A stretch of 64,000 nt of DNA, taken from assembly GCF_030811455.1 (NCBI RefSeq), contig NZ_JAUSQU010000001.1:2976001-3040000 (forward strand). The letters are read 5' to 3'. This document shows, in pieces, positions 1-64,000 of this stretch; the stretch's first letter is position 1, and each line of letters opens with the position of its first letter. Source of the stretch: Streptosporangium lutulentum. GTDB taxonomy: Bacteria > Actinomycetota > Actinomycetes > Streptosporangiales > Streptosporangiaceae. The notes under the pieces are model-generated. The model searched no databases and was not told the DNA's origin. It was given only the letters and a program-made list of their open reading frames with translations. Made by a program: the position numbers and the translations under genes.

Positions 1-504
1 CTGGGAGGGCTTCCTGTACTTGGCCACGGTCATCGACTGCCATAGCAAGGCGGTTCTCGGCTGGGCGATGGCTGATCACTACCGCACTGAGCTCATCAAG
101 GACGCGATCCGGATGGCGGCCGGCACTGGGTTGCTCCAGTCAGGCGCCGTTTTCCACTCCGACCGCGGCTCGAACTACACCTCAGATGAGTTCGGCCGGT
201 TCCTGACCGGCTTAGGAATCCGTCGCTCGGTCGGCCGCACCGGTGTCTGCTATGACAACGCGATGGCCGAGTCGTTCTTCGCCGCGATCAAGAACGAATG
301 GCTCCACCGCTTCGTCTTCACCACCCGAGCCAAAGCGAAACGGCAGGTCATCCGCTACATCGAAGGGTTCTACAACCAGCGGCGCCTGCACTCGGCGCTC
401 GGCTACCGGACGCCGCTTGAAGTGCTCAACGAGTCCCTTTCATCCCAACCAGCCGCATAGGCTACGCCCATAAGGCGGCTGTCCGGAATCATCGTGGCCC
501 CCCA
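1..504 (+). mobile_element. IS3-family element, 3' part (IS-B, left copy)
   Basis: The 3' portion of an IS3-family element runs in from the window edge. Its right terminus is placed at 504 because the sequence up to that base recurs, inverted, at 62655-62990 and diverges immediately beyond. The terminus ends in CCCCCCA, consistent with a TG...CA-ended IS3 element. The 5' part lies outside the window. Confidence 0.8.
2..460 (+). CDS. IS3-family transposase OrfB, C-terminal part (5' cut by window edge)
   Basis: Integrase-core (rve) DDE transposase of the IS3 OrfB type. The reading frame is open from position 2 with no start, so the N-terminus is outside the window. Visible catalytic elements are the first Asp (VIDCHSKAVLGW), the second Asp (HSDRGSNYTS) and the Glu (NAMAESFFAAIKNE), followed by the usual C-terminal YNQRRLHSALGYRTP motif. 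Acts in cis on IS ends; normally made as an OrfAB frameshift fusion. The same C-terminal 95 or so residues are encoded at 62699-62990 on the other strand. Confidence 0.9.
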   Translation, partial: WEGFLYLATVIDCHSKAVLGWAMADHYRTELIKDAIRMAAGTGLLQSGAVFHSDRGSNYTSDEFGRFLTGLGIRRSVGRTGVCYDNAMAESFFAAIKNEWLHRFVFTTRAKAKRQVIRYIEGFYNQRRLHSALGYRTPLEVLNESLSSQPAA

Positions 505-660
505 CATGCAGATCAGCCGCTATGTCACGGCTTCACCTCCAGTTCTGCTGGGCGCACGAGATCACCTCATTGACAAGCTTGGGAAGAGCCTGAAAGGGTC
601 TCGCGTACAACGAAGATCATCCGACGTTTTTGGGTCTGACCCTTCAGGGAGATCACGGTA

Positions 661-3600
661 ATGCGGAAGAAGCCTCTTGCACTGACACTTGGCATGTCAT
701 TGCTCCTGTCCATGGGTGCAGCGGCTAACGCGTCCGCGACCGGCTTCGGCGAGAAGCGCTTCCAGCCGAGTGTCACCTACGATCTGTCGGTGACCGATGC
801 CGAGCGCAACGCGATCCACGCGGAAGTCGAGGCGTTGGCTGGACGCGTCAACAATGCGCGGGCAGGGGACGGCACCTACGACCCGCTCAGTCTGATCGGG
901 GCGATGCTGGACGGGTCGAGCTACGACTCCATCTCCCGAGGCGGCACGGCCGCGACGGCGTACCCCTTCCCGGTCAGCAACACCGAAGCCAACCAGAACG
1001 AGTACGACCGCAAGGTCGCCAAGCTCGCCTGGGTGGTCAAGCTGGCCACCGACCTGGGTTTTCCGGTGGTCGTCCAACGCCAGCCCGACAAGTACGTCTA
1101 CGCAGAGATCGGTGACCCGGACGCCCCGGAGATGGTCATGGCGTTGAGCCACCTCGACTCGCCGACGGCTTCCGTTTCGCCGGCCCAGCTGGCGCGCTGG
1201 CGGGACGCCGATGGCAACCTCGGCACTCCTGGTGCGTACCACTCGCCCTATGTCCAGGACGGCTGGGTCTACGGGGCGGGCATGCAGGACGACAGCGGCC
1301 CGACGCTGGCGACGCTGCTCGCGGCCAAGGCGCTGCTCGAGGCGGGGTTGCCCCTCGACCGACGCATCCGCATCGTCATGGGAATCTACGAAGACGGCGG
1401 TCCCGGCACGCCCTCGACGACGAACACCGCCACCTTCCAGCCCATCCCGTACAACTCGAACCCGAGCTTCTACGACAACTGGGCCTACAAGAACCTCAAC
1501 CGGGAGGAAATCCCGATCGCGGCCTACACCTCCGACTCGCGGTTCCCGGTCATCGTCGGCAACTCCGGATCGGTGACCCCGTCGGTGTCGATGAGCTTGT
1601 CCGCAGACAGCACCAAGGCCTTCCGGCTGACGGATGCCACAGCCGGCGTCACCCTGCGTGAAGGCGATCCGACGCTCAAGGACATCGCCTACGGCAGCAC
1701 CACGCAGATCGCCTCCCGGGCAACCTTCACCCTCGACGTGGCGGGGGTCCGCTCCACCGAGCGCGACCGATTCGTAGCGGCGATCACCGCCGCCGCGACC
1801 ACGAAGGGTTGGCTCCCGGCTGCTCCCCGCACCACCCCCAAGGTGCAGACCACGATCACCGGCGACTCGCTCACGCTGGAGATCAACACCGATGTGGCGA
1901 TGGAGATGCCGACCCCGCAGTATGGCAAGAATGCCGTCGTGTGGGGGATGTTCCTTCTCTCCAAGGGACTCGGCGCACTGAGAATCACGGCCGCCGACAT
2001 GCAATTGAAGAAAGCCGCCGACGGCATCGCCGACCTGTTCTTCCGCGACGGTGTCGAAGGCGAAGCCTATATCGGCAAGTACATGGGCATCCCGGCGAGC
2101 CTGTTGCGCAACCCGAGCAACGGCACCCCGAACCTAACCTTCGCCCTCATGGGAGGCATCAATTCGGAGACCCCGACGAGCCTTTACACGGACGCCTCCG
2201 GCAGCCTCAGCATGCCGATGTATGTGCGCAGCATGCACGTCACCGCGGCTGACTCCAGCCAGGCGACGACGGCGGTCACGGCCGCCTTCCAGGCGAAGGG
2301 GTTCACCATCGACAACCTCGGCTCGCCCGTCGGCGCCGGGTTGTACGTCACTCACGACAACCCGCTGACGGCTCTTCAGTTCGGGAGCTACCAAGCCTCG
2401 GTCAACCGCAACCCGAAGGAGTTCGCGGATCCATATTCCCTCAGGAACGTGGTCTATCCGCAGGGCACGACCGGCGGCACCCTGGCCAGCAGCTTCCGCA
2501 ATAAGATGACCGCCTTCGGCGCGGTGATCCCGGGTAACGAGCGCTGGTGGCACACGGCCAACGAGCGGATGAAGGTCGACTCGGCAGTGCAGATGACCAA
2601 GATCATGGCCGATGGCATGCTGGAGATGGCCCGGTACTCCGGGCCCGCCGGTGCCAAGTTCATGTGGGCAGGCATCCCGGGGCTGAACTCCGACCGGGCG
2701 GACCTCGACCTGCTCGACGTCACGATCGGAACCTACAAGGACGCGTCGGCCGCTGTCGGCAGGAGCCAGTTGGGCACCCAGGCCCTGCTCGGCGCCACCT
2801 CGTTCAACATCCCGATGTGGAACGGGCGCGGCAACTCGGCTCCGACGGCCTCGGCTTTCGCACTGGGGCACGCCCCGGGAGGGGTCTACCTGCCCCTGAC
2901 CGACACCGAGTACCTGAACACCACGTACGTGTCGCCGATGCGCCTGGAGTTCAAGGTGGAGCGCCCCGACTACATGTCGGACGCGGCTTGGGCGAAGTTC
3001 GTGGCCGGCGGCTACGGCGACTTCCGGTTCAACATTCTCGTCGGCGACGCGGTTGTGCCGCTGGCCGTTCCTGCGGGGCAGAGCGCGGACAAGTACTTCT
3101 CCTCGCGCATCTCGGCCAACAACCCCGACGCCATCTACCTGTCGGTCAACCTCGCGATCACCGATGCCCCGTACACCGGGGTGCAGGGCATCCTCGCGGA
3201 TTCCAAGACGGACCTGTACACGGTCAATCCGACGTACTTGGCCTCAAACCCAGATCCGTTCCCCGGGCGCGGAGCCGTCGAACAACGGGGCTTCTTCCTG
3301 TTCGGTGATGGGCACAAGAACGCGGAGTTCTCTTCGCCCGACGCGGTCTACGTGACAGTCGACAACGCGGTCATCGATGCCAAGCCGTCAGCGGTGGTGA
3401 AGAAGTTGAAGGGCAACAAGAACGAGTTGACCATCACGGTGAAGCAGACCCACATCGACGGTAGCAAGTCTCCTGTGACGGCCACGTTCACCATCAACAA
3501 CAACGCTGCCGGCACTTACACCGTCGGCGATTACAAGGTATACGTCGAAACCAAGGGCAACACCCAGGTGCGGTCGATCTACATCGTGGGACGCGCGTGA
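661..3600 (+). CDS. Secreted M20-family dipeptidase-like metallopeptidase
   Basis: A 979-residue exported protein. Residues 1-27 form a signal peptide (KK, hydrophobic core, ANASA cleavage region). The M20/PepV-type dipeptidase fold is recognised by HLDSP (His164, metal ligand), GAGMQDDSGPT (Asp210, bridging metal ligand), YEDGG (Glu244) and a distal WWHTANE (His631) matching the last ligand of PepV-like enzymes. It is roughly twice the length of cytosolic PepV; the extra C-terminal 300 residues are beta-rich without a recognised domain. A GGGAG-like Shine-Dalgarno lies about 9 bases before ATG 661. Probably hydrolyses short extracellular peptides at two metal ions (family knowledge; the substrate is unknown). 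It is monocistronic, between the IS-B end and a decayed region. Confidence 0.8.
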   Translation: MRKKPLALTLGMSLLLSMGAAANASATGFGEKRFQPSVTYDLSVTDAERNAIHAEVEALAGRVNNARAGDGTYDPLSLIGAMLDGSSYDSISRGGTAATAYPFPVSNTEANQNEYDRKVAKLAWVVKLATDLGFPVVVQRQPDKYVYAEIGDPDAPEMVMALSHLDSPTASVSPAQLARWRDADGNLGTPGAYHSPYVQDGWVYGAGMQDDSGPTLATLLAAKALLEAGLPLDRRIRIVMGIYEDGGPGTPSTTNTATFQPIPYNSNPSFYDNWAYKNLNREEIPIAAYTSDSRFPVIVGNSGSVTPSVSMSLSADSTKAFRLTDATAGVTLREGDPTLKDIAYGSTTQIASRATFTLDVAGVRSTERDRFVAAITAAATTKGWLPAAPRTTPKVQTTITGDSLTLEINTDVAMEMPTPQYGKNAVVWGMFLLSKGLGALRITAADMQLKKAADGIADLFFRDGVEGEAYIGKYMGIPASLLRNPSNGTPNLTFALMGGINSETPTSLYTDASGSLSMPMYVRSMHVTAADSSQATTAVTAAFQAKGFTIDNLGSPVGAGLYVTHDNPLTALQFGSYQASVNRNPKEFADPYSLRNVVYPQGTTGGTLASSFRNKMTAFGAVIPGNERWWHTANERMKVDSAVQMTKIMADGMLEMARYSGPAGAKFMWAGIPGLNSDRADLDLLDVTIGTYKDASAAVGRSQLGTQALLGATSFNIPMWNGRGNSAPTASAFALGHAPGGVYLPLTDTEYLNTTYVSPMRLEFKVERPDYMSDAAWAKFVAGGYGDFRFNILVGDAVVPLAVPAGQSADKYFSSRISANNPDAIYLSVNLAITDAPYTGVQGILADSKTDLYTVNPTYLASNPDPFPGRGAVEQRGFFLFGDGHKNAEFSSPDAVYVTVDNAVIDAKPSAVVKKLKGNKNELTITVKQTHIDGSKSPVTATFTINNNAAGTYTVGDYKVYVETKGNTQVRSIYIVGRA

Positions 3601-3810
3601 ACCGGAAGTTCAGCGCGCGCACGAGAGGGCATGCGCGGTGGCAGGATGCCTCGACTCGGGGTTTGCGGCCGCCGGGGTGCGAGGCACATTGACAGCGGAG
3701 TGGAGCCATTGAGGTGATCTCAGCAGGGTCGATCCAGACGGCTGGGATTTGATGTCGCCAGAGTGGTATTGCGACAGGAACCGGGATGGATCGCGATGCC
3801 GGTGAAATAG

Positions 3811-3872
3811 ACGTGGAGCTTTCGGTGGAAGAGGTCTCACCACAAGTCTTCTTCAGCCAGAAAGCTCCACGT
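3811..3872. repeat. Inverted repeat upstream of decayed IS5-type transposase
   Basis: A perfect 13-bp inverted repeat, ACGTGGAGCTTTC (3811-3823) and its complement (3860-3872), with a second nested GAAGA/TCTTC pairing between. The downstream arm overlaps the GTG (3871) where the decayed transposase frame begins. It is probably an IS terminus or a translation-masking hairpin of the IS5-type element. Confidence 0.5.
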
Positions 3873-4069
3873 GATCACCTATCGAGCCGGCTCGACGTTC
3901 CTCGGGAACCGGGTTCACCATCTCTCCACGCTGCCGGCGACTGGGCACCCGCACGGGATCTCGGGCGCTGTCCTGCTTTGCGCAGGCGGTCATGGGACCG
4001 CGCTGGTTTGGCGAGGGCACCGACCGGGCCGCCCTCGGCCGTGACCACGGGGTTTCCCGCGCCACCGCC
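3871..4069 (+). pseudogene. IS5-type transposase N-terminal remnant, frameshifted
   Basis: Starting at GTG 3871 the translation VITYRA, then after frame changes LDVPRE and RLGTRTGSRALSCFAQAV...RWFGEGTDRAALGRDHGVSRATAYR, matches the N-terminal helix-turn-helix region of actinobacterial IS5-family transposases, which read similarly (VITYRATLDVPRE..., ATAYRYLHE). At least two frameshifts are needed, and the DDE catalytic part is absent. The remnant continues directly into a recombinase fragment, so this is a deletion junction rather than a gene. Confidence 0.6.
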
Positions 4070-4312
4070 TACCGCCAGAGCATCAACCTCATCGTCAAAC
4101 GCGCCGCCGCAGCAGCGCACCTGGAGAAGGCCGACGGCTACAGCGCGCACGGGCTGCGCGCCGGCGGGGCGACGTCCGCGGCCAAGGCCGGGGCCCCGAT
4201 GTCGGCGATCACCGCACACGGCCGCTGGGCCGAGGGCTCCCCCGTGGTGGCCGGCTACATCCGCCAGGTCGACAAATGGAACGACAACCCCATGCGCGGA
4301 GTCGGCCTCTAG
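4070..4312 (+). pseudogene. Tyrosine recombinase (phage integrase) C-terminal fragment
   Basis: In frame with the preceding transposase remnant, about 80 residues carry the C-terminal catalytic signature of tyrosine recombinases: HGLRAGGAT (H-x-x-R box II), HGRW (box with His/Trp) and the nucleophile Tyr in AGYIR. The N-terminal DNA-binding region and the first catalytic Arg are missing. It ends at a TAG at 4310-4312. It is evidence of an earlier integrative element, phage or ICE, in this region. Confidence 0.65.
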
Positions 4313-4341
4313 ACGAACCTGTAGGGTTTCAACGATCTTGT

Positions 4342-4399
4342 CACCGATCTGGCACATGTGCCAGATCGGTGAGACAGCCTCTCTGTGAGAGGCTGTCTC
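4342..4399. repeat. Two consecutive perfect hairpins
   Basis: 4342-4371 is a perfect 30-bp palindrome with half-site CACCGATCTGGCACA. Immediately following, 4371-4399 has 13-bp arms (GAGACAGCCTCTC and complement) around a 3-nt loop TGT. No T-run follows, so a classical terminator is unsure. They lie between the recombinase fragment and the converging small gene that ends at 4571. Confidence 0.6.
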
Positions 4400-4570
4400 T
4401 GAGTACTGGCTTTGATCCTTTCGTGCATGGGCCGGAGCTGGGATACCAAGATCCAGTCCTTGATCTTGCCGGGATAGCCTGGCTTCCAGCATCGGCCTGC
4501 CCCCCGGGGGCGGCCGAACCTCGCCGGCGACCATCCGGCCGGCCGGTCGTCGGACAACGTGTCGGCTATG

Positions 4571-4942
4571 TCAATCGGTCGTGCTGGCGTGCACGGCGAT
4601 GATTCGCCAGCCGTGCGTCTCGCCGTATAGCCAAGTACGGGTGTAGCGCATCCTGGCCGCGAACGGCGCACCGGAGACGGTCCCTTCGACGGTGCCGAGA
4701 AACCACGTCACCCCGGTGCGCCCATCGGCGAGCACGGTCAACTCCTCCTCGGCCACCCTCGTCACCACCTGCGCCCGAGTGCGGTGCAGCTCCAGATCGT
4801 CCGCCTTGGTCGCAACGTTCGCACCGAAGGTAAAGATCAGCCGATCATCCAGCAGCCGATCCAGCGCCTCGACATCTCCAGCGAGCTGCGCGGCCTGGAG
4901 TCGGCGCTCGGCGTCCCGCAAGTCCTCCATCATGAGGTCCAC
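4571..4942 (-). CDS. SnoaL/NTF2-like (DUF4440) family protein
   Basis: A 123-residue protein of the NTF2-like superfamily. The layout DLRDAERRLQAAQLAGDVEALDRLLDDRLIFT, then beta strands ending in TWLYGETHGWRIIAVHAS, is typical of DUF4440/SnoaL-like cone-fold proteins, and the length is normal for the family. Members bind small ligands or act as isomerases/cyclases, but no catalytic residue can be assigned here. An alternative start lies three codons inside (the second Met of LMMED). It is monocistronic, with no linked partner. Confidence 0.65.
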   Translation of the reverse strand: MDLMMEDLRDAERRLQAAQLAGDVEALDRLLDDRLIFTFGANVATKADDLELHRTRAQVVTRVAEEELTVLADGRTGVTWFLGTVEGTVSGAPFAARMRYTRTWLYGETHGWRIIAVHASTTD

Positions 4943-5355
4943 CCTCCCAGCCGGCGCCGTATCCGCGCCAGGACGTTCACGCTCGGCTGATCTTTGCAGT
5001 CCGATCCAGGGACTCCGATCGTCGGTGAGTGGGTGCCGGGTTTGGAAGGCTTCCCGACAGGCCGTTGAAGTGGTGCGCGGCGGCCCGGAAAATCAGACCG
5101 TCGCAGGTGAGGAAACCGCCATGATCGTGAGATAAGTGGGCCGCCACATCAGTGAGACAGTGCGGAAACCCGCAGGTCACGCAAGATCAAGATGTCACGA
5201 AGACTGAGACCCTACAGAACCGATAGGGCCTCAGCCGCCACGGCGAAACCCTGGTGATCTTGGCAGCAAGGTGACAGATCTGCCCCGGCGGCCCGCCGAC
5301 TGTGCCGGAGTGTTCCAGTTGGCCGGTCGGGCTGTCTGGGGAGGGACTGGAGCAC
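4943..5355. other. No gene recognised
   Basis: This 413-bp stretch has no convincing reading frame. The segments around 5150-5290 (CCCTACAGAAC, GTGATCTTGGCAGC) loosely echo the segment at 4320-4345 (CTGTAGGGTTTC, GATCTTGTCACC) in inverted sense, so the small gene between may once have been framed by ends of a decayed mobile element. I could not confirm this. Confidence 0.4.
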
Positions 5356-6762
5356 TCAGCCGCCGTCCAGCCGACCTTCAATCCAGGTCGGACATGTCGA
5401 GTACGAAGCGGCACCCGGCACAGACCCTTGCGGCGCCGTGAGCGATCCCGCCGTCAGGATCAGGGGGAATGTCGCGTGCCGCTGCTGGGCGGTGTGCACA
5501 TCGGTGATGACGACCTCGACGGTCTTGGTTTTGCTGCCGACGGGAATCGTCACGGCGACTGCGGTGCTCGTCTGCACCTGGCCGTCGACGCTGATGTTGT
5601 ACGGCGGCTGACCGCCCGTGACATCCACGACCCATTTGGGGCTCGCGGGGACCGGAGTGGGATCGACCACCAGCACGGGTGCTGGGCCAGGACCAGGAGA
5701 GTCGGGGATCTCAACTCGGCGGATCATCGTACCGAAGTCGTCGTAGACGGTCACCGTCCCGGCTTGGGGACTGTCGGGTTTGACCACGTCGAGCCCGAAG
5801 ATGCCGGAGACCCCGCCCTCGGGCCCGATGCCGATCAGCAACTCGCGGGCCGACACGTCGAACGCGAGGCCCGTGGCGCCACCGGGCTGCAGGAAGACCC
5901 GCACGTCGGGCAGATAGAGCCCGCGGAAGTCCTCGCCGATGCCGAACTTGGCCATGAGCTCGGGCGGCGTGGCCGTTCCGGAGAGGTCGACCAGCACACT
6001 CGCGAACCCGAAGCCAAACCAGTCGGCTGGTCCGAGCAGGGCGTAGGACGGGTTCATCCGCAGCGGTTCGCCGTACCCGGCCCCGGCGGGGTCGTCGATG
6101 TCGTGAGCGGCCCACGAGTCGAGCCCGATGGTAAACAACGGGTCGGTGCCCGGGCCCCCCGCTGTCTGCGCGAACGACAGCTTGATCTTGGGCATCACAA
6201 GGGTGACTTCGGGCGTTCCGGAGTCCGGTGCCAAGCGTCCGTCCGGCAACAGTTTCGCGCCGGTGAGGAACGGCAGATGGAGCGTGGCCGCGTCCATGAG
6301 CAGGTCGAGGTGGAACACTGTGCCTGGGGCGTCGGCGGCGGGTGTGCCGGGAGCCGGCTGCCCCTGCCCGAGGCTTGACAGTAGGTTCTGCACCCCCGGG
6401 TCGCCGAGACCGCCGGCCAGCACGGCATCCGCTGCGGGAGACGACTGGCGCGGGATGCTGAGCCGGAAGGTGATGGCGATGTCGGCGAAGTCCCAGTACG
6501 CCCCCGGGGTGCGGACCGTGTTGTGGTCCACAGCGAGGGCGCCCTGCCAGCTGATCGTCGCGGGCGGCGTGTAGACGGGAGGGTTGGCCGCGACCTCGGC
6601 GCTGAACCGCGCGATGCCGCTGACCACAACGCCGTTGTCGTCGAAGGCGCTCTCCACCTCGGTGACGAACAGCACCGACAGCAGCTCATGAAACGGCTCC
6701 CCGATGGCCGCGCCGCCGAGCACGTAAGGGCTGACGATATCAATCAGCGAAAACGTTGCCAT
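5356..6762 (-). CDS. Unknown protein with C-terminal Ig-like segment, probably 3'-truncated
   Basis: 468 residues, no signal peptide and no transmembrane segment, rich in Gly/Pro and beta-strand-forming sequence. I do not recognise a family. The region around residues 385-440 (PKWVVDVTGGQPPYNISVDGQ, then regularly spaced Val/Thr strands) looks like an Ig-like beta-sandwich. The last 20 or so residues (ending CPTWIEGRLDGG) differ in character and run into sequence that looks non-coding, suggesting the original 3' end was lost by deletion. ATG 6762 follows a GGGAGCGGT-like site. Could belong to a structural or secretion-associated protein class; I assign no function. Confidence 0.5.
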   Translation of the reverse strand: MATFSLIDIVSPYVLGGAAIGEPFHELLSVLFVTEVESAFDDNGVVVSGIARFSAEVAANPPVYTPPATISWQGALAVDHNTVRTPGAYWDFADIAITFRLSIPRQSSPAADAVLAGGLGDPGVQNLLSSLGQGQPAPGTPAADAPGTVFHLDLLMDAATLHLPFLTGAKLLPDGRLAPDSGTPEVTLVMPKIKLSFAQTAGGPGTDPLFTIGLDSWAAHDIDDPAGAGYGEPLRMNPSYALLGPADWFGFGFASVLVDLSGTATPPELMAKFGIGEDFRGLYLPDVRVFLQPGGATGLAFDVSARELLIGIGPEGGVSGIFGLDVVKPDSPQAGTVTVYDDFGTMIRRVEIPDSPGPGPAPVLVVDPTPVPASPKWVVDVTGGQPPYNISVDGQVQTSTAVAVTIPVGSKTKTVEVVITDVHTAQQRHATFPLILTAGSLTAPQGSVPGAASYSTCPTWIEGRLDGG

Positions 6763-6986
6763 CTACCGCTCCCGGATAGGGACCTCGACGTCGATAACCG
6801 ATGCTGCCGGATCGTCTCGATAGTGTTTTGGGGCGATCATGACACTGGCGGGGGCCACGGGCAAGACGCAAGGCCACGTTAAGGGCTTGCCGCTGAATAA
6901 GCCGTAGCTTCCGGGTGGAGTTGCCCCGGATCGGCAGACACATCAGGGCTTTCAAGAACCAGAGTTTCCCATCTGCAGTCGCCCGG

Positions 6987-7440
6987 TCAGACATCAACGG
7001 CGGCCGAGATCAGCTGATCGGCACCGCCGGGCAGGCCAGAAGCCGGGTCAAGCGAGTGCCGGTGCCGGAAAAGGACGACTGATGGGTCGCCGTCCACCTT
7101 GGCATATGCCTCGTAGCCGGGGAATGCATTTGTCGCTTCACGCAACGAGACCGTCCGGCCCTCCGGGTCGATGGTGAAGAAGAAGTTCATATCGACGTCC
7201 GGACCAAAAACAGCGGATTTTTGGCTGCGCCATCGTATAGGAAGTTGGCGCAGAATTCGTTGGGATTGTCGACGACACCTCCCTGCGGGTCCGGGAAGGT
7301 TTTTCTCACGTTGAAGTGGTGGGAAACCAACCCGTCAGTCGCCGCGATGGCCGTCTGGAGCACCTCACCGGTTTGGCAGACGACCTTATGGCTCTCGCCG
7401 CGTTGGTGGAATTCCGTCGTCTGTAAATGATCTTGAAATC
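6987..7440 (-). pseudogene. DUF3238-like protein remnant, split by a frame change
   Basis: Reading leftward from about 7440, one frame gives TTEFHQRGESHKVVCQTGEVL...GGVVDNPNEFCANFLYDG...NPLFLVRTSI then TGA; a second frame starts with ATG 7190 overlapping that stop and gives MNFFFTIDPEGRTV...FPGYEAYAKVDGDP. Joined, the pieces resemble DUF3238-type proteins, where an NPL...IDYNFT-like strand is followed by an FPAYE motif. The ATGA overlap could be genuine coupling, but the conserved block spans it, so a frameshift in one gene is more likely. The N-terminus ends at a junction near 7440. Confidence 0.4.
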
Positions 7441-7999
7441 AACCGGACGCCTTTACGATGTAGATTAATAAGCTGATTTTGTTCAGCCACGCCTACGTGG
7501 AACCCGATGGCGCTCTTCCGCTCCGCACCAAGAGCCTGCGGATCGCAGACGACGCCAACTCGCCCACGTAGAACCCTCGCCGAAGCCCCCCATCGCCAGA
7601 TCACCTTCCACTCCCCTGCCCCGGCCATCAGCCGCACCTGCCACAGGACACGCACGGGGTGGCCTGGCCTGCTCCTCCAGCGCTTGCAGAAATCAGCACC
7701 GTGAAAACCCCTCCCCCTCCCCCTGCTCGGAGGCCGCCCGATGGTCAGCCCCCCCTTCTCCCCGCCCTCCTCGATCGACCGGCGCCCCGGCTCATGCGCG
7801 GTACCGTGCGGCCTGAATCGTGGGGCGCAGACGGCGTCTGCTCCAGCAGGCTGCCCTCTCCGTGGTGGTCTTGGCCATGGCGACGTGGCTTTGGAACTGC
7901 TGGGGGTCCCGGTAGCTATCGAGCAGAATCCAAAGAACCTGCTCCTGACCTGCGGTGACGTGGTGCTCCACGCTGAGGCAGAAGGACGATCCGCCCTGG
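7441..7999. other. No gene recognised
   Basis: This 559-bp stretch of mixed composition includes lower-GC stretches (7440-7480). No frame shows family resemblance. It lies between the DUF3238-like remnant and small ORFs of possible mobile-element origin and is probably a deletion scar. Confidence 0.4.
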
Positions 8000-8230
8000 C
8001 TATCGGCGTTGAGGGTTAATCCGCGAGTGAGCGAGATCGAGGTAGAGGGCGCGCAGCACGATCGCGGCCGCGCGGGCGGCGGCCCCAAAGGCCACCACCG
8101 CGCCTGCGCATTGGGCCGCCGTCATCGCCGGGCACGGGATCAGGCCCGCGATCATCGCCGCGCGGGCGGCGAGGGCCAGGCCGACGACGGCCGGCGCGAT
8201 CCAGCGGCGCCGCACCAAGCGGGCGATCAT
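8000..8230 (-). CDS. Small hydrophobic protein, preceded by a coupled gene fragment
   Basis: A 76-residue ORF from ATG 8230 with two hydrophobic Ala-rich segments, roughly residues 10-30 and 33-62, after a basic N-terminus: a small inner-membrane-type protein. The codon before is the end of another frame (reading ...LAQLTPEQRARLREPSS, TGA at 8229-8227), which overlaps the ATG by 4 bp, so the two were probably cotranslated. The upstream gene is cut at about 8310. Small coupled ORFs of this style are common in actinomycete integrative elements, which is only suggestive. Confidence 0.4.
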   Translation of the reverse strand: MIARLVRRRWIAPAVVGLALAARAAMIAGLIPCPAMTAAQCAGAVVAFGAAARAAAIVLRALYLDLAHSRINPQRR

Positions 8231-8566
8231 GAGGACGGTTCGCGGAGCCGGGCGCGCTGCTCGGGGGTCAGCTGCGCGAGCTGGGCGACGAAGGTGGCCA
8301 ACGCCCTACGTCAGCTCGGCTCGTGACCTGACCTACAGCGTGGTCGACGCGCTCGGGATAGTCCTACCGGCGCGGGTTGACGGACGGCTGCCCAGGCCGG
8401 CCTGGGACAGAGCCGTGTCCTGGACACTCGGCTACCGGCTGCACGCCGTGGTGGTCAACCGCGCCCATACCATGCCCTCCAGCCTTTGCGAGGCGTTGCG
8501 CGATGGTCGCCCCGGCCGATCCCTGCGACAACCAGAGAACCCATTGGGCGAGCTTCGAACTCTGGG

Positions 8567-9232
8567 TCACCTCATGTCGCGCCGATCGCGCAGGATTTCG
8601 ACGCCGTCGCCGTCAAGTTCATCGCAGTACACCGAGCGCCCGGTCGTCGCCATCACCAGTGCCAGGGTGGTGCCGGACACCAGCGGCCCGGAGCCGGTGG
8701 TGAAGGGGCCGTCGGTGGCGACGAGTCGCAGGTCGGCGATCCGTCTCCTGGCGGCGACGACTTGGTCTGAGCCCCGGTAGTACTCGGCTACCCGGGTGAG
8801 GGTCTCGATCGGGTAGCCGTGGCGAATGCCCAGCGGTCGCCGCACGTCCTCGGCATGCACGATCGTTTCTCCCAGCAACGCCATGACGGGGAGAGGTGGC
8901 TTGGTGGTGCTTGTGATGACGCGGCGGAACTTCTCAAGCGTCTCGGCTGGTGTCGCGCCCAACTGCTCGGCCAGCCGCATGGCGACCTGCTTGTCGAAGT
9001 CGAAGCGGCAGCGGATCACGCCCGCCAGCCACCGCACGCCGTTGAGGCTCGCCGATGCGGTGAGGTGCGCCAGCACGTCGCGCACGGTCAACCCCGTGCA
9101 CAGCGACGGCGTTGCCCACCGCTCGTCGGCCAGATCCGCCAGGTCGGCCGCCAGGGCCGCTCGCTCGGCATGCACCAGCGGCCAGATGCCGGCTGCGCGG
9201 ATGCCCCTTCCTTTCGGTGTCGGATCGGTCAT
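8567..9232 (-). CDS. Maleylpyruvate-isomerase-family (MDMPI/DinB-like) mycothiol-dependent enzyme
   Basis: About 221 residues. The order is typical of actinobacterial MDMPI-N proteins: an N-terminal four-helix segment (HAERAALAADLADLADERWATPSLCTGLTVRDVLAHLTA), then helices around GETIVHAEDVRRPLG, then the C-terminal TTGSGPLVSGTTLALVMATTGR...DELDGDGVEIL block. The family uses a DinB-like metal site (the His of DVLAHLTA and His in IVHAEDVRR are the visible candidates) with mycothiol. The exact substrate cannot be given. ATG 9232 is chosen because AGAGG precedes it by 9 bases; an in-frame GTG at 9259 is the alternative. It is monocistronic. Confidence 0.75.
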   Translation of the reverse strand: MTDPTPKGRGIRAAGIWPLVHAERAALAADLADLADERWATPSLCTGLTVRDVLAHLTASASLNGVRWLAGVIRCRFDFDKQVAMRLAEQLGATPAETLEKFRRVITSTTKPPLPVMALLGETIVHAEDVRRPLGIRHGYPIETLTRVAEYYRGSDQVVAARRRIADLRLVATDGPFTTGSGPLVSGTTLALVMATTGRSVYCDELDGDGVEILRDRRDMR

Positions 9233-9380
9233 GCCGGACGGCCTCTTGTCGAAGGTCACAGGAGTCCTCGAATCTGGGTGGTATGGACGGTCGGAGGTGA
9301 AGACTTCCGCAACAGGGCGAAATCATCGCTTATGAGCGGGGATTTCGGGGCACTTTGCTGACCTGACGCAATCCCCGGAC

Positions 9381-9554
9381 ATGCCGTACCGGCCCTCTGT
9401 GATCGTCGCGGCCGGTTCTGCTCGCAGCGCGGCACCCGCAGTGCACCAGGCCGTACGTGAGCGCTTGGACACCACCGGACTGACCGCGTTGTTCACCATC
9501 CACCCCACCCTGGCTGAGGCCACGCGCTCCCTGCAGCGGCCCACCAGCACCTAA
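9381..9554 (+). pseudogene. STAS-domain (anti-sigma-factor antagonist) C-terminal fragment
   Basis: 57 codons from ATG 9381 to TAA 9552-9554. The translation ends VREVRERLDTTGLTALFTIHPTLAEATRSL-like (observed: HQAVRERLDTTGLTALFTIHP), the hallmark of the last helix and strand of STAS proteins such as SpoIIAA/BldG relatives. The central DSSG phosphorylation region is missing, so this is the 3' remnant of a longer gene. Confidence 0.5.
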
Positions 9555-9563
9555 CGATGGAAC

Positions 9564-10205
9564 GTGATCGCTTCCCGCATCTATCGGTTGGGGCGGCCAG
9601 AGCCGACGACCGAGACCTTCGGCGGCTCGGAGAGCACGGCTGTCGCTCATAAGGTGTTCTGCGCCGACAGCCCCGCGGTGCTGGCCGAGACCGGTAGCCC
9701 TCCGGCCAAAGAGCGCTGCATTCTGCTGTTGTTCACCATGAACCGCGCCGCCGTACCCGTGGCCGAGCAGGCCGCGACGGCCTGGCTGGGCTGGCAGGTC
9801 GCCTTCGGAGATGACGAACTGGCTACCGTGTCCACCGTGTTCACCCGCCGGTCCGCACCCGTACCCTCTACCTTCGAGAAGGTGGAGACCACCAGCACTA
9901 CGACCGTTGATCCCGCCGAACTGCGCGAAGCCATGGTGGCCAGGTTCACCGACTCCGGCCACCTGCGCTCCCCTGAGGTCATCGAAGCGTTCCGGAAGGT
10001 GGAGCGTCACCGGTTCATTCCCGACGCCGACGTCGAGGCTGCCTACGCCGACGACGCCGTGTCGGTGAAGCACGACGAGACCGGCGAGATGATCTCTTGC
10101 ATTTCCGCGCCGTCCATCGTTGCCCTCCAGCTGCAGCAGCTGGACGCGCAGCCCGGCCACAAGGTCCTGGAGGCCGGGGCGGCTACCGGCTACAACGCAG
10201 CCCTT
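9564..10205 (+). pseudogene. FxLD-type RiPP methyltransferase remnant (lanthipeptide-dehydratase-C-like + PCMT domain)
   Basis: From about GTG 9564 the first 80 residues (IYR...ETFGGSESTAVAHKVFCADSPAVL...LLLFTMNRAA) match the end of the thiopeptide-type/lantibiotic dehydratase C-terminal domain, where family members read FGG..AM..AH.LF.ADS...LL. After a linker comes a protein-L-isoaspartate methyltransferase (PCMT)-like domain: LREAMVARFTDSGHLRSPEVIEAFRKVERHRFIP, YADDAVSVKHDETG, SAPSIVALQL and SAM motif I VLEAGAATGYNAAL. This two-domain order is known from methyltransferases of FxLD-type lanthipeptide systems. Both ends are lost: the N-terminal part of the first domain is missing, and the SAM domain is cut right after motif I by the intron fragment at 10206. 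Confidence 0.6.
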
Positions 10206-10408
10206 GTGCGCCACGAGGCGCCACCATTTCCGTGTGGGGATGAGAGATCCCCGCCGTCGTCCTGTCGCAGCAGGCCGACGAAGCCGAGGGCAGTCTGACC
10301 GCGGAGACGCGCGGAAGGATGGCAAGCGGCCCTGACAAAGCCGGGACGTATTGGTACTGCCAGACAGTACGGGTTCGGCAAGCAAGATGAGAAGCCGTAC
10401 GAGAGGAA
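10206..10408 (+). mobile_element. Group II intron 5' fragment
   Basis: The sequence begins GTGCG, the conserved group II 5' boundary, exactly where the methyltransferase homology stops. It continues with a GGCGC hairpin and a GGGGATGAGAGATCCCC stem-loop typical of the start of domain I. Near its end is GAAGCCGTACGAGAGG, which resembles the strand that begins the hairpin before the intron-encoded RT ORF in bacterial group II introns. It breaks off in that hairpin at about 10408; no RT gene or domain V/VI is present. Confidence 0.5.
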
Positions 10409-10527
10409 CCAGTGCTTGAAGCCCCGTAATCGTTGTACCGGCTCCAACCTGGCGGATATGGGCCGGGTGCAGTGCACGCCACCGGAGGTCTCGGTGGCGA
10501 CTTGGGCCGCCCCGGTGAAGTTGGAGG

Positions 10528-10946
10528 CTAGATCGCTTGGTTCTCGATCGCCAGGCCGCCGTCGGCGGTTGATCGGTGGAACGTCTCCTCGTACTCGGCC
10601 GGAGGAACGTTCCCGCAGTAAGAATGTAGCCTTTCAGAATTATACCAGGCAACCCATTCCATGGTGGAAATCGTCACATCCATGACGCCTTTCCAGCCGC
10701 CATGGAACTCGATTAGCTCCTTCTTGTAGAGACTGTTGAGCGACTCCGCAGCGGCATTGTCATACGAATCGCCTTTGCTGCCCACAGAACGAGCCGCACC
10801 GACCTGGTCGAGCCGTTCGGCGTAGCGGATAGAAGTATATTGAACGCCTCTATCGGAATGGTGAACAAGGTCATCGATGACGCCTCCACGCGCCCAGATC
10901 GCCATTTCCAGGGCGTCGAGTGCCAGATCGGTGCCCAGGTGGTCGG
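10528..10946 (-). pseudogene. IS-C transposase OrfB, distal part
   Basis: The C-terminal portion of an IS3 OrfB integrase core: LGTDLALDALEMAIWAR, then VHHSDRGVQYTS (second catalytic Asp), NAAAESLNSLYKKELI (catalytic Glu) and the final YNSERLHSYCGNVPP. The frame joins seamlessly to the proximal piece at 12308 (GWQVADH) once the ISAs1 element and one GTGGTCGG copy are removed. Non-functional because of this insertion and an older frameshift in the proximal piece. Confidence 0.85.
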
Positions 10947-12299
10947 CCAAGGCTGAGGCGTTCTCGGCTGCTGAGACGGTCGCAGCCCTGCAGCGGGCTG
11001 GCAGTAGAGGCCACCCCGATGCGGAGATGACAAACGCGACCCCTGATGATCGTCGGTGTCTAGCCAGTCGATCAAGAACAGGGGCCGCGTTCGCGTGCCA
11101 TCATTCCCGATCAACGTGCTCGCCCGCCACTTGGAGCACGTCCCCGCTTTCGACCCATCGACCGATCTGCCCGCGCTGGCCGAGGTACTGGGCACCCTGC
11201 CCGACCCACGCAGCCACCGCGGACGTCGCTACCGACTCGGCCCACTGCTGGCCCTAACCCTGCTCGCCGTACTCAGCGGAGCCACCTCCATAGCGGCGAT
11301 CAACAGATCCATCCACGGATACGACCCGGACATCCTGTCTCGTGCCGGGCTCCCCGGCACCGTTCGCCTGGCCGCCAGCACCCTGCGGCGACTACTCGCC
11401 CGCCTGGACGGCGACGCCTTCGACACCGCGACCGGCACCTACCTGGCCACCCTCGCCGCCGGCGGCCCGCCCGCCACCGACCACCCCGAAAGCCGACCAC
11501 CGCTGACCGGCCTGGCCATCGACGGCAAGACCCTACGCGGCAGTCGCACCGCCAACGGCACGGTGCACCTGCTGGCCGCCTTGCGCCACGACACCCAGAC
11601 CGTCGTCGCCCAACGCCAGGTCACCGCCAAGAGCAACGAGATCCCTGCAGTTGCGCCCCTGCTGTCCGGCCTGGACCTGTCCGACGTGGTAGTCACCGCC
11701 GACGCCCTGCATACCCAGCACGCCCATGCCCGCCAGATCATCGACTCCGGCGGCCATTACCTATTCATCGTCAAAGGCAACCAGCCCACCTTGCACCGCC
11801 GGCTCAAGGCTCTGCCCTGGCGCCACGCCCTGCTCAACGACCGCACCGATACCCGCGGCCACGGCCGCCGCGAGATCCGCCGCCTGAAGATCTGCACCGT
11901 CCGGCCCGGCCTGCCCTTCCCCCACGCCGCCCAGGCCATCCAGGTCAAACGCCGCCGCACCGACCGCCGCACCGGCAAAACCACCATCGTCACGATCTAC
12001 GCGATCACCAGCCTGCCGCCCGGCCGCGTCACCCACGCCCACCTCGCCACACTGATCCGCGGCCACTGGAGTATCGAGGCCCTGCACCACATCCGCGACG
12101 TCACCTACCGCGAAGACGCCTCACGCGTTCGGACCGGCACCGCCCCACGGGTCATGGCGAGCCTGCGTAACCTGGCCATCGGCCTGGCCCGCTTGATCGG
12201 CTGGACCAACATCGCCGCCGCCATCGACCACTACCGCAGCCACCCCACGGACGGCCTTCAGCTACTCGGTCTCACAACATGAGAACGCTTCGGCCCTGG
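10947..12299 (+). mobile_element. ISAs1-family insertion sequence, copy 1
   Basis: 1353 bp, with imperfect terminal inverted repeats CCAAGGCTGAGGCGTTCTC (left) and CCAGGGCCGAAGCGTTCTC (right end, complement). It is flanked by an 8-bp direct repeat GTGGTCGG at 10939-10946 and 12300-12307, as expected for this family. It is inserted inside IS-C orfB. A nearly identical copy in the opposite orientation is at 28819-30170. Confidence 0.9.
11056..12282 (+). CDS. ISAs1-family transposase
   Basis: 408 residues, full length for ISAs1/H-repeat-type DDE transposases (typically 370-410). It has the N-terminal DUF4338/H_repeat-like [17 protein letters not shown] motif and catalytic triad candidates Asp156 ([10 protein letters not shown]), Asp216 ([11 protein letters not shown]) and Glu341 ([17 protein letters not shown]). 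GTG 11056 gives the longest product; GTG 11095 (VPSFPINVL) is a plausible alternative because many family members begin near there. It is identical to the copy at 28836-30062 except one residue (Gly versus Asp in LAA[G/D]GPPATDH). Probably active. Confidence 0.9.
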
Positions 12300-12307
12300 G
12301 TGGTCGG

Positions 12308-12792
12308 CGACCTGCCAGCCGACGATCCGACGGGAGTACAGGTCCTGGACGAACGCGGTGTACACCCAGCCGGAGGCGGTGGCGACATAGGTGATGTCCG
12401 CGACCCATCGCAGGTCCGGCCGGCCCGCGGTGAAGTTGCGTTCCAGCAGGTCACCGGGTCGATCGGCGCCGGGGACGGTGGTCCGGGGCCGTTTGCGCGA
12501 CCAGGTCGCCCCGCACAGGCCCAGCTCGCGCATCAGCCGCTCGACCGTGCACCGGGCGACCGTGACGCCCTGGCGGTTGAGCTGCCCCACACCTTCCGCG
12601 CCCCATATAGGCCACGTCCCGGGCCGTTCCACACTTTCAGGATCTCCTTTTTCACCTCTTCGTCCCGGACCGCACGAGCCGACGGATTCGACTCCCGTTT
12701 CTTCGCCGCCCAGTACGTGGACGGCGCGAACTCCAGCACGGCACAGATCGGCTCCACACCGAACCGTTCGCGATGGGTATCGATGAACTCGA
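12308..12792 (-). pseudogene. IS-C transposase OrfB, proximal part, frameshifted
   Basis: The N-terminal half of the IS3 OrfB. It begins LVEFIDTHRERFGVEPICAVL beside the IS701 junction, continues WNGPGRGLYGARKVW, then needs a one-base correction near 12586 to continue QLNRQGVTVARCTVERLMRELGL...RNFTAGRPDLRWVADITYVATASGWVY (first catalytic Asp in VADITYV) up to GWQVADH at the ISAs1 target site. The missing base means the gene was dead irrespective of the later insertions. Confidence 0.85.
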
Positions 12793-12796
12793 CTAG

Positions 12797-14211
12797 TAGG
12801 GCTTGGTTAGGTGGGGACGGGCTGGGCGTGTCTGGGTAACGCTCGGCGGCAGGTGGGGCAGATTCCGGCCCAGCACGCCAGGAGTAGTTGCAACTCGGCG
12901 ATGATCCGGTAGGTGCTCAAACCGCAGCCGGCACTTTTGGGTCGAGCCGCTCCAGGGTGCAGAAGGCGTGTGCGACCGAGGCCAGGGTCACGTGATGGTG
13001 CCAGCCACTCCAGGTGCGGCCCTCGAAGTGGTCCAGACCCAGGCCGGTCTTCAACTCCCGGTAGTCGTGTTCGATGCGCCAGCGGATTTTGGCCAGGCGC
13101 ACCAGGCGCCGTAGCGGGATGTCTGCCGGGAGGGTGGACAGCCAGTATTTGGTCGGCTCGCTCTCACCAGGTGGCCATTCGGCCAGCAGCCAGCACACCG
13201 GCAGATCCTCGCCCATGTGCGCGCGGCGGATCCGTAGCCCCGCCGGCCGTACCCGCAGCGCGACAAACCGTGAGCGCAACGGCCCCTTGGACCCGGCCCG
13301 CCAGGTCACCGCGTGCAGCGCGCGCCGTCCGGCGGCGGTCACGATCTGCTGGGCTGAGCGCGGCTTGTCTCGATAACGCGGCACCGGCCGCCGCCCAGTC
13401 CCCGCATACGGCGCGACCGTCCGGCCGGCATCGATGCCCAGCAGCGCGGTATCGGAGCGCACCCCCACCACGTAGCCGATGCCACGCTCGGTCAAGCCCA
13501 GACGAAAGGCCCCGTCTTGGCCATAGCCCTCATCGGCGACCACCAGCGGCGCCTCCAGCCCCCAGCAACACAGCTCATCGATCATGTCCAAAGCCAGCTG
13601 CCACTTGGGCACATGAGTGATGTCCGCGGGGATCCGGGCCCGTTGCCTGCGCGCCGCCACCGCGGCCGAATCCTCCGTGCGCGGTGAGGCCGCATCCCAC
13701 CCCTCGGGCACGAACAGCCGCCAGTTCACCGGACAGGACGCGACGTCGGTGACCAGGTGCACACTCGGGGCGACCTGGCAGTTAGCGGTCTTGCCCAGCG
13801 CCCCGCAGTACTGCGGGGCCACTCCCGGCGACTCCTCACCATCCTTGACAAAGGACACATCATCGACCACCCAGGCGGCCGGGTTGATCGCCGTGTCCAT
13901 CCGCCAGGCCAGCTCGGCCAGCACCAGTTGATGTGACCAGGGGGCGTCGGTGAGAAACTGCTGCAGCCCCTGGCGGTCCACGCCCAGCCGGGCCGCCATC
14001 GGCTCCATCGATTTACGGGCCCCGTCGGTCAGCAGGCCGCGCACATATCGTTCGCCCCATCGCCGCTGATCAGCACGGGCGAAACAGGAGAACACCTCGG
14101 CGGCGAACGTCTCCAGTCGCGCCCGCACGGCCTCGAGTTCTTGAGGGGTCATCTTCCCTCACCCCCAACGCAGGTGACATACCGTCTCCTACCCGAGGTA
14201 ACCAAGTCCTA
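12797..14211 (-). mobile_element. IS701-family insertion sequence, copy 1
   Basis: 1415 bp with terminal repeats TAGGGCTTGGTTAGG (outer) and TAGGACTTGGTTACC (inner, complement), flanked on both sides by CTAG (12793-12796 and 14212-14215), which fits the YTAR target preference of IS701. Copy 2 at 15412-16826 is the same length in the opposite orientation. Confidence 0.9.
12917..14152 (-). CDS. IS701-family transposase (copy 1)
   Basis: 411 residues, normal for IS701. Diagnostic are SFVKDGEESPGVAPQYCGALGKTANCQ following the first catalytic Asp (VVDDVSF), the second Asp in VVADEGYG and the Glu in RIEHDYRELKTGLGLDHFEGR. ATG 14152 is preceded by GGGTGAGGGAAG. The product is identical in translation to copy 2 (15471-16706), so the duplication is recent. 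Confidence 0.92.
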   Translation of the reverse strand: MTPQELEAVRARLETFAAEVFSCFARADQRRWGERYVRGLLTDGARKSMEPMAARLGVDRQGLQQFLTDAPWSHQLVLAELAWRMDTAINPAAWVVDDVSFVKDGEESPGVAPQYCGALGKTANCQVAPSVHLVTDVASCPVNWRLFVPEGWDAASPRTEDSAAVAARRQRARIPADITHVPKWQLALDMIDELCCWGLEAPLVVADEGYGQDGAFRLGLTERGIGYVVGVRSDTALLGIDAGRTVAPYAGTGRRPVPRYRDKPRSAQQIVTAAGRRALHAVTWRAGSKGPLRSRFVALRVRPAGLRIRRAHMGEDLPVCWLLAEWPPGESEPTKYWLSTLPADIPLRRLVRLAKIRWRIEHDYRELKTGLGLDHFEGRTWSGWHHHVTLASVAHAFCTLERLDPKVPAAV

Positions 14212-14214
14212 CTA

Positions 14215-15408
14215 GTGGCCCGTCACGCAACCTTGGCCGGGTAACTGGTCCAGCTTCTGATGGGTGAGCTGGCGGCGAAGTTCGTCTTGGGCCGGGCTTG
14301 GGCGTTGCGCCAGCGCACATAGGCGCCGATCGCCGCGTTCTGCTCGGCATGGCTGCGGTGATCAGTGCCATTGAGGGCGTAGTAGCGCAAGGCGGCGAAT
14401 TCTGACTCGATCCAGTTCAACCACGAGCCATAGGTCGGCAGGAACACCAGCTCGACATCGTTGGCAGCCGCCCAGGCGCGGACCTCGCGGTGCTTGTGCG
14501 GCGAGTAGTTATCCATGATCACATGCAGTTTTTCGCCAGGCCAGCGCGCCCGGAGCGTCTTGAGGAAGGACAAGAACTCCCGCCAGCGTTTGCGTTTGCG
14601 GATGCGGTAAAACAGCTTGCCGGTGGCCAGATCCAGGGCCGCGATCATCTGCATGACGCCGTCGTAGCGATGGTAGGTGGCCCGCAGCCGGGCCGGTGAA
14701 CCCTGAGGTCGCCACCGTTTGCCCTTACGCGGCAGCAGATTCAGCGGCCCGAGCTCATCGACGCAGATCACCCGCCCATCAGCGGGCGGGCTGTCATACA
14801 GCTTCAGCACGCGTCGCATCTTGGCGATGAAGTGCGGGTCGGTGGATGCCTTCCACGTCGTGGTGGTCTGCCAGCTCACCCCGCCCTTGCGCAGGATCCG
14901 CCGCAGATGCTCGCGGCTGATCGCCGCCACCACCCCTCGGGCGATGAGGTGCTCGGCCAGCGTGCGCAGGCTCCAGGTCGACATGCCGGCGATGCCCCAC
15001 TCAGCGGGGACCGTCTTGGCGATCAGGCAGATGCGCTCACGCACCCGCTCACTGATCGCCGGGGGACGGCCCCCGCTCCATTTTGGGTCCAGCGCGTCAA
15101 ACCCCCGCTCGTTGAAGGCGTGGATGACATCACGGACGTAGTCGTCACCGACCTGCATCAACGAGGTGATGTCCGGCACCGACTGGCCCTGGCCGGACAT
15201 CATCACCACGATCGCCCGCCGCAACTTGATCGGATCCTTCGCGGTCCTCGTGATCCGCTGCAGTCTGCGGCCTTCCTCCATCGACAACGGCCGGACGAAC
15301 ACCTCTGGTCGGCGCGCCATGACCACCTCCCTATCTTGCGGAAGCAGCCAGCCTGACGGGTTCACCCCAGGAGATCAATTACCCGTCCAAGGTTCAGTGA
15401 CGGGCCAC
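14215..15408 (-). mobile_element. IS630-family insertion sequence
   Basis: Ends GTGGCCCGTCAC and complement form a perfect 12-bp inverted repeat at 14215-14226 and 15397-15408, each flanked by TA, the IS630/Tc1 target duplication. The TA lies within the CTAG that also borders the two IS701 copies, so the three elements abut exactly. Confidence 0.85.
14223..15320 (-). CDS. IS630-family transposase
   Basis: 365 residues from ATG 15320, preceded by GGGAGGTGG. N-terminal helix-turn-helix domains (LSMEEGRRLQRITRTAKDPIKLRRA..., ISREHLRRILRKGGVSWQ) precede a DDE core with Asp in RVICVDELGP, Asp in HVIMDNYSPHK and Glu in SWLNWIESEFAALR. The length is as expected. The stop codon TGA lies inside the terminal inverted repeat. 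It looks intact. Confidence 0.92.
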   Translation of the reverse strand: MARRPEVFVRPLSMEEGRRLQRITRTAKDPIKLRRAIVVMMSGQGQSVPDITSLMQVGDDYVRDVIHAFNERGFDALDPKWSGGRPPAISERVRERICLIAKTVPAEWGIAGMSTWSLRTLAEHLIARGVVAAISREHLRRILRKGGVSWQTTTTWKASTDPHFIAKMRRVLKLYDSPPADGRVICVDELGPLNLLPRKGKRWRPQGSPARLRATYHRYDGVMQMIAALDLATGKLFYRIRKRKRWREFLSFLKTLRARWPGEKLHVIMDNYSPHKHREVRAWAAANDVELVFLPTYGSWLNWIESEFAALRYYALNGTDHRSHAEQNAAIGAYVRWRNAQARPKTNFAASSPIRSWTSYPAKVA

Positions 15409-15411
15409 TAG

Positions 15412-16826
15412 TAGGACTTGGTTACCTCGGGTAGGAGACGGTATGTCACCTGCGTTGGGGGTGAGGGAAGATGACCCCTCAAGAACTCGAGGCCGTGCGG
15501 GCGCGACTGGAGACGTTCGCCGCCGAGGTGTTCTCCTGTTTCGCCCGTGCTGATCAGCGGCGATGGGGCGAACGATATGTGCGCGGCCTGCTGACCGACG
15601 GGGCCCGTAAATCGATGGAGCCGATGGCGGCCCGGCTGGGCGTGGACCGCCAGGGGCTGCAGCAGTTTCTCACCGACGCCCCCTGGTCACATCAACTGGT
15701 GCTGGCCGAGCTGGCCTGGCGGATGGACACGGCGATCAACCCGGCCGCCTGGGTGGTCGATGATGTGTCCTTTGTCAAGGATGGTGAGGAGTCGCCGGGA
15801 GTGGCCCCGCAGTACTGCGGGGCGCTGGGCAAGACCGCTAACTGCCAGGTCGCCCCGAGTGTGCACCTGGTCACCGACGTCGCGTCCTGTCCGGTGAACT
15901 GGCGGCTGTTCGTGCCCGAGGGGTGGGATGCGGCCTCACCGCGCACGGAGGATTCGGCCGCGGTGGCGGCGCGCAGGCAACGGGCCCGGATCCCCGCGGA
16001 CATCACTCATGTGCCCAAGTGGCAGCTGGCTTTGGACATGATCGATGAGCTGTGTTGCTGGGGGCTGGAGGCGCCGCTGGTGGTCGCCGATGAGGGCTAT
16101 GGCCAAGACGGGGCCTTTCGTCTGGGCTTGACCGAGCGTGGCATCGGCTACGTGGTGGGGGTGCGCTCCGATACCGCGCTGCTGGGCATCGATGCCGGCC
16201 GGACGGTCGCGCCGTATGCGGGGACTGGGCGGCGGCCGGTGCCGCGTTATCGAGACAAGCCGCGCTCAGCCCAGCAGATCGTGACCGCCGCCGGACGGCG
16301 CGCGCTGCACGCGGTGACCTGGCGGGCCGGGTCCAAGGGGCCGTTGCGCTCACGGTTTGTCGCGCTGCGGGTACGGCCGGCGGGGCTACGGATCCGCCGC
16401 GCGCACATGGGCGAGGATCTGCCGGTGTGCTGGCTGCTGGCCGAATGGCCACCTGGTGAGAGCGAGCCGACCAAATACTGGCTGTCCACCCTCCCGGCAG
16501 ACATCCCGCTACGGCGCCTGGTGCGCCTGGCCAAAATCCGCTGGCGCATCGAACACGACTACCGGGAGTTGAAGACCGGCCTGGGTCTGGACCACTTCGA
16601 GGGCCGCACCTGGAGTGGCTGGCACCATCACGTGACCCTGGCCTCGGTCGCACACGCCTTCTGCACCCTGGAGCGGCTCGACCCAAAAGTGCCGGCTGCG
16701 GTTTGAGCACCTACCGGATCATCGCCGAGTTGCAACTACTCCTGGCGTGCTGGGCCGGAATCTGCCCCACCTGCCGCCGAGCGTTACCCAGACACGCCCA
16801 GCCCGTCCCCACCTAACCAAGCCCTA
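15412..16826 (+). mobile_element. IS701-family insertion sequence, copy 2
   Basis: 1415 bp, inverted relative to copy 1, and bounded by CTAG at 15408-15411 and 16827-16830. Together with copy 1 it encloses the IS630 element, giving a 4030-bp near-palindromic unit inserted at the end of IS-C orfA. Confidence 0.9.
15471..16706 (+). CDS. IS701-family transposase (copy 2)
   Basis: 411 residues, same translation as copy 1. First catalytic Asp at residues 97/98 (WVVDDVSF), then ADEGYG and IEHDYRELK. It has the same ribosome-binding region (GGGTGAGGGAAG before ATG 15471). Two identical, intact transposase genes facing outward could mobilise the IS630 element as a composite unit. Confidence 0.92.
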   Translation: MTPQELEAVRARLETFAAEVFSCFARADQRRWGERYVRGLLTDGARKSMEPMAARLGVDRQGLQQFLTDAPWSHQLVLAELAWRMDTAINPAAWVVDDVSFVKDGEESPGVAPQYCGALGKTANCQVAPSVHLVTDVASCPVNWRLFVPEGWDAASPRTEDSAAVAARRQRARIPADITHVPKWQLALDMIDELCCWGLEAPLVVADEGYGQDGAFRLGLTERGIGYVVGVRSDTALLGIDAGRTVAPYAGTGRRPVPRYRDKPRSAQQIVTAAGRRALHAVTWRAGSKGPLRSRFVALRVRPAGLRIRRAHMGEDLPVCWLLAEWPPGESEPTKYWLSTLPADIPLRRLVRLAKIRWRIEHDYRELKTGLGLDHFEGRTWSGWHHHVTLASVAHAFCTLERLDPKVPAAV

Positions 16827-17144
16827 CTAGCGCGGCAGTCTGGGATCGAGTTCCCGGGCGAAATACGCCGAGGCGGCCTTCAGGATCTCGTTCGCCCGCC
16901 GCAACTCGCGATTCTCACGCTCGAGTTCGGTGATCCGCTGGGCGTCAGAAGTCGATGTCCCCGGGCGCTTCCCGCCATCGACCTCGGCCTGGCGCACCCA
17001 GGTCCGTAGCGCCTCGCGGTGCACCCCGAGCTGGTCTGCGACCCGGGCCAGCACGCCCGCCCCCTCACCGGCCGCACGCAGCTCGAAAACCATACGGACA
17101 GCGCGTTCCCGCAGCTCAGGGGCATACTTCCTCGGTGGTGCCAT
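16827..17144 (-). CDS. IS-C transposase OrfA (HTH protein)
   Basis: 105 residues: MAPPRKYAPELRERAVRMV helix, GVHREALRTWVRQAEVDGG helix-turn-helix, then a leucine-zipper-like coil LERENRELRRANEILKAASAYFARE typical of IS3 OrfA proteins. In the intact element its product would be read into OrfB by -1 frameshifting. Its TAG stop (16829-16827) lies in the CTAG target of the IS701/IS630 block, so the coupling to OrfB is destroyed. A GGGTGAGGAG ribosome-binding site precedes ATG 17144. Confidence 0.85.
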   Translation of the reverse strand: MAPPRKYAPELRERAVRMVFELRAAGEGAGVLARVADQLGVHREALRTWVRQAEVDGGKRPGTSTSDAQRITELERENRELRRANEILKAASAYFARELDPRLPR

Positions 17145-17180
17145 AACTCCTCACCCTTCCAGGTATCGGAGCCTCCAACT

Positions 17181-17413
17181 AACTCGGGGTGGCCCACTGT
17201 CATGCCGATGAGCCTGGCCAGCCACTGTTCGCCGAACATGGTGGCAAGCCGCGAGAACGGCGGACTCGAGGTGATCAAGGGGCGGATGTTCTCGACCTCG
17301 TAGTCTTCGAACTTGAGCCGCCCGATCACCATCAGGTTGAGCGCCAGCCCGAAACGAAGCGTTGAGGCCCCCACCATCTGGAGATTACCGACGGCTACGG
17401 GTTGCGTTGTCAT
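17181..17413 (-). pseudogene. DUF417 (RclC/YkgB-like) membrane protein, N-terminal part
   Basis: From ATG 17413, 77 residues matching the start of DUF417 inner-membrane proteins: STLRFGLALNLMVIGRLKFEDYEVENIRPLITSSPPFSRL, where family members read LR..L...W.G.LKFT.YEAEGI.PLV..SP. The frame is cut at the IS-C terminus (17180). Relatives (E. coli RclC) take part in reactive-chlorine resistance; this copy is dead. The rest of the gene is not found on the far side of IS-C. Confidence 0.65.
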
Positions 17414-17708
17414 ACAGGTATCCCTTCGCATGGTGCGTCGCGAATGTCCTGCGCATGGTCAGTTTACGCCGGGCGGTGTTCACCCAGCGCGCTGAGCAGG
17501 ACCTTGGACAGGTGGATTCGAGTGAGGCATCCGACTCGATCGGGCCCGTGGCGCTCGCCGGTCGAGATGAAACGTATTCGACCGGTGAGCGTCTCATTCG
17601 TCCACGATAAAAGCGGAATTCTTCGATACCCGTCAAAGTGTCTGGTGGGCGGTGGCCGCGCGCTCGCCTCGCCGGGAAGCGCCAGGAAAGACGCGGCCGG
17701 CAGCGGCG
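17414..17708. other. No gene recognised (upstream region of the DUF417 gene)
   Basis: About 295 bp without a convincing frame. It presumably holds the promoter of the truncated DUF417 gene. Its right end is the TTAG duplication of the IS1380 element. Confidence 0.4.
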
Positions 17709-17712
17709 TTAG

Positions 17713-19368
17713 CCTCGATCTTTCGTGATCTTCGTGTGGTCGGCTGAAGCATTTGGCTGAGGCGTGATTTCGCTTCCTGGTCAGCGTGGTGGCCCGGCTG
17801 TCGCGCCGGGTGGGCGGGGTTCCACGAGCCCGTGGGTGTCCTTTCTTGGTCGGTGGAGCGGCTTGATGCTGGTCAGGGCGGTGCCGGCAGGGCTTGCAGG
17901 CGGGTGACGGCGGCGATGATCTGCGGTGCCCAGGGCCATCGGGCGGCGATGCGGAGCCGGAGCCGCCGGCCGCCGTGGACCAGGCGTCCGGCGACGGCGA
18001 ACAGGCGCAGCCGCAAGCGTTTGGGCTCCCAGCGGCGGGCCGGGCCCTGCAGGGCGAGCATCTGCATCCAGGCCATGAGGTCGCCGGCCAACGCGACGAT
18101 CTCGCACCACATCTGGTTCTGGGTGAAATCGTGCAGCGGCAGGTTGCGCAGGCCGGTGTCCTTGGCGCAGCGGATGCGGTCCTCGGCGCGGGCGCGGCGA
18201 CGATGGCGCAGCTCCAGATCGGCGAGCTGGCCTTGCTTGGTGTTGGTGACGAAACAGGTGAAGCGGTGCCCGCCGGGGTCGGTGAAGCGCAGCCGCGCAC
18301 CGGGGTGCGGGCGCTCCCTGCGGACGATGACGCGCATGCCCTTGGGCCAGGAGGTCAGGTTCGCCAGGCCGGTGATCTCGGCGACCCAGGCGCCTGCTCT
18401 GACCTGCCCCTCGGCGTCGTAGGCGGGTGTCCACGCGCTGGCGGGCAAGCGACCGATCGCGGCGCCGATGTCGTCGGTGATGGTGAAGCCGATGGAGTAT
18501 TTCAACCACCGGCCTGGACGGGTCAGCCAGGTGAGGAACTCATGAGTGCCGCCGCCTGAGTCGGTGCGGATCAGAATCTGACGGCGTCGGGCCCGGGGCA
18601 GTTGGGCCAGGGCCAAGACGGTGGCGTTGATGTGGTCGGTGGCGGTGTTGGAGCCGGCGTTGCCCGCTCGCAGCACCAGGGCCAGTGGCTCACCGGCTCC
18701 GTCGGTGCCGTGGTCGGCGAAGGCGGTCATGGGGTGGAAGCCGAAGGTTTTCTTCCAGGTCGGGGTGGCGTTTTCCTTCTCAGAGTGGGCGATGACGATG
18801 GTGGCGTCCAGATCGATGGGGATCAGCTGGCCGTCGGCTCCGGGCGCGGCTGACGCGGCGAGGGTCCAGGCGTGTTCACGGGCGATGGCGCGTGCGCGTC
18901 GAATCGCTTTCAGGGCTTTGGCGGTGTCGGTGGCGAGCCGGTCGATCAGCCGGGAGACGGTCGGGTCAGAGGCGATGGGGCCGAACAGTTCCGGCTGAGA
19001 GCGCAGTATCGCGATGTCGGCCAGGCAGTCGCCTCCCAGGGCGAGGCTGACGGCGAGATCAGCGATGATCTTTCCGGGATCGTGGATCGCGCGGGCCGGT
19101 CGCCATCGTTGCAATTGCTCCGACAGGGCCTGGTCCAGGCCGGTGACGCGCAGCGTTTCCAGCAACAGCAGCGCGCCTGATTGGGAGATGAGCCCGGAGC
19201 CGTCGGCGGACATGACGATCTTGGGTCGCGAAGCGATAGTCTTCACGTGAAAAGTGCCTCTTGAGCTGGTGTGGACGGGACCTTAGACAAGTCCGATCAT
19301 CCCAGTTCAAAGGCACTTTTCTCATGTAAACGATCAAGGCTGGCGATATTCACCGTGAAAGCCCGAGG
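17713..19368 (-). mobile_element. IS1380-family insertion sequence
   Basis: 1656 bp with imperfect terminal repeats CCTCGATCTTTCGTG (left) and CCTCGGGCTTTCACG (right, complement), flanked by a 4-bp direct repeat TTAG at 17709-17712 and 19369-19372. Family, length and duplication agree with IS1380. It appears intact. Confidence 0.88.
17873..19246 (-). CDS. IS1380-family transposase
   Basis: 457 residues from GTG 19246, with AGAGG ten bases upstream. Landmarks are the N-terminal SGALLLLETLRVTGLDQALSEQL, the first catalytic Asp in IPIDLDATIV, the second in ILIRTDSGGGTHEFL, AEDRIRCAKDTGLRNLPLHDF with the catalytic Glu, and the C-terminal basic helix KRLRLRLFAVAGRLVHGGRRLRLRI. The length matches the family (430-470). 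It belongs to the IS at 17713-19368. Confidence 0.92.
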   Translation of the reverse strand: MKTIASRPKIVMSADGSGLISQSGALLLLETLRVTGLDQALSEQLQRWRPARAIHDPGKIIADLAVSLALGGDCLADIAILRSQPELFGPIASDPTVSRLIDRLATDTAKALKAIRRARAIAREHAWTLAASAAPGADGQLIPIDLDATIVIAHSEKENATPTWKKTFGFHPMTAFADHGTDGAGEPLALVLRAGNAGSNTATDHINATVLALAQLPRARRRQILIRTDSGGGTHEFLTWLTRPGRWLKYSIGFTITDDIGAAIGRLPASAWTPAYDAEGQVRAGAWVAEITGLANLTSWPKGMRVIVRRERPHPGARLRFTDPGGHRFTCFVTNTKQGQLADLELRHRRRARAEDRIRCAKDTGLRNLPLHDFTQNQMWCEIVALAGDLMAWMQMLALQGPARRWEPKRLRLRLFAVAGRLVHGGRRLRLRIAARWPWAPQIIAAVTRLQALPAPP

Positions 19369-19372
19369 TTAG

Positions 19373-19759
19373 CCGAGCGCCATCGCCCGCGGTTGCCGCG
19401 GATAAGGATCAGGCGGAGGCCCGGTGGCGTTCCGGCCCGCCGAGGGTGACCATGATCGGCCTGAGGCGACCACGCGCTGGAATCACACCTCACGTGACGG
19501 CCATCGTGTGGCGCGCCGCAGGCAGGAAACGTCACATGGCCCGCCCCGCAGGGTGGTGGTGCGACCCGCCTGCCGTCGCGTGACCGCCCCTGCGGTCGCT
19601 TTGACCGGTGTCGAAGGGTTTCGCCGGTAGCGTTGCCATCGCCTGGCCGCCCGCTGCCGGGAAGCTGGCGGCGGGGGTGCCGCGAGGTATATCCGATAGG
19701 CGAATGTCGGCCGATTCATTTGCCGGCGCGCTGCTGTTCACACAGAGGGGGTGAACGCC
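19373..19759. other. No gene recognised
   Basis: 387 bp between the IS1380 target duplication and the sulfite-oxidase-like gene. No supported frame. The promoter of the downstream gene is expected in the right part; an AGAGGGGG ribosome-binding site is at 19743-19750. Confidence 0.45.
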
Positions 19760-20360
19760 GTGGCCGTCATATCACGAGGATTCTCCGGGCGCCGCCGTGA
19801 GAACCAGCCGGACCTGCCACCAGGACAGTATCTCACCGAGGGGCTTCCCGGTCTTGTCGGCCGGTCCCACACCGCGCGTGCCCACCGAGGAGTGGGAGTT
19901 CACCATCACCACCGAGGCCGGCCGGGAACACCGGTGGGACTGGGCGGGGTTGCTCTCGCTGCCCCTTCAGCGGTTCACCACCGACCTGCACTGCGTCACC
20001 AAGTGGTCGAAGCTGGGCACGGTGTGGGAGGGCGTGTCGCTGGACGATCTTTTCGCCGAGGTGGAGAGCACCGCCGATTACGCGCTGACGCACTCCTATG
20101 GTGGCTACATCACGAACCTGCCGCTGGACGACCTGCTGGAAGGCCAGGCGTGGATCGCCGTCCGCTACGACGACGCCGACCTCGCTCCTGAGCACGGCGG
20201 GCCCGCACGGCTGCTCGTCCCGCATCTGTATCTGTGGAAAAGCGCCAAGTGGGTACGCGGCATCCAGCTACTGCACGACGACGAGCCGGGCTTTTGGGAG
20301 AGCGCCGGCTACCACAACTACGGAGACCCCTGGCGCGAGCACCGGTATTGGGGAGACTGA
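19760..20360 (+). pseudogene. Sulfite-oxidase-like molybdopterin-domain protein with a single-base frameshift
   Basis: From GTG 19760 one frame gives MAVISRGFSGRRRENQPDLPPGQYLTEG. At the G-run 19840-19843 the homology jumps to another frame, FPVLSAGPTPRVPTEEWEFTITTEAG...RFTTDLHCVTKWSKLGTVWEGVSL, ending GYHNYGDPWREHRYWGD. The joined product (about 200 residues) is the standard length for actinobacterial sulfite-oxidase-like oxidoreductases of the SUOX/YedY molybdopterin fold; the Cys of LHCVTKWSKLG is the expected molybdenum ligand. One extra G explains the shift. It could be a sequencing error or a recent mutation; the rest of the gene shows no decay. No redox partner lies next to it. Confidence 0.75.
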
Positions 20361-20596
20361 CGCCGCCGGCAACGCCGGGGAGGTCGATTCGGCGGGTCGT
20401 CACCGCGAACCGCCACCGATTCCGTAAACATCACCGCACGCATTCTCCGGCGGACCGTCGCGGAGAAAAGAGCGACGTCTCAACGAGGAACGAACTCCTG
20501 CTCATGAGGACCTGAGCCACTACGGCTCGAACGGTCCTGGTCGTCGTCTTGTCACGTGCACAGGGCGCGATGAGTCATCCGAAAGGGGAAAATTCC

Positions 20597-21370
20597 ATGA
20601 CTGAGAATTTCGAGGGCCGCAAACTTATCGTGATCGGCGGCAGTAGCGGAATGGGCCGTGAAACGGCCGTCGAGGTCGTCGCACGCGGCGGCAGCGCCGT
20701 GATCATCGGCCGCGATGAAAAGCGCGTCGCCGAGACCGTCGCCGAGCTGTCAGCCACCAGGCAGGCATGGGGCATCACCGCGGACCTCGCAGACCGCGAT
20801 CAGGTCGTGGCGGTGCAAAAGCAACTGGCCGACGAACACGACGACGCGACGCTGCTGGTCAACGCGGCAGGGTTCTTCATCCCCAAGCCCTTCCTCGACT
20901 ACGGCGGCGCTGACTACGACGCCTACCTGGAGCTGAACCGAGCGACGTTCTTCCTGACGCAAACCATCGTCCGCGGCATGATCGCGGGCGGTAGCGGTGG
21001 GGCGATCGTCAACGTCGGCAGCATGTGGGCGCACCAAGCGATCGCGGCCACCCCGGCGACCGGTTACTCGATGGCCAAGGCCGGCCTGCACGCGCTGACG
21101 CACAATCTGGCCATCGAGCTGGCCGAGCACAACATCCGCGTCAACACGGTCGCACCCGCCGTCGTCGCCACCCCGCTCTACGAAGGGTTCATCGCGCCCG
21201 AGCAGATCGACGAGACGCTGCGGGGGTTCGACGGCTTCCACCCGATCGGCCGAGTCGGCACCGCCCGCGATGTCGCCGCGACCATCACCTTCCTGCTGTC
21301 TTCCGACACGAGCTGGGTGACCGGCGCCATCTGGAACGTCGACGGCGGCGTGATGGCCGGCCGCAACTAG
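20597..21370 (+). CDS. Short-chain dehydrogenase/reductase (SDR)
   Basis: 257 residues from ATG 20597, with AAAGGGG eight bases upstream. Classical SDR: cofactor motif GGSSGMG (residues 14-20), NAAG (89-92), catalytic Ser142 (NVGSMW), Tyr157 and Lys161 (YSMAK), and the C-terminal [15 protein letters not shown]. The Arg-rich stretch GRDEKRV after beta-2 suggests NADP(H) preference (inference). The substrate is unknown. It is monocistronic, followed by the strong hairpin at 21443-21485. Confidence 0.9.
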
Positions 21371-21442
21371 CCGAGCCCTTCGGCCGCATCACCGTCACCG
21401 ATGCGGCCGGACAACCACCGCGACCGGCACGTCACAGCACAT

Positions 21443-21485
21443 CCTCCGCGCGTTCCGGTACCACCGGTACCGGAACGCGCGGAGG
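21443..21485. terminator. Long perfect hairpin downstream of the SDR gene
   Basis: 20-bp perfectly paired arms (CCTCCGCGCGTTCCGGTACC and complement) around the loop ACC. No T-tract follows, as is common in actinomycetes. It lies 73 bp past the SDR stop and probably terminates or stabilises that transcript. Confidence 0.65.
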
Positions 21486-21755
21486 AACGATGTGTGTGAA
21501 CACCTCCGAGACCGCGTCCCGGCTGCTGCGTGAGCCGTACCGGGTGACGCGAGAAGGATGCACCAGGGCTGGTTTTCCGGCTTGCCCGCTCGCAGACAAC
21601 GGGAAATCGGGCATCGACGTCGCATCCAGCGAGCCGCTGCCGGCGAGGCTCTCCATCGATTGTTGGTCGGCCACGGCCGCACGACCGACATGGTGCGGTT
21701 GGTTATCAACGGTACAGAGCGGCCTCGGTCTCAGCGAATGGCACGCTCAGCGCGT
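21486..21755. other. No gene recognised
   Basis: 270 bp between the hairpin and the end of the converging transaldolase gene. A plus-strand frame from ATG 21490 is open but has no family resemblance and runs into transaldolase antisense; I do not call it. Confidence 0.4.
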
Positions 21756-22859
21756 TCACGCCTTCTTCAACTCGGTGGCCACGGTGTCGAGCAGTTCGTT
21801 CCAGGAGGCCGTGAACTTTGCCACGCCCTCGTCTTCCAGCACCCGCACCACATCGTCGTAGTCGACCCCGGTCTCCTTCAACGCGGCCATCACGTTCCGG
21901 GCGTCCTCATAGAACGGGCGGATCGTATCCCCGCTCACCTCGCCGTGGTCGGCGATCGCTTTCAGGGTCTTTTCCGGCATGGTGTTGACCGTGCCCGCGG
22001 CGATCAGATCATCCACATAAAGGGTGTCGGCGTAGGCGGGATTCTTGGTGCCGGTCGAGGCCCACAGCGGCCGCTGTGGATGGGCGCCGGCGGTACGCAG
22101 CGCCTCCCAGCGCGAGGTGCCCATCACCTCCTCGAACGCGGCGTAGGCGAGCCGGGCATTGGCCACGGCCGCCTTGCCCTTAAGCGCCGCGGCCTGCGCG
22201 GTGCCGATCGCATCCAGTCGTTTGTCGACCTCGGTGTCCACCCGGCTGACGAAGAACGATGCCACCGACTCGATCGCCGCGACCGGCAGGCCCTTGGCGT
22301 TGGCGGCCTCCAGCCCGGCCAGCCAGGCGTCCATGACCGCGCGGTAGCGCTGCAACGAAAAAATCAGTGTGACGTTGACGCTGATGCCCTCGGCCAGGCA
22401 TGCGGTGATTGCCGGCAGGCCCTCGACGGTGGCCGGGATCTTGATGAACAGGTTGGGCCGGTCGACCAGCCACCACAGCACGCGCGCCTCGGCGATGGCC
22501 TTCTCGGTTTCTCTGGCCAGGCGGGGATCGACCTCGATCGAGACCCGGCCGTCCACGCCGGCCGAGGCCTCATAGGCCGGGCGCAATACATCGCACGCCC
22601 AGCGGATGTCGTAGGTGGTGATGGAACGCGCGGCCTCGCCCACGTCTACTGCGCGTATTTGCAGGTCGTGCAGCTGGGTTGTGTAGGCGTCGCCCTTGCT
22701 GAGCGCCAAGGCGAAGATCGTGGGGTTGGACGTCACGCCCACCACGCTGTGGTTTCGGACCAGATCGGCCAGGGTGCCGGTGCGCAGCCGATCCCGGTTG
22801 ATGTCGTCCAGCCAGATCGAGACGCCGTGGCCGGAAAGTTTCTTGAGGATCTCACTCAT
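21756..22859 (-). CDS. tal: Transaldolase
   Basis: 367 residues, the length of the actinobacterial Tal subfamily. Motifs are GVTSNPTIF (residues 41-49), [10 protein letters not shown], the Schiff-base Lys140 in LFIKIPAT and the late [21 protein letters not shown]. Transfers a dihydroxyacetone unit between sedoheptulose 7-phosphate and glyceraldehyde 3-phosphate in the cytosolic pentose phosphate pathway. ATG 22859 is preceded by CGGGAAA. It stands alone here, without transketolase or zwf, unlike the usual housekeeping operon, so it may be a second, accessory copy. Confidence 0.95.
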
Positions 22860-23204
22860 GGTTGATTTCCCGTTCTTTTGCCCTGGTCGGCTCGTGGCCG
22901 GGCGAGGTCGGCGTTCGCTCGCTCAGCGGTGCGGCCGAACTGCCCGAACGGGAGCCGATGCGGTGAAGACACCGAAGCACCCCCGGTGGAGCGTTTCCCC
23001 GTCGTCATCGGCGAAACGCAGATGGGGGATTTCCGCCGGGTGAGGGTGAGTGCGGGTGGCTACGTGAGCGGCCGGGAGTGAGCGCCAGGCGCGACGGCGA
23101 ACCTCCCACATCCGCCTCACGTTAAAGCCCCGACCCGGCTCGCGGCCGGTATCCGGCATGTTGGTTCGACGATGGTCAAAATAGGATGAATCTAAGGTAA
23201 TCGC
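22860..23204. other. No gene recognised (divergent promoter region)
   Basis: 345 bp between transaldolase and the ArsR pseudogene, which point away from each other. Promoters for both are expected here. A lower-GC patch at 23170-23200 (ATAGGATGAATCTAAGG) may be the ArsR promoter. Confidence 0.4.
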
Positions 23205-23624
23205 ATGAAAGAACCACCAGCCGGGTGGGCACCTTCCCCGCATTCCCTTGGCGGAGACGTCGACATCGCCGCTGTCGGGGCTCTGGTCGCCGATCCGGCG
23301 CGATGCCGAATTCTCCTCGCGCTCGCCGACGGCCGATCTTTGCCGGCAAATCGTCTCGCCGCCGATGCCGAGTCAGCGCGGCCACGGCCAGCAGCCACCT
23401 CGGCAAGCTCACCGCGGCGGGCCTGCTCCTGGTCGAGGCCCGCGGGCGCTATGGACTCCAGCGAGCAGCGCCTTCATCTGTCCGGAGCACTCGGACGCGA
23501 GCCACTCAACCGCTTCATCGAACTGGGCTGGATCCAGCGCTCCGACGACAGCCGCGCCGTGATCATCACCCGGGCCGGCCGGCAGGGATTTGACGAGAGC
23601 TTCGGTATCGGCCCCGGCACATGA
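23205..23624 (+). pseudogene. ArsR-family regulator, broken by frameshifts
   Basis: From ATG 23205: GGDVDIAAVGALVADPARCRILLALADGRSLPANRLAADA, then a shift to the frame giving ATASSHLGKLTAAGLLLVEARGRY (the recognition helix and wing of ArsR proteins), then back to LHLSGALGREPLNRFIELGWIQRSD...TRAGRQGF, the extra C-terminal domain of long ArsR proteins. At least two indels or an internal deletion are required. The N-terminal part is closely similar to the intact ArsR at 23927-24262, so the two are paralogues. Confidence 0.7.
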
Positions 23625-23644
23625 CCATCCAGAATCGGAAGACA

Positions 23645-23881
23645 TCACCATGAAGACCGTTCTCGCTGTCGTCTCGGTTTGGCCCGGATGTCGTCGAGAG
23701 CGCCCCGGGCGAGGGTGGAACCGACACCCCGCCGCCGAAACTCCGGCTCGACGATCGCGTGGGTGAACACGACCCTCGGACCCGCGTGCTCGTAGACGAT
23801 CGCGCCGACCACCCGGTCGGCGATCAACACATCGTAGGTGCGTGCCTCGGTGTTCTCCTGCACGGTGATCTCGGCGGTCAT
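23645..23881 (-). pseudogene. GNAT-type acetyltransferase (YjdJ-like), C-terminally truncated
   Basis: From ATG 23881, residues 1-66 follow the short GNAT family (YidJ/YjdJ type, about 95 residues): TYDVLIADRVVGAIVYEHAGPRVVFTHAIVEPEFRRRGVGSTLARGALDDIRA, with the acetyl-CoA loop RRRGVGS. The usual end (a strand plus CPFV..Y....PEY) is replaced by an unrelated Arg-rich tail, so the 3' end has been lost. It is downstream of and on the same strand as the ArsR gene. Confidence 0.65.
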
Positions 23882-23926
23882 GCCATGTTCCTTTCGCGTA
23901 TCGAGGCCGTCAGCTCGCAGGTGGCG

Positions 23927-24262
23927 TCATCTTTCCTGGCGTAGCGAGCCGATCGGCAGGGTAGGCGCGAGCTGCTGCAGGGCCTCGATGAGGCGGGCGA
24001 CGGCGGGCGCGGCCAGGCGGTAGTAGCGGTGGCGTCCACGGGCCTCGACGGCCAGAAGTCCCGCTTCGGTCAGTTTGCCCAGGTGGCTGCTGGCCGTGGC
24101 GGGGCTGACCCCGGCTTCGGTGGCCAGGCGGCCGGCGGGCAGGGCCCGGCCGTCCTTGAGGGCGAGCAGGATCCGGCATCGCCCGGGGTCGGCGACCAGA
24201 GAGCCGATCATCGCGATGTCGGTGTCTCCGCCCACCTGGAGTACGGATTCCGGCTGTCTCAT
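23927..24262 (-). CDS. ArsR-family transcriptional regulator (short)
   Basis: 111 residues. Winged-helix motif ADPGRCRILLALKDGRALPAGRLATEAGVSPATASSHLGKLTEAGLLAVEARGRHRYYRLA; the recognition helix is SPATASSHLGKL. No metal-binding Cys cluster (ELCVCDL type) is present, so the effector is unclear. Its long paralogues carry another 100 residues after PTLPIGSLR; here the frame stops at QER, so the protein may be truncated although the DNA-binding domain is whole. It points away from the protoglobin gene and may regulate it and itself (inference). Confidence 0.75.
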   Translation of the reverse strand: MRQPESVLQVGGDTDIAMIGSLVADPGRCRILLALKDGRALPAGRLATEAGVSPATASSHLGKLTEAGLLAVEARGRHRYYRLAAPAVARLIEALQQLAPTLPIGSLRQER

Positions 24263-24550
24263 ATGGCCAGATTAAGCCTGTCTCTATTTGACGGTCATCG
24301 AAGCGTTTGGCCGTTAGCGTCGGGGTATGACAGCCGTTGCGAAGGCCGAGCGCCTCCTCAAGGGGAGGGATCGCGACCAGCCCGTGGCCTGGGGGCTACG
24401 GGCTGGTCGCGATTGTGGGCGTGCGCGTTTGCGCGGATCGAAAATGCGGCGTCAAGCGTCAAGATCGAGACGGCCGCGTCGTGACCCTTCGAGGTGCGAT
24501 CTGCGGCGCCATACCGAGCAGTCGCCATACCGAGCAAAGGGACCTTTGCC

Positions 24551-25192
24551 ATGAGTGATCACACGATGAGTGACCACACCCCGACGCCGAAACTGGTCAC
24601 CGAGCATTCCGAGGAGATCCCGGGCTACACCTACGGCACCGGTGAGGCCGCCGTCTCACCGTTGACGCTGGAGGACCTGGAGCGGCTCAAGGCCGTGGTG
24701 GGGCTCACCCCCGACGACGAGCAGGCCCTGATCGAGGCCGCCCGGGTGCTGGCCGACCAGGCCGACGACATGGTCACCGCCTACCGCAAGCGGCTCGGCG
24801 AACTGCCGTTCATGCGCGCCTACTCCGGCTACCCCGACGGCACGCCCAACCCCGCCTACGGCGCCGCCTCCAAGCCACGCTTCGACCGGTTCATCATCGA
24901 CGCCTGCACCCGGCCGCTGGATCAGGACTGGCTGAACTACCAGCACGAGATCGGGCTGCGCCACACCCGGGACAAGAAGAACAAAACCGACCACGCCGAC
25001 TCCCTCGACCACATCCCGATGCGCTACCTGCTCGCCTTCACCGCCGTCGTCATCGCCACCGCCCGCGACTATCTCGCCGCCGGCGGCGCCTCGGCCGAAC
25101 AGGTCGACCGCATGCACGCCGCCTTCACCAAGTCCGTGATGCTGCACGTCACCGTCTGGACCCGGCCTTATGTGGCCGCCGCCGACTGGTGA
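24551..25192 (+). CDS. Protoglobin-domain protein
   Basis: 213 residues from ATG 24551, with AAAGGGA upstream. A globin-sensor/protoglobin fold is shown by IPGYTYG...LTLEDLERLK, the helix DWLNYQHEIGLRHT whose His132 is the expected proximal heme ligand, KKNKTDHADSLDHIPMRYL and the C-terminal VMLHVTVWTRPYV. Stand-alone protoglobins bind O2, CO or NO; the function in actinobacteria is not settled. No fused signalling domain. Its neighbours are an ArsR regulator (divergent) and a dehalogenase (160 bp downstream, same strand). Confidence 0.85.
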   Translation: MSDHTMSDHTPTPKLVTEHSEEIPGYTYGTGEAAVSPLTLEDLERLKAVVGLTPDDEQALIEAARVLADQADDMVTAYRKRLGELPFMRAYSGYPDGTPNPAYGAASKPRFDRFIIDACTRPLDQDWLNYQHEIGLRHTRDKKNKTDHADSLDHIPMRYLLAFTAVVIATARDYLAAGGASAEQVDRMHAAFTKSVMLHVTVWTRPYVAAADW

Positions 25193-25351
25193 ATGAACGC
25201 CTCAGAGCCGCATACCGGCCCCGTCACCGGGGGCACGGGCGAGGACCGGAACGCGGATCGCGCAGCAGCCGATCCGGCCGACCAGACAACCAGACACCCG
25301 AGAACGGGCGGTTGACCGCCTGAAGATCACTCAACAGGGGGAAGCGAAACC

Positions 25352-26101
25352 ATGAACCGCAACCTGGCAACAGCCACAGCCCAGCGGAGGTCGAACGGCG
25401 CCGAGTGGATCGGCGGGGAGCCGTCGGTGCTGGTGTTCGACGTCAACGAGACACTGATCGACTTCGAGTCGATGAACCCGCTCTTCGAGAAGATCTTCGG
25501 TGACAAGCGGGTGATGCGCGAGTGGCTGGGTCACCTGATCATGTACTCGATGACCGTCACCCTGTCCGGTCTGTACGAGGGATACTTCACCCTGGGCCAG
25601 GGGCTGCTCAAGATGGTCGGCGACATCCACGGGGTGCGGGTCTCCGACGCCGACATCGAGGAGATCCGGCAGGCGATGCTGACCATGCCCGCCCACCCCG
25701 ACGTGGAAGAGGGGCTGAGTCGGATGAAGGACGCGGGTTTTCGCCTGGTGACGCTGACGAACTCCCCGTCCAACCCCGGCGGGCAGAGCCCGCTGGAGCA
25801 CGCCGGTCTCGCGCACTTCTTCGAGCGGCAGTTCACCATCGAGACCGTCCGCGCCTACAAACCCGCCCAGCAGGTCTACCACCTGGTGGCCCAGGAACTG
25901 GACGTTCCGCCGTCCAGCTGCTTCATGGTCGCCGCGCACGTCTGGGACACCGTGGGAGCGCAGAGCGCCGGCTACACCGCAGGTCTGGTCACCCGGCCGG
26001 GCAACGCGCCCCTGCCGGTCGCCTCCCTGCCGCAGCCCAACCTCATCGCGCCCGACCTCCCGGCCCTGGCCGGGCAACTCATCCAGGTATGGCGCTCCTG
26101 A
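25352..26101 (+). CDS. Haloacid dehalogenase type II (HAD superfamily)
   Basis: 249 residues. HAD motif I FDVNETL with nucleophile Asp30, motif II TLTNSP, the conserved Lys in RAYKPAQQVYHL and motif III/IV region FMVAAHVWDTVGAQSAG, as in L-2-haloacid dehalogenases. Catalyses hydrolytic removal of halide from 2-haloalkanoates via an Asp-ester intermediate (family knowledge; other small substrates are possible). A GGGGGAAGCG ribosome-binding site precedes ATG 25352. The helical cap is long and hydrophobic (MYSMTVTLSGLYEGYFTLG), typical of type II. Confidence 0.85.
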   Translation: MNRNLATATAQRRSNGAEWIGGEPSVLVFDVNETLIDFESMNPLFEKIFGDKRVMREWLGHLIMYSMTVTLSGLYEGYFTLGQGLLKMVGDIHGVRVSDADIEEIRQAMLTMPAHPDVEEGLSRMKDAGFRLVTLTNSPSNPGGQSPLEHAGLAHFFERQFTIETVRAYKPAQQVYHLVAQELDVPPSSCFMVAAHVWDTVGAQSAGYTAGLVTRPGNAPLPVASLPQPNLIAPDLPALAGQLIQVWRS

Positions 26102-26393
26102 GCCGCACGACGGCACCGACGCGGCCACCGGCGAAGGTCGCACGGGTCATCTCGAGACTCTGAACCGCTCCCATCGGGTTGCCCGCCGTGCGTGGCGATG
26201 GTGCGCACTCGAGCCGATGCGGCACCCGATGTTTCGAGCGGGCTCGAAGTATTACGACGCTAGCGTGGTCATACAGAGATAAGCCGCCGAAGCGGCAGCA
26301 CATCGCACGCGCGCCGCTTTGACCGGTCACGGAGGAGGCATGCCGTCGACGGCCGCCTCACCAGATCCCGACCGAAGGAAGGAAGGCAGAGCC

Positions 26394-26687
26394 ATGTCCG
26401 AACTGCGAGTGATCGCCCGCCTGACGATCTCCGCTGGGAATCAGGACAAGGTCCTGCCGTTGCTGAGGCAGATCACCGAGGCCGTCCGCAGCGAACCGGG
26501 CAACATCTCCTTCGTGCCCCACAGGCAACTCGACGACGACCGTGAGGTCGTCGTACTGGAACGGTATGTCTCACGCGAGGCGTTCGCCGCGCACCAGGCG
26601 GCACCGCACTTCCAGCGCATCGTCGTCGATCAGATCTTCCCGCTGCTGGATGAGCGCGTCGTGGAGTCCTACGACGTCGCCGAATGA
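26394..26687 (+). CDS. Antibiotic biosynthesis monooxygenase (ABM)-domain protein
   Basis: 97 residues from ATG 26394, preceded by AAGGAAGGCAGAG. ABM/YgiN ferredoxin-like fold: LRVIARLTISAGNQDKVLPLLRQITEAVRSEPGNISFVPHRQLDD..VVVLERYVSREAFAAHQAAPHFQRI. Such small dimers act as quinol monooxygenases or heme-free oxygenases. Its TGA overlaps the ATG of the AlkA-like gene by 4 bp, so the two are cotranslated. Confidence 0.85.
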   Translation: MSELRVIARLTISAGNQDKVLPLLRQITEAVRSEPGNISFVPHRQLDDDREVVVLERYVSREAFAAHQAAPHFQRIVVDQIFPLLDERVVESYDVAE

Positions 26688-27454
26688 CCACGACGCCGGA
26701 CGGCGACACAGGAGGAGTCATCATCAGCGCGTTCGAGCACCAGTACCGCTACCTCGCCGAGCGCGAGCCGGTCTTCGCGCGCCTGCTCGACGAGTACGGC
26801 CGGCCCGATCCCTTCGAGTGGCACGACGGCGGACGCACCGGATCGAGTCACTTCGCCGCGATGGCACTGCACATCATCGGACAGCAGATCTCCGCCACCG
26901 TGGCGTTCGTCGTCTTCGACCGGATCGCCGCGGCCACCGGCACCATCCCCTCCCCCGACGGCGTCATCGGGCTGGGCGGAGAACGGTTGCGTGCATGCGG
27001 CCTGTCCCGGGCCAAGGCGGCCTACATCCTGGACCTGGCCCAGCGGCAGAAAAGCGGGCTGATCGACATCGAGAACATGACCTCCCTCGACGACGATAAA
27101 GTGATCGCCGCGCTCACCGCGGTGCACGGCATCGGCCTGTGGTCGGCGCAGACATTCCTCATCCACCAGCTCCACCGGCCCGACGTCCTACCCGCCGGCG
27201 ACGGCGGCGTCCGCCGCGCCATCCGCGAGGCCTGGAAGCTCGACGAACTGCCCGCCATAGGCCAGGTGCGCGACATGGCAACCGGATGGGCGCCATACCG
27301 GTCCTACGCGGCCGCGCTGCTGTGGCGATCCCTGCGGCCCGCCGGCGAACCCTCCGACCCCAAAGCCCGCGCCCTGAGCCGCGAGGCGAAGACGACCGGT
27401 TCACGCACATCATCGGCGGCACCGCCGCCGCGGTCTCATCCGGGGCAGGCGTGA
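26684..27454 (+). CDS. HhH-GPD DNA glycosylase, AlkA-like (3-methyladenine DNA glycosylase II type)
   Basis: 256 residues. Helix-hairpin-helix VHGIGLWSAQ (residues 147-156) followed by the catalytic Asp173 in LPAGDGGVRRA; HFAAMALHIIGQQIS is the conserved first helix of the HhH-GPD domain. No [4Fe-4S] Cys cluster, as expected for AlkA types, and no N-terminal AlkA_N or Ada domain. Removes alkylated bases in base-excision repair (family). Translationally coupled to the ABM gene. The last 30 residues are low-complexity. Confidence 0.85.
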   Translation: MTTTPDGDTGGVIISAFEHQYRYLAEREPVFARLLDEYGRPDPFEWHDGGRTGSSHFAAMALHIIGQQISATVAFVVFDRIAAATGTIPSPDGVIGLGGERLRACGLSRAKAAYILDLAQRQKSGLIDIENMTSLDDDKVIAALTAVHGIGLWSAQTFLIHQLHRPDVLPAGDGGVRRAIREAWKLDELPAIGQVRDMATGWAPYRSYAAALLWRSLRPAGEPSDPKARALSREAKTTGSRTSSAAPPPRSHPGQA

Positions 27455-27567
27455 TGGGCCGCCACTTGGACGAACCACAGCACACCGCGATAACCACACG
27501 TCTTCCCCGGACTCCCCGGGCGAGCGCATCATCGAGTGGCCCGTATCGGGTGAAGAAGAGAGCAGTG

Positions 27568-27966
27568 ATGAAAAGGGAAATCATCCGGGTCGAGCCCTTG
27601 TCAACCTATCTGGAACGATGGAAGGCGCCGACCTCGGCCGTCACCCGAAGCGGCGACACCCTTTATGTGTCGGGCTTTCCCCCGTTCGACCCCGACACCG
27701 GAGAGGTCGTCCAGGGCGCCTCCATCGAACGCCAGACCGAGCTTGTCTTGGAGCAGATGAAACTCTGCCTGGAGACGGCCGGGTCATCGCTGAACAACGT
27801 GCTCAAATGCAACGTGTACTGCACCTCGGTCGAGAAATTCGCCGCGGTCAACGCGATCTACGCGCGGTACTTCCCCACCGCTCCACCCGCCCGGATCTTC
27901 GTGGCCGTTCCCGCCTGGCCGGGAACCTTCGACATCGAGATCGACTGCGTCGCCGCGGTGTGCTGA
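27568..27966 (+). CDS. RidA/YjgF-family protein
   Basis: 132 residues from ATG 27568. RidA hallmarks are SGDTLYVSGFPPFDPDTGEV, the helix IERQTELVLEQMKLCLETAGSSLNNVLKCNVYC, FPTAPPARIFVAV with the conserved Arg that binds the substrate carboxylate, and the final IEIDCVAAV. RidA proteins deaminate reactive enamines/imines made by PLP enzymes. The GTG of the next gene overlaps its end by 7 bp. The length is normal. Confidence 0.9.
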   Translation: MKREIIRVEPLSTYLERWKAPTSAVTRSGDTLYVSGFPPFDPDTGEVVQGASIERQTELVLEQMKLCLETAGSSLNNVLKCNVYCTSVEKFAAVNAIYARYFPTAPPARIFVAVPAWPGTFDIEIDCVAAVC

Positions 27967-28355
27967 GCTGGACCCTGGACCCTGGACGCCGAGACCGCCA
28001 CGGCATCGCTCTGGCGGTCTCGGGGGTCAACGACTGCGCCTACTGCCGATCAGCCCACTACTACGCCGCCGCGACCTTCTGCCACATGCTGGCTAGCGAA
28101 ATCGCGCGGTGCGCCCGCGGCCGATCAAGCAATGACAAACGACAAGCCGCGGTCAGCTTCGCCAAGAAGGTGACCGAAACCCGAGGCAAGGTAGCCGACG
28201 CCGATCTCGCAGCTGTACGACAGGCCGGCCACACCGACTCGCAGATCATCGAGACCGTCAGCCTGTCCGCCCAGTTTCTGCCGACGAACTTCATCAACAA
28301 CGTCGCCCGGACCGACCTCGGCTTCCCGGCTCCCCCGGCCGCCGAGATCGGCTGA
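27960..28355 (+). CDS. AhpD-like / carboxymuconolactone decarboxylase-family protein, probably 5'-shortened
   Basis: From GTG 27960 (overlapping the RidA stop), 131 residues. The AhpD core is clear: IALAVSGVNDCAYCRSAHYY with the redox CxxC and the His three residues on, and the C-terminal LPTNFINNVARTDLGFP of peroxidase-related CMD proteins. About 35 residues that usually precede the CMD core helix are missing, so the gene may have been fused to RidA by deletion or simply be a short version. Expected role is peroxide detoxification with the two Cys. Confidence 0.65.
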   Translation: MLSWTLDPGRRDRHGIALAVSGVNDCAYCRSAHYYAAATFCHMLASEIARCARGRSSNDKRQAAVSFAKKVTETRGKVADADLAAVRQAGHTDSQIIETVSLSAQFLPTNFINNVARTDLGFPAPPAAEIG

Positions 28356-28818
28356 ATTTCTCGCCGGCTCACCCGGTGAACTCCTCACCCGCCCATAACG
28401 AACGCTCCTATGAGAACGCAGCCCGCGGGAAACCGCAGCGCGATCTGTCCCCCAGGCAGAGGAGCTCAGCATTCTTTACAGGCGAAGGGCTCAAGCGCTC
28501 TTGAGGCGGCTGCGGTAGGCGCGCTGAGACACCTGGGACGTACACCCTGTGTGCGAGTAAAACCCCGCGCAGTTGCGGGTCTCATCGAAGAAACCCGCAG
28601 GACAGGAGAGGTTCTTGCCTATCTTCATCCGAAACCAGGCGCCACGGAAGGCGAGGTCGGCGGCGGCGAACAGGGCACCGAAGGCCCCGAGAACGCCAGC
28701 CTGAGATGGCACGAGAATGCAGCCTTCTGCCGGCGACGATTAGAAAAAGCACCAGTGCCGGGGACGTCCGCGCACGGCGCCGGGAAAGCAGGCCTCGCCG
28801 ATCTACCTGACGTCCGGC
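28356..28818. other. No secure gene; flank of ISAs1 copy 2
   Basis: 463 bp. A minus-strand frame from GTG 28712 would encode 73 residues with one hydrophobic segment (GVLGAFGALFAAADLAF) and three Cys, but it lacks a ribosome-binding site and family support. The right edge is the ISAs1 end. Confidence 0.35.
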
Positions 28819-30170
28819 CCAGGGCCGAAGCGTTCTCATGTTGTGAGACCGAGTAGCTGAAGGCCGTCCGTGGGGTGGCTGCGGTAGTGGTCGATGGCGG
28901 CGGCGATGTTGGTCCAGCCGATCAAGCGGGCCAGGCCGATGGCCAGGTTACGCAGGCTCGCCATGACCCGTGGGGCGGTGCCGGTCCGAACGCGTGAGGC
29001 GTCTTCGCGGTAGGTGACGTCGCGGATGTGGTGCAGGGCCTCGATACTCCAGTGGCCGCGGATCAGTGTGGCGAGGTGGGCGTGGGTGACGCGGCCGGGC
29101 GGCAGGCTGGTGATCGCGTAGATCGTGACGATGGTGGTTTTGCCGGTGCGGCGGTCGGTGCGGCGGCGTTTGACCTGGATGGCCTGGGCGGCGTGGGGGA
29201 AGGGCAGGCCGGGCCGGACGGTGCAGATCTTCAGGCGGCGGATCTCGCGGCGGCCGTGGCCGCGGGTATCGGTGCGGTCGTTGAGCAGGGCGTGGCGCCA
29301 GGGCAGAGCCTTGAGCCGGCGGTGCAAGGTGGGCTGGTTGCCTTTGACGATGAATAGGTAATGGCCGCCGGAGTCGATGATCTGGCGGGCATGGGCGTGC
29401 TGGGTATGCAGGGCGTCGGCGGTGACTACCACGTCGGACAGGTCCAGGCCGGACAGCAGGGGCGCAACTGCAGGGATCTCGTTGCTCTTGGCGGTGACCT
29501 GGCGTTGGGCGACGACGGTCTGGGTGTCGTGGCGCAAGGCGGCCAGCAGGTGCACCGTGCCGTTGGCGGTGCGACTGCCGCGTAGGGTCTTGCCGTCGAT
29601 GGCCAGGCCGGTCAGCGGTGGTCGGCTTTCGGGGTGGTCGGTGGCGGGCGGGCCGTCGGCGGCGAGGGTGGCCAGGTAGGTGCCGGTCGCGGTGTCGAAG
29701 GCGTCGCCGTCCAGGCGGGCGAGTAGTCGCCGCAGGGTGCTGGCGGCCAGGCGAACGGTGCCGGGGAGCCCGGCACGAGACAGGATGTCCGGGTCGTATC
29801 CGTGGATGGATCTGTTGATCGCCGCTATGGAGGTGGCTCCGCTGAGTACGGCGAGCAGGGTTAGGGCCAGCAGTGGGCCGAGTCGGTAGCGACGTCCGCG
29901 GTGGCTGCGTGGGTCGGGCAGGGTGCCCAGTACCTCGGCCAGCGCGGGCAGATCGGTCGATGGGTCGAAAGCGGGGACGTGCTCCAAGTGGCGGGCGAGC
30001 ACGTTGATCGGGAATGATGGCACGCGAACGCGGCCCCTGTTCTTGATCGACTGGCTAGACACCGACGATCATCAGGGGTCGCGTTTGTCATCTCCGCATC
30101 GGGGTGGCCTCTACTGCCAGCCCGCTGCAGGGCTGCGACCGTCTCAGCAGCCGAGAACGCCTCAGCCTTG
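28819..30170 (-). mobile_element. ISAs1-family insertion sequence, copy 2
   Basis: Nearly identical to the element at 10947-12299, in opposite orientation. The orf-distal end begins CCAGGGCCGAAGC at 28819; the other end stops at CTCAGCCTTG (30170), one base short of the CCAAGG terminus. The flanks (CGTCCGGC on the left, CACCTGCG on the right) do not match, so no target duplication exists: this copy is at a recombination or deletion junction. Confidence 0.88.
28836..30062 (-). CDS. ISAs1-family transposase (copy 2)
   Basis: 408 residues, one substitution from copy 1 (Asp instead of Gly in [14 protein letters not shown]). All catalytic residues are conserved ([32 protein letters not shown]). 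GTG start as in copy 1. It looks functional. Confidence 0.9.
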
Positions 30171-30399
30171 CACCTGCGGCGGGGATTTATCGATGAACCG
30201 GTAGGAATTGAGCGTCTCCAGCACCGCATGGCGCTCATCACGCGACAGCGCGTTGGGCGGGGCCGGCCGCGGCGCGGCCACCGGGGCGGGCCGGGGATTG
30301 CGCCGCCGAGTGCAGTGTCGCCCGCGAGATACCGGTCAGCCGGCAGGCGTTCGTGGTGTCGAGCATCCGCTCCAGCTGCTCGAACGCCTCGTTGATCAC
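30171..30399 (-). pseudogene. IS-D (IS3-family) OrfB N-terminal fragment, frameshifted
   Basis: GTG 30399 overlaps the OrfA stop (GTGA). It reads INEAFEQLERMLDTTNACRLTGISRATLH, then after a one-base shift near 30307 RRRNPRPAPVAAPRPAPPNALSRDERHAVLETLNSYRFIDKSPPQVQ, an IS3 OrfB N-terminus. The frame is cut at the ISAs1 end; its continuation is not on the other side of that IS. Confidence 0.7.
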
Positions 30400-30860
30400 G
30401 CGTCCGGCTTCGCCGGCGTGCTGGGCTCCTCGCTCTCGGACAGCAGTTCCAAGAGCTCGTGTGCTTTTCCCAAGATCGCCAGCGCCTTCTTGGTCCTGGC
30501 CAGCTCCGCGGCGAGCTTCTCATTCTCCCGCCGCAGCTTGTCGGCTTCCTTCTCCGCCGGGCTCTTGGCGTCTTTGCGCACCGGCGGCTTGGGCTCCAGC
30601 GCCTGCAGGGCCCCGTGGTCGCGGGCCAGCCGCCAGTCCAGGATGTGCGTGGAATACAGCCCCTCGCGGCGCAGCAGCGCACCCTTGGCGCCCGGCTCGG
30701 TCAACGCGTCGTACTCGGCCACGATCCGCAGTTTGTAGTCCGCGCTGAACCTCCGCCGCCTGGGCCGCTCGGCCCGCGGCCCTTCCGGCTCCGAACTCAC
30801 ACTTCCATCATCACGCACGCCGGCACCCAGGTCGGCAGCAGTCAAAGTCACGATCGTCAA
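30396..30860 (-). CDS. IS-D (IS3-family) transposase OrfA
   Basis: 154 residues. RRRRFSADYKLRIVAEYDALTEPGAKGALLRREGLYSTHILDWRLARDHGA is the helix-turn-helix of a distinct IS3 OrfA group (compare the 39547-39891 relative), followed by a coil EKEADKLRRENEKLAAELARTKKALAILGKAHELLE. Intact as a frame, but its partner OrfB is broken, so the element is dead. Confidence 0.8.
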   Translation of the reverse strand: MTIVTLTAADLGAGVRDDGSVSSEPEGPRAERPRRRRFSADYKLRIVAEYDALTEPGAKGALLRREGLYSTHILDWRLARDHGALQALEPKPPVRKDAKSPAEKEADKLRRENEKLAAELARTKKALAILGKAHELLELLSESEEPSTPAKPDA

Positions 30861-30990
30861 CGGTCCTGTCTCGCCCTATTCGAAGCTCAGAAGGGTACTT
30901 CATCCCCATGTCTCACCCGAGCCTGCCAAAGAGGGAACCGGCAACGACCCCATCGCCACGGACGGCTCTTGGCCCTACGCTCATCCAGCT

Positions 30991-31006
30991 GAGTACGAAT
31001 ACTCAC
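30991..31006. promoter_or_regulatory. Palindromic box TGAGTA-CGAA-TACTCA
   Basis: A perfect inverted repeat (6-bp arms, 4-bp spacer) located 34-49 bp before ATG 31040 and upstream of a TATACG -10-like hexamer at 31026-31031. It could be an operator or extended -35 region for the propeller gene. The binding protein is unknown. Confidence 0.45.
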
Positions 31007-31039
31007 GCGCCGTTCTGGCGGCCTTTATACGCTTCGATC

Positions 31040-32119
31040 ATGTTTCTGAAGCTGGCCACCACCGGACAGTGGCTCGAGTGGACAGCCGCCGTCGCGGCGG
31101 TCGCAGCCGCCGCTGGCCTCTGGCTCTGGTGGACGGCCCCTTGGGACAACGGCAACGACCGCTGGAAACTGGTGGCCGCCCAGTCATCGGTCACCTACGG
31201 ACAGGTCATCGCCACCGGCGAGCACGACGCCTGGGCTTTCGGCTGGGACATCCTCGGCATCGGCGCCTGGCTTCCGATGGTCGACGGCCCGCACCGTCCC
31301 ACAGCCTTCCACTGGGACGGCGACCGCTGGACGAAAAGCGACTTCCTGGGCAAACTCGGCGGCATCGGCCCGGTCGCCGCGTCCGCCCCCTCCAACGTGT
31401 GGGCCCTGGCCGGCGAGGACAACACCTCCGTCCTGCGCTGGGACGGACGCGCCTGGACGATCGTACAGAAGCTGCCCGCTACGGCCGGGAGCCTCGCCGT
31501 CACCGCTGACAACGACGTGTGGGTCTTCGGCGACCACACGGCCTGGCACTACAACGGCGCCACCTGGTCCGAACAGAGTGTCTCCTTCCGCGCCTTCCGG
31601 GTCAACGCCCGCTCCGCCTCCGACATCTGGGCCCTCGACGGCGACGCCCCCTGGGTGCACCACTTCGACGGCAAAGTCTGGACTCGGGTCAACCTGACCG
31701 CGGCGCTACCGAAGGCCCCGCCCCCGTCCGACGATTCCCCGCCCGACCCGACCGGCCCTCGGCTGACCGCCATCACCGCCGATCCGTCCGGCATCTGGAT
31801 CACCGGGGAGATCGGGGCGTCGTCGTTCCTGCTCTACCAGACCGGTTCCGGCTGGCGCAGCGAGGACACTTCCGCGAAGGCCGGTCGCATGGTCCGTGAC
31901 CTCCCACCTGTCCCCGACGGCAGGGGCGGCCACTGGTTTCTCGGCTCCACCGACATCAACGGTTACGACTCCGCCCTCGCCCACCGCGACCCCTCCGGCC
32001 ACTGGACCAGCGTTCCATCCGGCGGTGAACTGACCTCGCTGTCGGCCGTCCCCGGCGGCCCGCTCCTGGCCACCGGAGTGATCGGCAAAGCTTCAGGCGT
32101 CTTCCGCAACCTTCCCTGA
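31040..32119 (+). CDS. Membrane-anchored beta-propeller-like protein of unknown function
   Basis: 359 residues from ATG 31040. One N-terminal transmembrane segment (EWTAAVAAVAAAAGLWLWW) follows a short cytoplasmic stretch, so the rest should lie outside the membrane. The outer part has repeats of the form ...VWALAGEDNTSVLRWDGRAWTIV / DVWVFGDHTAWHYNGATWSEQ / DIWALDGDAPWVHHFDGKVWTRV, i.e. W..hydrophobic..DG..W blades of about 40-45 residues. The start at 31040 is preferred over the in-frame ATG 30908 because the palindrome 30991-31006 and a -10-like TATACG sit between them; the transcript may be leaderless. Confidence 0.6.
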   Translation: MFLKLATTGQWLEWTAAVAAVAAAAGLWLWWTAPWDNGNDRWKLVAAQSSVTYGQVIATGEHDAWAFGWDILGIGAWLPMVDGPHRPTAFHWDGDRWTKSDFLGKLGGIGPVAASAPSNVWALAGEDNTSVLRWDGRAWTIVQKLPATAGSLAVTADNDVWVFGDHTAWHYNGATWSEQSVSFRAFRVNARSASDIWALDGDAPWVHHFDGKVWTRVNLTAALPKAPPPSDDSPPDPTGPRLTAITADPSGIWITGEIGASSFLLYQTGSGWRSEDTSAKAGRMVRDLPPVPDGRGGHWFLGSTDINGYDSALAHRDPSGHWTSVPSGGELTSLSAVPGGPLLATGVIGKASGVFRNLP

Positions 32120-32159
32120 AGAGCACCCTGCAGAAGCAACCAGTCGGACATGACTTGAC

Positions 32160-32231
32160 AGGTTAGGCAGATCGGATGTCTGCGATCTTCGCGTTCGTAG
32201 CGCGACGCTCTATCCACTGAGCCACACGGGC
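32160..32231 (-). pseudogene. Degenerate tRNA-Arg (anticodon ACG)
   Basis: On the minus strand, G1 at 32231: GCCCGTG acceptor strand, D-arm GCTC-AGTGGATA-GAGC, anticodon arm TCGCG-CTACGAA-CGCGA with anticodon ACG, and a T-arm-like stem GCAGA/TCTGC with loop CATCCGA instead of TTCRANY. The 3' acceptor strand (CTAACCT) pairs with the 5' strand at only the last position. So the first two thirds are a good tRNA-Arg(ACG) and the 3' end is wrong: a pseudogene, or a tRNA whose 3' end was displaced. Confidence 0.6.
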
Positions 32232-32544
32232 GTTGAGGCGAAGCTACTGGGTCACCCCGACAGCCTCACCCCGGTAACGCGACGCCCGAGCACCCATCTA
32301 GGCAGGCGAACCACGCCAGCGGCTCGCACCGGACCTGAACCGAGAACGGAAGCTGCTGGCTGGCCGCCTAACCGGTGGCGCTCCGGACGCTACCGGCCTT
32401 CGGGGAGGATCGGGCTGGGTGTCTCATTCAATCTGAGGCATTCGGCGTTTTGTCTCACGTATCTGAGGCATGATCGTCGTTCTTGCTTCACTGCGAGCAA
32501 CCTGTGTAGAGACATCAGCGCTGCTCAGAGCTTCACCAGGGTGG
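32232..32544. other. No gene recognised
   Basis: 313 bp between the tRNA-like sequence and the truncated kinase. Contains ACTGCGAG/TCTCATTC-type patches but no frame of note. The lost histidine-kinase ATPase domain should have been here, so this is a deletion junction. Confidence 0.45.
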
Positions 32545-33558
32545 CTACTGCGGCGGTTCCGCGGGCGGCTCAGCGGCCGTCCGGCGCTCGCGTTCCTGCT
32601 GCAGGCGCTCTTTCAGGTGGACGGGTGCCAGAGGCAGCCGCTGGAGCCGGGTGAGTGGTGCGTCCTCGTCGTTCTGGGCGAGGAGCAGCAGGTTGTCGGC
32701 GAGCCGGGTGAGCCTTCTGGTCTCCTCCGCGGCACCTGCCACCGCCAGGGTGAGTTCGGCCCTGCTGCGGCCGGGCCGGGTGGCGAGGTCGAGCTCCGCC
32801 TGCAGTACGGCGAGCGGACTGCGCAGTTCGTGCCCGGCCTCGGCGACGAAACGGCGTTGCCGCCACAACGAGGACTGCAGGCGGGCGAGCAGGTCGTTGA
32901 AGGTCAGGGCGAGCGCGGCGATCTCGTCTCGGGTGCGCGGCACGTCGAGGCGGGCCGCCGGGTCGCGGACGTGCATGTCCGACGCCGTCCGGCGCATCCG
33001 CTCCACCGGGCGCAGGGCCGTACCCGCCAGCAGCCAGACGCCGGCCGCGCCGAGGAGGGCCAGGCCGGTCGCGCCCACCGCCAGATCCTGGCGCACCCGG
33101 GCCAGCGCGGCCGTCGCCGGCTCCAGCGAGCCGCCGACCAGGACCACCCAGACGCCGGAGGAGCGGGCCACCGTCTGGGTGAGAAGCCGTAGCGGTTCGC
33201 CGTTGAGATCCCGGGTGAGGTGGCCGGGGGCGCGCCGGGCGGTATCCAGCTCGGCGGGGGTGAGCAGCGGTCTGCCTCCGATGGATTCGGACGCCACGGC
33301 CAGGGCTCCGCCCGGGGTGAAGACCTGGGTGAACGTGGCTCGCGATGAACTGATCCGTTCCGGCTCGTCCTGGAAGTCGAGGGCGGCGCCGTTCTCGGAC
33401 ACGATCTGGGTGACCTCCTCCGCCCGGCTCTCCAGGGCGGCGTCCATGGAGGCGATCAGGCCGGTCTGCATCTGTCGTTCGAACACCACCTCCCCGCCCG
33501 CGGCAAGAAGGATCGTGGCGAGAAGGTAGGCCAGCAGCAGCCGGATCCGGATCGGCAC
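32545..33558 (-). pseudogene. Sensor histidine kinase lacking its ATPase domain
   Basis: 337 residues from GTG 33558. TM1 (RLLLAYLLATILLAAGGEVVF), extracytoplasmic region about residues 25-155, TM2 (VGATGLALLGAAGVWLLAGTAL), HAMP (RPVERMRRTASDMHVRDPAARLDVPRTRDEIAAL), HisKA dimerisation helix with phospho-acceptor His243 (FVAEAGHELRSPLAVLQ). The frame then runs out after LNLLLLAQ-type helix residues into ERRTAAEPPAEPPQ; the HATPase_c N, G1 and G2 boxes (about 120 residues) are absent. It starts one base after the response-regulator stop. It cannot autophosphorylate alone, although it could still dimerise or be phosphorylated by another kinase. Confidence 0.8.
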
Positions 33559-33559
33559 G

Positions 33560-34240
33560 CTAACTCCCGCACGGATCGCGCAACCGGTAACCGGCGCCGC
33601 GCACGGTCTCCAGATCGGCGCGTGCGAACGGCCGGTCGATCTTCCGTCGCAGCAGCCCGACGTACTGGTCGACGACGTTCGACACGTTGTCGTAGGCGAA
33701 GTCCCACACGTGCTCCAGGATCTGGGTGCGGCTCAGCACTACGCCGGGGTGCCGCAGGAATAGCTCCAGGACCGCGAACTCCTTGGCCGCGAGCTCGATC
33801 TCCGTCTCGCCGCGCCACGCGCGCCGTGACGCCGGATCCAGTCGCAGGTCCCCGACCTGGAGCACCGCGGGCCGCTCGTGGGCGCCACGCCGGATCAGGG
33901 CGCGGATGCGGGCCGCCAACTCGGGGAAGCTGAACGGTTTGGCCAGGTAGTCGTCGGCTCCGGCGTCCAGGCCTTGGACCCGGTCCGCCACGGCGTCGAG
34001 GGCGGTCAGCATCAGCACCGGCGCCCACCGCTCGGCGGCGCGCAGACGCCTGCAGACCTCGAATCCGTCGAATCCGGGGAGCATCACATCCAGCACGATC
34101 GCGTCGTAGTCGTGTTCGGTCGCCCGCCACAGGGCGTCCTCGCTGTGGGTGGCCACATCGACCGCGTAGCCCTCTTCTGTCAGACCGCGCCGTAGGAGAA
34201 CGGCCATCTGCGCGTTGTCCTCGACGACCAGTAAGCGCAC
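33560..34240 (-). CDS. OmpR/PhoB-family response regulator
   Basis: 226 residues. Receiver domain with acidic pocket (VVEDN), phospho-acceptor Asp51 (IVLDVMLPG), Thr/Ser in MLTALD and Lys in DDYLAKPF; winged-helix C-terminal domain IELAAKEFAVLELFLRHPGVVLSRTQILEHVWDFAYDNVSNVVDQYVGLLRRKI...ETVRGAGYRL. First gene of the two-component operon, diverging from the secreted repeat protein at 34317 with 76 bp between starts, so it probably controls that gene (inference from layout). Confidence 0.92.
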   Translation of the reverse strand: MRLLVVEDNAQMAVLLRRGLTEEGYAVDVATHSEDALWRATEHDYDAIVLDVMLPGFDGFEVCRRLRAAERWAPVLMLTALDAVADRVQGLDAGADDYLAKPFSFPELAARIRALIRRGAHERPAVLQVGDLRLDPASRRAWRGETEIELAAKEFAVLELFLRHPGVVLSRTQILEHVWDFAYDNVSNVVDQYVGLLRRKIDRPFARADLETVRGAGYRLRDPCGS

Positions 34241-34316
34241 GTCACACCTTCCCTACATCTATGCGTGGCTAGCGTCGCCACACGTCAGCGACATCACGAA
34301 GGGAAGTAACCGCACT

Positions 34317-34733
34317 ATGAGAAAGACCCCGATCACCGTAGGCGCCCTGATCACTGCCTCGATCCTCACCCTGGGGGTCGGTTTCGGCGCCGCCTCGTCC
34401 GCGGCGGCGCAATCCCCCGCCGGCACTGCCGTGACCGGCACCCGGCTCCATCCGGTCCAGGTGGCGCCCACGCCCGATCCCGCGGACTCGACCGAACCCG
34501 CGGAATCCGCGGAGCCCAAGGGCGACACCTCCGAGGGAGCAACCGAACAGGGCGAGACGGGCGAGCAGGCGGACTCGACCGAACCCGCGGAGTCGGCCGA
34601 GCCCAAGGGCGACACCTCCGAGGGAGCGACCGAGCAGAGCGAGACGGCGGACGGCACGAACCAGAAGGGCGAAGCGGGCGAGCAGGAGGACAGCACCGCC
34701 CAGGACGCCACTCCCGAAGGCTCCGCAGGGTAG
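34317..34733 (+). CDS. Small secreted acidic repeat protein
   Basis: 138 residues from ATG 34317, GAAGGGA ribosome-binding site. Signal peptide MRKTPITVGALITASILTLG..., Ala-rich cleavage region (ASSAAAQS). The mature part is acidic and disordered, dominated by two copies of a 29-residue unit beginning ADSTEPAESAEPKG and ending ETGEQ/ETADG, then a Glu/Gln-rich tail. No enzyme motif. Divergent from the response-regulator gene; such secreted partners next to two-component systems may be sensed or regulated by them, but that is inference. Confidence 0.75.
   Translation: MRKTPITVGALITASILTLGVGFGAASSAAAQSPAGTAVTGTRLHPVQVAPTPDPADSTEPAESAEPKGDTSEGATEQGETGEQADSTEPAESAEPKGDTSEGATEQSETADGTNQKGEAGEQEDSTAQDATPEGSAG
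34482..34655 (+). repeat. Two tandem 87-bp coding repeats
   Basis: Units 34482-34568 and 34569-34655, in frame in the secreted acidic protein, mostly identical at the DNA level with a few synonymous changes (for example GAATCC versus GAGTCG) and a diverged end. A recent in-frame duplication of 29 codons. Confidence 0.85.
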
Positions 34734-34745
34734 GACGTCACCCCT

Positions 34746-34776
34746 CGGTGCCGGTCTGACGGTGAGACCGGCACCG
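34746..34776 (+). terminator. Stem-loop after the repeat protein gene
   Basis: A 12-bp stem CGGTGCCGGTCT with its complement around loop GACGGTG, 13 bp past the stop codon. GC-rich, no T-run; likely terminator. Confidence 0.7.
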
Positions 34777-34884
34777 GGAAAAAGCCCCGATCCTTCCACC
34801 GGCCGCCGGTCTTTCCCGGCGACCCTGGATCGAGCGGTGCACCCGGTGGCCGGATTGCGGCGCCGGGTGCACCCGCGCGGCGCA

Positions 34885-35589
34885 TCACCGCGAACCCTCC
34901 GTGGCCGCGGAATGCTCCTGGCCGTCGCCGGGGGAACGTGCCAGACACCGCCGCCACAACGCGATCACTGTGAGAGCTCCAGCAGGCGCGACCAGGAGGG
35001 AACCGATCACGTCGCTCGGATAGTGCACCCCGAGATAGAGCCGGGCCAGTGCCTGCGCCGTCACCAGGACCACGCCCACGATCACCACCGGACGGAACCA
35101 GCGACTGCCGTAGGCGAGGACACCGAGGGCCATGACCATGGACACCGTGATGGACACGTGCCCGCTGGGATAGCTGTCGTGGCCGTACTGGAGAACGAGC
35201 TGGTGGTCGAGGGGCGGACGTGGCCGGGCCACCACCGCTTTGAAGATCGAATTGGCGCCCCAGCCCGCTGCGATCACCGAGGCCGTGACCACGGCGGTGC
35301 GGCCCCGTCCGACCGCGATCAGCACGGCCGCGAGCAACGCGATGAGGCAGATCGCCGCCATCGTGGAGAAGGCGAGGTCGAGCCCCCGGGCGATCACCGT
35401 CAGCCATGGCGTGCGGACGGTTTGCACCATCTCGTCGAGGCGGAGGTCGGTGCGTGTCCAGCCCGGTGCCCTGGAGAGTGTGCCCAGGGCGGCGGCGGGA
35501 ACCAGCAGCAGGACGGGCAGGCGGAGCGCTCCGAAGATCGAGGGAGCGGACGCTCTCTCCCGGTGGCCGGCTGTCTGGGGCTGCTTCAT
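34885..35589 (-). CDS. PAP2-family (phosphatidic acid phosphatase-type) membrane phosphatase
   Basis: 234 residues, about five to six transmembrane helices. The three-part PAP2 signature is complete: KAVVARPRP (C1), SYPSGHV (C2, catalytic His) and ARLYLGVHYPSDVIGS (C3, nucleophile His). Dephosphorylates lipid phosphates or undecaprenyl pyrophosphate at the outer face of the membrane (family). Starts 11 bp after the end of the FtsX-type permease gene on the same strand, with GGGGAT as ribosome-binding site; probably one operon, now without its promoter because of IS-A. Confidence 0.9.
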   Translation of the reverse strand: MKQPQTAGHRERASAPSIFGALRLPVLLLVPAAALGTLSRAPGWTRTDLRLDEMVQTVRTPWLTVIARGLDLAFSTMAAICLIALLAAVLIAVGRGRTAVVTASVIAAGWGANSIFKAVVARPRPPLDHQLVLQYGHDSYPSGHVSITVSMVMALGVLAYGSRWFRPVVIVGVVLVTAQALARLYLGVHYPSDVIGSLLVAPAGALTVIALWRRCLARSPGDGQEHSAATEGSR

Positions 35590-35602
35590 GAGGTATCCCC
35601 GA

Positions 35603-38233
35603 TCACAGGTCTCGCAGGACGGTCAACGGCGGGCGCCGGGCGGCTCGTACGGCCGCCGTCCCCGCGCCCGCGATCCCTAGAACGCCGACGGCGGCGACGC
35701 CACCGAGGTAGGTCCAGGGCACGGACAGCGCGCTCGGCGGCGGGTCGAAGACGCCGGTGAGGACGCTGACCAGCATCTGCGACAGCGCCCAGCCGCCCAG
35801 CCCTCCGAACAGGGCGGTCCCGGCCCCGACGAGAAGGACCTCTGTCCAGACGAAGGCGCCGAGCTGGCGGGAGCGCGCGCCCAGGACCGTGGCGAGGGCG
35901 AAGGTACGGCGCCGCTCGGTGAAGCCCATGATCAGTAGTAGTGCGGTCGCGGCGACGGCGAGTCCGAGGGCGAAGGTCAGCTCGATGGTGGTGAGGCCGC
36001 CGAGATCGACGGCGGTGAGGCTGGAGCCGATCACCCGCCGGGTGGTGTCCAGGTCGGTGATCTGCGGCTGTGGGCCGAGTGCGGAGCGGAGCCGGTCGGC
36101 GACCGTGTGGGCGGACGTGCCGTCGGTGGTGACCAGGAAGGCGCCGACGGTGTCGGAGCCGGTCTGCGCTGCCACGTAGGCGGCGTTGGCCACCAGGAAG
36201 CTGTCGCGCGGAGCGGTGGGGAACTCGGCGGCGATGCCGGCGTAGTGGAAGTCGACGTCGTGGAACTGCTTGGTGCGGCCGTCCTGGAGGCGGAGCCGGA
36301 GCAGATCGCCGATGTGCAGCTGGAAGTCGTGGACGGTCTCCTGACTCACCAGGATCGCGTCGGGCCGGCGGGCGAGCCGGTCGATCAGCTCGCGGGCGGT
36401 GCCCCCGATGAAGTAGGCGTCCTCCAGCCGGGTGGTGCGCGGCAGGGTCGCGGGGCGGATGCCGTACAGGTCCTGCAGGTCGGCGCCGACGTAGGCGAAT
36501 CGGTGCTGGAGCGGCTCCACCGCCGCCACGCCCTGGACGGCGGCGATCTGACGTTCCTGCGACGGGGGGATCTGAGCGCCGGGCGATTCGCTGACGGTTA
36601 CGTCGGCGCCGTTGGTGAGCTGCGCGTCGGCCAGCGCCTGCCGGCGGTAGGTGGCGTCGAAGGTGGCCGTGGAGGTAGCGAACATCACGGCCAGCGCCGC
36701 GATCGCCACCGTCCTGGTGACCAGCCGCCGCTGCCGAGACAGGGTGGCGGCGACGGTGCCGGCCAGACCGGAGGCGAGAGGCCGGGCAAGCCTCCTGATC
36801 AGGCCTCGCGAGCCGAGTGTCAGATAGGTGAGCCGCCAGATCAGCAGGCCAGAACCAGCCCACAGCAGCGCGGGGCCAGCGAACGCCCAGTAGTCGACCG
36901 AGATCTGCGGGACGCCTTCGGGCACCAGGACCAGCTGGTAGCCGCTCTGGCTGGTGACCAGGAACACCGCCGCCGAGCCGAGCAGGAGCCAGCCGTCCAG
37001 GCCGTACCTCATCCACCACGGCGACCGGGGTGCTCCGATGGTGCGGCGGGCGGAGGCGACGGTGATCGTGCGGGCGTCCCGCACCGCCGGGAGCAGGGTC
37101 GTCGCCCCCGCGATGAGCAGACCGGCGATGGCCGCGAGCGCTCCCCCGCCCGCCACCGTCACCGCCGTCGCGCCGAAGCCCGCCGAGCCGAAGGCGAGCA
37201 GGCCGATGGTCGCGGCCAGACCCAGCCCGGCGAGCACGCCGGCCACGCCGGCCACGATCGCCTCGGCCAGGGCCAGCCGGACCAGCGCGCGGGTGCTCGC
37301 TCCCCGGGTGCGGAGCAGGGCCTGGTCCGCGCGGCGCCGTACCGCTCCCGACCCCGTGATCGCGGCGGTGAGCAGGGCGGCGAGCATCGCGCCCGGCAGG
37401 CCGAGGAAGAGAAAGAGGATCTGGGCGTAGAGGGCGTCGGAGCGGGCGGCGTCCAGGGCCGCGCCGAGGTTGTCACCGACCAGTCCCGCACCGGCCAGCC
37501 ACACCTCCAGATTGCGGGCCGCTCCGGTGACCTGCTCGTAGGCGGCCGCGGGATCGTTGGGCAGGCGGTGAGACAGCCGGGCGTGGAACTGCTGGCGGGG
37601 CGGCGCGCCATAGAGCTTCTCCAGCTGATCGGCCGGCAGCAGCAGCACGTTGTCCGGAGGGGCCTGGGGCTGGGCTCCCGGAGGGGCGCCCATCTTCTGG
37701 AACAGGGAGTCCGCTTCGGGCAGGTCGACGATGCCGTCCACTCGGACGGTGGCGTCGGGCTTCCCGGCACGGTGCAAGGTGATCGTGTCGCCCGGACCGG
37801 CGTGCAGGTTGGCGGCTGTCTGCTGGGCGAGCAGCGCTCCTTGCGGGAATCCGGTGAGGGGCCGCAGCTCACCGGGAAAGACCCCGGTGTAGTCGGCGGG
37901 CAGGCCGAGCACCTGTCCGGCACCGGTGGTGAGTACCTGGCCGCCCTGGCGGGATTCGAACCCGGTGACGGCTGCGAAGCCGACCGGGCGGACGGCCTCG
38001 ATTCCGGGAGCGTGCTGGAGGGCTTGTGCCACAGCGGTGGGGTCGGCGCCGGGTTGGACCTCGATCTGCCAGTCCACCGGAACCCGCTGGACGGATCGTG
38101 CGGTCATGGTGGATTTGGCCGCCGAAAGGAAAACGCCCAGCGAGGCCAGCAGCGCGACGGCGACGGCGATGCCGGCCGCCGCCGCGATGAGCCGTCCGGT
38201 GCGGCGCGCCAGCAGGCCACGCAGCCAGATCAG
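35603..38233 (-). pseudogene. FtsX/MacB-type ABC transporter permease, start codon removed by IS-A
   Basis: 876 codons remain, open right up to the IS-A terminus at 38234. The first residues are LIWLRGLLARRTGRLIAAAAGIAVAVALLASLGVFLSAAKS, the cytoplasmic start and TM1 of an FtsX permease, so only the start and a few codons are lost. Two FtsX modules of three to four helices each can be seen (around residues 270-400 and 750-870) separated by large extracytoplasmic regions, plus an internal pair near 410-480. In frame upstream there is a TGA within the IS and no ATG until 38107, which would delete TM1. The partner ATPase is not present; it may have lain upstream. Likely inactive. Confidence 0.8.
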
Positions 38234-38303
38234 GGGCCTTCACCCCGAGGTGTGGACATCTTGAGTGCCAGATCATAGAGATCTGGAGACCAAGGAGTTC
38301 CTC

Positions 38304-38627
38304 GTGGCCATGAAGGCCTACTCAGTTGAGTTCAAGACAGACGCCGTCGCGTTGTATCTGTCGGACCCGTCGCGGACGTACGCGTCGGTGGCCAAGGACC
38401 TGGGCGTCAACCGTGAGACGTTGCGCCTGTGGGTGCACCAGGCGCGGTCTGCCGGCACTGCTCCGAAGACGGGCTCGGTGAAGAGGCCGCCGACGGGATT
38501 GGTAACCTCCGGCAACGTGCTGGAAGAGGAGAACAAGCAGTTGCGGGCCCGGATCCGGGAACTGGAGCTGGAGCGCGAGATTTTGCGGCGGGCGGCCAAG
38601 TATTTCGCCGGGGAGACGAACTGGTGA
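38304..38627 (+). CDS. IS-A transposase OrfA
   Basis: 107 residues from GTG 38304, chosen for the AAGGAG six bases upstream; ATG 38310 is an alternative. Helix-turn-helix KAYSVEFKTDAVALYLSDPSRTYASVAKDLGVNRETLRLWVHQARSAG, then coil VLEEENKQLRARIRELELEREILRRAAKYFAGE. The stop TGA overlaps the OrfB GTG (GTGA), the usual IS3 arrangement for programmed -1 frameshifting. Confidence 0.9.
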   Translation: MAMKAYSVEFKTDAVALYLSDPSRTYASVAKDLGVNRETLRLWVHQARSAGTAPKTGSVKRPPTGLVTSGNVLEEENKQLRARIRELELEREILRRAAKYFAGETNW

Positions 38628-39514
38628 GTCGCTTCCAGTTCGTTGCCGATCACCGTGACGCCTTCGGGGTGAAGCGACTGTGCCGAGTGCTGGAGGTCTC
38701 CCGGTCGGGGTTCTATCGGTGGGTGGCCGCCACACCGGCGAGGGCGGTGCGGACGGCGGCCGACGCTGCGCTCGCGGCGGAGATCAGGCAGATCCACGCC
38801 GACTTCGATGGCACCTACGGCAGCCCGCGGGTGACTGCCGAGCTGCGCGATGCGGGCCGGCGGGTCAATCACAAGCGGGTGGCGCGGATCATGCGGGTCT
38901 TCGGCATCGTCGGGCTGCATCTGCGTAAGAGGGTCCGCACCACGGTGCCCGAGCCCTCCCATCAGAAGATGCCCGACCTGATCAAGCGGGACTTCACCGC
39001 GGCCGCGCCGAACCAGCGGTACGTGGGCGACATCACCTATCTGCCCGTCGGTGAGGGACAGTTCTTGTATCTCGCGACGGTGCTGGACCTGCATTCACGT
39101 CGCCTGGCTGGTTGGTCGATCGCCGATCACATGCGCACCGAGCTGGTGACCGACGCGCTGCGGGCAGCCGCCGCCACGCGGGGTGGTGACCTGGCCGGGG
39201 CGGTCTTTCACTCCGATCACGGGGCGCAATACACCTCCGCCGACTTCGCCGCCGTGTGCAAGGAGTTCGGTGTTCGCCAGTCGATGGGCGCCGTCGGGAC
39301 AAGCGCGGACAACGCTGCCGCCGAGGCGTTCAACGCCACTCTCAAACGCGAGACGCTGCAGGGCGCCAAACGCTGGTCCTCGGCCCGCCAGGCTCGCCTG
39401 GAGGTCTTCAAGTGGATCACTCGCTACAACACCCGAAGGAGGCACTCCAGCCTGAACTACCTCAGCCCGATCACCTACGAGCAGCGGTCCGATAGGGTCC
39501 TGCTCGCCGCATGA
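38624..39514 (+). CDS. IS-A transposase OrfB (DDE integrase core)
   Basis: 296 residues from GTG 38624. HTH_21 region FGVKRLCRVLEVSRSGFYRWVA, then rve core: Asp in VGDITYLPVG, Asp in VFHSDHGAQYTSADF, Glu in NAAAEAFNATLKRE, and the C-terminal YNTRRRHSSLNYLSPITYE. Complete and apparently functional. The right-edge copy (63563-64000) encodes the same C-terminal part. Confidence 0.92.
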   Translation: MSRFQFVADHRDAFGVKRLCRVLEVSRSGFYRWVAATPARAVRTAADAALAAEIRQIHADFDGTYGSPRVTAELRDAGRRVNHKRVARIMRVFGIVGLHLRKRVRTTVPEPSHQKMPDLIKRDFTAAAPNQRYVGDITYLPVGEGQFLYLATVLDLHSRRLAGWSIADHMRTELVTDALRAAAATRGGDLAGAVFHSDHGAQYTSADFAAVCKEFGVRQSMGAVGTSADNAAAEAFNATLKRETLQGAKRWSSARQARLEVFKWITRYNTRRRHSSLNYLSPITYEQRSDRVLLAA

Positions 39515-39546
39515 CAGCTGGTGTCCACATTTTGGGGCCAAGGCCC

Positions 39547-39891
39547 CTTTCCCTGCACCTCGATCACTTGGCGGGTCTTGTCGAGTTCGGCGCGCAGCCG
39601 CTCAACCTCGCCCTCCAGCGTGTCGATCTTCTTATCGCGTGGATCGGCCTTGGGGCGGCCGACCGGCCGGGCCAGAGCCTCGCTCGCGCCATGGTCTCGG
39701 GCTGTCTTCCAACTGGAGATCAACGACGAGTACAGGCCTTCCCGGCGCATCAGCGCGCCCTTGCCGGCCTTGTCGAGCTGGTCGTACTCCGCCAGGATCC
39801 GGGCCTTGTAGGCCGCGGTGTATCGGCGGACCGCAGCCCGCTCACGCACCTGCGGGTCAGGGATTTGCGGATCCAGCTTGCTTGCTTCCAC
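39547..39891 (-). pseudogene. IS-E transposase OrfA, 3' end removed by IS-A
   Basis: From GTG 39891 (GGAG ten bases upstream): EASKLDPQIPDPQVRERAAVRRYTAAYKARILAEYDQLDKAGKGALMRREGLYSSLISSWKTARDHGA, then KIDTLEGEVERLRAELDKTRQVIEVQ. Same OrfA group as IS-D. The reading frame enters the IS-A terminus after GKG; no OrfB remains. Confidence 0.75.
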
Positions 39892-39973
39892 GAAGGGATG
39901 TCTCCTTCCCCGCCCTCGATACAGAGTTTTATGCCTACTTGCTACCTCTGTCCATTTTGGCAGGGAGGGGACA
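39547..39973 (-). mobile_element. IS-E (IS3-family) remnant, 5' part
   Basis: Left terminus (minus orientation) at TGTCCCCTCCCTGCC, 39973, followed by the orfA below; cut at 39547 by the end of IS-A. Related to IS-D at 30171-30860 but clearly different in sequence. Confidence 0.65.
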
Positions 39974-40311
39974 CCGCCTGGTCGTCGAAGCGTTCGAGGT
40001 GCGGCGGCAGGTGGGCGCCGGCGGCCTCGCCCTGGTCCCGGGAAAGGGCCCGTGCGGGCGGGTATCTGCTCGGCCAGGTCCTCATGGGTGAGGGCTTCGG
40101 CCAGCACGCACACCAGTTTGTGTTCGATGGCGCTCTGCAGCAGGCATCCCCAGCCGGTGGACGCTGGCAAAAGGAGCGAGAGCTGCCGCCGGTCGGCGCA
40201 GCGTGGGCCGGGCCGACACAGCAGGGTCAAACCAGCACGTGCCGCTGACTCATCGGCGGCGCGGCTGTCGCCGGGTACGGGGGCGGGCCTCAGGCGGGGC
40301 TCGACGGTCAC
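39974..40311 (-). pseudogene. Nucleotidyltransferase-family (PF14907-like) N-terminal fragment
   Basis: GTG 40311 overlaps the stop of the HprK-like gene (GTGA). The translation ARAGLTLLCRPG...DRRQLSLLLPASTGWGCLLQSAIEHKLVCVLAEALTHEDLAEQI, then after a frame change GEAAGAHLPPHLERFDDQA, follows the N-terminal pattern of uncharacterised nucleotidyltransferases (LL..P...D...LL...W..LL..A..H.V..LLA.AL...LPP.L). The rest of the gene is replaced by IS-E. In several RiPP-type loci such proteins sit beside an HprK-like kinase, as here. Confidence 0.45.
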
Positions 40312-41445
40312 CGGATCACCGTCAGCAGCGTGTCGAGCTGCTCGGCGATGGCCCGCGGGTCTCCTCCGGCTTGGATCCGGTAGCAGGGCACCTGCTCGGC
40401 CAAAGCGGCGACGGCAGCATCTACGCGCTGCGGGCCGCCAGGGGCGGGAAACAACCAGTGGTTGATGCGGGAGCTGACGCCACCGGTGAGATCGCGCATG
40501 AACAAGCGGGTCGCTGCCAGAGTATGCGCGACCTCGTGCGGTGAGACGGCAGTGGCGCGCGCGCCAGTACGAGCGGGGTCCAGATGCGGCCACACCATCA
40601 GGTGCGGGCGGCAAGAGGCGGCGAGAGCTCCACCGTGCAGCAGCCGCGGAAAGTCCTGCGGCGGGATGCTGACCTTGTCGGGCCAGCGCCACAACTGCTC
40701 GGCGGTCAGGTTTTGGGCCGGGGCGGGGATGAGGTCGGCCAGTTCGGGGATGGCGCTGAGCATACCGACGCCGGCGCGTATCCGGTCGGGCCAGGGGTAG
40801 GCGGTGAGCTGGGTATTGCCGGGCTGGATGAGCAGGCGATCATTGGTGACGTAGTCGGCGCCCAGGTGCCGCAGCGCCGCCAGCAGTGTGGTGCTCTTCC
40901 CGGCGCCGCGGGGCCCGCAGATGATCACACCCTTTCCGGTGATGGACAGGGCGGCGGCGTGCGCGTACACCGCACCATCCGCCAGGAGTTGCCCGGTCAT
41001 GGCTTGGCGGGTCAGCCGGTGACACCAGAAAGAGGCCGCCTGCGGGCTCGCGCAGTAGACGGCCACCTCGCCGAGGTCAGCGGATGCGCAGATGAGCGTC
41101 ATCTGATCTTCGACCCAGTACAGGGTGGCCGTGCTCGCCGGGCAGGACGGCGGCGTTCAGGTTCGGGCCGATCCCCCGGCGCGGGGCTGCAGAAAACAGT
41201 GCGTTCAGCCGTGTGGTATTCAGCTGCGGTGCGTGGTGCACGCTCAGCTGCCGGGCTGCGGGTGGGCGCGGCCGCGGGCGCGCGTAGCACCACAGCAGGT
41301 CGCGGGCGTATGCGGCGGCCGCAGCGACATTGGTGGTCAACCGCACAGAGGCGTCGGCTTGGATGAAGGTGTCGCTGATGGGGGCTGCGCCGCTGGCGGG
41401 GTACAGATCGGCGGTGAGGTAGCTCAGAGGCGTCGGCTCGCTCAC
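40308..41445 (-). pseudogene. HprK-like (HPr kinase C-terminal-fold) kinase with a frameshift
   Basis: The C-terminal 264 codons (40308-41102) hold the kinase: P-loop GPRGAGKST (residues 63-71 of that part), TNDRLLI as the Walker-B-like strand, and a long C-terminal helical region. Upstream, another frame from GTG 41445 gives an N-terminal domain (SEPTPLSYLTADLYP...VRLTTNVAAAAAYARDLLWCYA...NLNAAVLPGEHG) that joins the kinase frame (TLYWVEDQMTLICASADLGEVAVYC) after a one-base shift near 41125. No PTS HPr and no CcpA context, so it is the stand-alone HprK-related type found in RiPP and peptide-modification loci. Whether the 264-residue part is still made from ATG 41102 is open. Confidence 0.6.
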
Positions 41446-41980
41446 GGGTGACTCTCCTGGAGCGGCTGGGTCGCCGTCGGCCCGAGCACGAGCTCGGGCT
41501 TCGGACCGACGGCGGGCGCGGGCTCAGTGAGGGTAAGACGTTGAGGTAGCGGAGCGTTTGGAAAGGCGTGCGCGGCTGCCCGCTGCAAGAGCGCGATGCC
41601 TTCGCATGTCGCGTGGAGGTGCCAGGCCGCCAGGTCGCCAGCGGTGAGGTGCTCGGCGAGCCAGGGCTGTGAATCGGCGTCGACTGGCTCACCCCACCAA
41701 GATGGCCGATCGGTGGGGCTGGCGGGCTGCGGGTTCTGTGTCCGGACTCCGGTGAGAGCCGGGACAGCTGCGCCGCCCACATGCCCTGACAGTACTGCTG
41801 CTCCTCGATACGGGCCTGGTCGTGCTGCTCTACTGCGGTCGCGAGCCGTTGACGCAGCTCGGCCGCCACCCGATCGACCTCGGCGCGCACCTGGGCGAGC
41901 TCGGCGGCGGCCTCGGCGCGGACGGCGGCGGTCTCCTGCCGGACCGCGGTCAGGGTCGTCTGGGCCCCAGCATGTGTTCA
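41442..41980 (-). pseudogene. Coiled-coil protein of unknown function, frameshifted and 5'-truncated
   Basis: From about 41980 the frame QTTLTAVRQETAAVRAEAAAELAQVRAEVDRVAAELRQRLATAVEQHDQARIEEQQYCQGMWAAQLSRL forms a heptad coiled coil; after a shift near 41740 it continues WWGEPVDADSQPWLAEHLTAGDLAAWHLHATCEGIALLQRAAAHAF and ends SHP, with its TGA overlapping the GTG of the kinase N-terminal part. So it was the first surviving gene of the kinase operon. No start codon remains at its 5' end. Family not recognised. Confidence 0.5.
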
Positions 41981-41985
41981 TCCCC

Positions 41986-42117
41986 CGCTGGTGGGCCACC
42001 CCACCCGGCGCGGCCCGGGGACAGTGGGAGCTACGCGATAAGACCCCGGAAAGCTATTTGGCCGGGCTCCACCTGCGAGGCGCAATCTTATGGATCCGAA
42101 GCCTGCGGCCCACCTAA
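41986..42117 (+). pseudogene. Short 3' gene fragment
   Basis: An open frame reading RWWATPPGAARGQWELRDKTPESYLAGLHLRGAI...SLRPT ending TAA at 42117. It looks like the C-terminus of some protein but I cannot name it. It abuts the truncated coiled-coil gene head to head at about 41985, marking a deletion point and the left edge of the intact block. Confidence 0.3.
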
Positions 42118-42197
42118 GATCCGAACTTCGAACAGGCCCTAATGATGCGCCTTCACCTTAAGATCTGACCGCCTCTTGCCAGTGAGCCTCAATGGAA

Positions 42198-42215
42198 TTA
42201 CGGTCGGGACCGTTA
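42198..42215. promoter_or_regulatory. Operator site 1 (TTACGGTCGGGACCGTTA)
   Basis: 18-bp palindrome, core ACGGTC-GG-GACCGT, 18 bp before the GTG of the first beta-propeller gene, next to its GGAGG. Member of the nine-site family that marks every transcription unit from 42.2 to 61.6 kb. Confidence 0.85.
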
Positions 42216-42232
42216 ACTAGCATGGAGGCATC

Positions 42233-44209
42233 GTGAGACTTCGTCTGGCGGCCGTGGCCGCCGCCCTCTTACTCATTCCCACTCCCGCCCTGGCCGAGCA
42301 GACCGCCGCAGCGGCTCCTCCGGCCGGCTGCGGCTTTCAGATCCTCGGGCCAATGCCGCTCGTCGGCGCCACGACCGCGGGCACCGCACTCGACGCCGAT
42401 TATCCGGACGGTCCGCGCGTCTACTCGGTGACCTCCAGCGCGTCCGGCCCGGCGCTGCTGGGCATCCGGAACGCGCTCGACGGCACGCTGATCGCCGAGC
42501 GGCCGCTGCCGCTCGCGCTGGGCTCGTGGGCGGTCACCGTCGCCCCCGACCACTCGGTCTACGTGGGCTCCTACAACGCCACCGTGGGTGCGATGGGCCG
42601 CCTGTTCCGCTACGTTCCGAGCACCGACCAGGTGATCGAGGCGGGCATCGCCGTACCCGGGGAGACCTTCGTCTGGACGGTGGAGGCCAGTCCGGACGGG
42701 AGGTACGTCTACGGCGGCACCTCCCCCACGGGCAAGCTGTTCCGCTATGACGTGGCCAGTGGGCAGACCACCGACCTGGGCAGCCCGGTCCCCGGTCAGC
42801 AGTTCGTCCGCGACCTGGCGACCGGCGACGACGGCACGCTCTACGTGGGCATCGGCTCCCAGACCATGAAGATCGCGGTGGTGGGACCGGACGGCGTCAC
42901 CAAGAAAATCATCGACGCCCCGATCGAGGGCGCCGGCTACGCCTACGACCTCGACGTGGCCGGGCGTTACCTGCTGGTGCGGTTCGTCACCACGCTGTCG
43001 ACCAACCCGATGGGAATCTACGACCTGAAGGAGGGCCGCTGGACGCACGTCATCGACGACGTCGACAGCCTGACCGTGGGCGGCGGTGTGCGCGGGCACG
43101 AGGCCTATCTCTTCCAGAACGACGAGCTGGTCAAGGTCGACCTGAAGAAGGGCCGGGTCACGAAGCTGGGCTTCACCGACTTCGGCGGCGGTGCAGCGCG
43201 CACGCTCGGCTGGGTCGGCCGCACGCTGGTCGGCACCGCCTCGACCGGCAAACTGTGGACCTACGACCTCAAGCGCGGTAAGGCCACGACGTTCGAGACG
43301 ACGCTGACCGGGCAGCCCGTCAGCGTCCGGTCGATGGCCGTCGGCCCCGACGGCCGCATCTACGGGGGCGGCTTCTTCACCGGCGGCCTGGCCGCCTACG
43401 ACACCGCGACCGGCCAGACGCAGTTCTGGCCGAACGTCGGTCAGAGCGAGGGCATCGTCACCCACAAGGGCAAGCTGTACCTCGGCGTCTACCCCGGCGC
43501 GCGGATCTACGAGTTCGACGGCGCCGAGCCCAAACTGCTACTCAGCCTGACCGAGCAGGAGCAGGACCGGCCGTTCGCGATGGTCTCGGCGGGCGACCTG
43601 CTGGCCTTCGGCACCGTGCCCAAGACCGGCGCGGCGGGTGGCGCGCTCGGCCTCTACGACCCCGCCACCGGCAACACGGTGATCAGGCGGAACATCATCC
43701 CCAACCACAGCATCATCGGCCTGGCCTACCGCGACGGCGTCGTCTACGGCGCGACCTCCGCCTTCGGCGGGCTGGGCCGCCCGCTCGACACCGCCGCATA
43801 CGTGTTCGCCTACGACATCGCGACCGACACCGTGAAGTGGAAGACCGCGCCCGTGCCCGGTGACCTGGCGCTCGGCTCGATCACCTTCGACGAGACCGGC
43901 CATCTGTGGGGCATGACGCCCGACGCGGTGTTCGAGATGGACCCGGCGACCGGCCAGACGCTGCGTACGGCCAAGCACCAGGAGTATCCCTGGGCCGCGC
44001 AGACGCAGGTCTGGCTGGACACCAGCATCGAGGCCCACGCGGGCGCGATCTGGGCCAAGGCGCAGGGCAAGGTCTACAAAGTCGACCGGACGACACTGGC
44101 CTTCAGCCTGATCGCCCGGCCGATCTCCCTCATGGTGAAGGCGCCCGACGGGCACCTCTACCTGTCCCGCAACGAGAACTTCTACACCTACCGGATCTGC
44201 GGCTCGTAA
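42233..44209 (+). CDS. Secreted beta-propeller-like protein 1
   Basis: 658 residues from GTG 42233 (GGAGG upstream). Signal peptide MRLRLAAVAAALLLIPTPALAEQ. The mature protein is a run of short four-strand repeats of PQQ/Kelch/SGL-like type: YVGSYNATVGAMGRLFRYVPST, YGGTSPTGKLFRYDVASGQTTDLG, YVGIGSQ, YGGGFFTGGLAAYDTATGQTQFW, YLGVYPGARIYEFD, YGATSAFGG. No catalytic residues are evident; it could be a binding propeller or a lyase/hydrolase. Paralogue of the converging gene 44188-46203; the last 22 bp of the two overlap. First gene under operator site 1. Confidence 0.75.
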   Translation: MRLRLAAVAAALLLIPTPALAEQTAAAAPPAGCGFQILGPMPLVGATTAGTALDADYPDGPRVYSVTSSASGPALLGIRNALDGTLIAERPLPLALGSWAVTVAPDHSVYVGSYNATVGAMGRLFRYVPSTDQVIEAGIAVPGETFVWTVEASPDGRYVYGGTSPTGKLFRYDVASGQTTDLGSPVPGQQFVRDLATGDDGTLYVGIGSQTMKIAVVGPDGVTKKIIDAPIEGAGYAYDLDVAGRYLLVRFVTTLSTNPMGIYDLKEGRWTHVIDDVDSLTVGGGVRGHEAYLFQNDELVKVDLKKGRVTKLGFTDFGGGAARTLGWVGRTLVGTASTGKLWTYDLKRGKATTFETTLTGQPVSVRSMAVGPDGRIYGGGFFTGGLAAYDTATGQTQFWPNVGQSEGIVTHKGKLYLGVYPGARIYEFDGAEPKLLLSLTEQEQDRPFAMVSAGDLLAFGTVPKTGAAGGALGLYDPATGNTVIRRNIIPNHSIIGLAYRDGVVYGATSAFGGLGRPLDTAAYVFAYDIATDTVKWKTAPVPGDLALGSITFDETGHLWGMTPDAVFEMDPATGQTLRTAKHQEYPWAAQTQVWLDTSIEAHAGAIWAKAQGKVYKVDRTTLAFSLIARPISLMVKAPDGHLYLSRNENFYTYRICGS

Positions 44210-46203
44210 CGCAGGAGCCTCGGCCCCTCGGCGAAGTAGACGTCCCCGGACCTGTGCACCGCGAGCTGGTGCACAGGTCCTTCCCTCAATACGGTGTGCC
44301 GCCCCGTCAGCGGGTTGAGCGAGAACACCGATGAGCCCGCGTGCGTGCCGTACAGGGTGAGGTCGCGGAGGTTGTAGACGAGTTGCCCGGCGGCGCTCTT
44401 ACTGTCCGACAGCGTGACCCGGGAGACGACCTTGCGCAGCAGCGGTCTGACCGCGAACACCTCGCCGCCCGCGATCCCCCACAGCCGGCCGAGGGCGTCG
44501 AAGGTCAGTCCTGAGATGGCGGGCTTGCCCGGCGCAGGCGTCATCTCCCACAACAGGCGGTTCTCCCGGACCGACCAGGCGAACAGTTTGGCCTCCGTCT
44601 GCGTCGGCGGGGTCGCCGTCTGGCCGCTGTAGATCGAGGTGCCGCCGTAGACGACGCCGTCGCGGTAGGCCAGCGAGACGATGGACTGGTCCTTGACCAC
44701 GTTGCGCTGGGCGGTCTTCAGCACGCCCTTCTCCGGGTCCCACAGGGCGAACACCCCGCCGAGCTGGCCGAGGTCGGGCATGGTGCCGACGGCAAGGTAC
44801 TTCCCGGCCGAGACCATCGCGCGGGGCCTGATCTGCTTGTCGGCGGCGAAGTCGAAGAGCCTGGCGGGGTTGGGTGCGGGCCCGGCCTCGGGGCTGGGCG
44901 AGTATTCGGTGCTGTTCCACGGCAGCTTGGGGTCATAGGCGTAGACGCGGGCCTCGGGATAGGCGCCGACATACAGCTTGCCCTGGTGCGAGACCATGTC
45001 CTCGCTCTGGGAGAAGGTGTGGAACTCCTGCGTCTGCCCGGTCTTGGGGTCGATCGCGGCGAAGCCGCCGTTGAGGAAGCCACCGGCGTACATCCGGTGG
45101 TCGGGGCCCTCGGACAGGGCGGTGATGTCGATCGGCTCGCCGCGTACGGCGGTCTGCACGAACGACTTGGCGCCGGTCTGCGGGTTGTAGCGGAACATCA
45201 GGCCGCGCCAGAGCATCCCGACGATGCTCCTGCCGGGGTAGTCGGGCAGGCCCAGCTCGGCCCAGCCGATGCCGCGTGAGTTGGCGACGCGGCCGGTGAT
45301 CGGCATGCCGGTGCCGGTGACGGCACGGGTGCGCGGGTCGTAGCGGACGAGCTCGCCCGATTTGATCATGTAGACCCGGCCCTGCTCGTCGGGCGCGGAG
45401 ACGTCGAGGCCGTGGGCGGCGTCGAGCGTGTCGACCCATGCGCCCGCGGCGATGTCCCACACGTGCATGGGGCCCGGGCTCGCACTGCCGAACCGCACGT
45501 ACAGGTAGCCGTCGATGGCGTTGACGTCGTAGGCCCACTGGCCGGCCGGGTCGAAGCCGTCGGGCAGTGGGAGCTGCTTGGAGACGCCGCTGGCGGCGTC
45601 CACCTCGAACAGGGCAGCCGGGGCCTCCATGCCCGCGTAGATCTTGCCGCCCGCCGTGGAGACGCTACGGACGTAGGCGTGGGTGGGAGACAGCCTGCCG
45701 TAGTCGCGCACGCCGGTGGCGGGGTCGTAGCCGAACAGCCGCCCGCCGGGTGAGGTGCCGCCGTAGACGGTGGCGCCCTGGCCGGGTGCGACGGTCCAGA
45801 TGAAGTTCTCCGAGGCGACCGGGCGGCCGAGGTCGCGCACGCCGTCCTGCTCGGTCCAGCGGTAGAGACGGCCGTCGCCGTAGCCGCCGACGTAGACGCT
45901 CCCGTCGGGAGTGACGTCGACGGCCCAGGAGCCGCCCGCGCCCGGCAGGTCGTAGCGGGCCACCTCGGCGCCGGTGGCCGGGTCGATGGCGTTGAGATGG
46001 GCGGGGACGCCCGAGGAGGCCGCCCACAACACGGTCTTGCCACCGGGACCGGGAGCGACGACACCGCCGATGAGCAGGACGTCCTGCAACGGGACGCCCA
46101 GCTCGGTGATTTTGCCTCGGGCGCGGGCCTCGGCGGGTCCCTGGAGCGCCAGCACGGCGGATGCCGCGACGACGATCGCTAAGAATTTCCTGATTAGGGT
46201 CAT
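44188..46203 (-). CDS. Secreted beta-propeller-like protein 2 (paralogue of protein 1)
   Basis: 671 residues from ATG 46203. Signal peptide MTLIRKFLAIVVAASAVLALQGPAEARA. Same repeat series as protein 1 in the same order: SWAVDVTPDGSVYVGGYGDGRLYRW, FIWTVAPGQGATVYGGTSPGGRLFGYDPATG, YAGGFLNGGFAAIDPKTGQTQEFHTFSQSEDMVSHQGKLYVGAYPEARVYAYD, LAYRDGVVYGGTSIYSGQ. It has a 12-residue Pro/Ser-rich insertion (SPSPEAGPAPNP) absent from protein 1. Divergent from the unknown secreted protein at 46276 across operator site 2. Confidence 0.75.
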   Translation of the reverse strand: MTLIRKFLAIVVAASAVLALQGPAEARARGKITELGVPLQDVLLIGGVVAPGPGGKTVLWAASSGVPAHLNAIDPATGAEVARYDLPGAGGSWAVDVTPDGSVYVGGYGDGRLYRWTEQDGVRDLGRPVASENFIWTVAPGQGATVYGGTSPGGRLFGYDPATGVRDYGRLSPTHAYVRSVSTAGGKIYAGMEAPAALFEVDAASGVSKQLPLPDGFDPAGQWAYDVNAIDGYLYVRFGSASPGPMHVWDIAAGAWVDTLDAAHGLDVSAPDEQGRVYMIKSGELVRYDPRTRAVTGTGMPITGRVANSRGIGWAELGLPDYPGRSIVGMLWRGLMFRYNPQTGAKSFVQTAVRGEPIDITALSEGPDHRMYAGGFLNGGFAAIDPKTGQTQEFHTFSQSEDMVSHQGKLYVGAYPEARVYAYDPKLPWNSTEYSPSPEAGPAPNPARLFDFAADKQIRPRAMVSAGKYLAVGTMPDLGQLGGVFALWDPEKGVLKTAQRNVVKDQSIVSLAYRDGVVYGGTSIYSGQTATPPTQTEAKLFAWSVRENRLLWEMTPAPGKPAISGLTFDALGRLWGIAGGEVFAVRPLLRKVVSRVTLSDSKSAAGQLVYNLRDLTLYGTHAGSSVFSLNPLTGRHTVLREGPVHQLAVHRSGDVYFAEGPRLLRYEPQIR

Positions 46204-46246
46204 GACCGGAAACCTAGAAACAGCTAATCTTTCCGTCAAGGGTTAA

Positions 46247-46264
46247 TTTCGGTAACGACCGAAT
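46247..46264. promoter_or_regulatory. Operator site 2 (TTTCGGTAACGACCGAAT)
   Basis: 18-bp imperfect palindrome of the regulon family between divergent genes starting at 46203 and 46276; 43 bp from the first start and 11 bp from the second. Positioned to repress both. Confidence 0.75.
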
Positions 46265-46275
46265 TGGAAAGACTC

Positions 46276-47295
46276 ATGCGTCTGCTTCTCCTGTCCCTGC
46301 TCCTCCTCCCGTTCCTGGCCGCCCCCGCCCAAGCCGCCGCGCTGCCCGGCGGCAAGGCCTACTTCGTCGTCGCACTCGGCCACCTGCGCGCGACCTCGCA
46401 CTCGAACTGGGTCAGCCTGGGCAGCTACACCTTCGGCATGAACGGCTCGGTCAGCGCCGTCGTCTACCACTGGTCGCAGACCACGCCGGTGCGGCGCGCC
46501 GGCACCGGTACCGTGCCGTCGGGCGACTGCTCGCAGCCGGTCAGCACGGCCGCCCCCACTCTGGTCCGGCCGTGCGAGGTTCTGACCGCCGGCGGGTTCA
46601 TGGGCGCGCCGAACCAGTCCAGGACGGGCACCTTCGGCGTGGCCGACGGCGTCGTCACCATCAACTGGACCGACACCCAGGGCGGATCCCAGCAGTGGTA
46701 TGTCACCGACGGCCCCGGGATGGCGGGCCTGACCTACAAGTACGACACCAAGGCCCAGCAGTACGGCCAGGGCTACGGCTTCGGCAGCAACAGTCCCTTC
46801 ACCGAGCGCCGGGCGATGAGCAGCGTGCGATCCTTCCCCGGCACCCTCAAGCAGGACCTCAAGACCTGGGCGCATGACCAGCTCGGCTCCTCCACCGGCC
46901 AGACCTGGACGCACACCGCCTACACCACCTGCACCACGACGACCTGGTGCCTGACCTATCGCCAGCCCAACTCCTCCGCCGTCTGCCAGGAGAGCGGCTG
47001 CCCCGGCTACGGCGGCACGCCGGGCGGCGGCGGTGACAGCTCGCTGCAGAACTACGTCGTCAAGGTTTCCAGCTACGACCGGCGCGACACCTACTGGCAC
47101 TGGTGCACCTGCCTGGCCAAGGTCCGCAGCGAATCCTGCTACACGGGCAACTCACACGTGAAGCCGATGCTGCAGATCATCGACGACGACGGTGCCTTCC
47201 ACGGCTGGGTCGGCGCCGAGGCCTCCTTCTCCTCCGTCGGCGCCGTCTCCGGCGACATGCTCGGTGTCTTCCGCATCACCCACTTCCGCCCCTGA
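46276..47295 (+). CDS. Secreted protein of unknown family
   Basis: 339 residues from ATG 46276 (GGAAAG ribosome-binding site; an in-frame TTG at 46264 is unlikely). Signal peptide MRLLLLSLLLLPFLAAPAQAAA. Mature part rich in Ser/Thr/Gly/Trp with ten Cys, several paired closely (CTTTTWC, CQESGCPGYGG, WCTC), suggesting disulphides, and beta-strand-like ends (HGWVGAEASFSSVG...MLGVFRITHF). No recognised catalytic motif; it might be a carbohydrate-binding or structural protein. Co-controlled with the propellers through site 2. Confidence 0.65.
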   Translation: MRLLLLSLLLLPFLAAPAQAAALPGGKAYFVVALGHLRATSHSNWVSLGSYTFGMNGSVSAVVYHWSQTTPVRRAGTGTVPSGDCSQPVSTAAPTLVRPCEVLTAGGFMGAPNQSRTGTFGVADGVVTINWTDTQGGSQQWYVTDGPGMAGLTYKYDTKAQQYGQGYGFGSNSPFTERRAMSSVRSFPGTLKQDLKTWAHDQLGSSTGQTWTHTAYTTCTTTTWCLTYRQPNSSAVCQESGCPGYGGTPGGGGDSSLQNYVVKVSSYDRRDTYWHWCTCLAKVRSESCYTGNSHVKPMLQIIDDDGAFHGWVGAEASFSSVGAVSGDMLGVFRITHFRP

Positions 47296-47368
47296 CGAAT
47301 AGAAAACCTCCGTCACCGGGCGGCGCCGACCACGACCGGATGCTCGCGAGCCCCGTCCAGGCCGGTCA

Positions 47369-48517
47369 TCACCGGGCCGCGAGCACCTTGGCCAGCGCCT
47401 CGGCAAGGTCTACGGGACCGGAGGCGTCGTCCATGAGCATCTGCTGGCGCACCCACACCACGCTCCGCGCGGCCTCCTCGGCCGCCGGGCACGGCTCGAC
47501 CCGCGCCCCGGCATCGGTGAGGGCGGCCATCGTGCCGAGGGGCGGGTAGCCGCCGTCGAGCGGCACTCCCTCGGCCGCCATCGCCGCGAGCAGGAACTCC
47601 CGCTCAACGGGGGCCTCCACGCGCAGCATCAGCAGGTGGCGTGAGTCGCGGGTGGTCCCCGCGGGCTGAGGCAGCACACTCACGGGGAGGTCACCAAGGT
47701 CGAGCGCGGCGACGAAGGCCTCACGCCGCGCGATCTCCTCCTCCAGCCGCTCCAGCCACGGCAGCAGCAGCGCCGCCTGGATCTCGGTGAGGCGCAGGTT
47801 CCAGCCGACCTCCGGGTGGCCGTACCACTCACCGCCCAACCGCCTGCCCACGTTGCAGGCCGACCAGATCGCACCGTGCACGGCCTCGTCACGACAGACG
47901 ATTACGCCGCCCTCGCCCGCGGTCATCGCCTTGCTCGACTGGAAGCTGAACACCCCGGCGTCGCCAAGTCCGCCGACGGGCCTGCCGTGGTAGGTCGCCC
48001 CGTGGGCCTGGGCGCAGTCCTCGACGACTTTCAGGCCGTGCCGCACGGCGACGGCGTTCAGCGGGTCCATGTCCACCGGGCTGCCGGCCAGGTGGACCGG
48101 CATGACCGCGGCGGTCCGGCCGGTGACGGCTGCCTCAACCGCCCCGGCCGACAGGTGCAGGTCCGCCGGTTCGACGTCGACGATCACCGGAACGGCTCCG
48201 GCCAGCAGCACGGAGGTGGCCGAGGCGACGAAGGTGTAGGCCGGGACGATCACCTCGTCGCCCTGACCCACCCCCAGTCCACGCAGTGCCGCGAACAGGC
48301 CGAGCGTGGCGTTGGCGACCGTGACCCCGTACGGCGCGCCGGACCGGCGGGCGAACTCCGCCGCCAGGTCCGCGCAGAGCGTGCCCTGGGTGGCGCCCCA
48401 CAGGCCGCTCTCCAGAACCTCGGTGACCAGCTCGCGCTGCGCGCCGGACAGCGGAGGCGGCCACGAGGGCCACGGCTCGGTGCGCACGGGCGTGCCACCG
48501 TCGATGGCGAGTTTCAT
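47369..48517 (-). CDS. DegT/DnrJ/EryC1/StrS-family PLP aminotransferase 1
   Basis: 382 residues from ATG 48517, overlapping the preceding amidohydrolase stop by 4 bp. PLP Lys196 (FQSSKAMTAGEGG), Asp167 in VVEDCAQAHGA pairing with the pyridine N, ANATLGLFAAL phosphate cup. IDGGTPVRTEPWPSWPP at the N-terminus resembles the scyllo-inosose/AHBA-type subgroup. The family transfers an amino group between Glu/Gln and keto-sugars or cyclitols; in a catabolic locus it could run in the deaminating direction. Last gene of the operon 49967-47369. Confidence 0.88.
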   Translation of the reverse strand: MKLAIDGGTPVRTEPWPSWPPPLSGAQRELVTEVLESGLWGATQGTLCADLAAEFARRSGAPYGVTVANATLGLFAALRGLGVGQGDEVIVPAYTFVASATSVLLAGAVPVIVDVEPADLHLSAGAVEAAVTGRTAAVMPVHLAGSPVDMDPLNAVAVRHGLKVVEDCAQAHGATYHGRPVGGLGDAGVFSFQSSKAMTAGEGGVIVCRDEAVHGAIWSACNVGRRLGGEWYGHPEVGWNLRLTEIQAALLLPWLERLEEEIARREAFVAALDLGDLPVSVLPQPAGTTRDSRHLLMLRVEAPVEREFLLAAMAAEGVPLDGGYPPLGTMAALTDAGARVEPCPAAEEAARSVVWVRQQMLMDDASGPVDLAEALAKVLAAR

Positions 48518-49260
48518 GCTGACGTTTCTCCGGTGTGGCGGACGAGACGGGGGCCGAGGACGCGGGCGAGATTGCCGCCCTGGATGAGCGCCCGGTGGGG
48601 TTCCGGGAGCGGGGCGAGCGCGACCCGGCCGAAGCCGACGCGCTGGTCGAGGAAGCAGGCGTCGGTGCCGAACACGACCCGGTCGGCGCCGGTGAGGGCG
48701 GCGAGGCGGGCGATCCAGCGACCGGTCATCTTCGATCCGCAGATCTCCAGCAGGACCGACGGGTGGCCGGCCACGACCTCGGCAGCACCGCGGAAGCCGT
48801 ACGGCCAGAGCCCGGCGTGCCCCATGAGCAGCGGCACCTCCGGGTGGCGGGCGGCGACGGTGGCGAACATCTCCGGGGAGTTCCACGGCGAGTCGGTCTG
48901 GCCGTGCGCGAGCACGGGCAGACCGAGCTCCCACACCGGCTCGTACAACCGGTCATCGAGGCGGCATTGATGCACGTCGGGATGGAGTTTGACGCCCCAG
49001 ACGCCGGGCGCGTCGGCCAGCGGGGTGCGGTGGTGGGGGTTGTAGACCTGCCAGACGCCGAACCTGCCGGGGTGGGCGGCGGCGGCCGCGAAGGCGCGGC
49101 GGTTGCCCTCGACGGCGTCGGGTCCGACCGCGAGCAGGTCGCTGATGCCGGTCGCGGCGATGCCGACCTCGTCCATGGTGGCGATCAGGCCCTCGGCGGA
49201 GGGGTCAGGGATGAGGAAGTCGGGCCAGCTGCCGATGTGGCCGTGCGCGTCGAGAATCAC
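48514..49260 (-). CDS. Amidohydrolase (TIM-barrel, amidohydrolase_2 type), canonical metal site
   Basis: 248 residues from GTG 49260, which overlaps the stop of the previous gene (GTGA). Metal/active-site motifs are all present: DAHGH (His6, His8), GVKLHPD, LAHGQTD, LLMGHAG and FGTDACF (catalytic Asp). The family includes sugar lactonases and ACMSD-like decarboxylases; which reaction applies is unknown. Second gene of the minus-strand operon, between the ligand-poor paralogue and the aminotransferase. Confidence 0.85.
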   Translation of the reverse strand: MILDAHGHIGSWPDFLIPDPSAEGLIATMDEVGIAATGISDLLAVGPDAVEGNRRAFAAAAAHPGRFGVWQVYNPHHRTPLADAPGVWGVKLHPDVHQCRLDDRLYEPVWELGLPVLAHGQTDSPWNSPEMFATVAARHPEVPLLMGHAGLWPYGFRGAAEVVAGHPSVLLEICGSKMTGRWIARLAALTGADRVVFGTDACFLDQRVGFGRVALAPLPEPHRALIQGGNLARVLGPRLVRHTGETSA

Positions 49261-49967
49261 AGCAGGCCCTCCAGCGATCCGGCAACGATCCGGTCGACGT
49301 CGTCCTGGCCCAGGTCGAGGTGGTCCAGCAGGTAGCGGGGCCCGCAGTCGTCGGCGACCGGCGCGCCGGTGCCGAACACGAGCCGGGCCGCGCCGAAGCG
49401 CTCGGCCAGCCACTCGACACCGCCCTGGGTGTTGACGGTGCCGATCTCCAGCCACAGGCCAGGGATCTCGGTCATCAGCTCGGCGATCACGCGCAGCCGG
49501 CGGTAGCCGGGGTTCAGCAGCAGGATGCGCAGATCGGGCAGGCTCCGGGCCAGGGCGAGGAGCTGCGCGGGCGAGGTCTCCTCGAAGTCGACGGCGACGG
49601 GCAGGCCGAGCGCGGCCAGCCAACGCAGCGCGGTGGGGCCGGTCAGCTCCCAGCGGTGGCGCTCGGGGCAGAGCCGGACCAGGCGAACGCCCCAGCCCAG
49701 CACCTCCTCTACCCCCCCGGGCGTACCGGCCCCCGGCACTCCCGGCACCACCACGGGCACCGGGACCATGCGGGGGTCGTCGAGCTCCAGCAGGGCCTCA
49801 TTGCCGGCCTGGGGGTCGGCGTAGAGGCTGAGTGTGTGCGTCACGTACGCTCGCTCGATGCCCAGCCGGTCCATGTCGGGGCGGGGGTCTTCCGGCAGGT
49901 CGTCGAAGGGCACCCGCCCGATGAGCCGGTGTGCGTCGACCAGTTCGGCCGGTTTATATTTCGGCAC
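49257..49967 (-). CDS. Amidohydrolase-fold protein lacking most metal ligands
   Basis: 236 residues from GTG 49967. It has the overall barrel order of its neighbour (DMDRLGIERAYVTHTLS..., WGVRLVRLCPE, LPVAVDFEE, LRILLLNPG, LWLEIG, RLVFGTGAPVADD) but the metal positions are replaced: VDAHRLIG for DxHxH, RLCPE for KLHPD, LLNPG for MGHAG, FGTGAP for FGTDA. So it is probably not a metallohydrolase by itself. It is translationally coupled to the canonical enzyme that follows. The GTG start lies inside operator site 3, so the message may be leaderless. Confidence 0.75.
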   Translation of the reverse strand: MPKYKPAELVDAHRLIGRVPFDDLPEDPRPDMDRLGIERAYVTHTLSLYADPQAGNEALLELDDPRMVPVPVVVPGVPGAGTPGGVEEVLGWGVRLVRLCPERHRWELTGPTALRWLAALGLPVAVDFEETSPAQLLALARSLPDLRILLLNPGYRRLRVIAELMTEIPGLWLEIGTVNTQGGVEWLAERFGAARLVFGTGAPVADDCGPRYLLDHLDLGQDDVDRIVAGSLEGLL

Positions 49968-49976
49968 AGGCCGAAA
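49959..49976. promoter_or_regulatory. Operator site 3 (TTTCGGCACAGGCCGAAA)
   Basis: 18-bp palindrome with perfect 7-bp arms (ATTTCGGC-ACAG-GCCGAAAT when extended by one base each side). It covers the presumed GTG start (49967) of the minus-strand operon. Confidence 0.75.
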
Positions 49977-50134
49977 TCTAACTTCGGACCCTAATGATAG
50001 TCAAGGCCTGGCGGCGGGAGGCGAGCCGGATCAGGGATGCTCCTGGCGATAGCCATTTTCGCGCAGCCTCGACTGCAATTGTACGAACAGAGACCATCGG
50101 CGTCACCCGCCTTGCAGCCCGTCAGACCGGAAGA

Positions 50135-50152
50135 TTATGGTCATGACCGGTA
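50135..50152. promoter_or_regulatory. Operator site 4 (TTATGGTCATGACCGGTA)
   Basis: 18-bp site with core GGTC-AT-GACC, 22 bp before ATG 50174 of the plus-strand amidohydrolase operon. The weakest outer arms of the nine, but core, spacing and position fit. Confidence 0.7.
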
Positions 50153-50173
50153 TACGAATGGAAGGATGCCCGG

Positions 50174-50920
50174 ATGATGCCCTTCGACCCCCGGCAACTG
50201 GTCGGCGACCTGGTGGTGACGCTCGACGCCGACGTGCTCGGCGGCGCCTACCCCGACCGCGACCTCCCACCGGAGCCCGCCCCGCGCGTCCTGGCCCGCC
50301 ACGGCATCACCGCGGGCGCGGTGGCCAGCCTGCGGGCCGCGCTCTTCGACATGGTGTCGGGCAACGACGAGACCCTCGCCTCGGCGACCCCGGCGGGGAT
50401 CGTGCCCGTCGGCGCCCTCGACCTACGCGACCCGCTGGGCGCGGTCCGCGAGATGGAACGGCTGGCCGCCCTGGGAATGCGGGCGGTCCGGCTCTTCCCC
50501 GACGAGCAGGGGGTCGAGGCGGGCTTCCCCTCGGTGCGGCATGTCGCCGGACGGGCCGCCGCACTGGACCTGACCGTGCTGACCGGGGGTGACGTGCGCC
50601 GGTTCTGGCGGCCGCTCGCTGGTCTCGGCCTGCGGGTCGTCTTCCTCGACACGCACTTCTACCATCTTGGCGACTTCCTCGTGACCGCCGCCGACGAACC
50701 GGGCTTTCACACCTCGACCCGGCTGCTGAACTCCCCCGACGCGCTGGAGACCGTCGCCGGCGAACTCGGCGCCGAACGCCTGCTGTTCGGCTCCCGCACG
50801 CCGTACTACGAACCGCTCGTTCCTCTGCTGCGCCTGGGCACCGGCGGCCTGAAGCCCGACGAGGTCGCGCTCGTCGCCGGAGGCAACGCCCGTCGCCTGC
50901 TCCTCGGGGAACCCTCATGA
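50174..50920 (+). CDS. Amidohydrolase-fold protein without metal ligands
   Basis: 248 residues. Barrel layout parallels the other three (HGITAGAVASLRA, LGMRAVRLFPDEQG, LDLTVLTGG, LRVVFLDTHFYHLGDF, RLLFGSRTPYY), yet VTLDADVLGG replaces DxHxH, RLFPD replaces KLHPD and FGSRTPY replaces FGTDS. Likely a pseudo-enzyme or partner subunit. Its TGA overlaps the ATG of the canonical enzyme at 50917 by 4 bp. It mirrors the pair on the other strand. Confidence 0.75.
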   Translation: MMPFDPRQLVGDLVVTLDADVLGGAYPDRDLPPEPAPRVLARHGITAGAVASLRAALFDMVSGNDETLASATPAGIVPVGALDLRDPLGAVREMERLAALGMRAVRLFPDEQGVEAGFPSVRHVAGRAAALDLTVLTGGDVRRFWRPLAGLGLRVVFLDTHFYHLGDFLVTAADEPGFHTSTRLLNSPDALETVAGELGAERLLFGSRTPYYEPLVPLLRLGTGGLKPDEVALVAGGNARRLLLGEPS

Positions 50921-51651
50921 TCATAGATGTCCACGCACACTGGGGTCCGTGGTTCTTCACCATGGACGTCTCCACGCTGACGATCCGGGCCATGGACCGT
51001 TACGGGATCGACCTGGCCATCGTGTCGGGCACCGAGGCCGTCATCTACGACGCCCCGGCGGGCAACCGTGCCCTGGCCGCCCACCTGGACTCCGCGCCCG
51101 GCTCCGCCCGCCTGTACGGCTACGTGACCGTCAACCCGCGCCGCTTGGCCGAGGCCGAGCGCGACCTGAACGCCTACCTGCCCACCGGCCGGTTCGTCGG
51201 CGTGAAAATCCACACCGAGTACACCGGTTCCCCCGTCGCCTCTCCGCGGATGCGCGACGCGCTGGCCCTGGTGGCGTCCGCGGGTGTCCCCGCGCTGGTG
51301 CACACCTGGGGCGCCTCCGTGCTCGACCTGGCCCAGGTCTGCCTCGACACACCCGGCCTGCGTGTGATCGCCGGGCACATGGGCGCGGACGGCTACCGGC
51401 ACGCCATCGAGGCCGCCCGCGCCTGTGACCGCCTCTATCTGGAGCCGTGCTGGTCGCATTTCCCCTCCGGGCGCATCGCGGAGGTCGCCGCCGCCGTGGA
51501 CCCGGAACGGCTGCTGTTCGGCACCGACTCCACGCTCATCGACCCGGCCTCCGCCTTCGGCTCCGTCGCGGCGGCCGGCCTGACCGGCGACGCGGCCGAC
51601 CTCCTGGCCTGGCGCAACGCCGCCGCCCTCTTCAATCTCCCGATCGGCTGA
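50917..51651 (+). CDS. Amidohydrolase (amidohydrolase_2 type), canonical metal site
   Basis: 244 residues from ATG 50917. DVHAH (His6, His8), GVKIHTEY, LVHTWG, VIAGHMG and FGTDS are all present, so a metal-dependent hydrolase, lactonase or decarboxylase. Coupled to the ligand-poor protein upstream. The 3' end (encoding FNLPIG-stop) is followed by an imperfect duplicate of itself (51684-51729). Converges on the DapA-like gene. Confidence 0.85.
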   Translation: MIIDVHAHWGPWFFTMDVSTLTIRAMDRYGIDLAIVSGTEAVIYDAPAGNRALAAHLDSAPGSARLYGYVTVNPRRLAEAERDLNAYLPTGRFVGVKIHTEYTGSPVASPRMRDALALVASAGVPALVHTWGASVLDLAQVCLDTPGLRVIAGHMGADGYRHAIEAARACDRLYLEPCWSHFPSGRIAEVAAAVDPERLLFGTDSTLIDPASAFGSVAAAGLTGDAADLLAWRNAAALFNLPIG

Positions 51652-51729
51652 GGGGTCCCCGGGCAGGTCACACCCCCACCTTCTTCAGCCTCCCGGTCGG
51701 CTGAGGGACCTTCGGGCAGGTCACATCCC
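51631..51729. repeat. Imperfect tandem duplication of a gene 3' end
   Basis: Units 51631-51676 and 51684-51729, about 83% identical, offset 53 bp. The first contains the stop of the amidohydrolase gene; the second would encode FSLPVG-stop in the same way and supplies the last codons of the converging DapA-like gene. Confidence 0.7.
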
Positions 51730-52701
51730 GGCGAGCGCGGCCTTCTTCCTCGCCCGCTCGTCCTCTCCCATCACCGGGCCGTAGCAGTCGAAGGCGTGCG
51801 AGCGCGGGATGCGCCCCTCGGCGGCGGCCAGCCACAGCATGCGCTGGACGTAGCCCTCCATCGGCGCGGTGAACGTCGCGGCGGCCAGCCGGTCGAGCAG
51901 CGCCGACGCCCGCTCGAACTCCCGCAGGTCGTTCCCGGCGAAGGCGCGCATCACGTCGCGGGTGACGCCCACCCGCGCGGCCGCGAGTCCGACCAGCGCC
52001 GCCTCGGCGCCCCACAGCAGCGACGGGCCGAACATCCGGTCCTCCCCGGTGATCGCCAGCCGTCCCGCCTCGCGGGTGATCCGGATCGCCTCCTGACATC
52101 CCATCGCGTCCGACAGCAGCGCCGTCTTCAGCCCCGCCACCCCGGGGTGGCGGACGATCTCCTCCAATACGGCGGGCGGGCAGGGCAGCGTGTAGAGGTC
52201 GAAGGCGATCATGGGCAGTCCGGCGCCCCGCCAGACGGCGTCGTGCAGGGCGACCCGGTCCTCGGCGGAGGGAAACACCAGCACCCCGACGGCCCCGAGC
52301 GCGGCGGCGACCCGCGCCTCCTCGACGACCCGCTCCGTCGAACCCGGGGACGCGCCCTGGGAGACTGCCGGATCGTCCGGTCGCGCCGTACTCACGGTGA
52401 CCGTGACCCCGCCCGGCCGCACTTCATCAGGGGCGCCGCCGACGCCGACCAGCACCGGCACGCCCAGGGAGACCGCGCGCTCGATCACGGCGAACCGTAC
52501 CGGCGGGGGCAGGAAGGGACCGCGGCCGGTGTGGGCGAGCACCGCGAGCCCGTCGGCGCCGTCGGCGATCAGGCCGCGGAAGTAGGCCGTCACGAGGTCG
52601 AGGTCCACCTCGCCCGAGGCCGTCATGGGGGTGGCCGCCGCGGCGAGCAGCATGCCGCGCAGTTGCTCCCGCAGCCGCGCGGCCTGTAATGACATATCCA
52701 T
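51721..52701 (-). CDS. DapA-superfamily (dihydrodipicolinate synthase/N-acetylneuraminate lyase) protein 1
   Basis: 326 residues. (beta/alpha)8 lyase with Schiff-base Lys192 (GVAGLKTALLSD) and Tyr170 (FDLY). The usual GxxGE loop reads AHTGRGPFL, so carboxylate recognition differs from DapA and NanA. An insertion of about 25 residues (PDEVRPGGVTVTVSTARPDDPAVSQGASPGS) after beta-4 is unusual. Expected chemistry: aldol cleavage or dehydration of a 2-oxo acid (KDG-aldolase-like). Last gene of the importer operon, 10 bp after the second permease. Confidence 0.85.
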   Translation of the reverse strand: MDMSLQAARLREQLRGMLLAAAATPMTASGEVDLDLVTAYFRGLIADGADGLAVLAHTGRGPFLPPPVRFAVIERAVSLGVPVLVGVGGAPDEVRPGGVTVTVSTARPDDPAVSQGASPGSTERVVEEARVAAALGAVGVLVFPSAEDRVALHDAVWRGAGLPMIAFDLYTLPCPPAVLEEIVRHPGVAGLKTALLSDAMGCQEAIRITREAGRLAITGEDRMFGPSLLWGAEAALVGLAAARVGVTRDVMRAFAGNDLREFERASALLDRLAAATFTAPMEGYVQRMLWLAAAEGRIPRSHAFDCYGPVMGEDERARKKAALAGM

Positions 52702-52711
52702 CTAAAGCACT

Positions 52712-53575
52712 TTATTTGAGCCCCGTCATCGCGATGCTGTTGACCAGGTAGCGCTGCAGGAGCGCGAACACCAGCAGGCAGGGCAGCACCGACAGCGCGG
52801 CGGAGGCCATGAGCACGGCCAGCGGCGAACCCTCCGTACGCATCGACGCCAGCCCCACGGTGAGGGTGCGCATCTCGTCCGACTGCGCCATGACGAGCGG
52901 CCACAGGAAGTCGTTCCAGTGCCACAGGAACACGAACACCCCGAGCGTGGCCAGGATCGGCTTGGTCAGCGGGATCACGATCTGCCAGTAGATGCGCCAC
53001 TCGGAAGCCCCGTCGACCTTGGCCGCCTCGAACAGCTCGTCGGGCAGGTCGCGGATGAACTGCCGCATGAGGAAGACCGCCTGCGAGTTGGCCAGCGTCG
53101 GCACGATCAGACCCCAGAACGTGTCCACCCCGCCGAGCTCCGAGATCAGCACGAACATCGGGATCAGCGTTGCCTGGAACGGCACCATGAGCGTCGCGAG
53201 GAACGCCCACATCATGGTGTCGCGTCCGGGGAAGCGCTTCTTGGCGAAGGCATAGCCGGCCATCGACGCGGTCAGCAGGATGATCACCACGGACACGAGC
53301 GCGTAGATCACCGTGTTGACCGTCCAGCCGACGAACCCGGAGGACGACAGCAGGTTCACGATGGTGTCCAGGGACAGCGACCCCGGCCATCGGGCGGGCA
53401 GGGTGGGCTCGCCCGGCGGCGACAGCGCCACCACGAACATCACGAAGAACGGGCTGACCGTGATCACCGACACGAGCGCGAGCAGCATCCACAGCGGCCA
53501 GGGAAAGGACCTGCGCCGGGACTTGGCCGGAGGCTTCACGGCCGAGGTGGCGGGTCGGGTGGCGGTGAGCGTCAT
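52712..53575 (-). CDS. Sugar ABC transporter permease 2 (CUT1, MalG-like)
   Basis: 287 residues from ATG 53575, overlapping the permease 1 stop by 4 bp. Six transmembrane helices and the EAA loop ELFEAAKVDGASEWRIYWQIVIPLTKP. N-terminal cytoplasmic tail RPATSAVKPPAKSRRRSFPWPLW. Part of a CUT1 carbohydrate importer with 53572-54459 and 54495-55742. Confidence 0.93.
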   Translation of the reverse strand: MTLTATRPATSAVKPPAKSRRRSFPWPLWMLLALVSVITVSPFFVMFVVALSPPGEPTLPARWPGSLSLDTIVNLLSSSGFVGWTVNTVIYALVSVVIILLTASMAGYAFAKKRFPGRDTMMWAFLATLMVPFQATLIPMFVLISELGGVDTFWGLIVPTLANSQAVFLMRQFIRDLPDELFEAAKVDGASEWRIYWQIVIPLTKPILATLGVFVFLWHWNDFLWPLVMAQSDEMRTLTVGLASMRTEGSPLAVLMASAALSVLPCLLVFALLQRYLVNSIAMTGLK

Positions 53576-54459
53576 GCGTTTCCCCGATCGAGCAGGCGGC
53601 GCTGGGCCAGCGACACGACGAGCACCAGCGCGAAGAGCACGATGCCGATCGTGGCCGCGTAGCCGAGGTTGGAGAATCTGAAACCCTGGTCGTACAGGCC
53701 GTAGATGAGCGTGTAACTCGCCCTGGCCGGCCCTCCACCGGTCATCACGTAGATGGTGTCGAACGTCTGGAAGGCTCCGATGGTCTCGATGATGACGACG
53801 AAGAACAGGGCGGGCCTGAGCAGCGGCAGCGTGATCCGGCGGAACCGCTGCCACGGCCCGGCCCCGTCGACCGTCGCCGCCTCCAGGTAGGAGGTCGGGA
53901 TCGACTTGAGGCCCGCGAGCAGGATCAACATGGAGTAGCCGAAGCCCTTCCACACCGACACCACCGCCAGCGCGGGCAGGACGAGGGCGGTTTCCTCCAG
54001 GAAGCCGACGGGGCCGAGATCGAGCTTGTCCAGCAGCCCGTTGATCATTCCGTCGAACTCGTAGATCCACCGCCAGATCACGCCGGCCAGCACGAAACTG
54101 GTGACGTACGGCAGGAAGAGCATGCCCCGGAACAGCCCGCGCATGAAGACGACCGCGTTGAGCAGCAGCGCGGTGCCGAGCGCGATGAGAACGGTCAGGG
54201 GCACATAGATCGCGACATAGACCAGCGTGATCCGCAGACTGTCCCAGAACTTCGGATCGTCGAACAACCGGGCGTAGTTGTCGACGCCGATGAAGTTCCA
54301 CTCACCGCCGAGGTTCAGATCGGTCAGGCTCATGCCCCCTGCGCCCAGGATGGGTACGAACCTGAAGATCAGGAAGAGCACCAGCATGGGGAGGACGAAC
54401 AGCAGGCCCATCATGGGGTCCCGCATGCGCTGTCGCACAGGTTCACGCCTTTCGCACAT
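53572..54459 (-). CDS. Sugar ABC transporter permease 1 (CUT1, MalF-like)
   Basis: 295 residues from ATG 54459 (AGGGGG upstream). Six transmembrane helices, FIGVDNYARLFDDPKFWDSLRITL periplasmic-side motif and EAA loop SYLEAATVDGAGPWQRFRRITLPLLRP. Forms the channel with permease 2. 35 bp downstream of the binding-protein gene. Confidence 0.93.
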   Translation of the reverse strand: MCERREPVRQRMRDPMMGLLFVLPMLVLFLIFRFVPILGAGGMSLTDLNLGGEWNFIGVDNYARLFDDPKFWDSLRITLVYVAIYVPLTVLIALGTALLLNAVVFMRGLFRGMLFLPYVTSFVLAGVIWRWIYEFDGMINGLLDKLDLGPVGFLEETALVLPALAVVSVWKGFGYSMLILLAGLKSIPTSYLEAATVDGAGPWQRFRRITLPLLRPALFFVVIIETIGAFQTFDTIYVMTGGGPARASYTLIYGLYDQGFRFSNLGYAATIGIVLFALVLVVSLAQRRLLDRGNA

Positions 54460-54494
54460 AACGGCCCCCTGCCGGGACAAGGGGGCGAATCGCT

Positions 54495-55742
54495 TCAGCC
54501 GCCGTTGGCCAGCAGCGTATTGGCCTCCTGGGCCGCGTCGTCGAGGGCCGTCTTGGCGTCCTTCTTGCCGAGCAGGGCAGCCTGGATCTCCGGCACGATC
54601 AGCGCCATCACCTGACGGGCCATCGGGTGGGTGTCACCCGGGAAGGCGTACTCCAGCGACTTGGCGAACTCCTGGACGACCGGGGAGGCACCGGGCACGG
54701 TCACGTCGGTGCGCGCCGGGAAGAAGCCCGACTCCTTGGCCAGCTCCGCCGAGACCTCCGGCGAGGACAGGAAGGCGGCGAACTTCTTGGCGGCCTCGGC
54801 GTTCGGCGAGTGCTTGGCCAGCACGAGCCCGCCGGGGATGCCGAACGCGACCTTCTTCTTGCTCTCCAGCGGCAGCCCGACGCCGACGTTGTCATCGCCG
54901 ATGGCCGCGCCGAACTGGGTGGCCTGCAGCGCGGTGGCCGCGTGGTAGACGGCCGTCTTGCCCGCGGCCAGCGGGCCGCCCTCGATGTCGTTCTTCTTGG
55001 TCGCCGCGTTCTCCGGCAGGCCGCCCAGCTTCTGCAGGTCGAGCAGGAACTGCAGGGCCTCGACGCCCTCGGGTCCGTTGAAGGCGACGGTCTTGCCGTC
55101 GGCGGCGAACACGCTGCCGCCGTTGCCCCACAGCAGCGGGTAGAAGCTCTGGTTCAGGCCGACCTCGGGGGCACCCGGGTAGTCGAGGATCGCGACCTTC
55201 TGGGCGGCGAGCTTGGGCGCGGCGGCCTTGAACGCCTCCCAGGTCTGGGGGAAATCGGTCACGCCCGCGTCGGCGAACACCTTCTTGTTGTAGATCGGCG
55301 CGGTGACGGTCTGGTAGATCGGCACGCCGTAGAGCTTGCCGTCCATGGTCAGCGCGGTGAGGGCGTTGGGCAGGAAGGAGGCCTTGGCGGGGGCCACCAC
55401 GTCGTCCACCGGGGCGAGCGCGCCCTGCTGGGCGTACTGGGGGATCTGGTCGGGGCCGAGCACGACCAGATCGAAGCCCTTCTTCGAGGCGAGTGCCGTG
55501 GTGACCTTCTCCTGGCGTCCGTCCCAGGGCTGCTGGTCGATCTTGAGGTCGATCGTGGCGTTCTTGGCCTCGAAGTCCTTCTCGACCTTGGTCCAGAACG
55601 CCTGACTCTTGGCCTGGTCCCCGATCACGGGATACATCCACAGCGTCACCGTGCTCTTGTCCGACCCTGAGCCGGAGCCGCCGCATCCGGCGAGTGTGAC
55701 TCCCAGGGCGGCCGCGAGGCCGGTGAGTGCGACTTTCCTCAT
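54495..55742 (-). CDS. ABC transporter sugar-binding lipoprotein
   Basis: 415 residues. Lipoprotein signal with lipobox LAGC (Cys20), then the Gly/Ser linker GGSGSGSDKS and a CUT1-type (SBP_bac_1) fold: VTLWMYPVIGDQAKSQAFWTKVEKDFE, DLVVLGPDQIPQYAQQGALAPVDD, YGVPIYQTVTAPIYNKKVF, LLWGNGGSVFAADGKTVAFN. First gene of the importer operon (55742 to 51721); operator site 5 lies 42-59 bp before its start. No ATPase gene in the window, so a shared MsiK/MsmX-type ATPase is expected. Confidence 0.92.
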   Translation of the reverse strand: MRKVALTGLAAALGVTLAGCGGSGSGSDKSTVTLWMYPVIGDQAKSQAFWTKVEKDFEAKNATIDLKIDQQPWDGRQEKVTTALASKKGFDLVVLGPDQIPQYAQQGALAPVDDVVAPAKASFLPNALTALTMDGKLYGVPIYQTVTAPIYNKKVFADAGVTDFPQTWEAFKAAAPKLAAQKVAILDYPGAPEVGLNQSFYPLLWGNGGSVFAADGKTVAFNGPEGVEALQFLLDLQKLGGLPENAATKKNDIEGGPLAAGKTAVYHAATALQATQFGAAIGDDNVGVGLPLESKKKVAFGIPGGLVLAKHSPNAEAAKKFAAFLSSPEVSAELAKESGFFPARTDVTVPGASPVVQEFAKSLEYAFPGDTHPMARQVMALIVPEIQAALLGKKDAKTALDDAAQEANTLLANGG

Positions 55743-55783
55743 CGGAGCCTTCCTCTCATTGGTGATACCGGCTTCATCGTCAA

Positions 55784-55801
55784 TACCGGTCCAGACCGAA
55801 A
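55784..55801. promoter_or_regulatory. Operator site 5 (TACCGGTCCAGACCGAAA)
   Basis: 18-bp palindrome with core CGGTC-CA-GACCG between the importer operon (start 55742, minus) and the stop of the aminotransferase at 55816. A second ATACCGG half-site lies 18 bp nearer the start codon. Confidence 0.8.
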
Positions 55802-55815
55802 TTTAGCGACCACCG

Positions 55816-56985
55816 TCAGAAGGGGTCAATGCCCGATATCCGAACGTAACGCCGAAACCCCTCGGCGATCGCCGTGACGTGGTCGGCGGTGTAGTTCTCG
55901 TTCAGGTCCACGATCAGCAGCGTCTCACCGACCAGGCGGTCCGCCTCGGGGCAGGCGGTGGGCGGCGCCGTCAGGGGGAAACGGGACGTGCCGTACATCG
56001 GCCCGTCCCACAGCGGTGCCCGGTTGAGCGGCTCGGCCAGATACCCGGCCCGGGCCGGAATCCCGTCGGCGGCCAACCTGGCGGCGAGCTCGCGCGCTCC
56101 CCCGCCCGGCAGCACGACCGGGAAGTACCACCACGCGTGCCCGCGGGGGTCGGGCAGCGCGAGGCCGGGCAGCCCCGCCAACTCCCGCAGCAACCGTAGA
56201 GCCCAGCGCCGCCGGGCGCCCACCACCCCGGGCAGCTTGACCAACTGCGCCCGGGCCACGGCGGCCTGCAGTTCGGTCATCCGGTAGTTGAGCCCGAAGC
56301 TCTGGTGGTGCCGCCCGCCGGCCCGGTCCCAGCCCTTGTCGGAGAACAGGCGCATCGCCATGGCCAGCGCGTCGTCATCGGTGATCACAAGGCCGCCGTC
56401 GCCGCACGTGATGTGCTTCCACTGCTGCAGGCTGAAGCAGCCGACCTCGCCGACACCGCCTACCGGCCGTCCGTCGGGCAACTCGCCCAGCCAAGCCTGC
56501 GCGCAGTCCTCGATCAGCATGAGCCCGTGCTCGTCGGCGATCACCCGCAACTCGTCCAGAGCCGCGGTGGCGCCGAAGAGATGCACCGCCATGATCGCCC
56601 TGGTACGCGGAGTGATCGCGGCCCGAACGGCGCCCGGATCGAGATTCCCCGAGAGTGGATCGACGTCGGCGAAGACAGGGACCGCGTTCTGCGCCAAGAT
56701 AGGGGCCACGGTTCCGAAGTCGGTCATGGGCGTCGTGATGATCTCATCGCCCGGATCGGGGGCGGCCGCCACGACCGCGAGGTGCAGAGCCGCGGTGCCC
56801 GAGCTGCACGCGACAGCGTGCCGGGCGCCGCACAACTCGGCCATCTCGCGTTCGAGCGCCTTGGCTTCGGTGCCCCACACGGAGTTGAGCATCCCCGAGC
56901 GGATCACCCGCTCGACGGCGGCCACCTCCTCGTCGCCGAGTGTCCTGCCGTCCGCTTCCGCGGCGCTGGGGAACTTCGGAGTCAC
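55816..56985 (-). CDS. DegT/DnrJ/EryC1/StrS-family PLP aminotransferase 2
   Basis: 389 residues. PLP Lys190 (LQQWKHITCGDGG), Asp160 (LIEDCAQAWLG), SSGTAALHL phosphate-binding turn. The GSVWG-type N-terminus (RSGMLNSVWGTEAKALERE) and QQWKH differ from aminotransferase 1 (FQSSKAM), so the two are not recent duplicates and probably use different substrates. Divergent from the regulator gene; operator site 6 lies between. Confidence 0.88.
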   Translation of the reverse strand: MTPKFPSAAEADGRTLGDEEVAAVERVIRSGMLNSVWGTEAKALEREMAELCGARHAVACSSGTAALHLAVVAAAPDPGDEIITTPMTDFGTVAPILAQNAVPVFADVDPLSGNLDPGAVRAAITPRTRAIMAVHLFGATAALDELRVIADEHGLMLIEDCAQAWLGELPDGRPVGGVGEVGCFSLQQWKHITCGDGGLVITDDDALAMAMRLFSDKGWDRAGGRHHQSFGLNYRMTELQAAVARAQLVKLPGVVGARRRWALRLLRELAGLPGLALPDPRGHAWWYFPVVLPGGGARELAARLAADGIPARAGYLAEPLNRAPLWDGPMYGTSRFPLTAPPTACPEADRLVGETLLIVDLNENYTADHVTAIAEGFRRYVRISGIDPF

Positions 56986-57011
56986 GCAACACCTCGCACG
57001 AGATAAAGTAA

Positions 57012-57029
57012 TAGCGGTCTTGACCGTAA
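57012..57029. promoter_or_regulatory. Operator site 6 (TAGCGGTCTTGACCGTAA)
   Basis: 18-bp palindrome with core GCGGTC-TT-GACCGT in the 62-bp space between aminotransferase 2 (start 56985) and the regulator (start 57048). Implies autoregulation and regulation of the aminotransferase. Confidence 0.85.
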
Positions 57030-57047
57030 TTTAGCCAGGAGGCTTCA

Positions 57048-58253
57048 GTGGGGATCCTCATCGGGGTGGTCGGCCCCCACGACCTGGTCGACGACGTGGC
57101 GGCCGTCTGCGAGGAACAACCGGGTGTGAGCACCCTGCGGCTCGACTACGACCACGAGTCCCAGGCGCCCACGATCGTCGAGGCGCACGCGAACGCGGTG
57201 GAGGGCTGGCTGTTCACCGGCATCGTGCCGCACATGCTCGCGCACGAGGCCGACGTCCTCACCCGTCCCGCCACGTTCGTTGACTACTCGGGCGCGACCC
57301 TGCTCAGCGCCCTCGTACGGCTCCAGCACCAGGGCCACGACGTCACCCGCCTGTCCATCGACACCCTGTCGAGCGCCGAGGTGACCGCCACGTTCGCCGA
57401 GGCCGGCCTGCCCACCGACGAGCTGCGGGTGCTCCCCTGGCGCAGCGGCACGACCTCGCAGTCGGCCATCGCCTTCCACCGTCGCGGCGGCGAGCACGTC
57501 GTGATCACCTGCCTCAGCTCGGTGCACGAGGCGTTGCGCGGCAAGCTCCCCGTGCTGCGCCTGGCACCGTCGGTGCACTCGGTCCGCGTCGCCCTGCGCC
57601 AGCTCCTGATGTCCGCGGAGGGCCAGGCGCATGAGGACGCGCAGATCGCGCTGGGACTGATCGAGCTCGACGGCGAGGAAGGCCTGCTGCGCGAGGCGAC
57701 CGCGCTGGGCGGCACGCTCGCGGCCTTCCGCGGCGGCATCCATCTGCTGGTCACCACCCGCGGCCCGTTGCACGACGCGACGGGCGGCTTCTCCAGCCTG
57801 CCGATGCTGTCGCGGCTGGCCGCCTACAGCCGGGTCGTGCGGGCCGGGTTCGGTCTGGGCCGCAGCGCCGCCGAGGCCGAGAGCCTGGCCCGCAGGGCGC
57901 TGGCCAGGGCACGGCGCATCGGCGACGTGGCCGCGGTGCTGTCGCTGCGGGCCGACACCGACGTCGTGCTGGAGTCGGTCGCCCCGCCCCCGGCCAGCGA
58001 GACGAACCTGCCGCTCCTGGCCCACCGGGTGGGCCTGTCGGTGGCGACGCTGGAGAAACTGCTGGAGGCTCGGGCGACAGTGGGCGATCAGCCGCTGACC
58101 ACCCGCGAGATCGCCGAGCGGCTCGCGGTGCAGCAGCGCACGGCCCGCCGGATGCTGCACCGCCTGGAGCTGGCCGGGCTGGCCGAACGCACCGGCAACC
58201 TCTCCAGCGGCTCCAGTGGCCGCCCGCTGACGCTCTACCGCCTGACCCTTTAG
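57048..58253 (+). CDS. Winged-helix regulator with sensor and GGDEF-like regions; candidate regulator of the locus
   Basis: 401 residues from GTG 57048, AGGAGG five bases upstream. N-terminal part (1-150) starts ILIGVVGPHDLVDDVAAVCEEQ and resembles PrpR-N/periplasmic-binding-like sensory domains. The middle part (about 190-310) has GGTLAAFRGGIHLLVTTRGPLH and RVVRAGFGLGRSAAEAESLARRALARARR, the pattern of degenerate GGDEF/cyclase-like domains in CdaR-type regulators. The C-terminus is a winged helix: LTTREIAERLAVQQRTARRMLHRLELAGLAERTGN. The only DNA-binding protein in the block and itself behind operator site 6, so the natural candidate for binding the nine palindromes (inference). Stop overlaps the DapA-like gene 2 end by 4 bp. 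Confidence 0.7.
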   Translation: MGILIGVVGPHDLVDDVAAVCEEQPGVSTLRLDYDHESQAPTIVEAHANAVEGWLFTGIVPHMLAHEADVLTRPATFVDYSGATLLSALVRLQHQGHDVTRLSIDTLSSAEVTATFAEAGLPTDELRVLPWRSGTTSQSAIAFHRRGGEHVVITCLSSVHEALRGKLPVLRLAPSVHSVRVALRQLLMSAEGQAHEDAQIALGLIELDGEEGLLREATALGGTLAAFRGGIHLLVTTRGPLHDATGGFSSLPMLSRLAAYSRVVRAGFGLGRSAAEAESLARRALARARRIGDVAAVLSLRADTDVVLESVAPPPASETNLPLLAHRVGLSVATLEKLLEARATVGDQPLTTREIAERLAVQQRTARRMLHRLELAGLAERTGNLSSGSSGRPLTLYRLTL

Positions 58254-59305
58254 CGCAACCACCGGTCCAGTCCCTCGGCGACGAACTCGTCGTCGCGTAG
58301 CCACGGATAGGCCGCCCAGATCCGGTCGATCTCGGCGAGCTGCCCGGGGGAGAGCTCCTCCTCCGGGTCCAGGCACCAGCGCCCGGCCAGCAGACCCTGG
58401 CGCCGCAACACCTCGTGGATACCGGGGATGCAGCCGTGGAAGCCGTGCTCGGCGTCGAAGATGGCGGCGTTGGCGTCGGTCAGGTGCCCGTCGAGGGTGA
58501 GCAGCCTGCGCACGGCGGCGTCGTCGCCGCCACGGGCGCGCCGCGCCTCGTCGAGCAACTCGACCGCCCGCCTCACCCACACCGCCCACTGGCCGAGGAG
58601 ACCGCCGACGAACTCGACGTCGACCTCGTCACCGTCCACGACGACTCGGTGCGAAGTGATCAGGTCCGACAGGATGTGGTCGTCGTTGCCGGTGTAGAGC
58701 GCCACCTCGCGGGTGCGCCCGGCCCTGACCACACCGTGGAGCACGTCCAGCGTCCGGTAACGGTTGAACGGGGCGACCTTGATGCCGACGACCGCGTCGA
58801 TCGAGGCCAGGCGCGTCCAGTAGTCGCGGGTCAGCGCCCGGCCGCCGACGGCGGGCTGCAGGTAGAAGCCGATCACCGGCAGCACCTCCCCCACCGCGCG
58901 GGTCCGCTCGATGAGCTGGTCCTCGTCCAGCTCGCGGTGCGGGCTCAGCAGCACCATGTGGTAGCCGAGCGAGGCCGCCAGTTCCGCCTCCGCCACCGCC
59001 TGCGCGGTGCTGCCGGTCGCGCCCGCCACCAGCACCACCTCGCGCTCGTAGCCTCGGACGGTCTCGGCGGCCAACTCCAACACGGGCGGCAGCAGGCCGG
59101 TGCCGTGGATCGCGAACTGGGTCGTGTGTACCCCGACGGCCAGGCCGCCCGCCCCCGCCTCGACGTAGTAGCGAGTCAGCGCCCGCTGCCGCCGCTCGTC
59201 GAGCCGCCGGTCCTCGGTCAGCGCCAGAGGGTGCGCCGGGATGACCATGCCCTTGCGGAACAGGTCGTGGACGGAGCCCTGTCTCTCAGGTGCCGTGCTG
59301 AGCAC
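58250..59305 (-). CDS. DapA-superfamily protein 2
   Basis: 351 residues from GTG 59305 (AAAGGGGAACG upstream). Schiff-base Lys176 (DAVVGIKVAPFN), Tyr148 (VIGFYLQP). Strand 2/loop reads LAVGVHTTQFAIHGTGLL instead of GTTGE, so the substrate differs from dihydrodipicolinate. Longer C-terminal helical tail than DapA, ending SPGQLAEIDRIWAAYPWLRDDEF. Not a close match to DapA-like protein 1. Second gene of the operon with the extended SDR (33 bp spacing). Confidence 0.85.
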   Translation of the reverse strand: MLSTAPERQGSVHDLFRKGMVIPAHPLALTEDRRLDERRQRALTRYYVEAGAGGLAVGVHTTQFAIHGTGLLPPVLELAAETVRGYEREVVLVAGATGSTAQAVAEAELAASLGYHMVLLSPHRELDEDQLIERTRAVGEVLPVIGFYLQPAVGGRALTRDYWTRLASIDAVVGIKVAPFNRYRTLDVLHGVVRAGRTREVALYTGNDDHILSDLITSHRVVVDGDEVDVEFVGGLLGQWAVWVRRAVELLDEARRARGGDDAAVRRLLTLDGHLTDANAAIFDAEHGFHGCIPGIHEVLRRQGLLAGRWCLDPEEELSPGQLAEIDRIWAAYPWLRDDEFVAEGLDRWLR

Positions 59306-59337
59306 GTACGTTCCCCTTTCGCACTCGCCGATGCGGG

Positions 59338-60354
59338 TCAGAACGCGCCGTCACGGCGCTCGAATTTGGTGGGCTTGCCCAGCAGCGGCCCCCCGTCACT
59401 CACCCAGCGGGCGGTGTGCTCGACCAGTTCGGCGAGCGTGAGATCGGGGTAGCCGAAAAGACCGTGGCAGCGCGAGGCGTTGGACAGCAGCGCCGTGGGG
59501 GCCTCCTCGCCGACGAAGACCGGCTCCCTGTCCAGTAGGCGGCCGAGGTCGGTGGCGACCTGCCGTACCGAGACCAGCTCGGGTCCGGTCACGTTGAGCA
59601 CGTACGGCGGGACGGAGGCCAGCAGCAGCGAGCGGAGCGTCACCTCGTTGGCGTAGCCCTGCCAGACCACGTTCGCCTGGCCGGTGGTCACGTCGATGGC
59701 CTGTCCGGCGACGATCTTCTGCGCGAGGTCGACCAGCACGCCGTAGCGCATTTCGACGGCGTAGTTGAGCCGGATCAGTGCCGTCGGCGTGCCGCGCTCC
59801 TCGGCGAAATGAGTGAGCACACGCTCGCGGCCCAGGCAGCTCATGGCGTAGTCGCCGACCGGCCCGGTGGGCGAGTCCTCCGTGGGACCGCCGGAGGTGA
59901 CCGGGACGAGCGGGTAGACGTTGCCCGTCGACAGCGCGGCGATCCTGCTGCCCGCGAACCGGTCGGCCACGCGACCTGGCAGGTAGGCGTTGGTGAACCA
60001 GGTGGCGTGCTCGCGCCCCTGGGTGCCGAACTTGGCCCCGACGAGGAAGACCACGTTGGGCGCGTCGGGCAGCTCCCGCAGCGTGTTCTCGTCGGCAACG
60101 TCGGCCGCCACGACCGTGGCGCCCTCGTCGCTGAGCGCCTGTGCCAGGCCCGGCTCGGAGAAACGCGACACCGCGATGACACGCTTGCCGCCTCCGGCCG
60201 CCCTGACCCCGTTCAATGCCAGGCGGACGAGGCTGGGGCCCAGCTTGCCGCCGGCGCCGAGCACCATGATGTCGCCGTCGAGCTTGCCCAGATCCTCGAC
60301 CAGCCCGTCACGGGGGCGCGACAGGCGTTCTTCCAGCTCTGCGATGGTCCGCAC
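59338..60354 (-). CDS. NAD-dependent epimerase/dehydratase (extended SDR)
   Basis: 338 residues from GTG 60354, GAGGAG nine bases upstream. Rossmann motif LGAGGKLGPSL after an N-terminal extension of 28 residues (MRTIAELEERLSRPRDGLVEDLGKLDGD). YAMSCLGRE occupies the catalytic YxxxK position with Arg or Leu instead of the usual Lys (Y-A-M-S-C), and STGNVYP gives the Ser/Thr. So activity may be altered or Lys replaced. First gene of the operon 60354-58250 behind operator site 7. Confidence 0.8.
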   Translation of the reverse strand: MRTIAELEERLSRPRDGLVEDLGKLDGDIMVLGAGGKLGPSLVRLALNGVRAAGGGKRVIAVSRFSEPGLAQALSDEGATVVAADVADENTLRELPDAPNVVFLVGAKFGTQGREHATWFTNAYLPGRVADRFAGSRIAALSTGNVYPLVPVTSGGPTEDSPTGPVGDYAMSCLGRERVLTHFAEERGTPTALIRLNYAVEMRYGVLVDLAQKIVAGQAIDVTTGQANVVWQGYANEVTLRSLLLASVPPYVLNVTGPELVSVRQVATDLGRLLDREPVFVGEEAPTALLSNASRCHGLFGYPDLTLAELVEHTARWVSDGGPLLGKPTKFERRDGAF

Positions 60355-60374
60355 GCGGAACTCCTCACTCTCAT

Positions 60375-60392
60375 TTACGGTCCAGACCGTAA
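60375..60392. promoter_or_regulatory. Operator site 7 (TTACGGTCCAGACCGTAA)
   Basis: A perfect 8-bp-arm palindrome around CA, 21 bp before GTG 60354. One of the two perfect sites; with site 9 it defines the consensus TTACGGTC-NN-GACCGTAA. Confidence 0.9.
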
Positions 60393-60446
60393 CTGGATGC
60401 GAGTTCGGCTGTCAACGCCCGCCCGGCGTGCCGGGCGGACGGGATC

Positions 60447-61343
60447 CTAGGCGCAGGCCTCGCGGGCGGCCACCAGCGTGCCGAGCACGGACCTGGTCTG
60501 CTCCCAGGGCACCGGGCTCGGGGCGCCGCCCACCATGGACAAAAACGCCTCCACGGTGCCCCGGTAGCCCAGGCCGACGAGGTGGTCCGGCCCAGGCTCC
60601 ACCACGACCTCATGGGTGCCGGCGCGCGTGTGGACACTGACCGTGTACGACTCCTCGTCGGTGACCCCGACGACCTCCACGGTGCCGACGACGCCGTTCT
60701 CCCAGGCCAGCGCCATGACGCCGGTGTCCTCCGACTTCAGAGCGGTGTAGGAGCGGGTGGCGGCCGCCGCCCCGGCCAGCCTCACGGCGGGGCCGAGAAG
60801 GGCGACCAGCAGTTCCACACCGTGCACGCCCATGGTCACCATCGTGCCGCCGCCCACGGCCGGGTCGTCCTGCCACGGGTTGTGGCCACCCGCCCACAGG
60901 CCCACGTCGTGCCGTACGGTGGCCCGCACCGAGAGCACCTCCCCAAGGTCCTCGGCCATCAGAGCGGTGAAGGCGGGCGCGAAGCGCAGCACCGAGGTGG
61001 ACAACACCAGCTCGGGCCGCGAAGAGGCCGCCACGTCGACGGCGGCAAGCTGGGCGGCGGTCGCGGCGGCCGGTTTGTTGACGAAGCACGGCAGGTCCGC
61101 CGCCAGCACCCGGGCGAGCGCGGGAGCCACCCCCGGGTTGGGCACAGTCAGCACCACTCCGTCGGGGCGGGCGGCGAGCAGATCGTCCAGCCCGGCGGCG
61201 ACCTCGGCCCCGGGATGTTCCTCGGTGAAGCGGGCCAGCCGAGCCCGGTCCTCCTCCCACACCATGAGGTCGGCGTGGGAGGCGAGGGTGCGGGCGTCGG
61301 TGTAGGGGTGGCTGGTGGCCAGCCCGGCGATGGCGATGCGCAC
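60447..61343 (-). CDS. Gfo/Idh/MocA-family NAD(P)-dependent oxidoreductase
   Basis: 298 residues, a little shorter than usual (330-390). N-terminal Rossmann start MRIAIAGLATSHPY (third Gly of GxGxxG missing, as in some members), VVLTVPNPG, the catalytic Lys90 in FVNKPAAAT, and the C-terminal domain DVGLWAGGHNPWQDDPAVGGGTMVTMGVHGVELLVALLG with the His that usually participates in catalysis. Oxidises or reduces a sugar/cyclitol hydroxyl or imine (family). Single-gene unit; sites 8 and 9 lie upstream. Confidence 0.87.
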   Translation of the reverse strand: MRIAIAGLATSHPYTDARTLASHADLMVWEEDRARLARFTEEHPGAEVAAGLDDLLAARPDGVVLTVPNPGVAPALARVLAADLPCFVNKPAAATAAQLAAVDVAASSRPELVLSTSVLRFAPAFTALMAEDLGEVLSVRATVRHDVGLWAGGHNPWQDDPAVGGGTMVTMGVHGVELLVALLGPAVRLAGAAAATRSYTALKSEDTGVMALAWENGVVGTVEVVGVTDEESYTVSVHTRAGTHEVVVEPGPDHLVGLGYRGTVEAFLSMVGGAPSPVPWEQTRSVLGTLVAAREACA

Positions 61344-61529
61344 GACGTTCTCCTGGTCGGTGAGGGGCTACCGACCGTACACCTCACGCGGGGAGCACAA
61401 ACGTGGGCCGTAGTCGGCCGTTGTCGTGGAGGGCGTCCGAAAAGCCGGCGTTCGAGCAGCCGTTCATGCTGGTCGCCGCGATGAGTCGGCGACATGGGAG
61501 ACCCTCACGTCTGATCCTCGATGCGAGGA

Positions 61530-61547
61530 TTACAGCCCCGACCGTAA
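61530..61547. promoter_or_regulatory. Operator site 8 (TTACAGCCCCGACCGTAA)
   Basis: 18-bp site, right arm perfect (GACCGTAA), left arm with two changes. 187 bp upstream of the Gfo/Idh start, on its promoter side. Confidence 0.7.
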
Positions 61548-61624
61548 ATAGCGTTGGAACGCTACAGGCACGCCAGAGCGGCTCATATGCCTTATTGATC
61601 CTTGACAGATCATCGCACACCTGT

Positions 61625-61642
61625 TTACGGTCGGGACCGTAA
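61625..61642. promoter_or_regulatory. Operator site 9 (TTACGGTCGGGACCGTAA)
   Basis: A perfect palindrome, extendable to TTTACGGTC-GG-GACCGTAAA. Lies 178 bp before the secreted protease GTG and may control it, the Gfo/Idh gene, or both. Confidence 0.88.
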
Positions 61643-61819
61643 ATTTTCTGATCTTGATGGCATCGATCGGAAATTCATGGGACACCCCTACGTCCGCCGT
61701 TGGCGGTCCCCCACTTCCCCGCTACAAGGCCGGCTTCGTCATGTCAGTGGCAATGCGCACGCGCGAGCCGGTGCCAAGGCGATGCCCCCGCCCTCCGGTC
61801 AGCAGCAAGAGGAGCAGAT

Positions 61820-62654
61820 GTGAAGGATTTAGGTACGAGGCGCCTTCTCGCCGTAGCGTCGGCCAGAAGAGGAAGGCGAGTCCTACCGACATTGTTGGTC
61901 TCGTCGATCACAGCGGCAACGGCGTTTCTGACCCTGGCCGGTCCCGCTCACGCGATCAACGACAACAACCGTCCACTTGCCGGCCTGGCCGACGCGACGC
62001 CACCGGTGGCTCCGCCTTCGGACTCGGCCATCGAGACCATCGAGGCCGTCAATCGATCGGTGCTCGCCGAGCCGACCCAGTGGGCCGGCGCCTGGTATGA
62101 CCGGGCGAGTGGCCAGGTGGTCACCGCTGTCCCGACCGGCGCGACAGAACGGACACGGGCAACGGCCCGGTCCTCGGTCGGCTCAAAGGGAGCGGTGGTG
62201 TCGGTCGGCCGTAGTTTCGCGGATCTCGCCCGGATCTCCGATGAGATCATGGAGCGCCGCTCCGTCGCCTCGGTCCCCATCGTGACCACGGGAATGGACT
62301 GGGAGCACAACGCGGTCGTCGTCGGCCTGGAGACGATCACCGACGATGCCAGGGCTGTTCTGGCGGCCGATTACGGCGATACCGTGACAGTTCGTCAGGT
62401 CCCCCAAGCGACACGGCAGGACGGACCCGACCGCTGGCGGGACCGGTATCCGTACTGGGGCGGTTCGGCCTGGGGAAACCCCGCCAGTAATGCCAGGCAT
62501 TGCTCCACGGCATTTCCCATGAGACGCCCGGACCGCTCGAAGAAATTCCTGGTGACCGCCGGACACTGCAACAGTCCGAACGCCCTGGACGCGGCCACCC
62601 TGAACACCGACAGCACGAGCTGGAACAACGTCATCGGCACCAGCAAGGGCTACC
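61820..62654 (+). pseudogene. Secreted trypsin-like (S1) protease, truncated by IS-B
   Basis: From GTG 61820 (GAGGAG upstream): basic start, signal peptide region RRVLPTLLVSSITAATAFLTLAGPAHA, a pro-region-like segment, then the S1 catalytic His box FLVTAGHC. The frame is cut at the IS-B terminus (62655) shortly after SWNNVIGTSKGYLG, so catalytic Asp and Ser are gone. Related enzymes in actinomycetes are Streptogrisin-like exported proteases with N-terminal propeptides. The frame continues 21 codons into IS-B. Confidence 0.7.
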
Positions 62655-62990
62655 TGGGGGGCCACGATGATTCCGGACAGCCGCCTTATGGGCGTAGCCT
62701 ATGCGGCTGGTTGGGATGAAAGGGACTCGTTGAGCACTTCAAGCGGCGTCCGGTAGCCGAGCGCCGAGTGCAGGCGCCGCTGGTTGTAGAACCCTTCGAT
62801 GTAGCGGATGACCTGCCGTTTCGCTTTGGCTCGGGTGGTGAAGACGAAGCGGTGGAGCCATTCGTTCTTGATCGCGGCGAAGAACGACTCGGCCATCGCG
62901 TTGTCATAGCAGACACCGGTGCGGCCGACCGAGCGACGGATTCCTAAGCCGGTCAGGAACCGGCCGAACTCATCTGAGGTGCAGTTCGAG
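62655..62990 (-). mobile_element. IS3-family element IS-B, 3' fragment (right copy, inverted)
   Basis: Matches 169-504 in inverted orientation, starting at the same terminus (TGGGGGGCCACGATGATTCC). Breaks off at about 62990 where an IS256-type end begins. One base differs in the Tyr/Cys codon of SN[Y/C]TSDEF. Confidence 0.85.
62699..62990 (-). pseudogene. IS-B transposase OrfB C-terminal fragment
   Basis: Last 95 or so residues, SNCTSDEFGRFLTGLGIRRSVGRTGVCYDN, NAMAESFFAAIKNE (catalytic Glu) to LNESLSSQPAA, same as the left-edge copy. Upstream of residue Ser the frame runs into IS256 sequence, so no OrfB start. Dead. Confidence 0.9.
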
Positions 62991-63531
62991 GAGCAATGCT
63001 TGAACTCTGTGGATCTGTCGGGAAGGGGTGCACCTTCCCGATGATCATGTGAGACCTCAAGCATGACCGACGCGCCAACGTCGGTCGGGAAGGCACACCC
63101 GTTGCTCACCGTAGTCCCTGACCCCGCCGGCGGCGATCGCCCTCTCACCGACAGCTCCATCTCGCCGTCGCTGATCGATGAGATCGTGCGTGAGGGCGCC
63201 CGCCGAATGCTGGCCGAAGCGCTGAAGGCCGAGGTGGATGCCTACATCGCCGCCTTCGCCGACGAGCGCGATGAGTTCGGCCGCCGCCTGGTCGTGCGCA
63301 ACGGCTCGCACCAAGCGCGGGAGGTCCTCACCGCGGCCGGCGCCATCGAGGTGACCGCCCCGCGCATCAACGACAAGCGCATCGACCCCGATACCGGCGA
63401 GCGGCAGCGGTTTTCCTCATCCATCCTGCCGCCGTGGGCGCGCAAGACCCCGCGCATCACCGAGGTGTTGCCGCTGCTGTATCTGCACGGCCTGTCTTCG
63501 GGTGACTTCGTGCCCGCCCTGGGTCAGTTCG
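62991..63531 (+). mobile_element. IS256-family element, 5' fragment
   Basis: Begins near GAGCAATGCTTGAACTCTG, inserted into IS-B, with a hairpin GGGAAGGGGTGCACCTTCCC at 63020-63039 before the gene. Cut at 63531 by the IS-A terminus. The left boundary is approximate. Confidence 0.65.
63063..63531 (+). pseudogene. IS256-family (mutator-type) transposase, N-terminal part
   Basis: 156 codons from ATG 63063: ISPSLIDEIVREGARRMLAEALKAEVDAYIAAFADERDEFGRRLVVRNGSHQAREVLTAAGAIEVTAPRINDKR, FSSSILPPWARKTPRITEVLPLLYLHGLSSGDFVPAL, the N-terminal region of MULE/IS256 transposases. The DDE core is absent because IS-A has inserted after ALGQF. Dead. Confidence 0.9.
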
Positions 63532-64000
63532 GGCCTTGGCCCCAAAATGTTGACACCAGCTGTCATGCGGCGAGCAGGACCCTATCGGACCGCTGCTCGT
63601 AGGTGATCGGGCTGAGGTAGTTCAGGCTGGAGTGCCTCCTTCGGGTGTTGTAGCGAGTGATCCACTTGAAGACCTCCAGGCGAGCCTGGCGGGCCGAGGA
63701 CCAGCGTTTGGCGCCCTGCAGCGTCTCGCGTTTGAGAGTGGCGTTGAACGCCTCGGCGGCAGCGTTGTCCGCGCTTGTCCCGACGGCGCCCATCGACTGG
63801 CGAACACCGAACTCCTTGCACACGGCGGCGAAGTCGGCGGAGGTGTATTGCGCCCCGTGATCGGAGTGAAAGACCGCCCCGGCCAGGTCACCACCCCGCG
63901 TGGCGGCGGCTGCCCGCAGCGCGTCGGTCACCAGCTCGGTGCGCATGTGATCGGCGATCGACCAACCAGCCAGGCGACGTGAATGCAGGTCCAGCACCGT
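63532..64000 (-). mobile_element. IS-A, second copy (runs off the window)
   Basis: Starts at the same terminus, GGGCCTTGGCCCCAAAA, as the right end of the copy at 38234-39546, with one base change in the following repeat (TGTTGACA for TGTGGACA). The 5' part lies beyond the window edge. Confidence 0.88.
63563..64000 (-). CDS. IS-A transposase OrfB, C-terminal part (cut by window edge)
   Basis: 146 codons open to the edge, same translation as residues 151-296 of the complete OrfB at 38624-39514: first catalytic Asp region TVLDLHSRRLAGW just inside, Asp in HSDHGAQYTS, Glu in NAAAEAFNATLKRE. Intact as far as seen. Confidence 0.9.
   Translation of the reverse strand, partial: TVLDLHSRRLAGWSIADHMRTELVTDALRAAAATRGGDLAGAVFHSDHGAQYTSADFAAVCKEFGVRQSMGAVGTSADNAAAEAFNATLKRETLQGAKRWSSARQARLEVFKWITRYNTRRRHSSLNYLSPITYEQRSDRVLLAA

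Follow-up and report, generated by a model that had tools for sequence, protein, structure and literature searches.

An 18-bp palindrome with 16 specified bases recurs along one gene block of Streptosporangium lutulentum, within the 64,000-nucleotide stretch of DNA analysed here (hereafter the window). This raises the question of whether these palindromes are operators and, if so, which protein binds them, how it acts on transcription and what the adjoining genes do together. A preliminary description, made from the sequence alone, had listed nine sites and taken them to define a complete regulon. All nine are present where it placed them. Of the 16 specified bases, the sites at 46247 and 49959 match 12 and 11, respectively, and the other seven 13-16. 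A tenth site, at 46194 (14/16), was absent from that list (Table 1).

Table 1. Palindromic sites and genes of the block, in window coordinates; x/16 gives the specified bases matched, and scores and ranks are those of the relatives-only matrix in the window
Feature	Coordinates	Strand	Remarks
Operator before A	42198..42215	+	15/16; matrix 25.4, rank 4; A start 17 bp on
A, secreted tandem beta-propeller (DUF6923)	42233..44209	+	secretion inferred from N-terminus
B, secreted beta-propeller (DUF6923)	44188..46203	-	start re-assigned
Operator of B	46194..46211	-	14/16; matrix 22.0, rank 6; predicted ATG of B inside
Weak operator before C	46247..46264	+	12/16; matrix 15.0, rank 10
C, secreted protein without Pfam family	46276..47295	+	start re-assigned
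D, DegT-family aminotransferase	47369..48526	-	
E, amidohydrolase with HxH	48514..49263	-	
F, amidohydrolase-like, second His lost	49257..49967	-	
Weak operator of F-E-D	49959..49976	-	11/16; matrix 15.4, rank 9; predicted GTG of F inside
Operator before G-H	50135..50152	+	13/16; matrix 21.5, rank 7
G, amidohydrolase-like, Asp replaces both His	50174..50920	+	
H, amidohydrolase with HxH	50917..51651	+	
I, DapA-like	51721..52701	-	
J, ABC importer permease	52712..53578	-	read as part of longer frame
K, ABC importer permease	53572..54480	-	
L, sugar-type binding protein	54495..55742	-	matches sugar-binding proteins
Operator of importer operon L-K-J-I	55784..55801	-	13/16; matrix 24.2, rank 5
M, DegT-family aminotransferase	55816..56985	-	
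Operator common to divergent M and N	57012..57029		14/16; matrix 26.4, rank 3
N, proposed regulator	57048..58253	+	PrpR-N-like fold, GGDEF/GTP-cyclohydrolase-III-like fold, C-terminal winged helix
O, DapA-like	58250..59305	-	
P, NAD-dependent epimerase-like	59338..60354	-	
Operator of P-O	60375..60392	-	16/16; matrix rank 1
Q, Gfo/Idh oxidoreductase, neighbour	60447..61343	-	regulon membership uncertain
Site 187 bp from Q start	61530..61547		14/16; matrix rank 8
Site 282 bp from Q start, own rightward promoter	61625..61642	+	16/16; matrix rank 2

At three or fewer mismatches the window holds eight sites, where 100 shuffles gave a mean of 0.07 and a maximum of 1. The scoring matrix was built from the sites of related genomes only (196 sites, 70 distinct), so that its use on the window involves no circularity; it places the nine sites and 46194 at ranks 1-10, with scores from 30.6 to 15.0, and the eleventh rank falls to 7.9. 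A simulated 10.6-Mb sequence reaches the score of 46247 about 10 times and that of 49959 about 8 times, and these two sites therefore lean on their position; for 49959 a better match (TTTCGGCACAGACCGAAA) is found at the corresponding place of the relative G087. The best matrix score in the first 42 kb of the window is 5.6, in agreement with the earlier remark that this part carries no copies. A genome-wide search, which the preliminary description had proposed, points the same way: across the 10.64-Mb genome all six sites with two or fewer mismatches fall inside the block, and at three or fewer there are 22, of which eight are in the block and the other 14 are close to the 11 given by a reversed-pattern control.

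A lack of conservation upstream of orthologous genes had been named beforehand as a result that would refute the regulon, and conservation was found. In 72 loci encoding relatives of N, fetched from named genomes (1.41 Mb; mostly Nonomuraea, together with Streptosporangium, Micromonospora, Actinophytocola, Pseudonocardia and others), we recovered 245 sites with three or fewer mismatches, where each of 20 palindromes made by shuffling the letters gave between 0 and 11; four of the loci had none. Gene order varies among these loci, yet the sites track the first genes of operons. In relatives a site precedes P in 56 of 56 cases, N in 63 of 70, M in 55 of 58, L in 35 of 38, A in 4 of 4, B in 14 of 19 and G in 21 of 38, whereas none precedes the operon-internal genes D (0/12), E (0/13), H (0/42), J (0/41), K (0/49) or O (0/57). 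Counts are low for F (3/14), I (3/53) and Q (3/51), and the tally leaves out C and R (0/0). Because the genomes are related, neither these per-locus counts nor the per-genome counts given below are independent. The frequency at N agrees with the earlier proposal that the regulator's own promoter belongs to the regulon; nine of the 72 loci are without a site near N, among them the N-bearing clusters L055 and L056 (L077 holds only the end of N). The palindromes most probably serve as the operators of a single transcription factor, and they keep their place before orthologous genes despite rearrangement, with F, I and Q as the exceptions. The claim of a site at every transcription unit finds no support at Q, given the distance of 61530 and 61625 from its start and its low count in relatives. 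That of a confinement to promoter-side gaps is inexact at 49959, which overlaps the predicted start codon of F, as 46194 does that of B.

The protein proposed to act through these operators is N. Its predicted model has a mean pLDDT of 83, with residues 313-319 and 382-401 below 50. By fold, residues 1-195 match PrpR-type sensors (2q5c: Z 17.0, rmsd 3.0, 184 aligned; 2pju: Z 16.0, rmsd 2.6, 179 aligned), and residues 199-309 match both GTP cyclohydrolase III (2qv6: Z 10.2, rmsd 2.7, 98 aligned) and a GGDEF domain (3tvk: Z 9.9, rmsd 2.5, 106 aligned). The GG(D/E)EF signature is absent from the 29 members aligned, in which the strand pair reads like FRGGIHLLVTTRG; this domain probably binds without catalysing. 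The helix-turn-helix matches fall around residues 336-384. At E <= 0.01 Pfam matched the C-terminal winged helix and no other part of the window protein, below curated cut-offs (best 25 of 30 families, whole set). There was no LacI model among the 23 families at E <= 0.1, no sigma-54 AAA+ match and no sequence match to the PrpR-N sensor; a PDB sequence search with N gave nothing below E 0.05.

N, in our view, is likely to be an autoregulated, substrate-released repressor of a little-known type, with these sites as its operators. We infer that N binds them from its co-occurrence with the motif and its position in the block, in line with the earlier designation of this protein as the likely regulator; we also infer repression rather than activation, the ligand and the pathway. 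Under this model, N would sit on each palindrome as a dimer, with its C-terminal winged helices making the contact, and would block RNA polymerase where the site covers the -10 box or transcription start. N would come off when a metabolite occupies the PrpR-N-like domain, perhaps with a nucleotide bound by the GGDEF-like domain as well, and its release would turn on the importer, the secreted beta-propeller proteins and the enzymes that serve to take up and degrade a carbohydrate-like compound, perhaps an amino sugar or a cyclitol.

The direction of control is suggested by promoter geometry. In the window, P (TTGACA-18-TACGGT) and A (TTGCCA-17-TACGGT) have their -10 boxes inside the site, L (TTGACC-18-TAAATT) and F (TTGACT-18-TAGATT) have theirs at the site edge, and the promoter of B (TTGACG-17-TAGGTT) directly precedes site 46194, with the predicted ATG at the site centre. 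Among relatives, the site is preceded, at 22-23 or 27-28 bp, by a TTGAC box in 56 of 56 cases for P, 33 of 35 for L, 4 of 4 for A, 2 of 3 for F and 1 of 14 for B; no box was found in that register for M (0/55), N (0/63), G (0/21), I (0/3) or Q (0/3). The overlap of the -10 box with the site, at promoters with a clear -35 box, suggests a repressor, a geometry limited to the readable promoters because M, N, G, I and Q have no TTGAC box in register and B has one in a single case. The same M, N and G could instead be read as promoters that N activates, N being an activator, or both activator and repressor, at these promoters: they have no canonical -35 box in register in relatives, and PrpR itself is an activator. 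We regard this as unlikely, since at P, L, A and F, and in the window also at B, the site coincides in part with the -10 box or transcription start, where a bound protein normally blocks polymerase.

Two further observations concern individual promoters. The predicted starts of B (46203) and F (49967) sit at the centre of their own operators, which suggests leaderless transcripts. At the right-hand end of the block, the promoter of site 61625 (TTGACA-18-TACGGT) faces right, towards the gene R (window 61820-62719), which encodes a secreted protein without a Pfam family that we take to be protease-like and cut short. The stretch holding 61530 and 61625 is without alignment to the two closest relatives fetched, and the natural target of 61625 may have been displaced.

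Is N itself the protein that reads the sites? The order is represented by 297 genomes, of which 58 carry a close N (E below 1e-85) and 58 a site with at most one mismatch; 52 have both, six the motif only, six N only and 233 neither. Outside the order, among the 353 genomes that a sample of the class contributes (N cut-off E <= 1e-60), 14 have both, six the motif only, two N only and 331 neither. With genomes this closely connected by descent, p-values calculated from the counts exaggerate their independence; the co-occurrence outside the order is the stronger point. At the looser cut-off of E <= 1e-10, N homologues occur in 284 of the 297 genomes of the order, and distant ones appear in Paenibacillus and Bacillus records. 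Should a regulator encoded elsewhere bind the sites, N would be merely one of its targets, and the genomes with a site at no more than one mismatch and no close N (6 of 58 within the order, 6 of 20 outside) would fit such an arrangement, unless these are chance sites; eight genomes in the two sets show the reverse, N with no site at this threshold. We find such a regulator improbable, and more so than activation by N, in view of the strong co-occurrence, which extends beyond the order. Moreover, four of seven loci (picked by eye) that have N and few or no partners have lost the site near N, and N is the only one of the block proteins scanned with a helix-turn-helix match. Non-regulatory palindromes, such as mobile-element ends, structural or methylation motifs or chance matches, might be entertained as the window is IS-rich beside the block according to the preliminary description, but are practically dismissed by the specificity for the block and by the finding that coding stretches with a match to window proteins account for 49% of the bases yet contain just 2 of the 245 sites.

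Sites also occur at remote loci in N-bearing relatives. Fifteen such loci were collected: a beta-propeller homologue stands at the site in ten, a homologue of C in one, and in another a PQQ-like propeller (below the Pfam cut-off) with a divergent sorbosone-dehydrogenase protein bearing carbohydrate-binding modules. Of the remaining three, one has a secreted C39-like protein, one an Nramp transporter and one a gene, presumably MerR-like, whose called frame contains the site. At one remote locus (L115) a second site precedes a binding protein with 37% identity to L. Given these sites, in relatives the regulon acts in trans, centred on extracellular, partly carbohydrate-binding proteins, and the description of the regulon of the block as complete is not supported. 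Separately, a perfect site lies between enolase-superfamily and luciferase-like monooxygenase genes in L132 (12988-15185) and L131 (16573-18761), the Pfam assignments having been made on L132 only; both genomes carry an N of about 50% identity.

What the targets have in common can be read in part from their families. We favour uptake and breakdown of a carbohydrate-like compound, and an amino-sugar or cyclitol step is plausible given the DegT enzymes. PDB sequence searches with several block proteins gave broad relatives only, and an NCBIfam scan of ten proteins gave no model above cut-off. The predicted model of A (mean pLDDT 87) is a tandem propeller. A role of the beta-propellers as polysaccharide lyases was considered and set aside: the fold of A matches many unrelated propellers (best Z 29.7, for WDR5; 29.1 for virginiamycin B lyase) and therefore gives no function. 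The block also contains two adjacent amidohydrolase pairs (48514-49967 and 50174-51651), each with one intact member and one without metal ligands, and this asymmetry is conserved in relatives. E keeps HxH and the late Asp in 13 of 13, and H keeps HxH in 43 of 45 (two unreadable) and the late Asp in 45 of 45; F is without the second His in 15 of 15 and without the late Asp in 14 (one unreadable), and G has DxD in 41 of 43 (two unreadable) and no late Asp in 42 (one unreadable). In Nonomuraea loci (L009, L012, L023 and others) additional genes, which we take to be hydantoinase A/B-like, lie near the cluster in 22 and 18 loci; they are not counted as members.

Paralogues of N bear on how widely this operator plan may apply. 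The genome of S. lutulentum has one further homologue, of 33% identity and in two pieces (L109 1273-2778, at about 7.35 Mb), preceded by a gene that is presumably murA-like. We looked for palindromes upstream of 11 paralogue loci: that of a paralogue with 49% identity (L143) has matrix scores of 19.9 and 15.8, and no similar palindrome was found upstream of those at 46, 38 and 35% identity. Three paralogues with 30-31% identity to N (L140, L142 and L145) head an importer operon; in L140 and L142 the palindrome TTACGAAC-NNN-GTTCGTAA lies 34 bp before the start, and L145 has a less exact form at -86. As these loci are near-identical, their palindromes count as one or two events rather than three. 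This small, non-independent sample fits a family-wide operator plan. A tentative extension, which we put forward with more doubt than belief, is that N may be the first recognised case of a Gram-positive transcription-factor family combining a metabolite sensor of PrpR-N-like fold, a GGDEF/GTP-cyclohydrolase-III-like domain that has lost catalysis and, at the C-terminus, a winged helix. Its members would read substrate and nucleotide together and repress a transporter-linked pathway via TTACG-xxx palindromes, with targets including amidohydrolase pairs with one metal-ligand-less partner, suggestive of two-subunit enzymes of a new catabolic route.

The literature matches listed include, by title, none that describes this regulon, and a search with both half-sites and the word regulon gave, by title, none on these organisms; these limited, title-level searches are consistent with its having been called apparently undescribed. 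Two Deinococcus papers among the matches contain one half-site once each. For a regulator type without a Pfam sensor domain in the window protein, the analysis supplies an operator defined exactly enough to search genomes with, and a list of probable targets. It would tie some fifteen poorly annotated genes, the secreted propellers and the amidohydrolase pairs among them, into a single co-regulated pathway, to whose substrate the binding protein and the inducer offer a way.

Among known systems, the LacI-type local repressors resemble the N system in having palindromic operators at a catabolic block and at the regulator's own promoter, and an ABC sugar-type importer as target; LacI sensor domains are also among the fold matches of N (3edc: Z 9.7, rmsd 6.3, 172 aligned). 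LacI-family proteins, however, have an N-terminal LacI helix-turn-helix, whereas N has a C-terminal helix-turn-helix, a GGDEF-like middle domain and no Pfam match to the LacI helix-turn-helix. With PrpR, a sigma-54 activator, N shares the sensor fold (residues 1-195), but at 11-13% identity, and N is without a match to the sigma-54 AAA+ domain of such activators. Residues 199-309 resemble GTP cyclohydrolase III and GGDEF domains in fold, and the members aligned differ from GGDEF diguanylate cyclases in the signature that marks the latter. PrpR of M. tuberculosis is reported to be an acyl-CoA and iron-sulphur protein (PMC6765138). N departs from each of the LacI, PrpR and GGDEF families in a feature that defines it.
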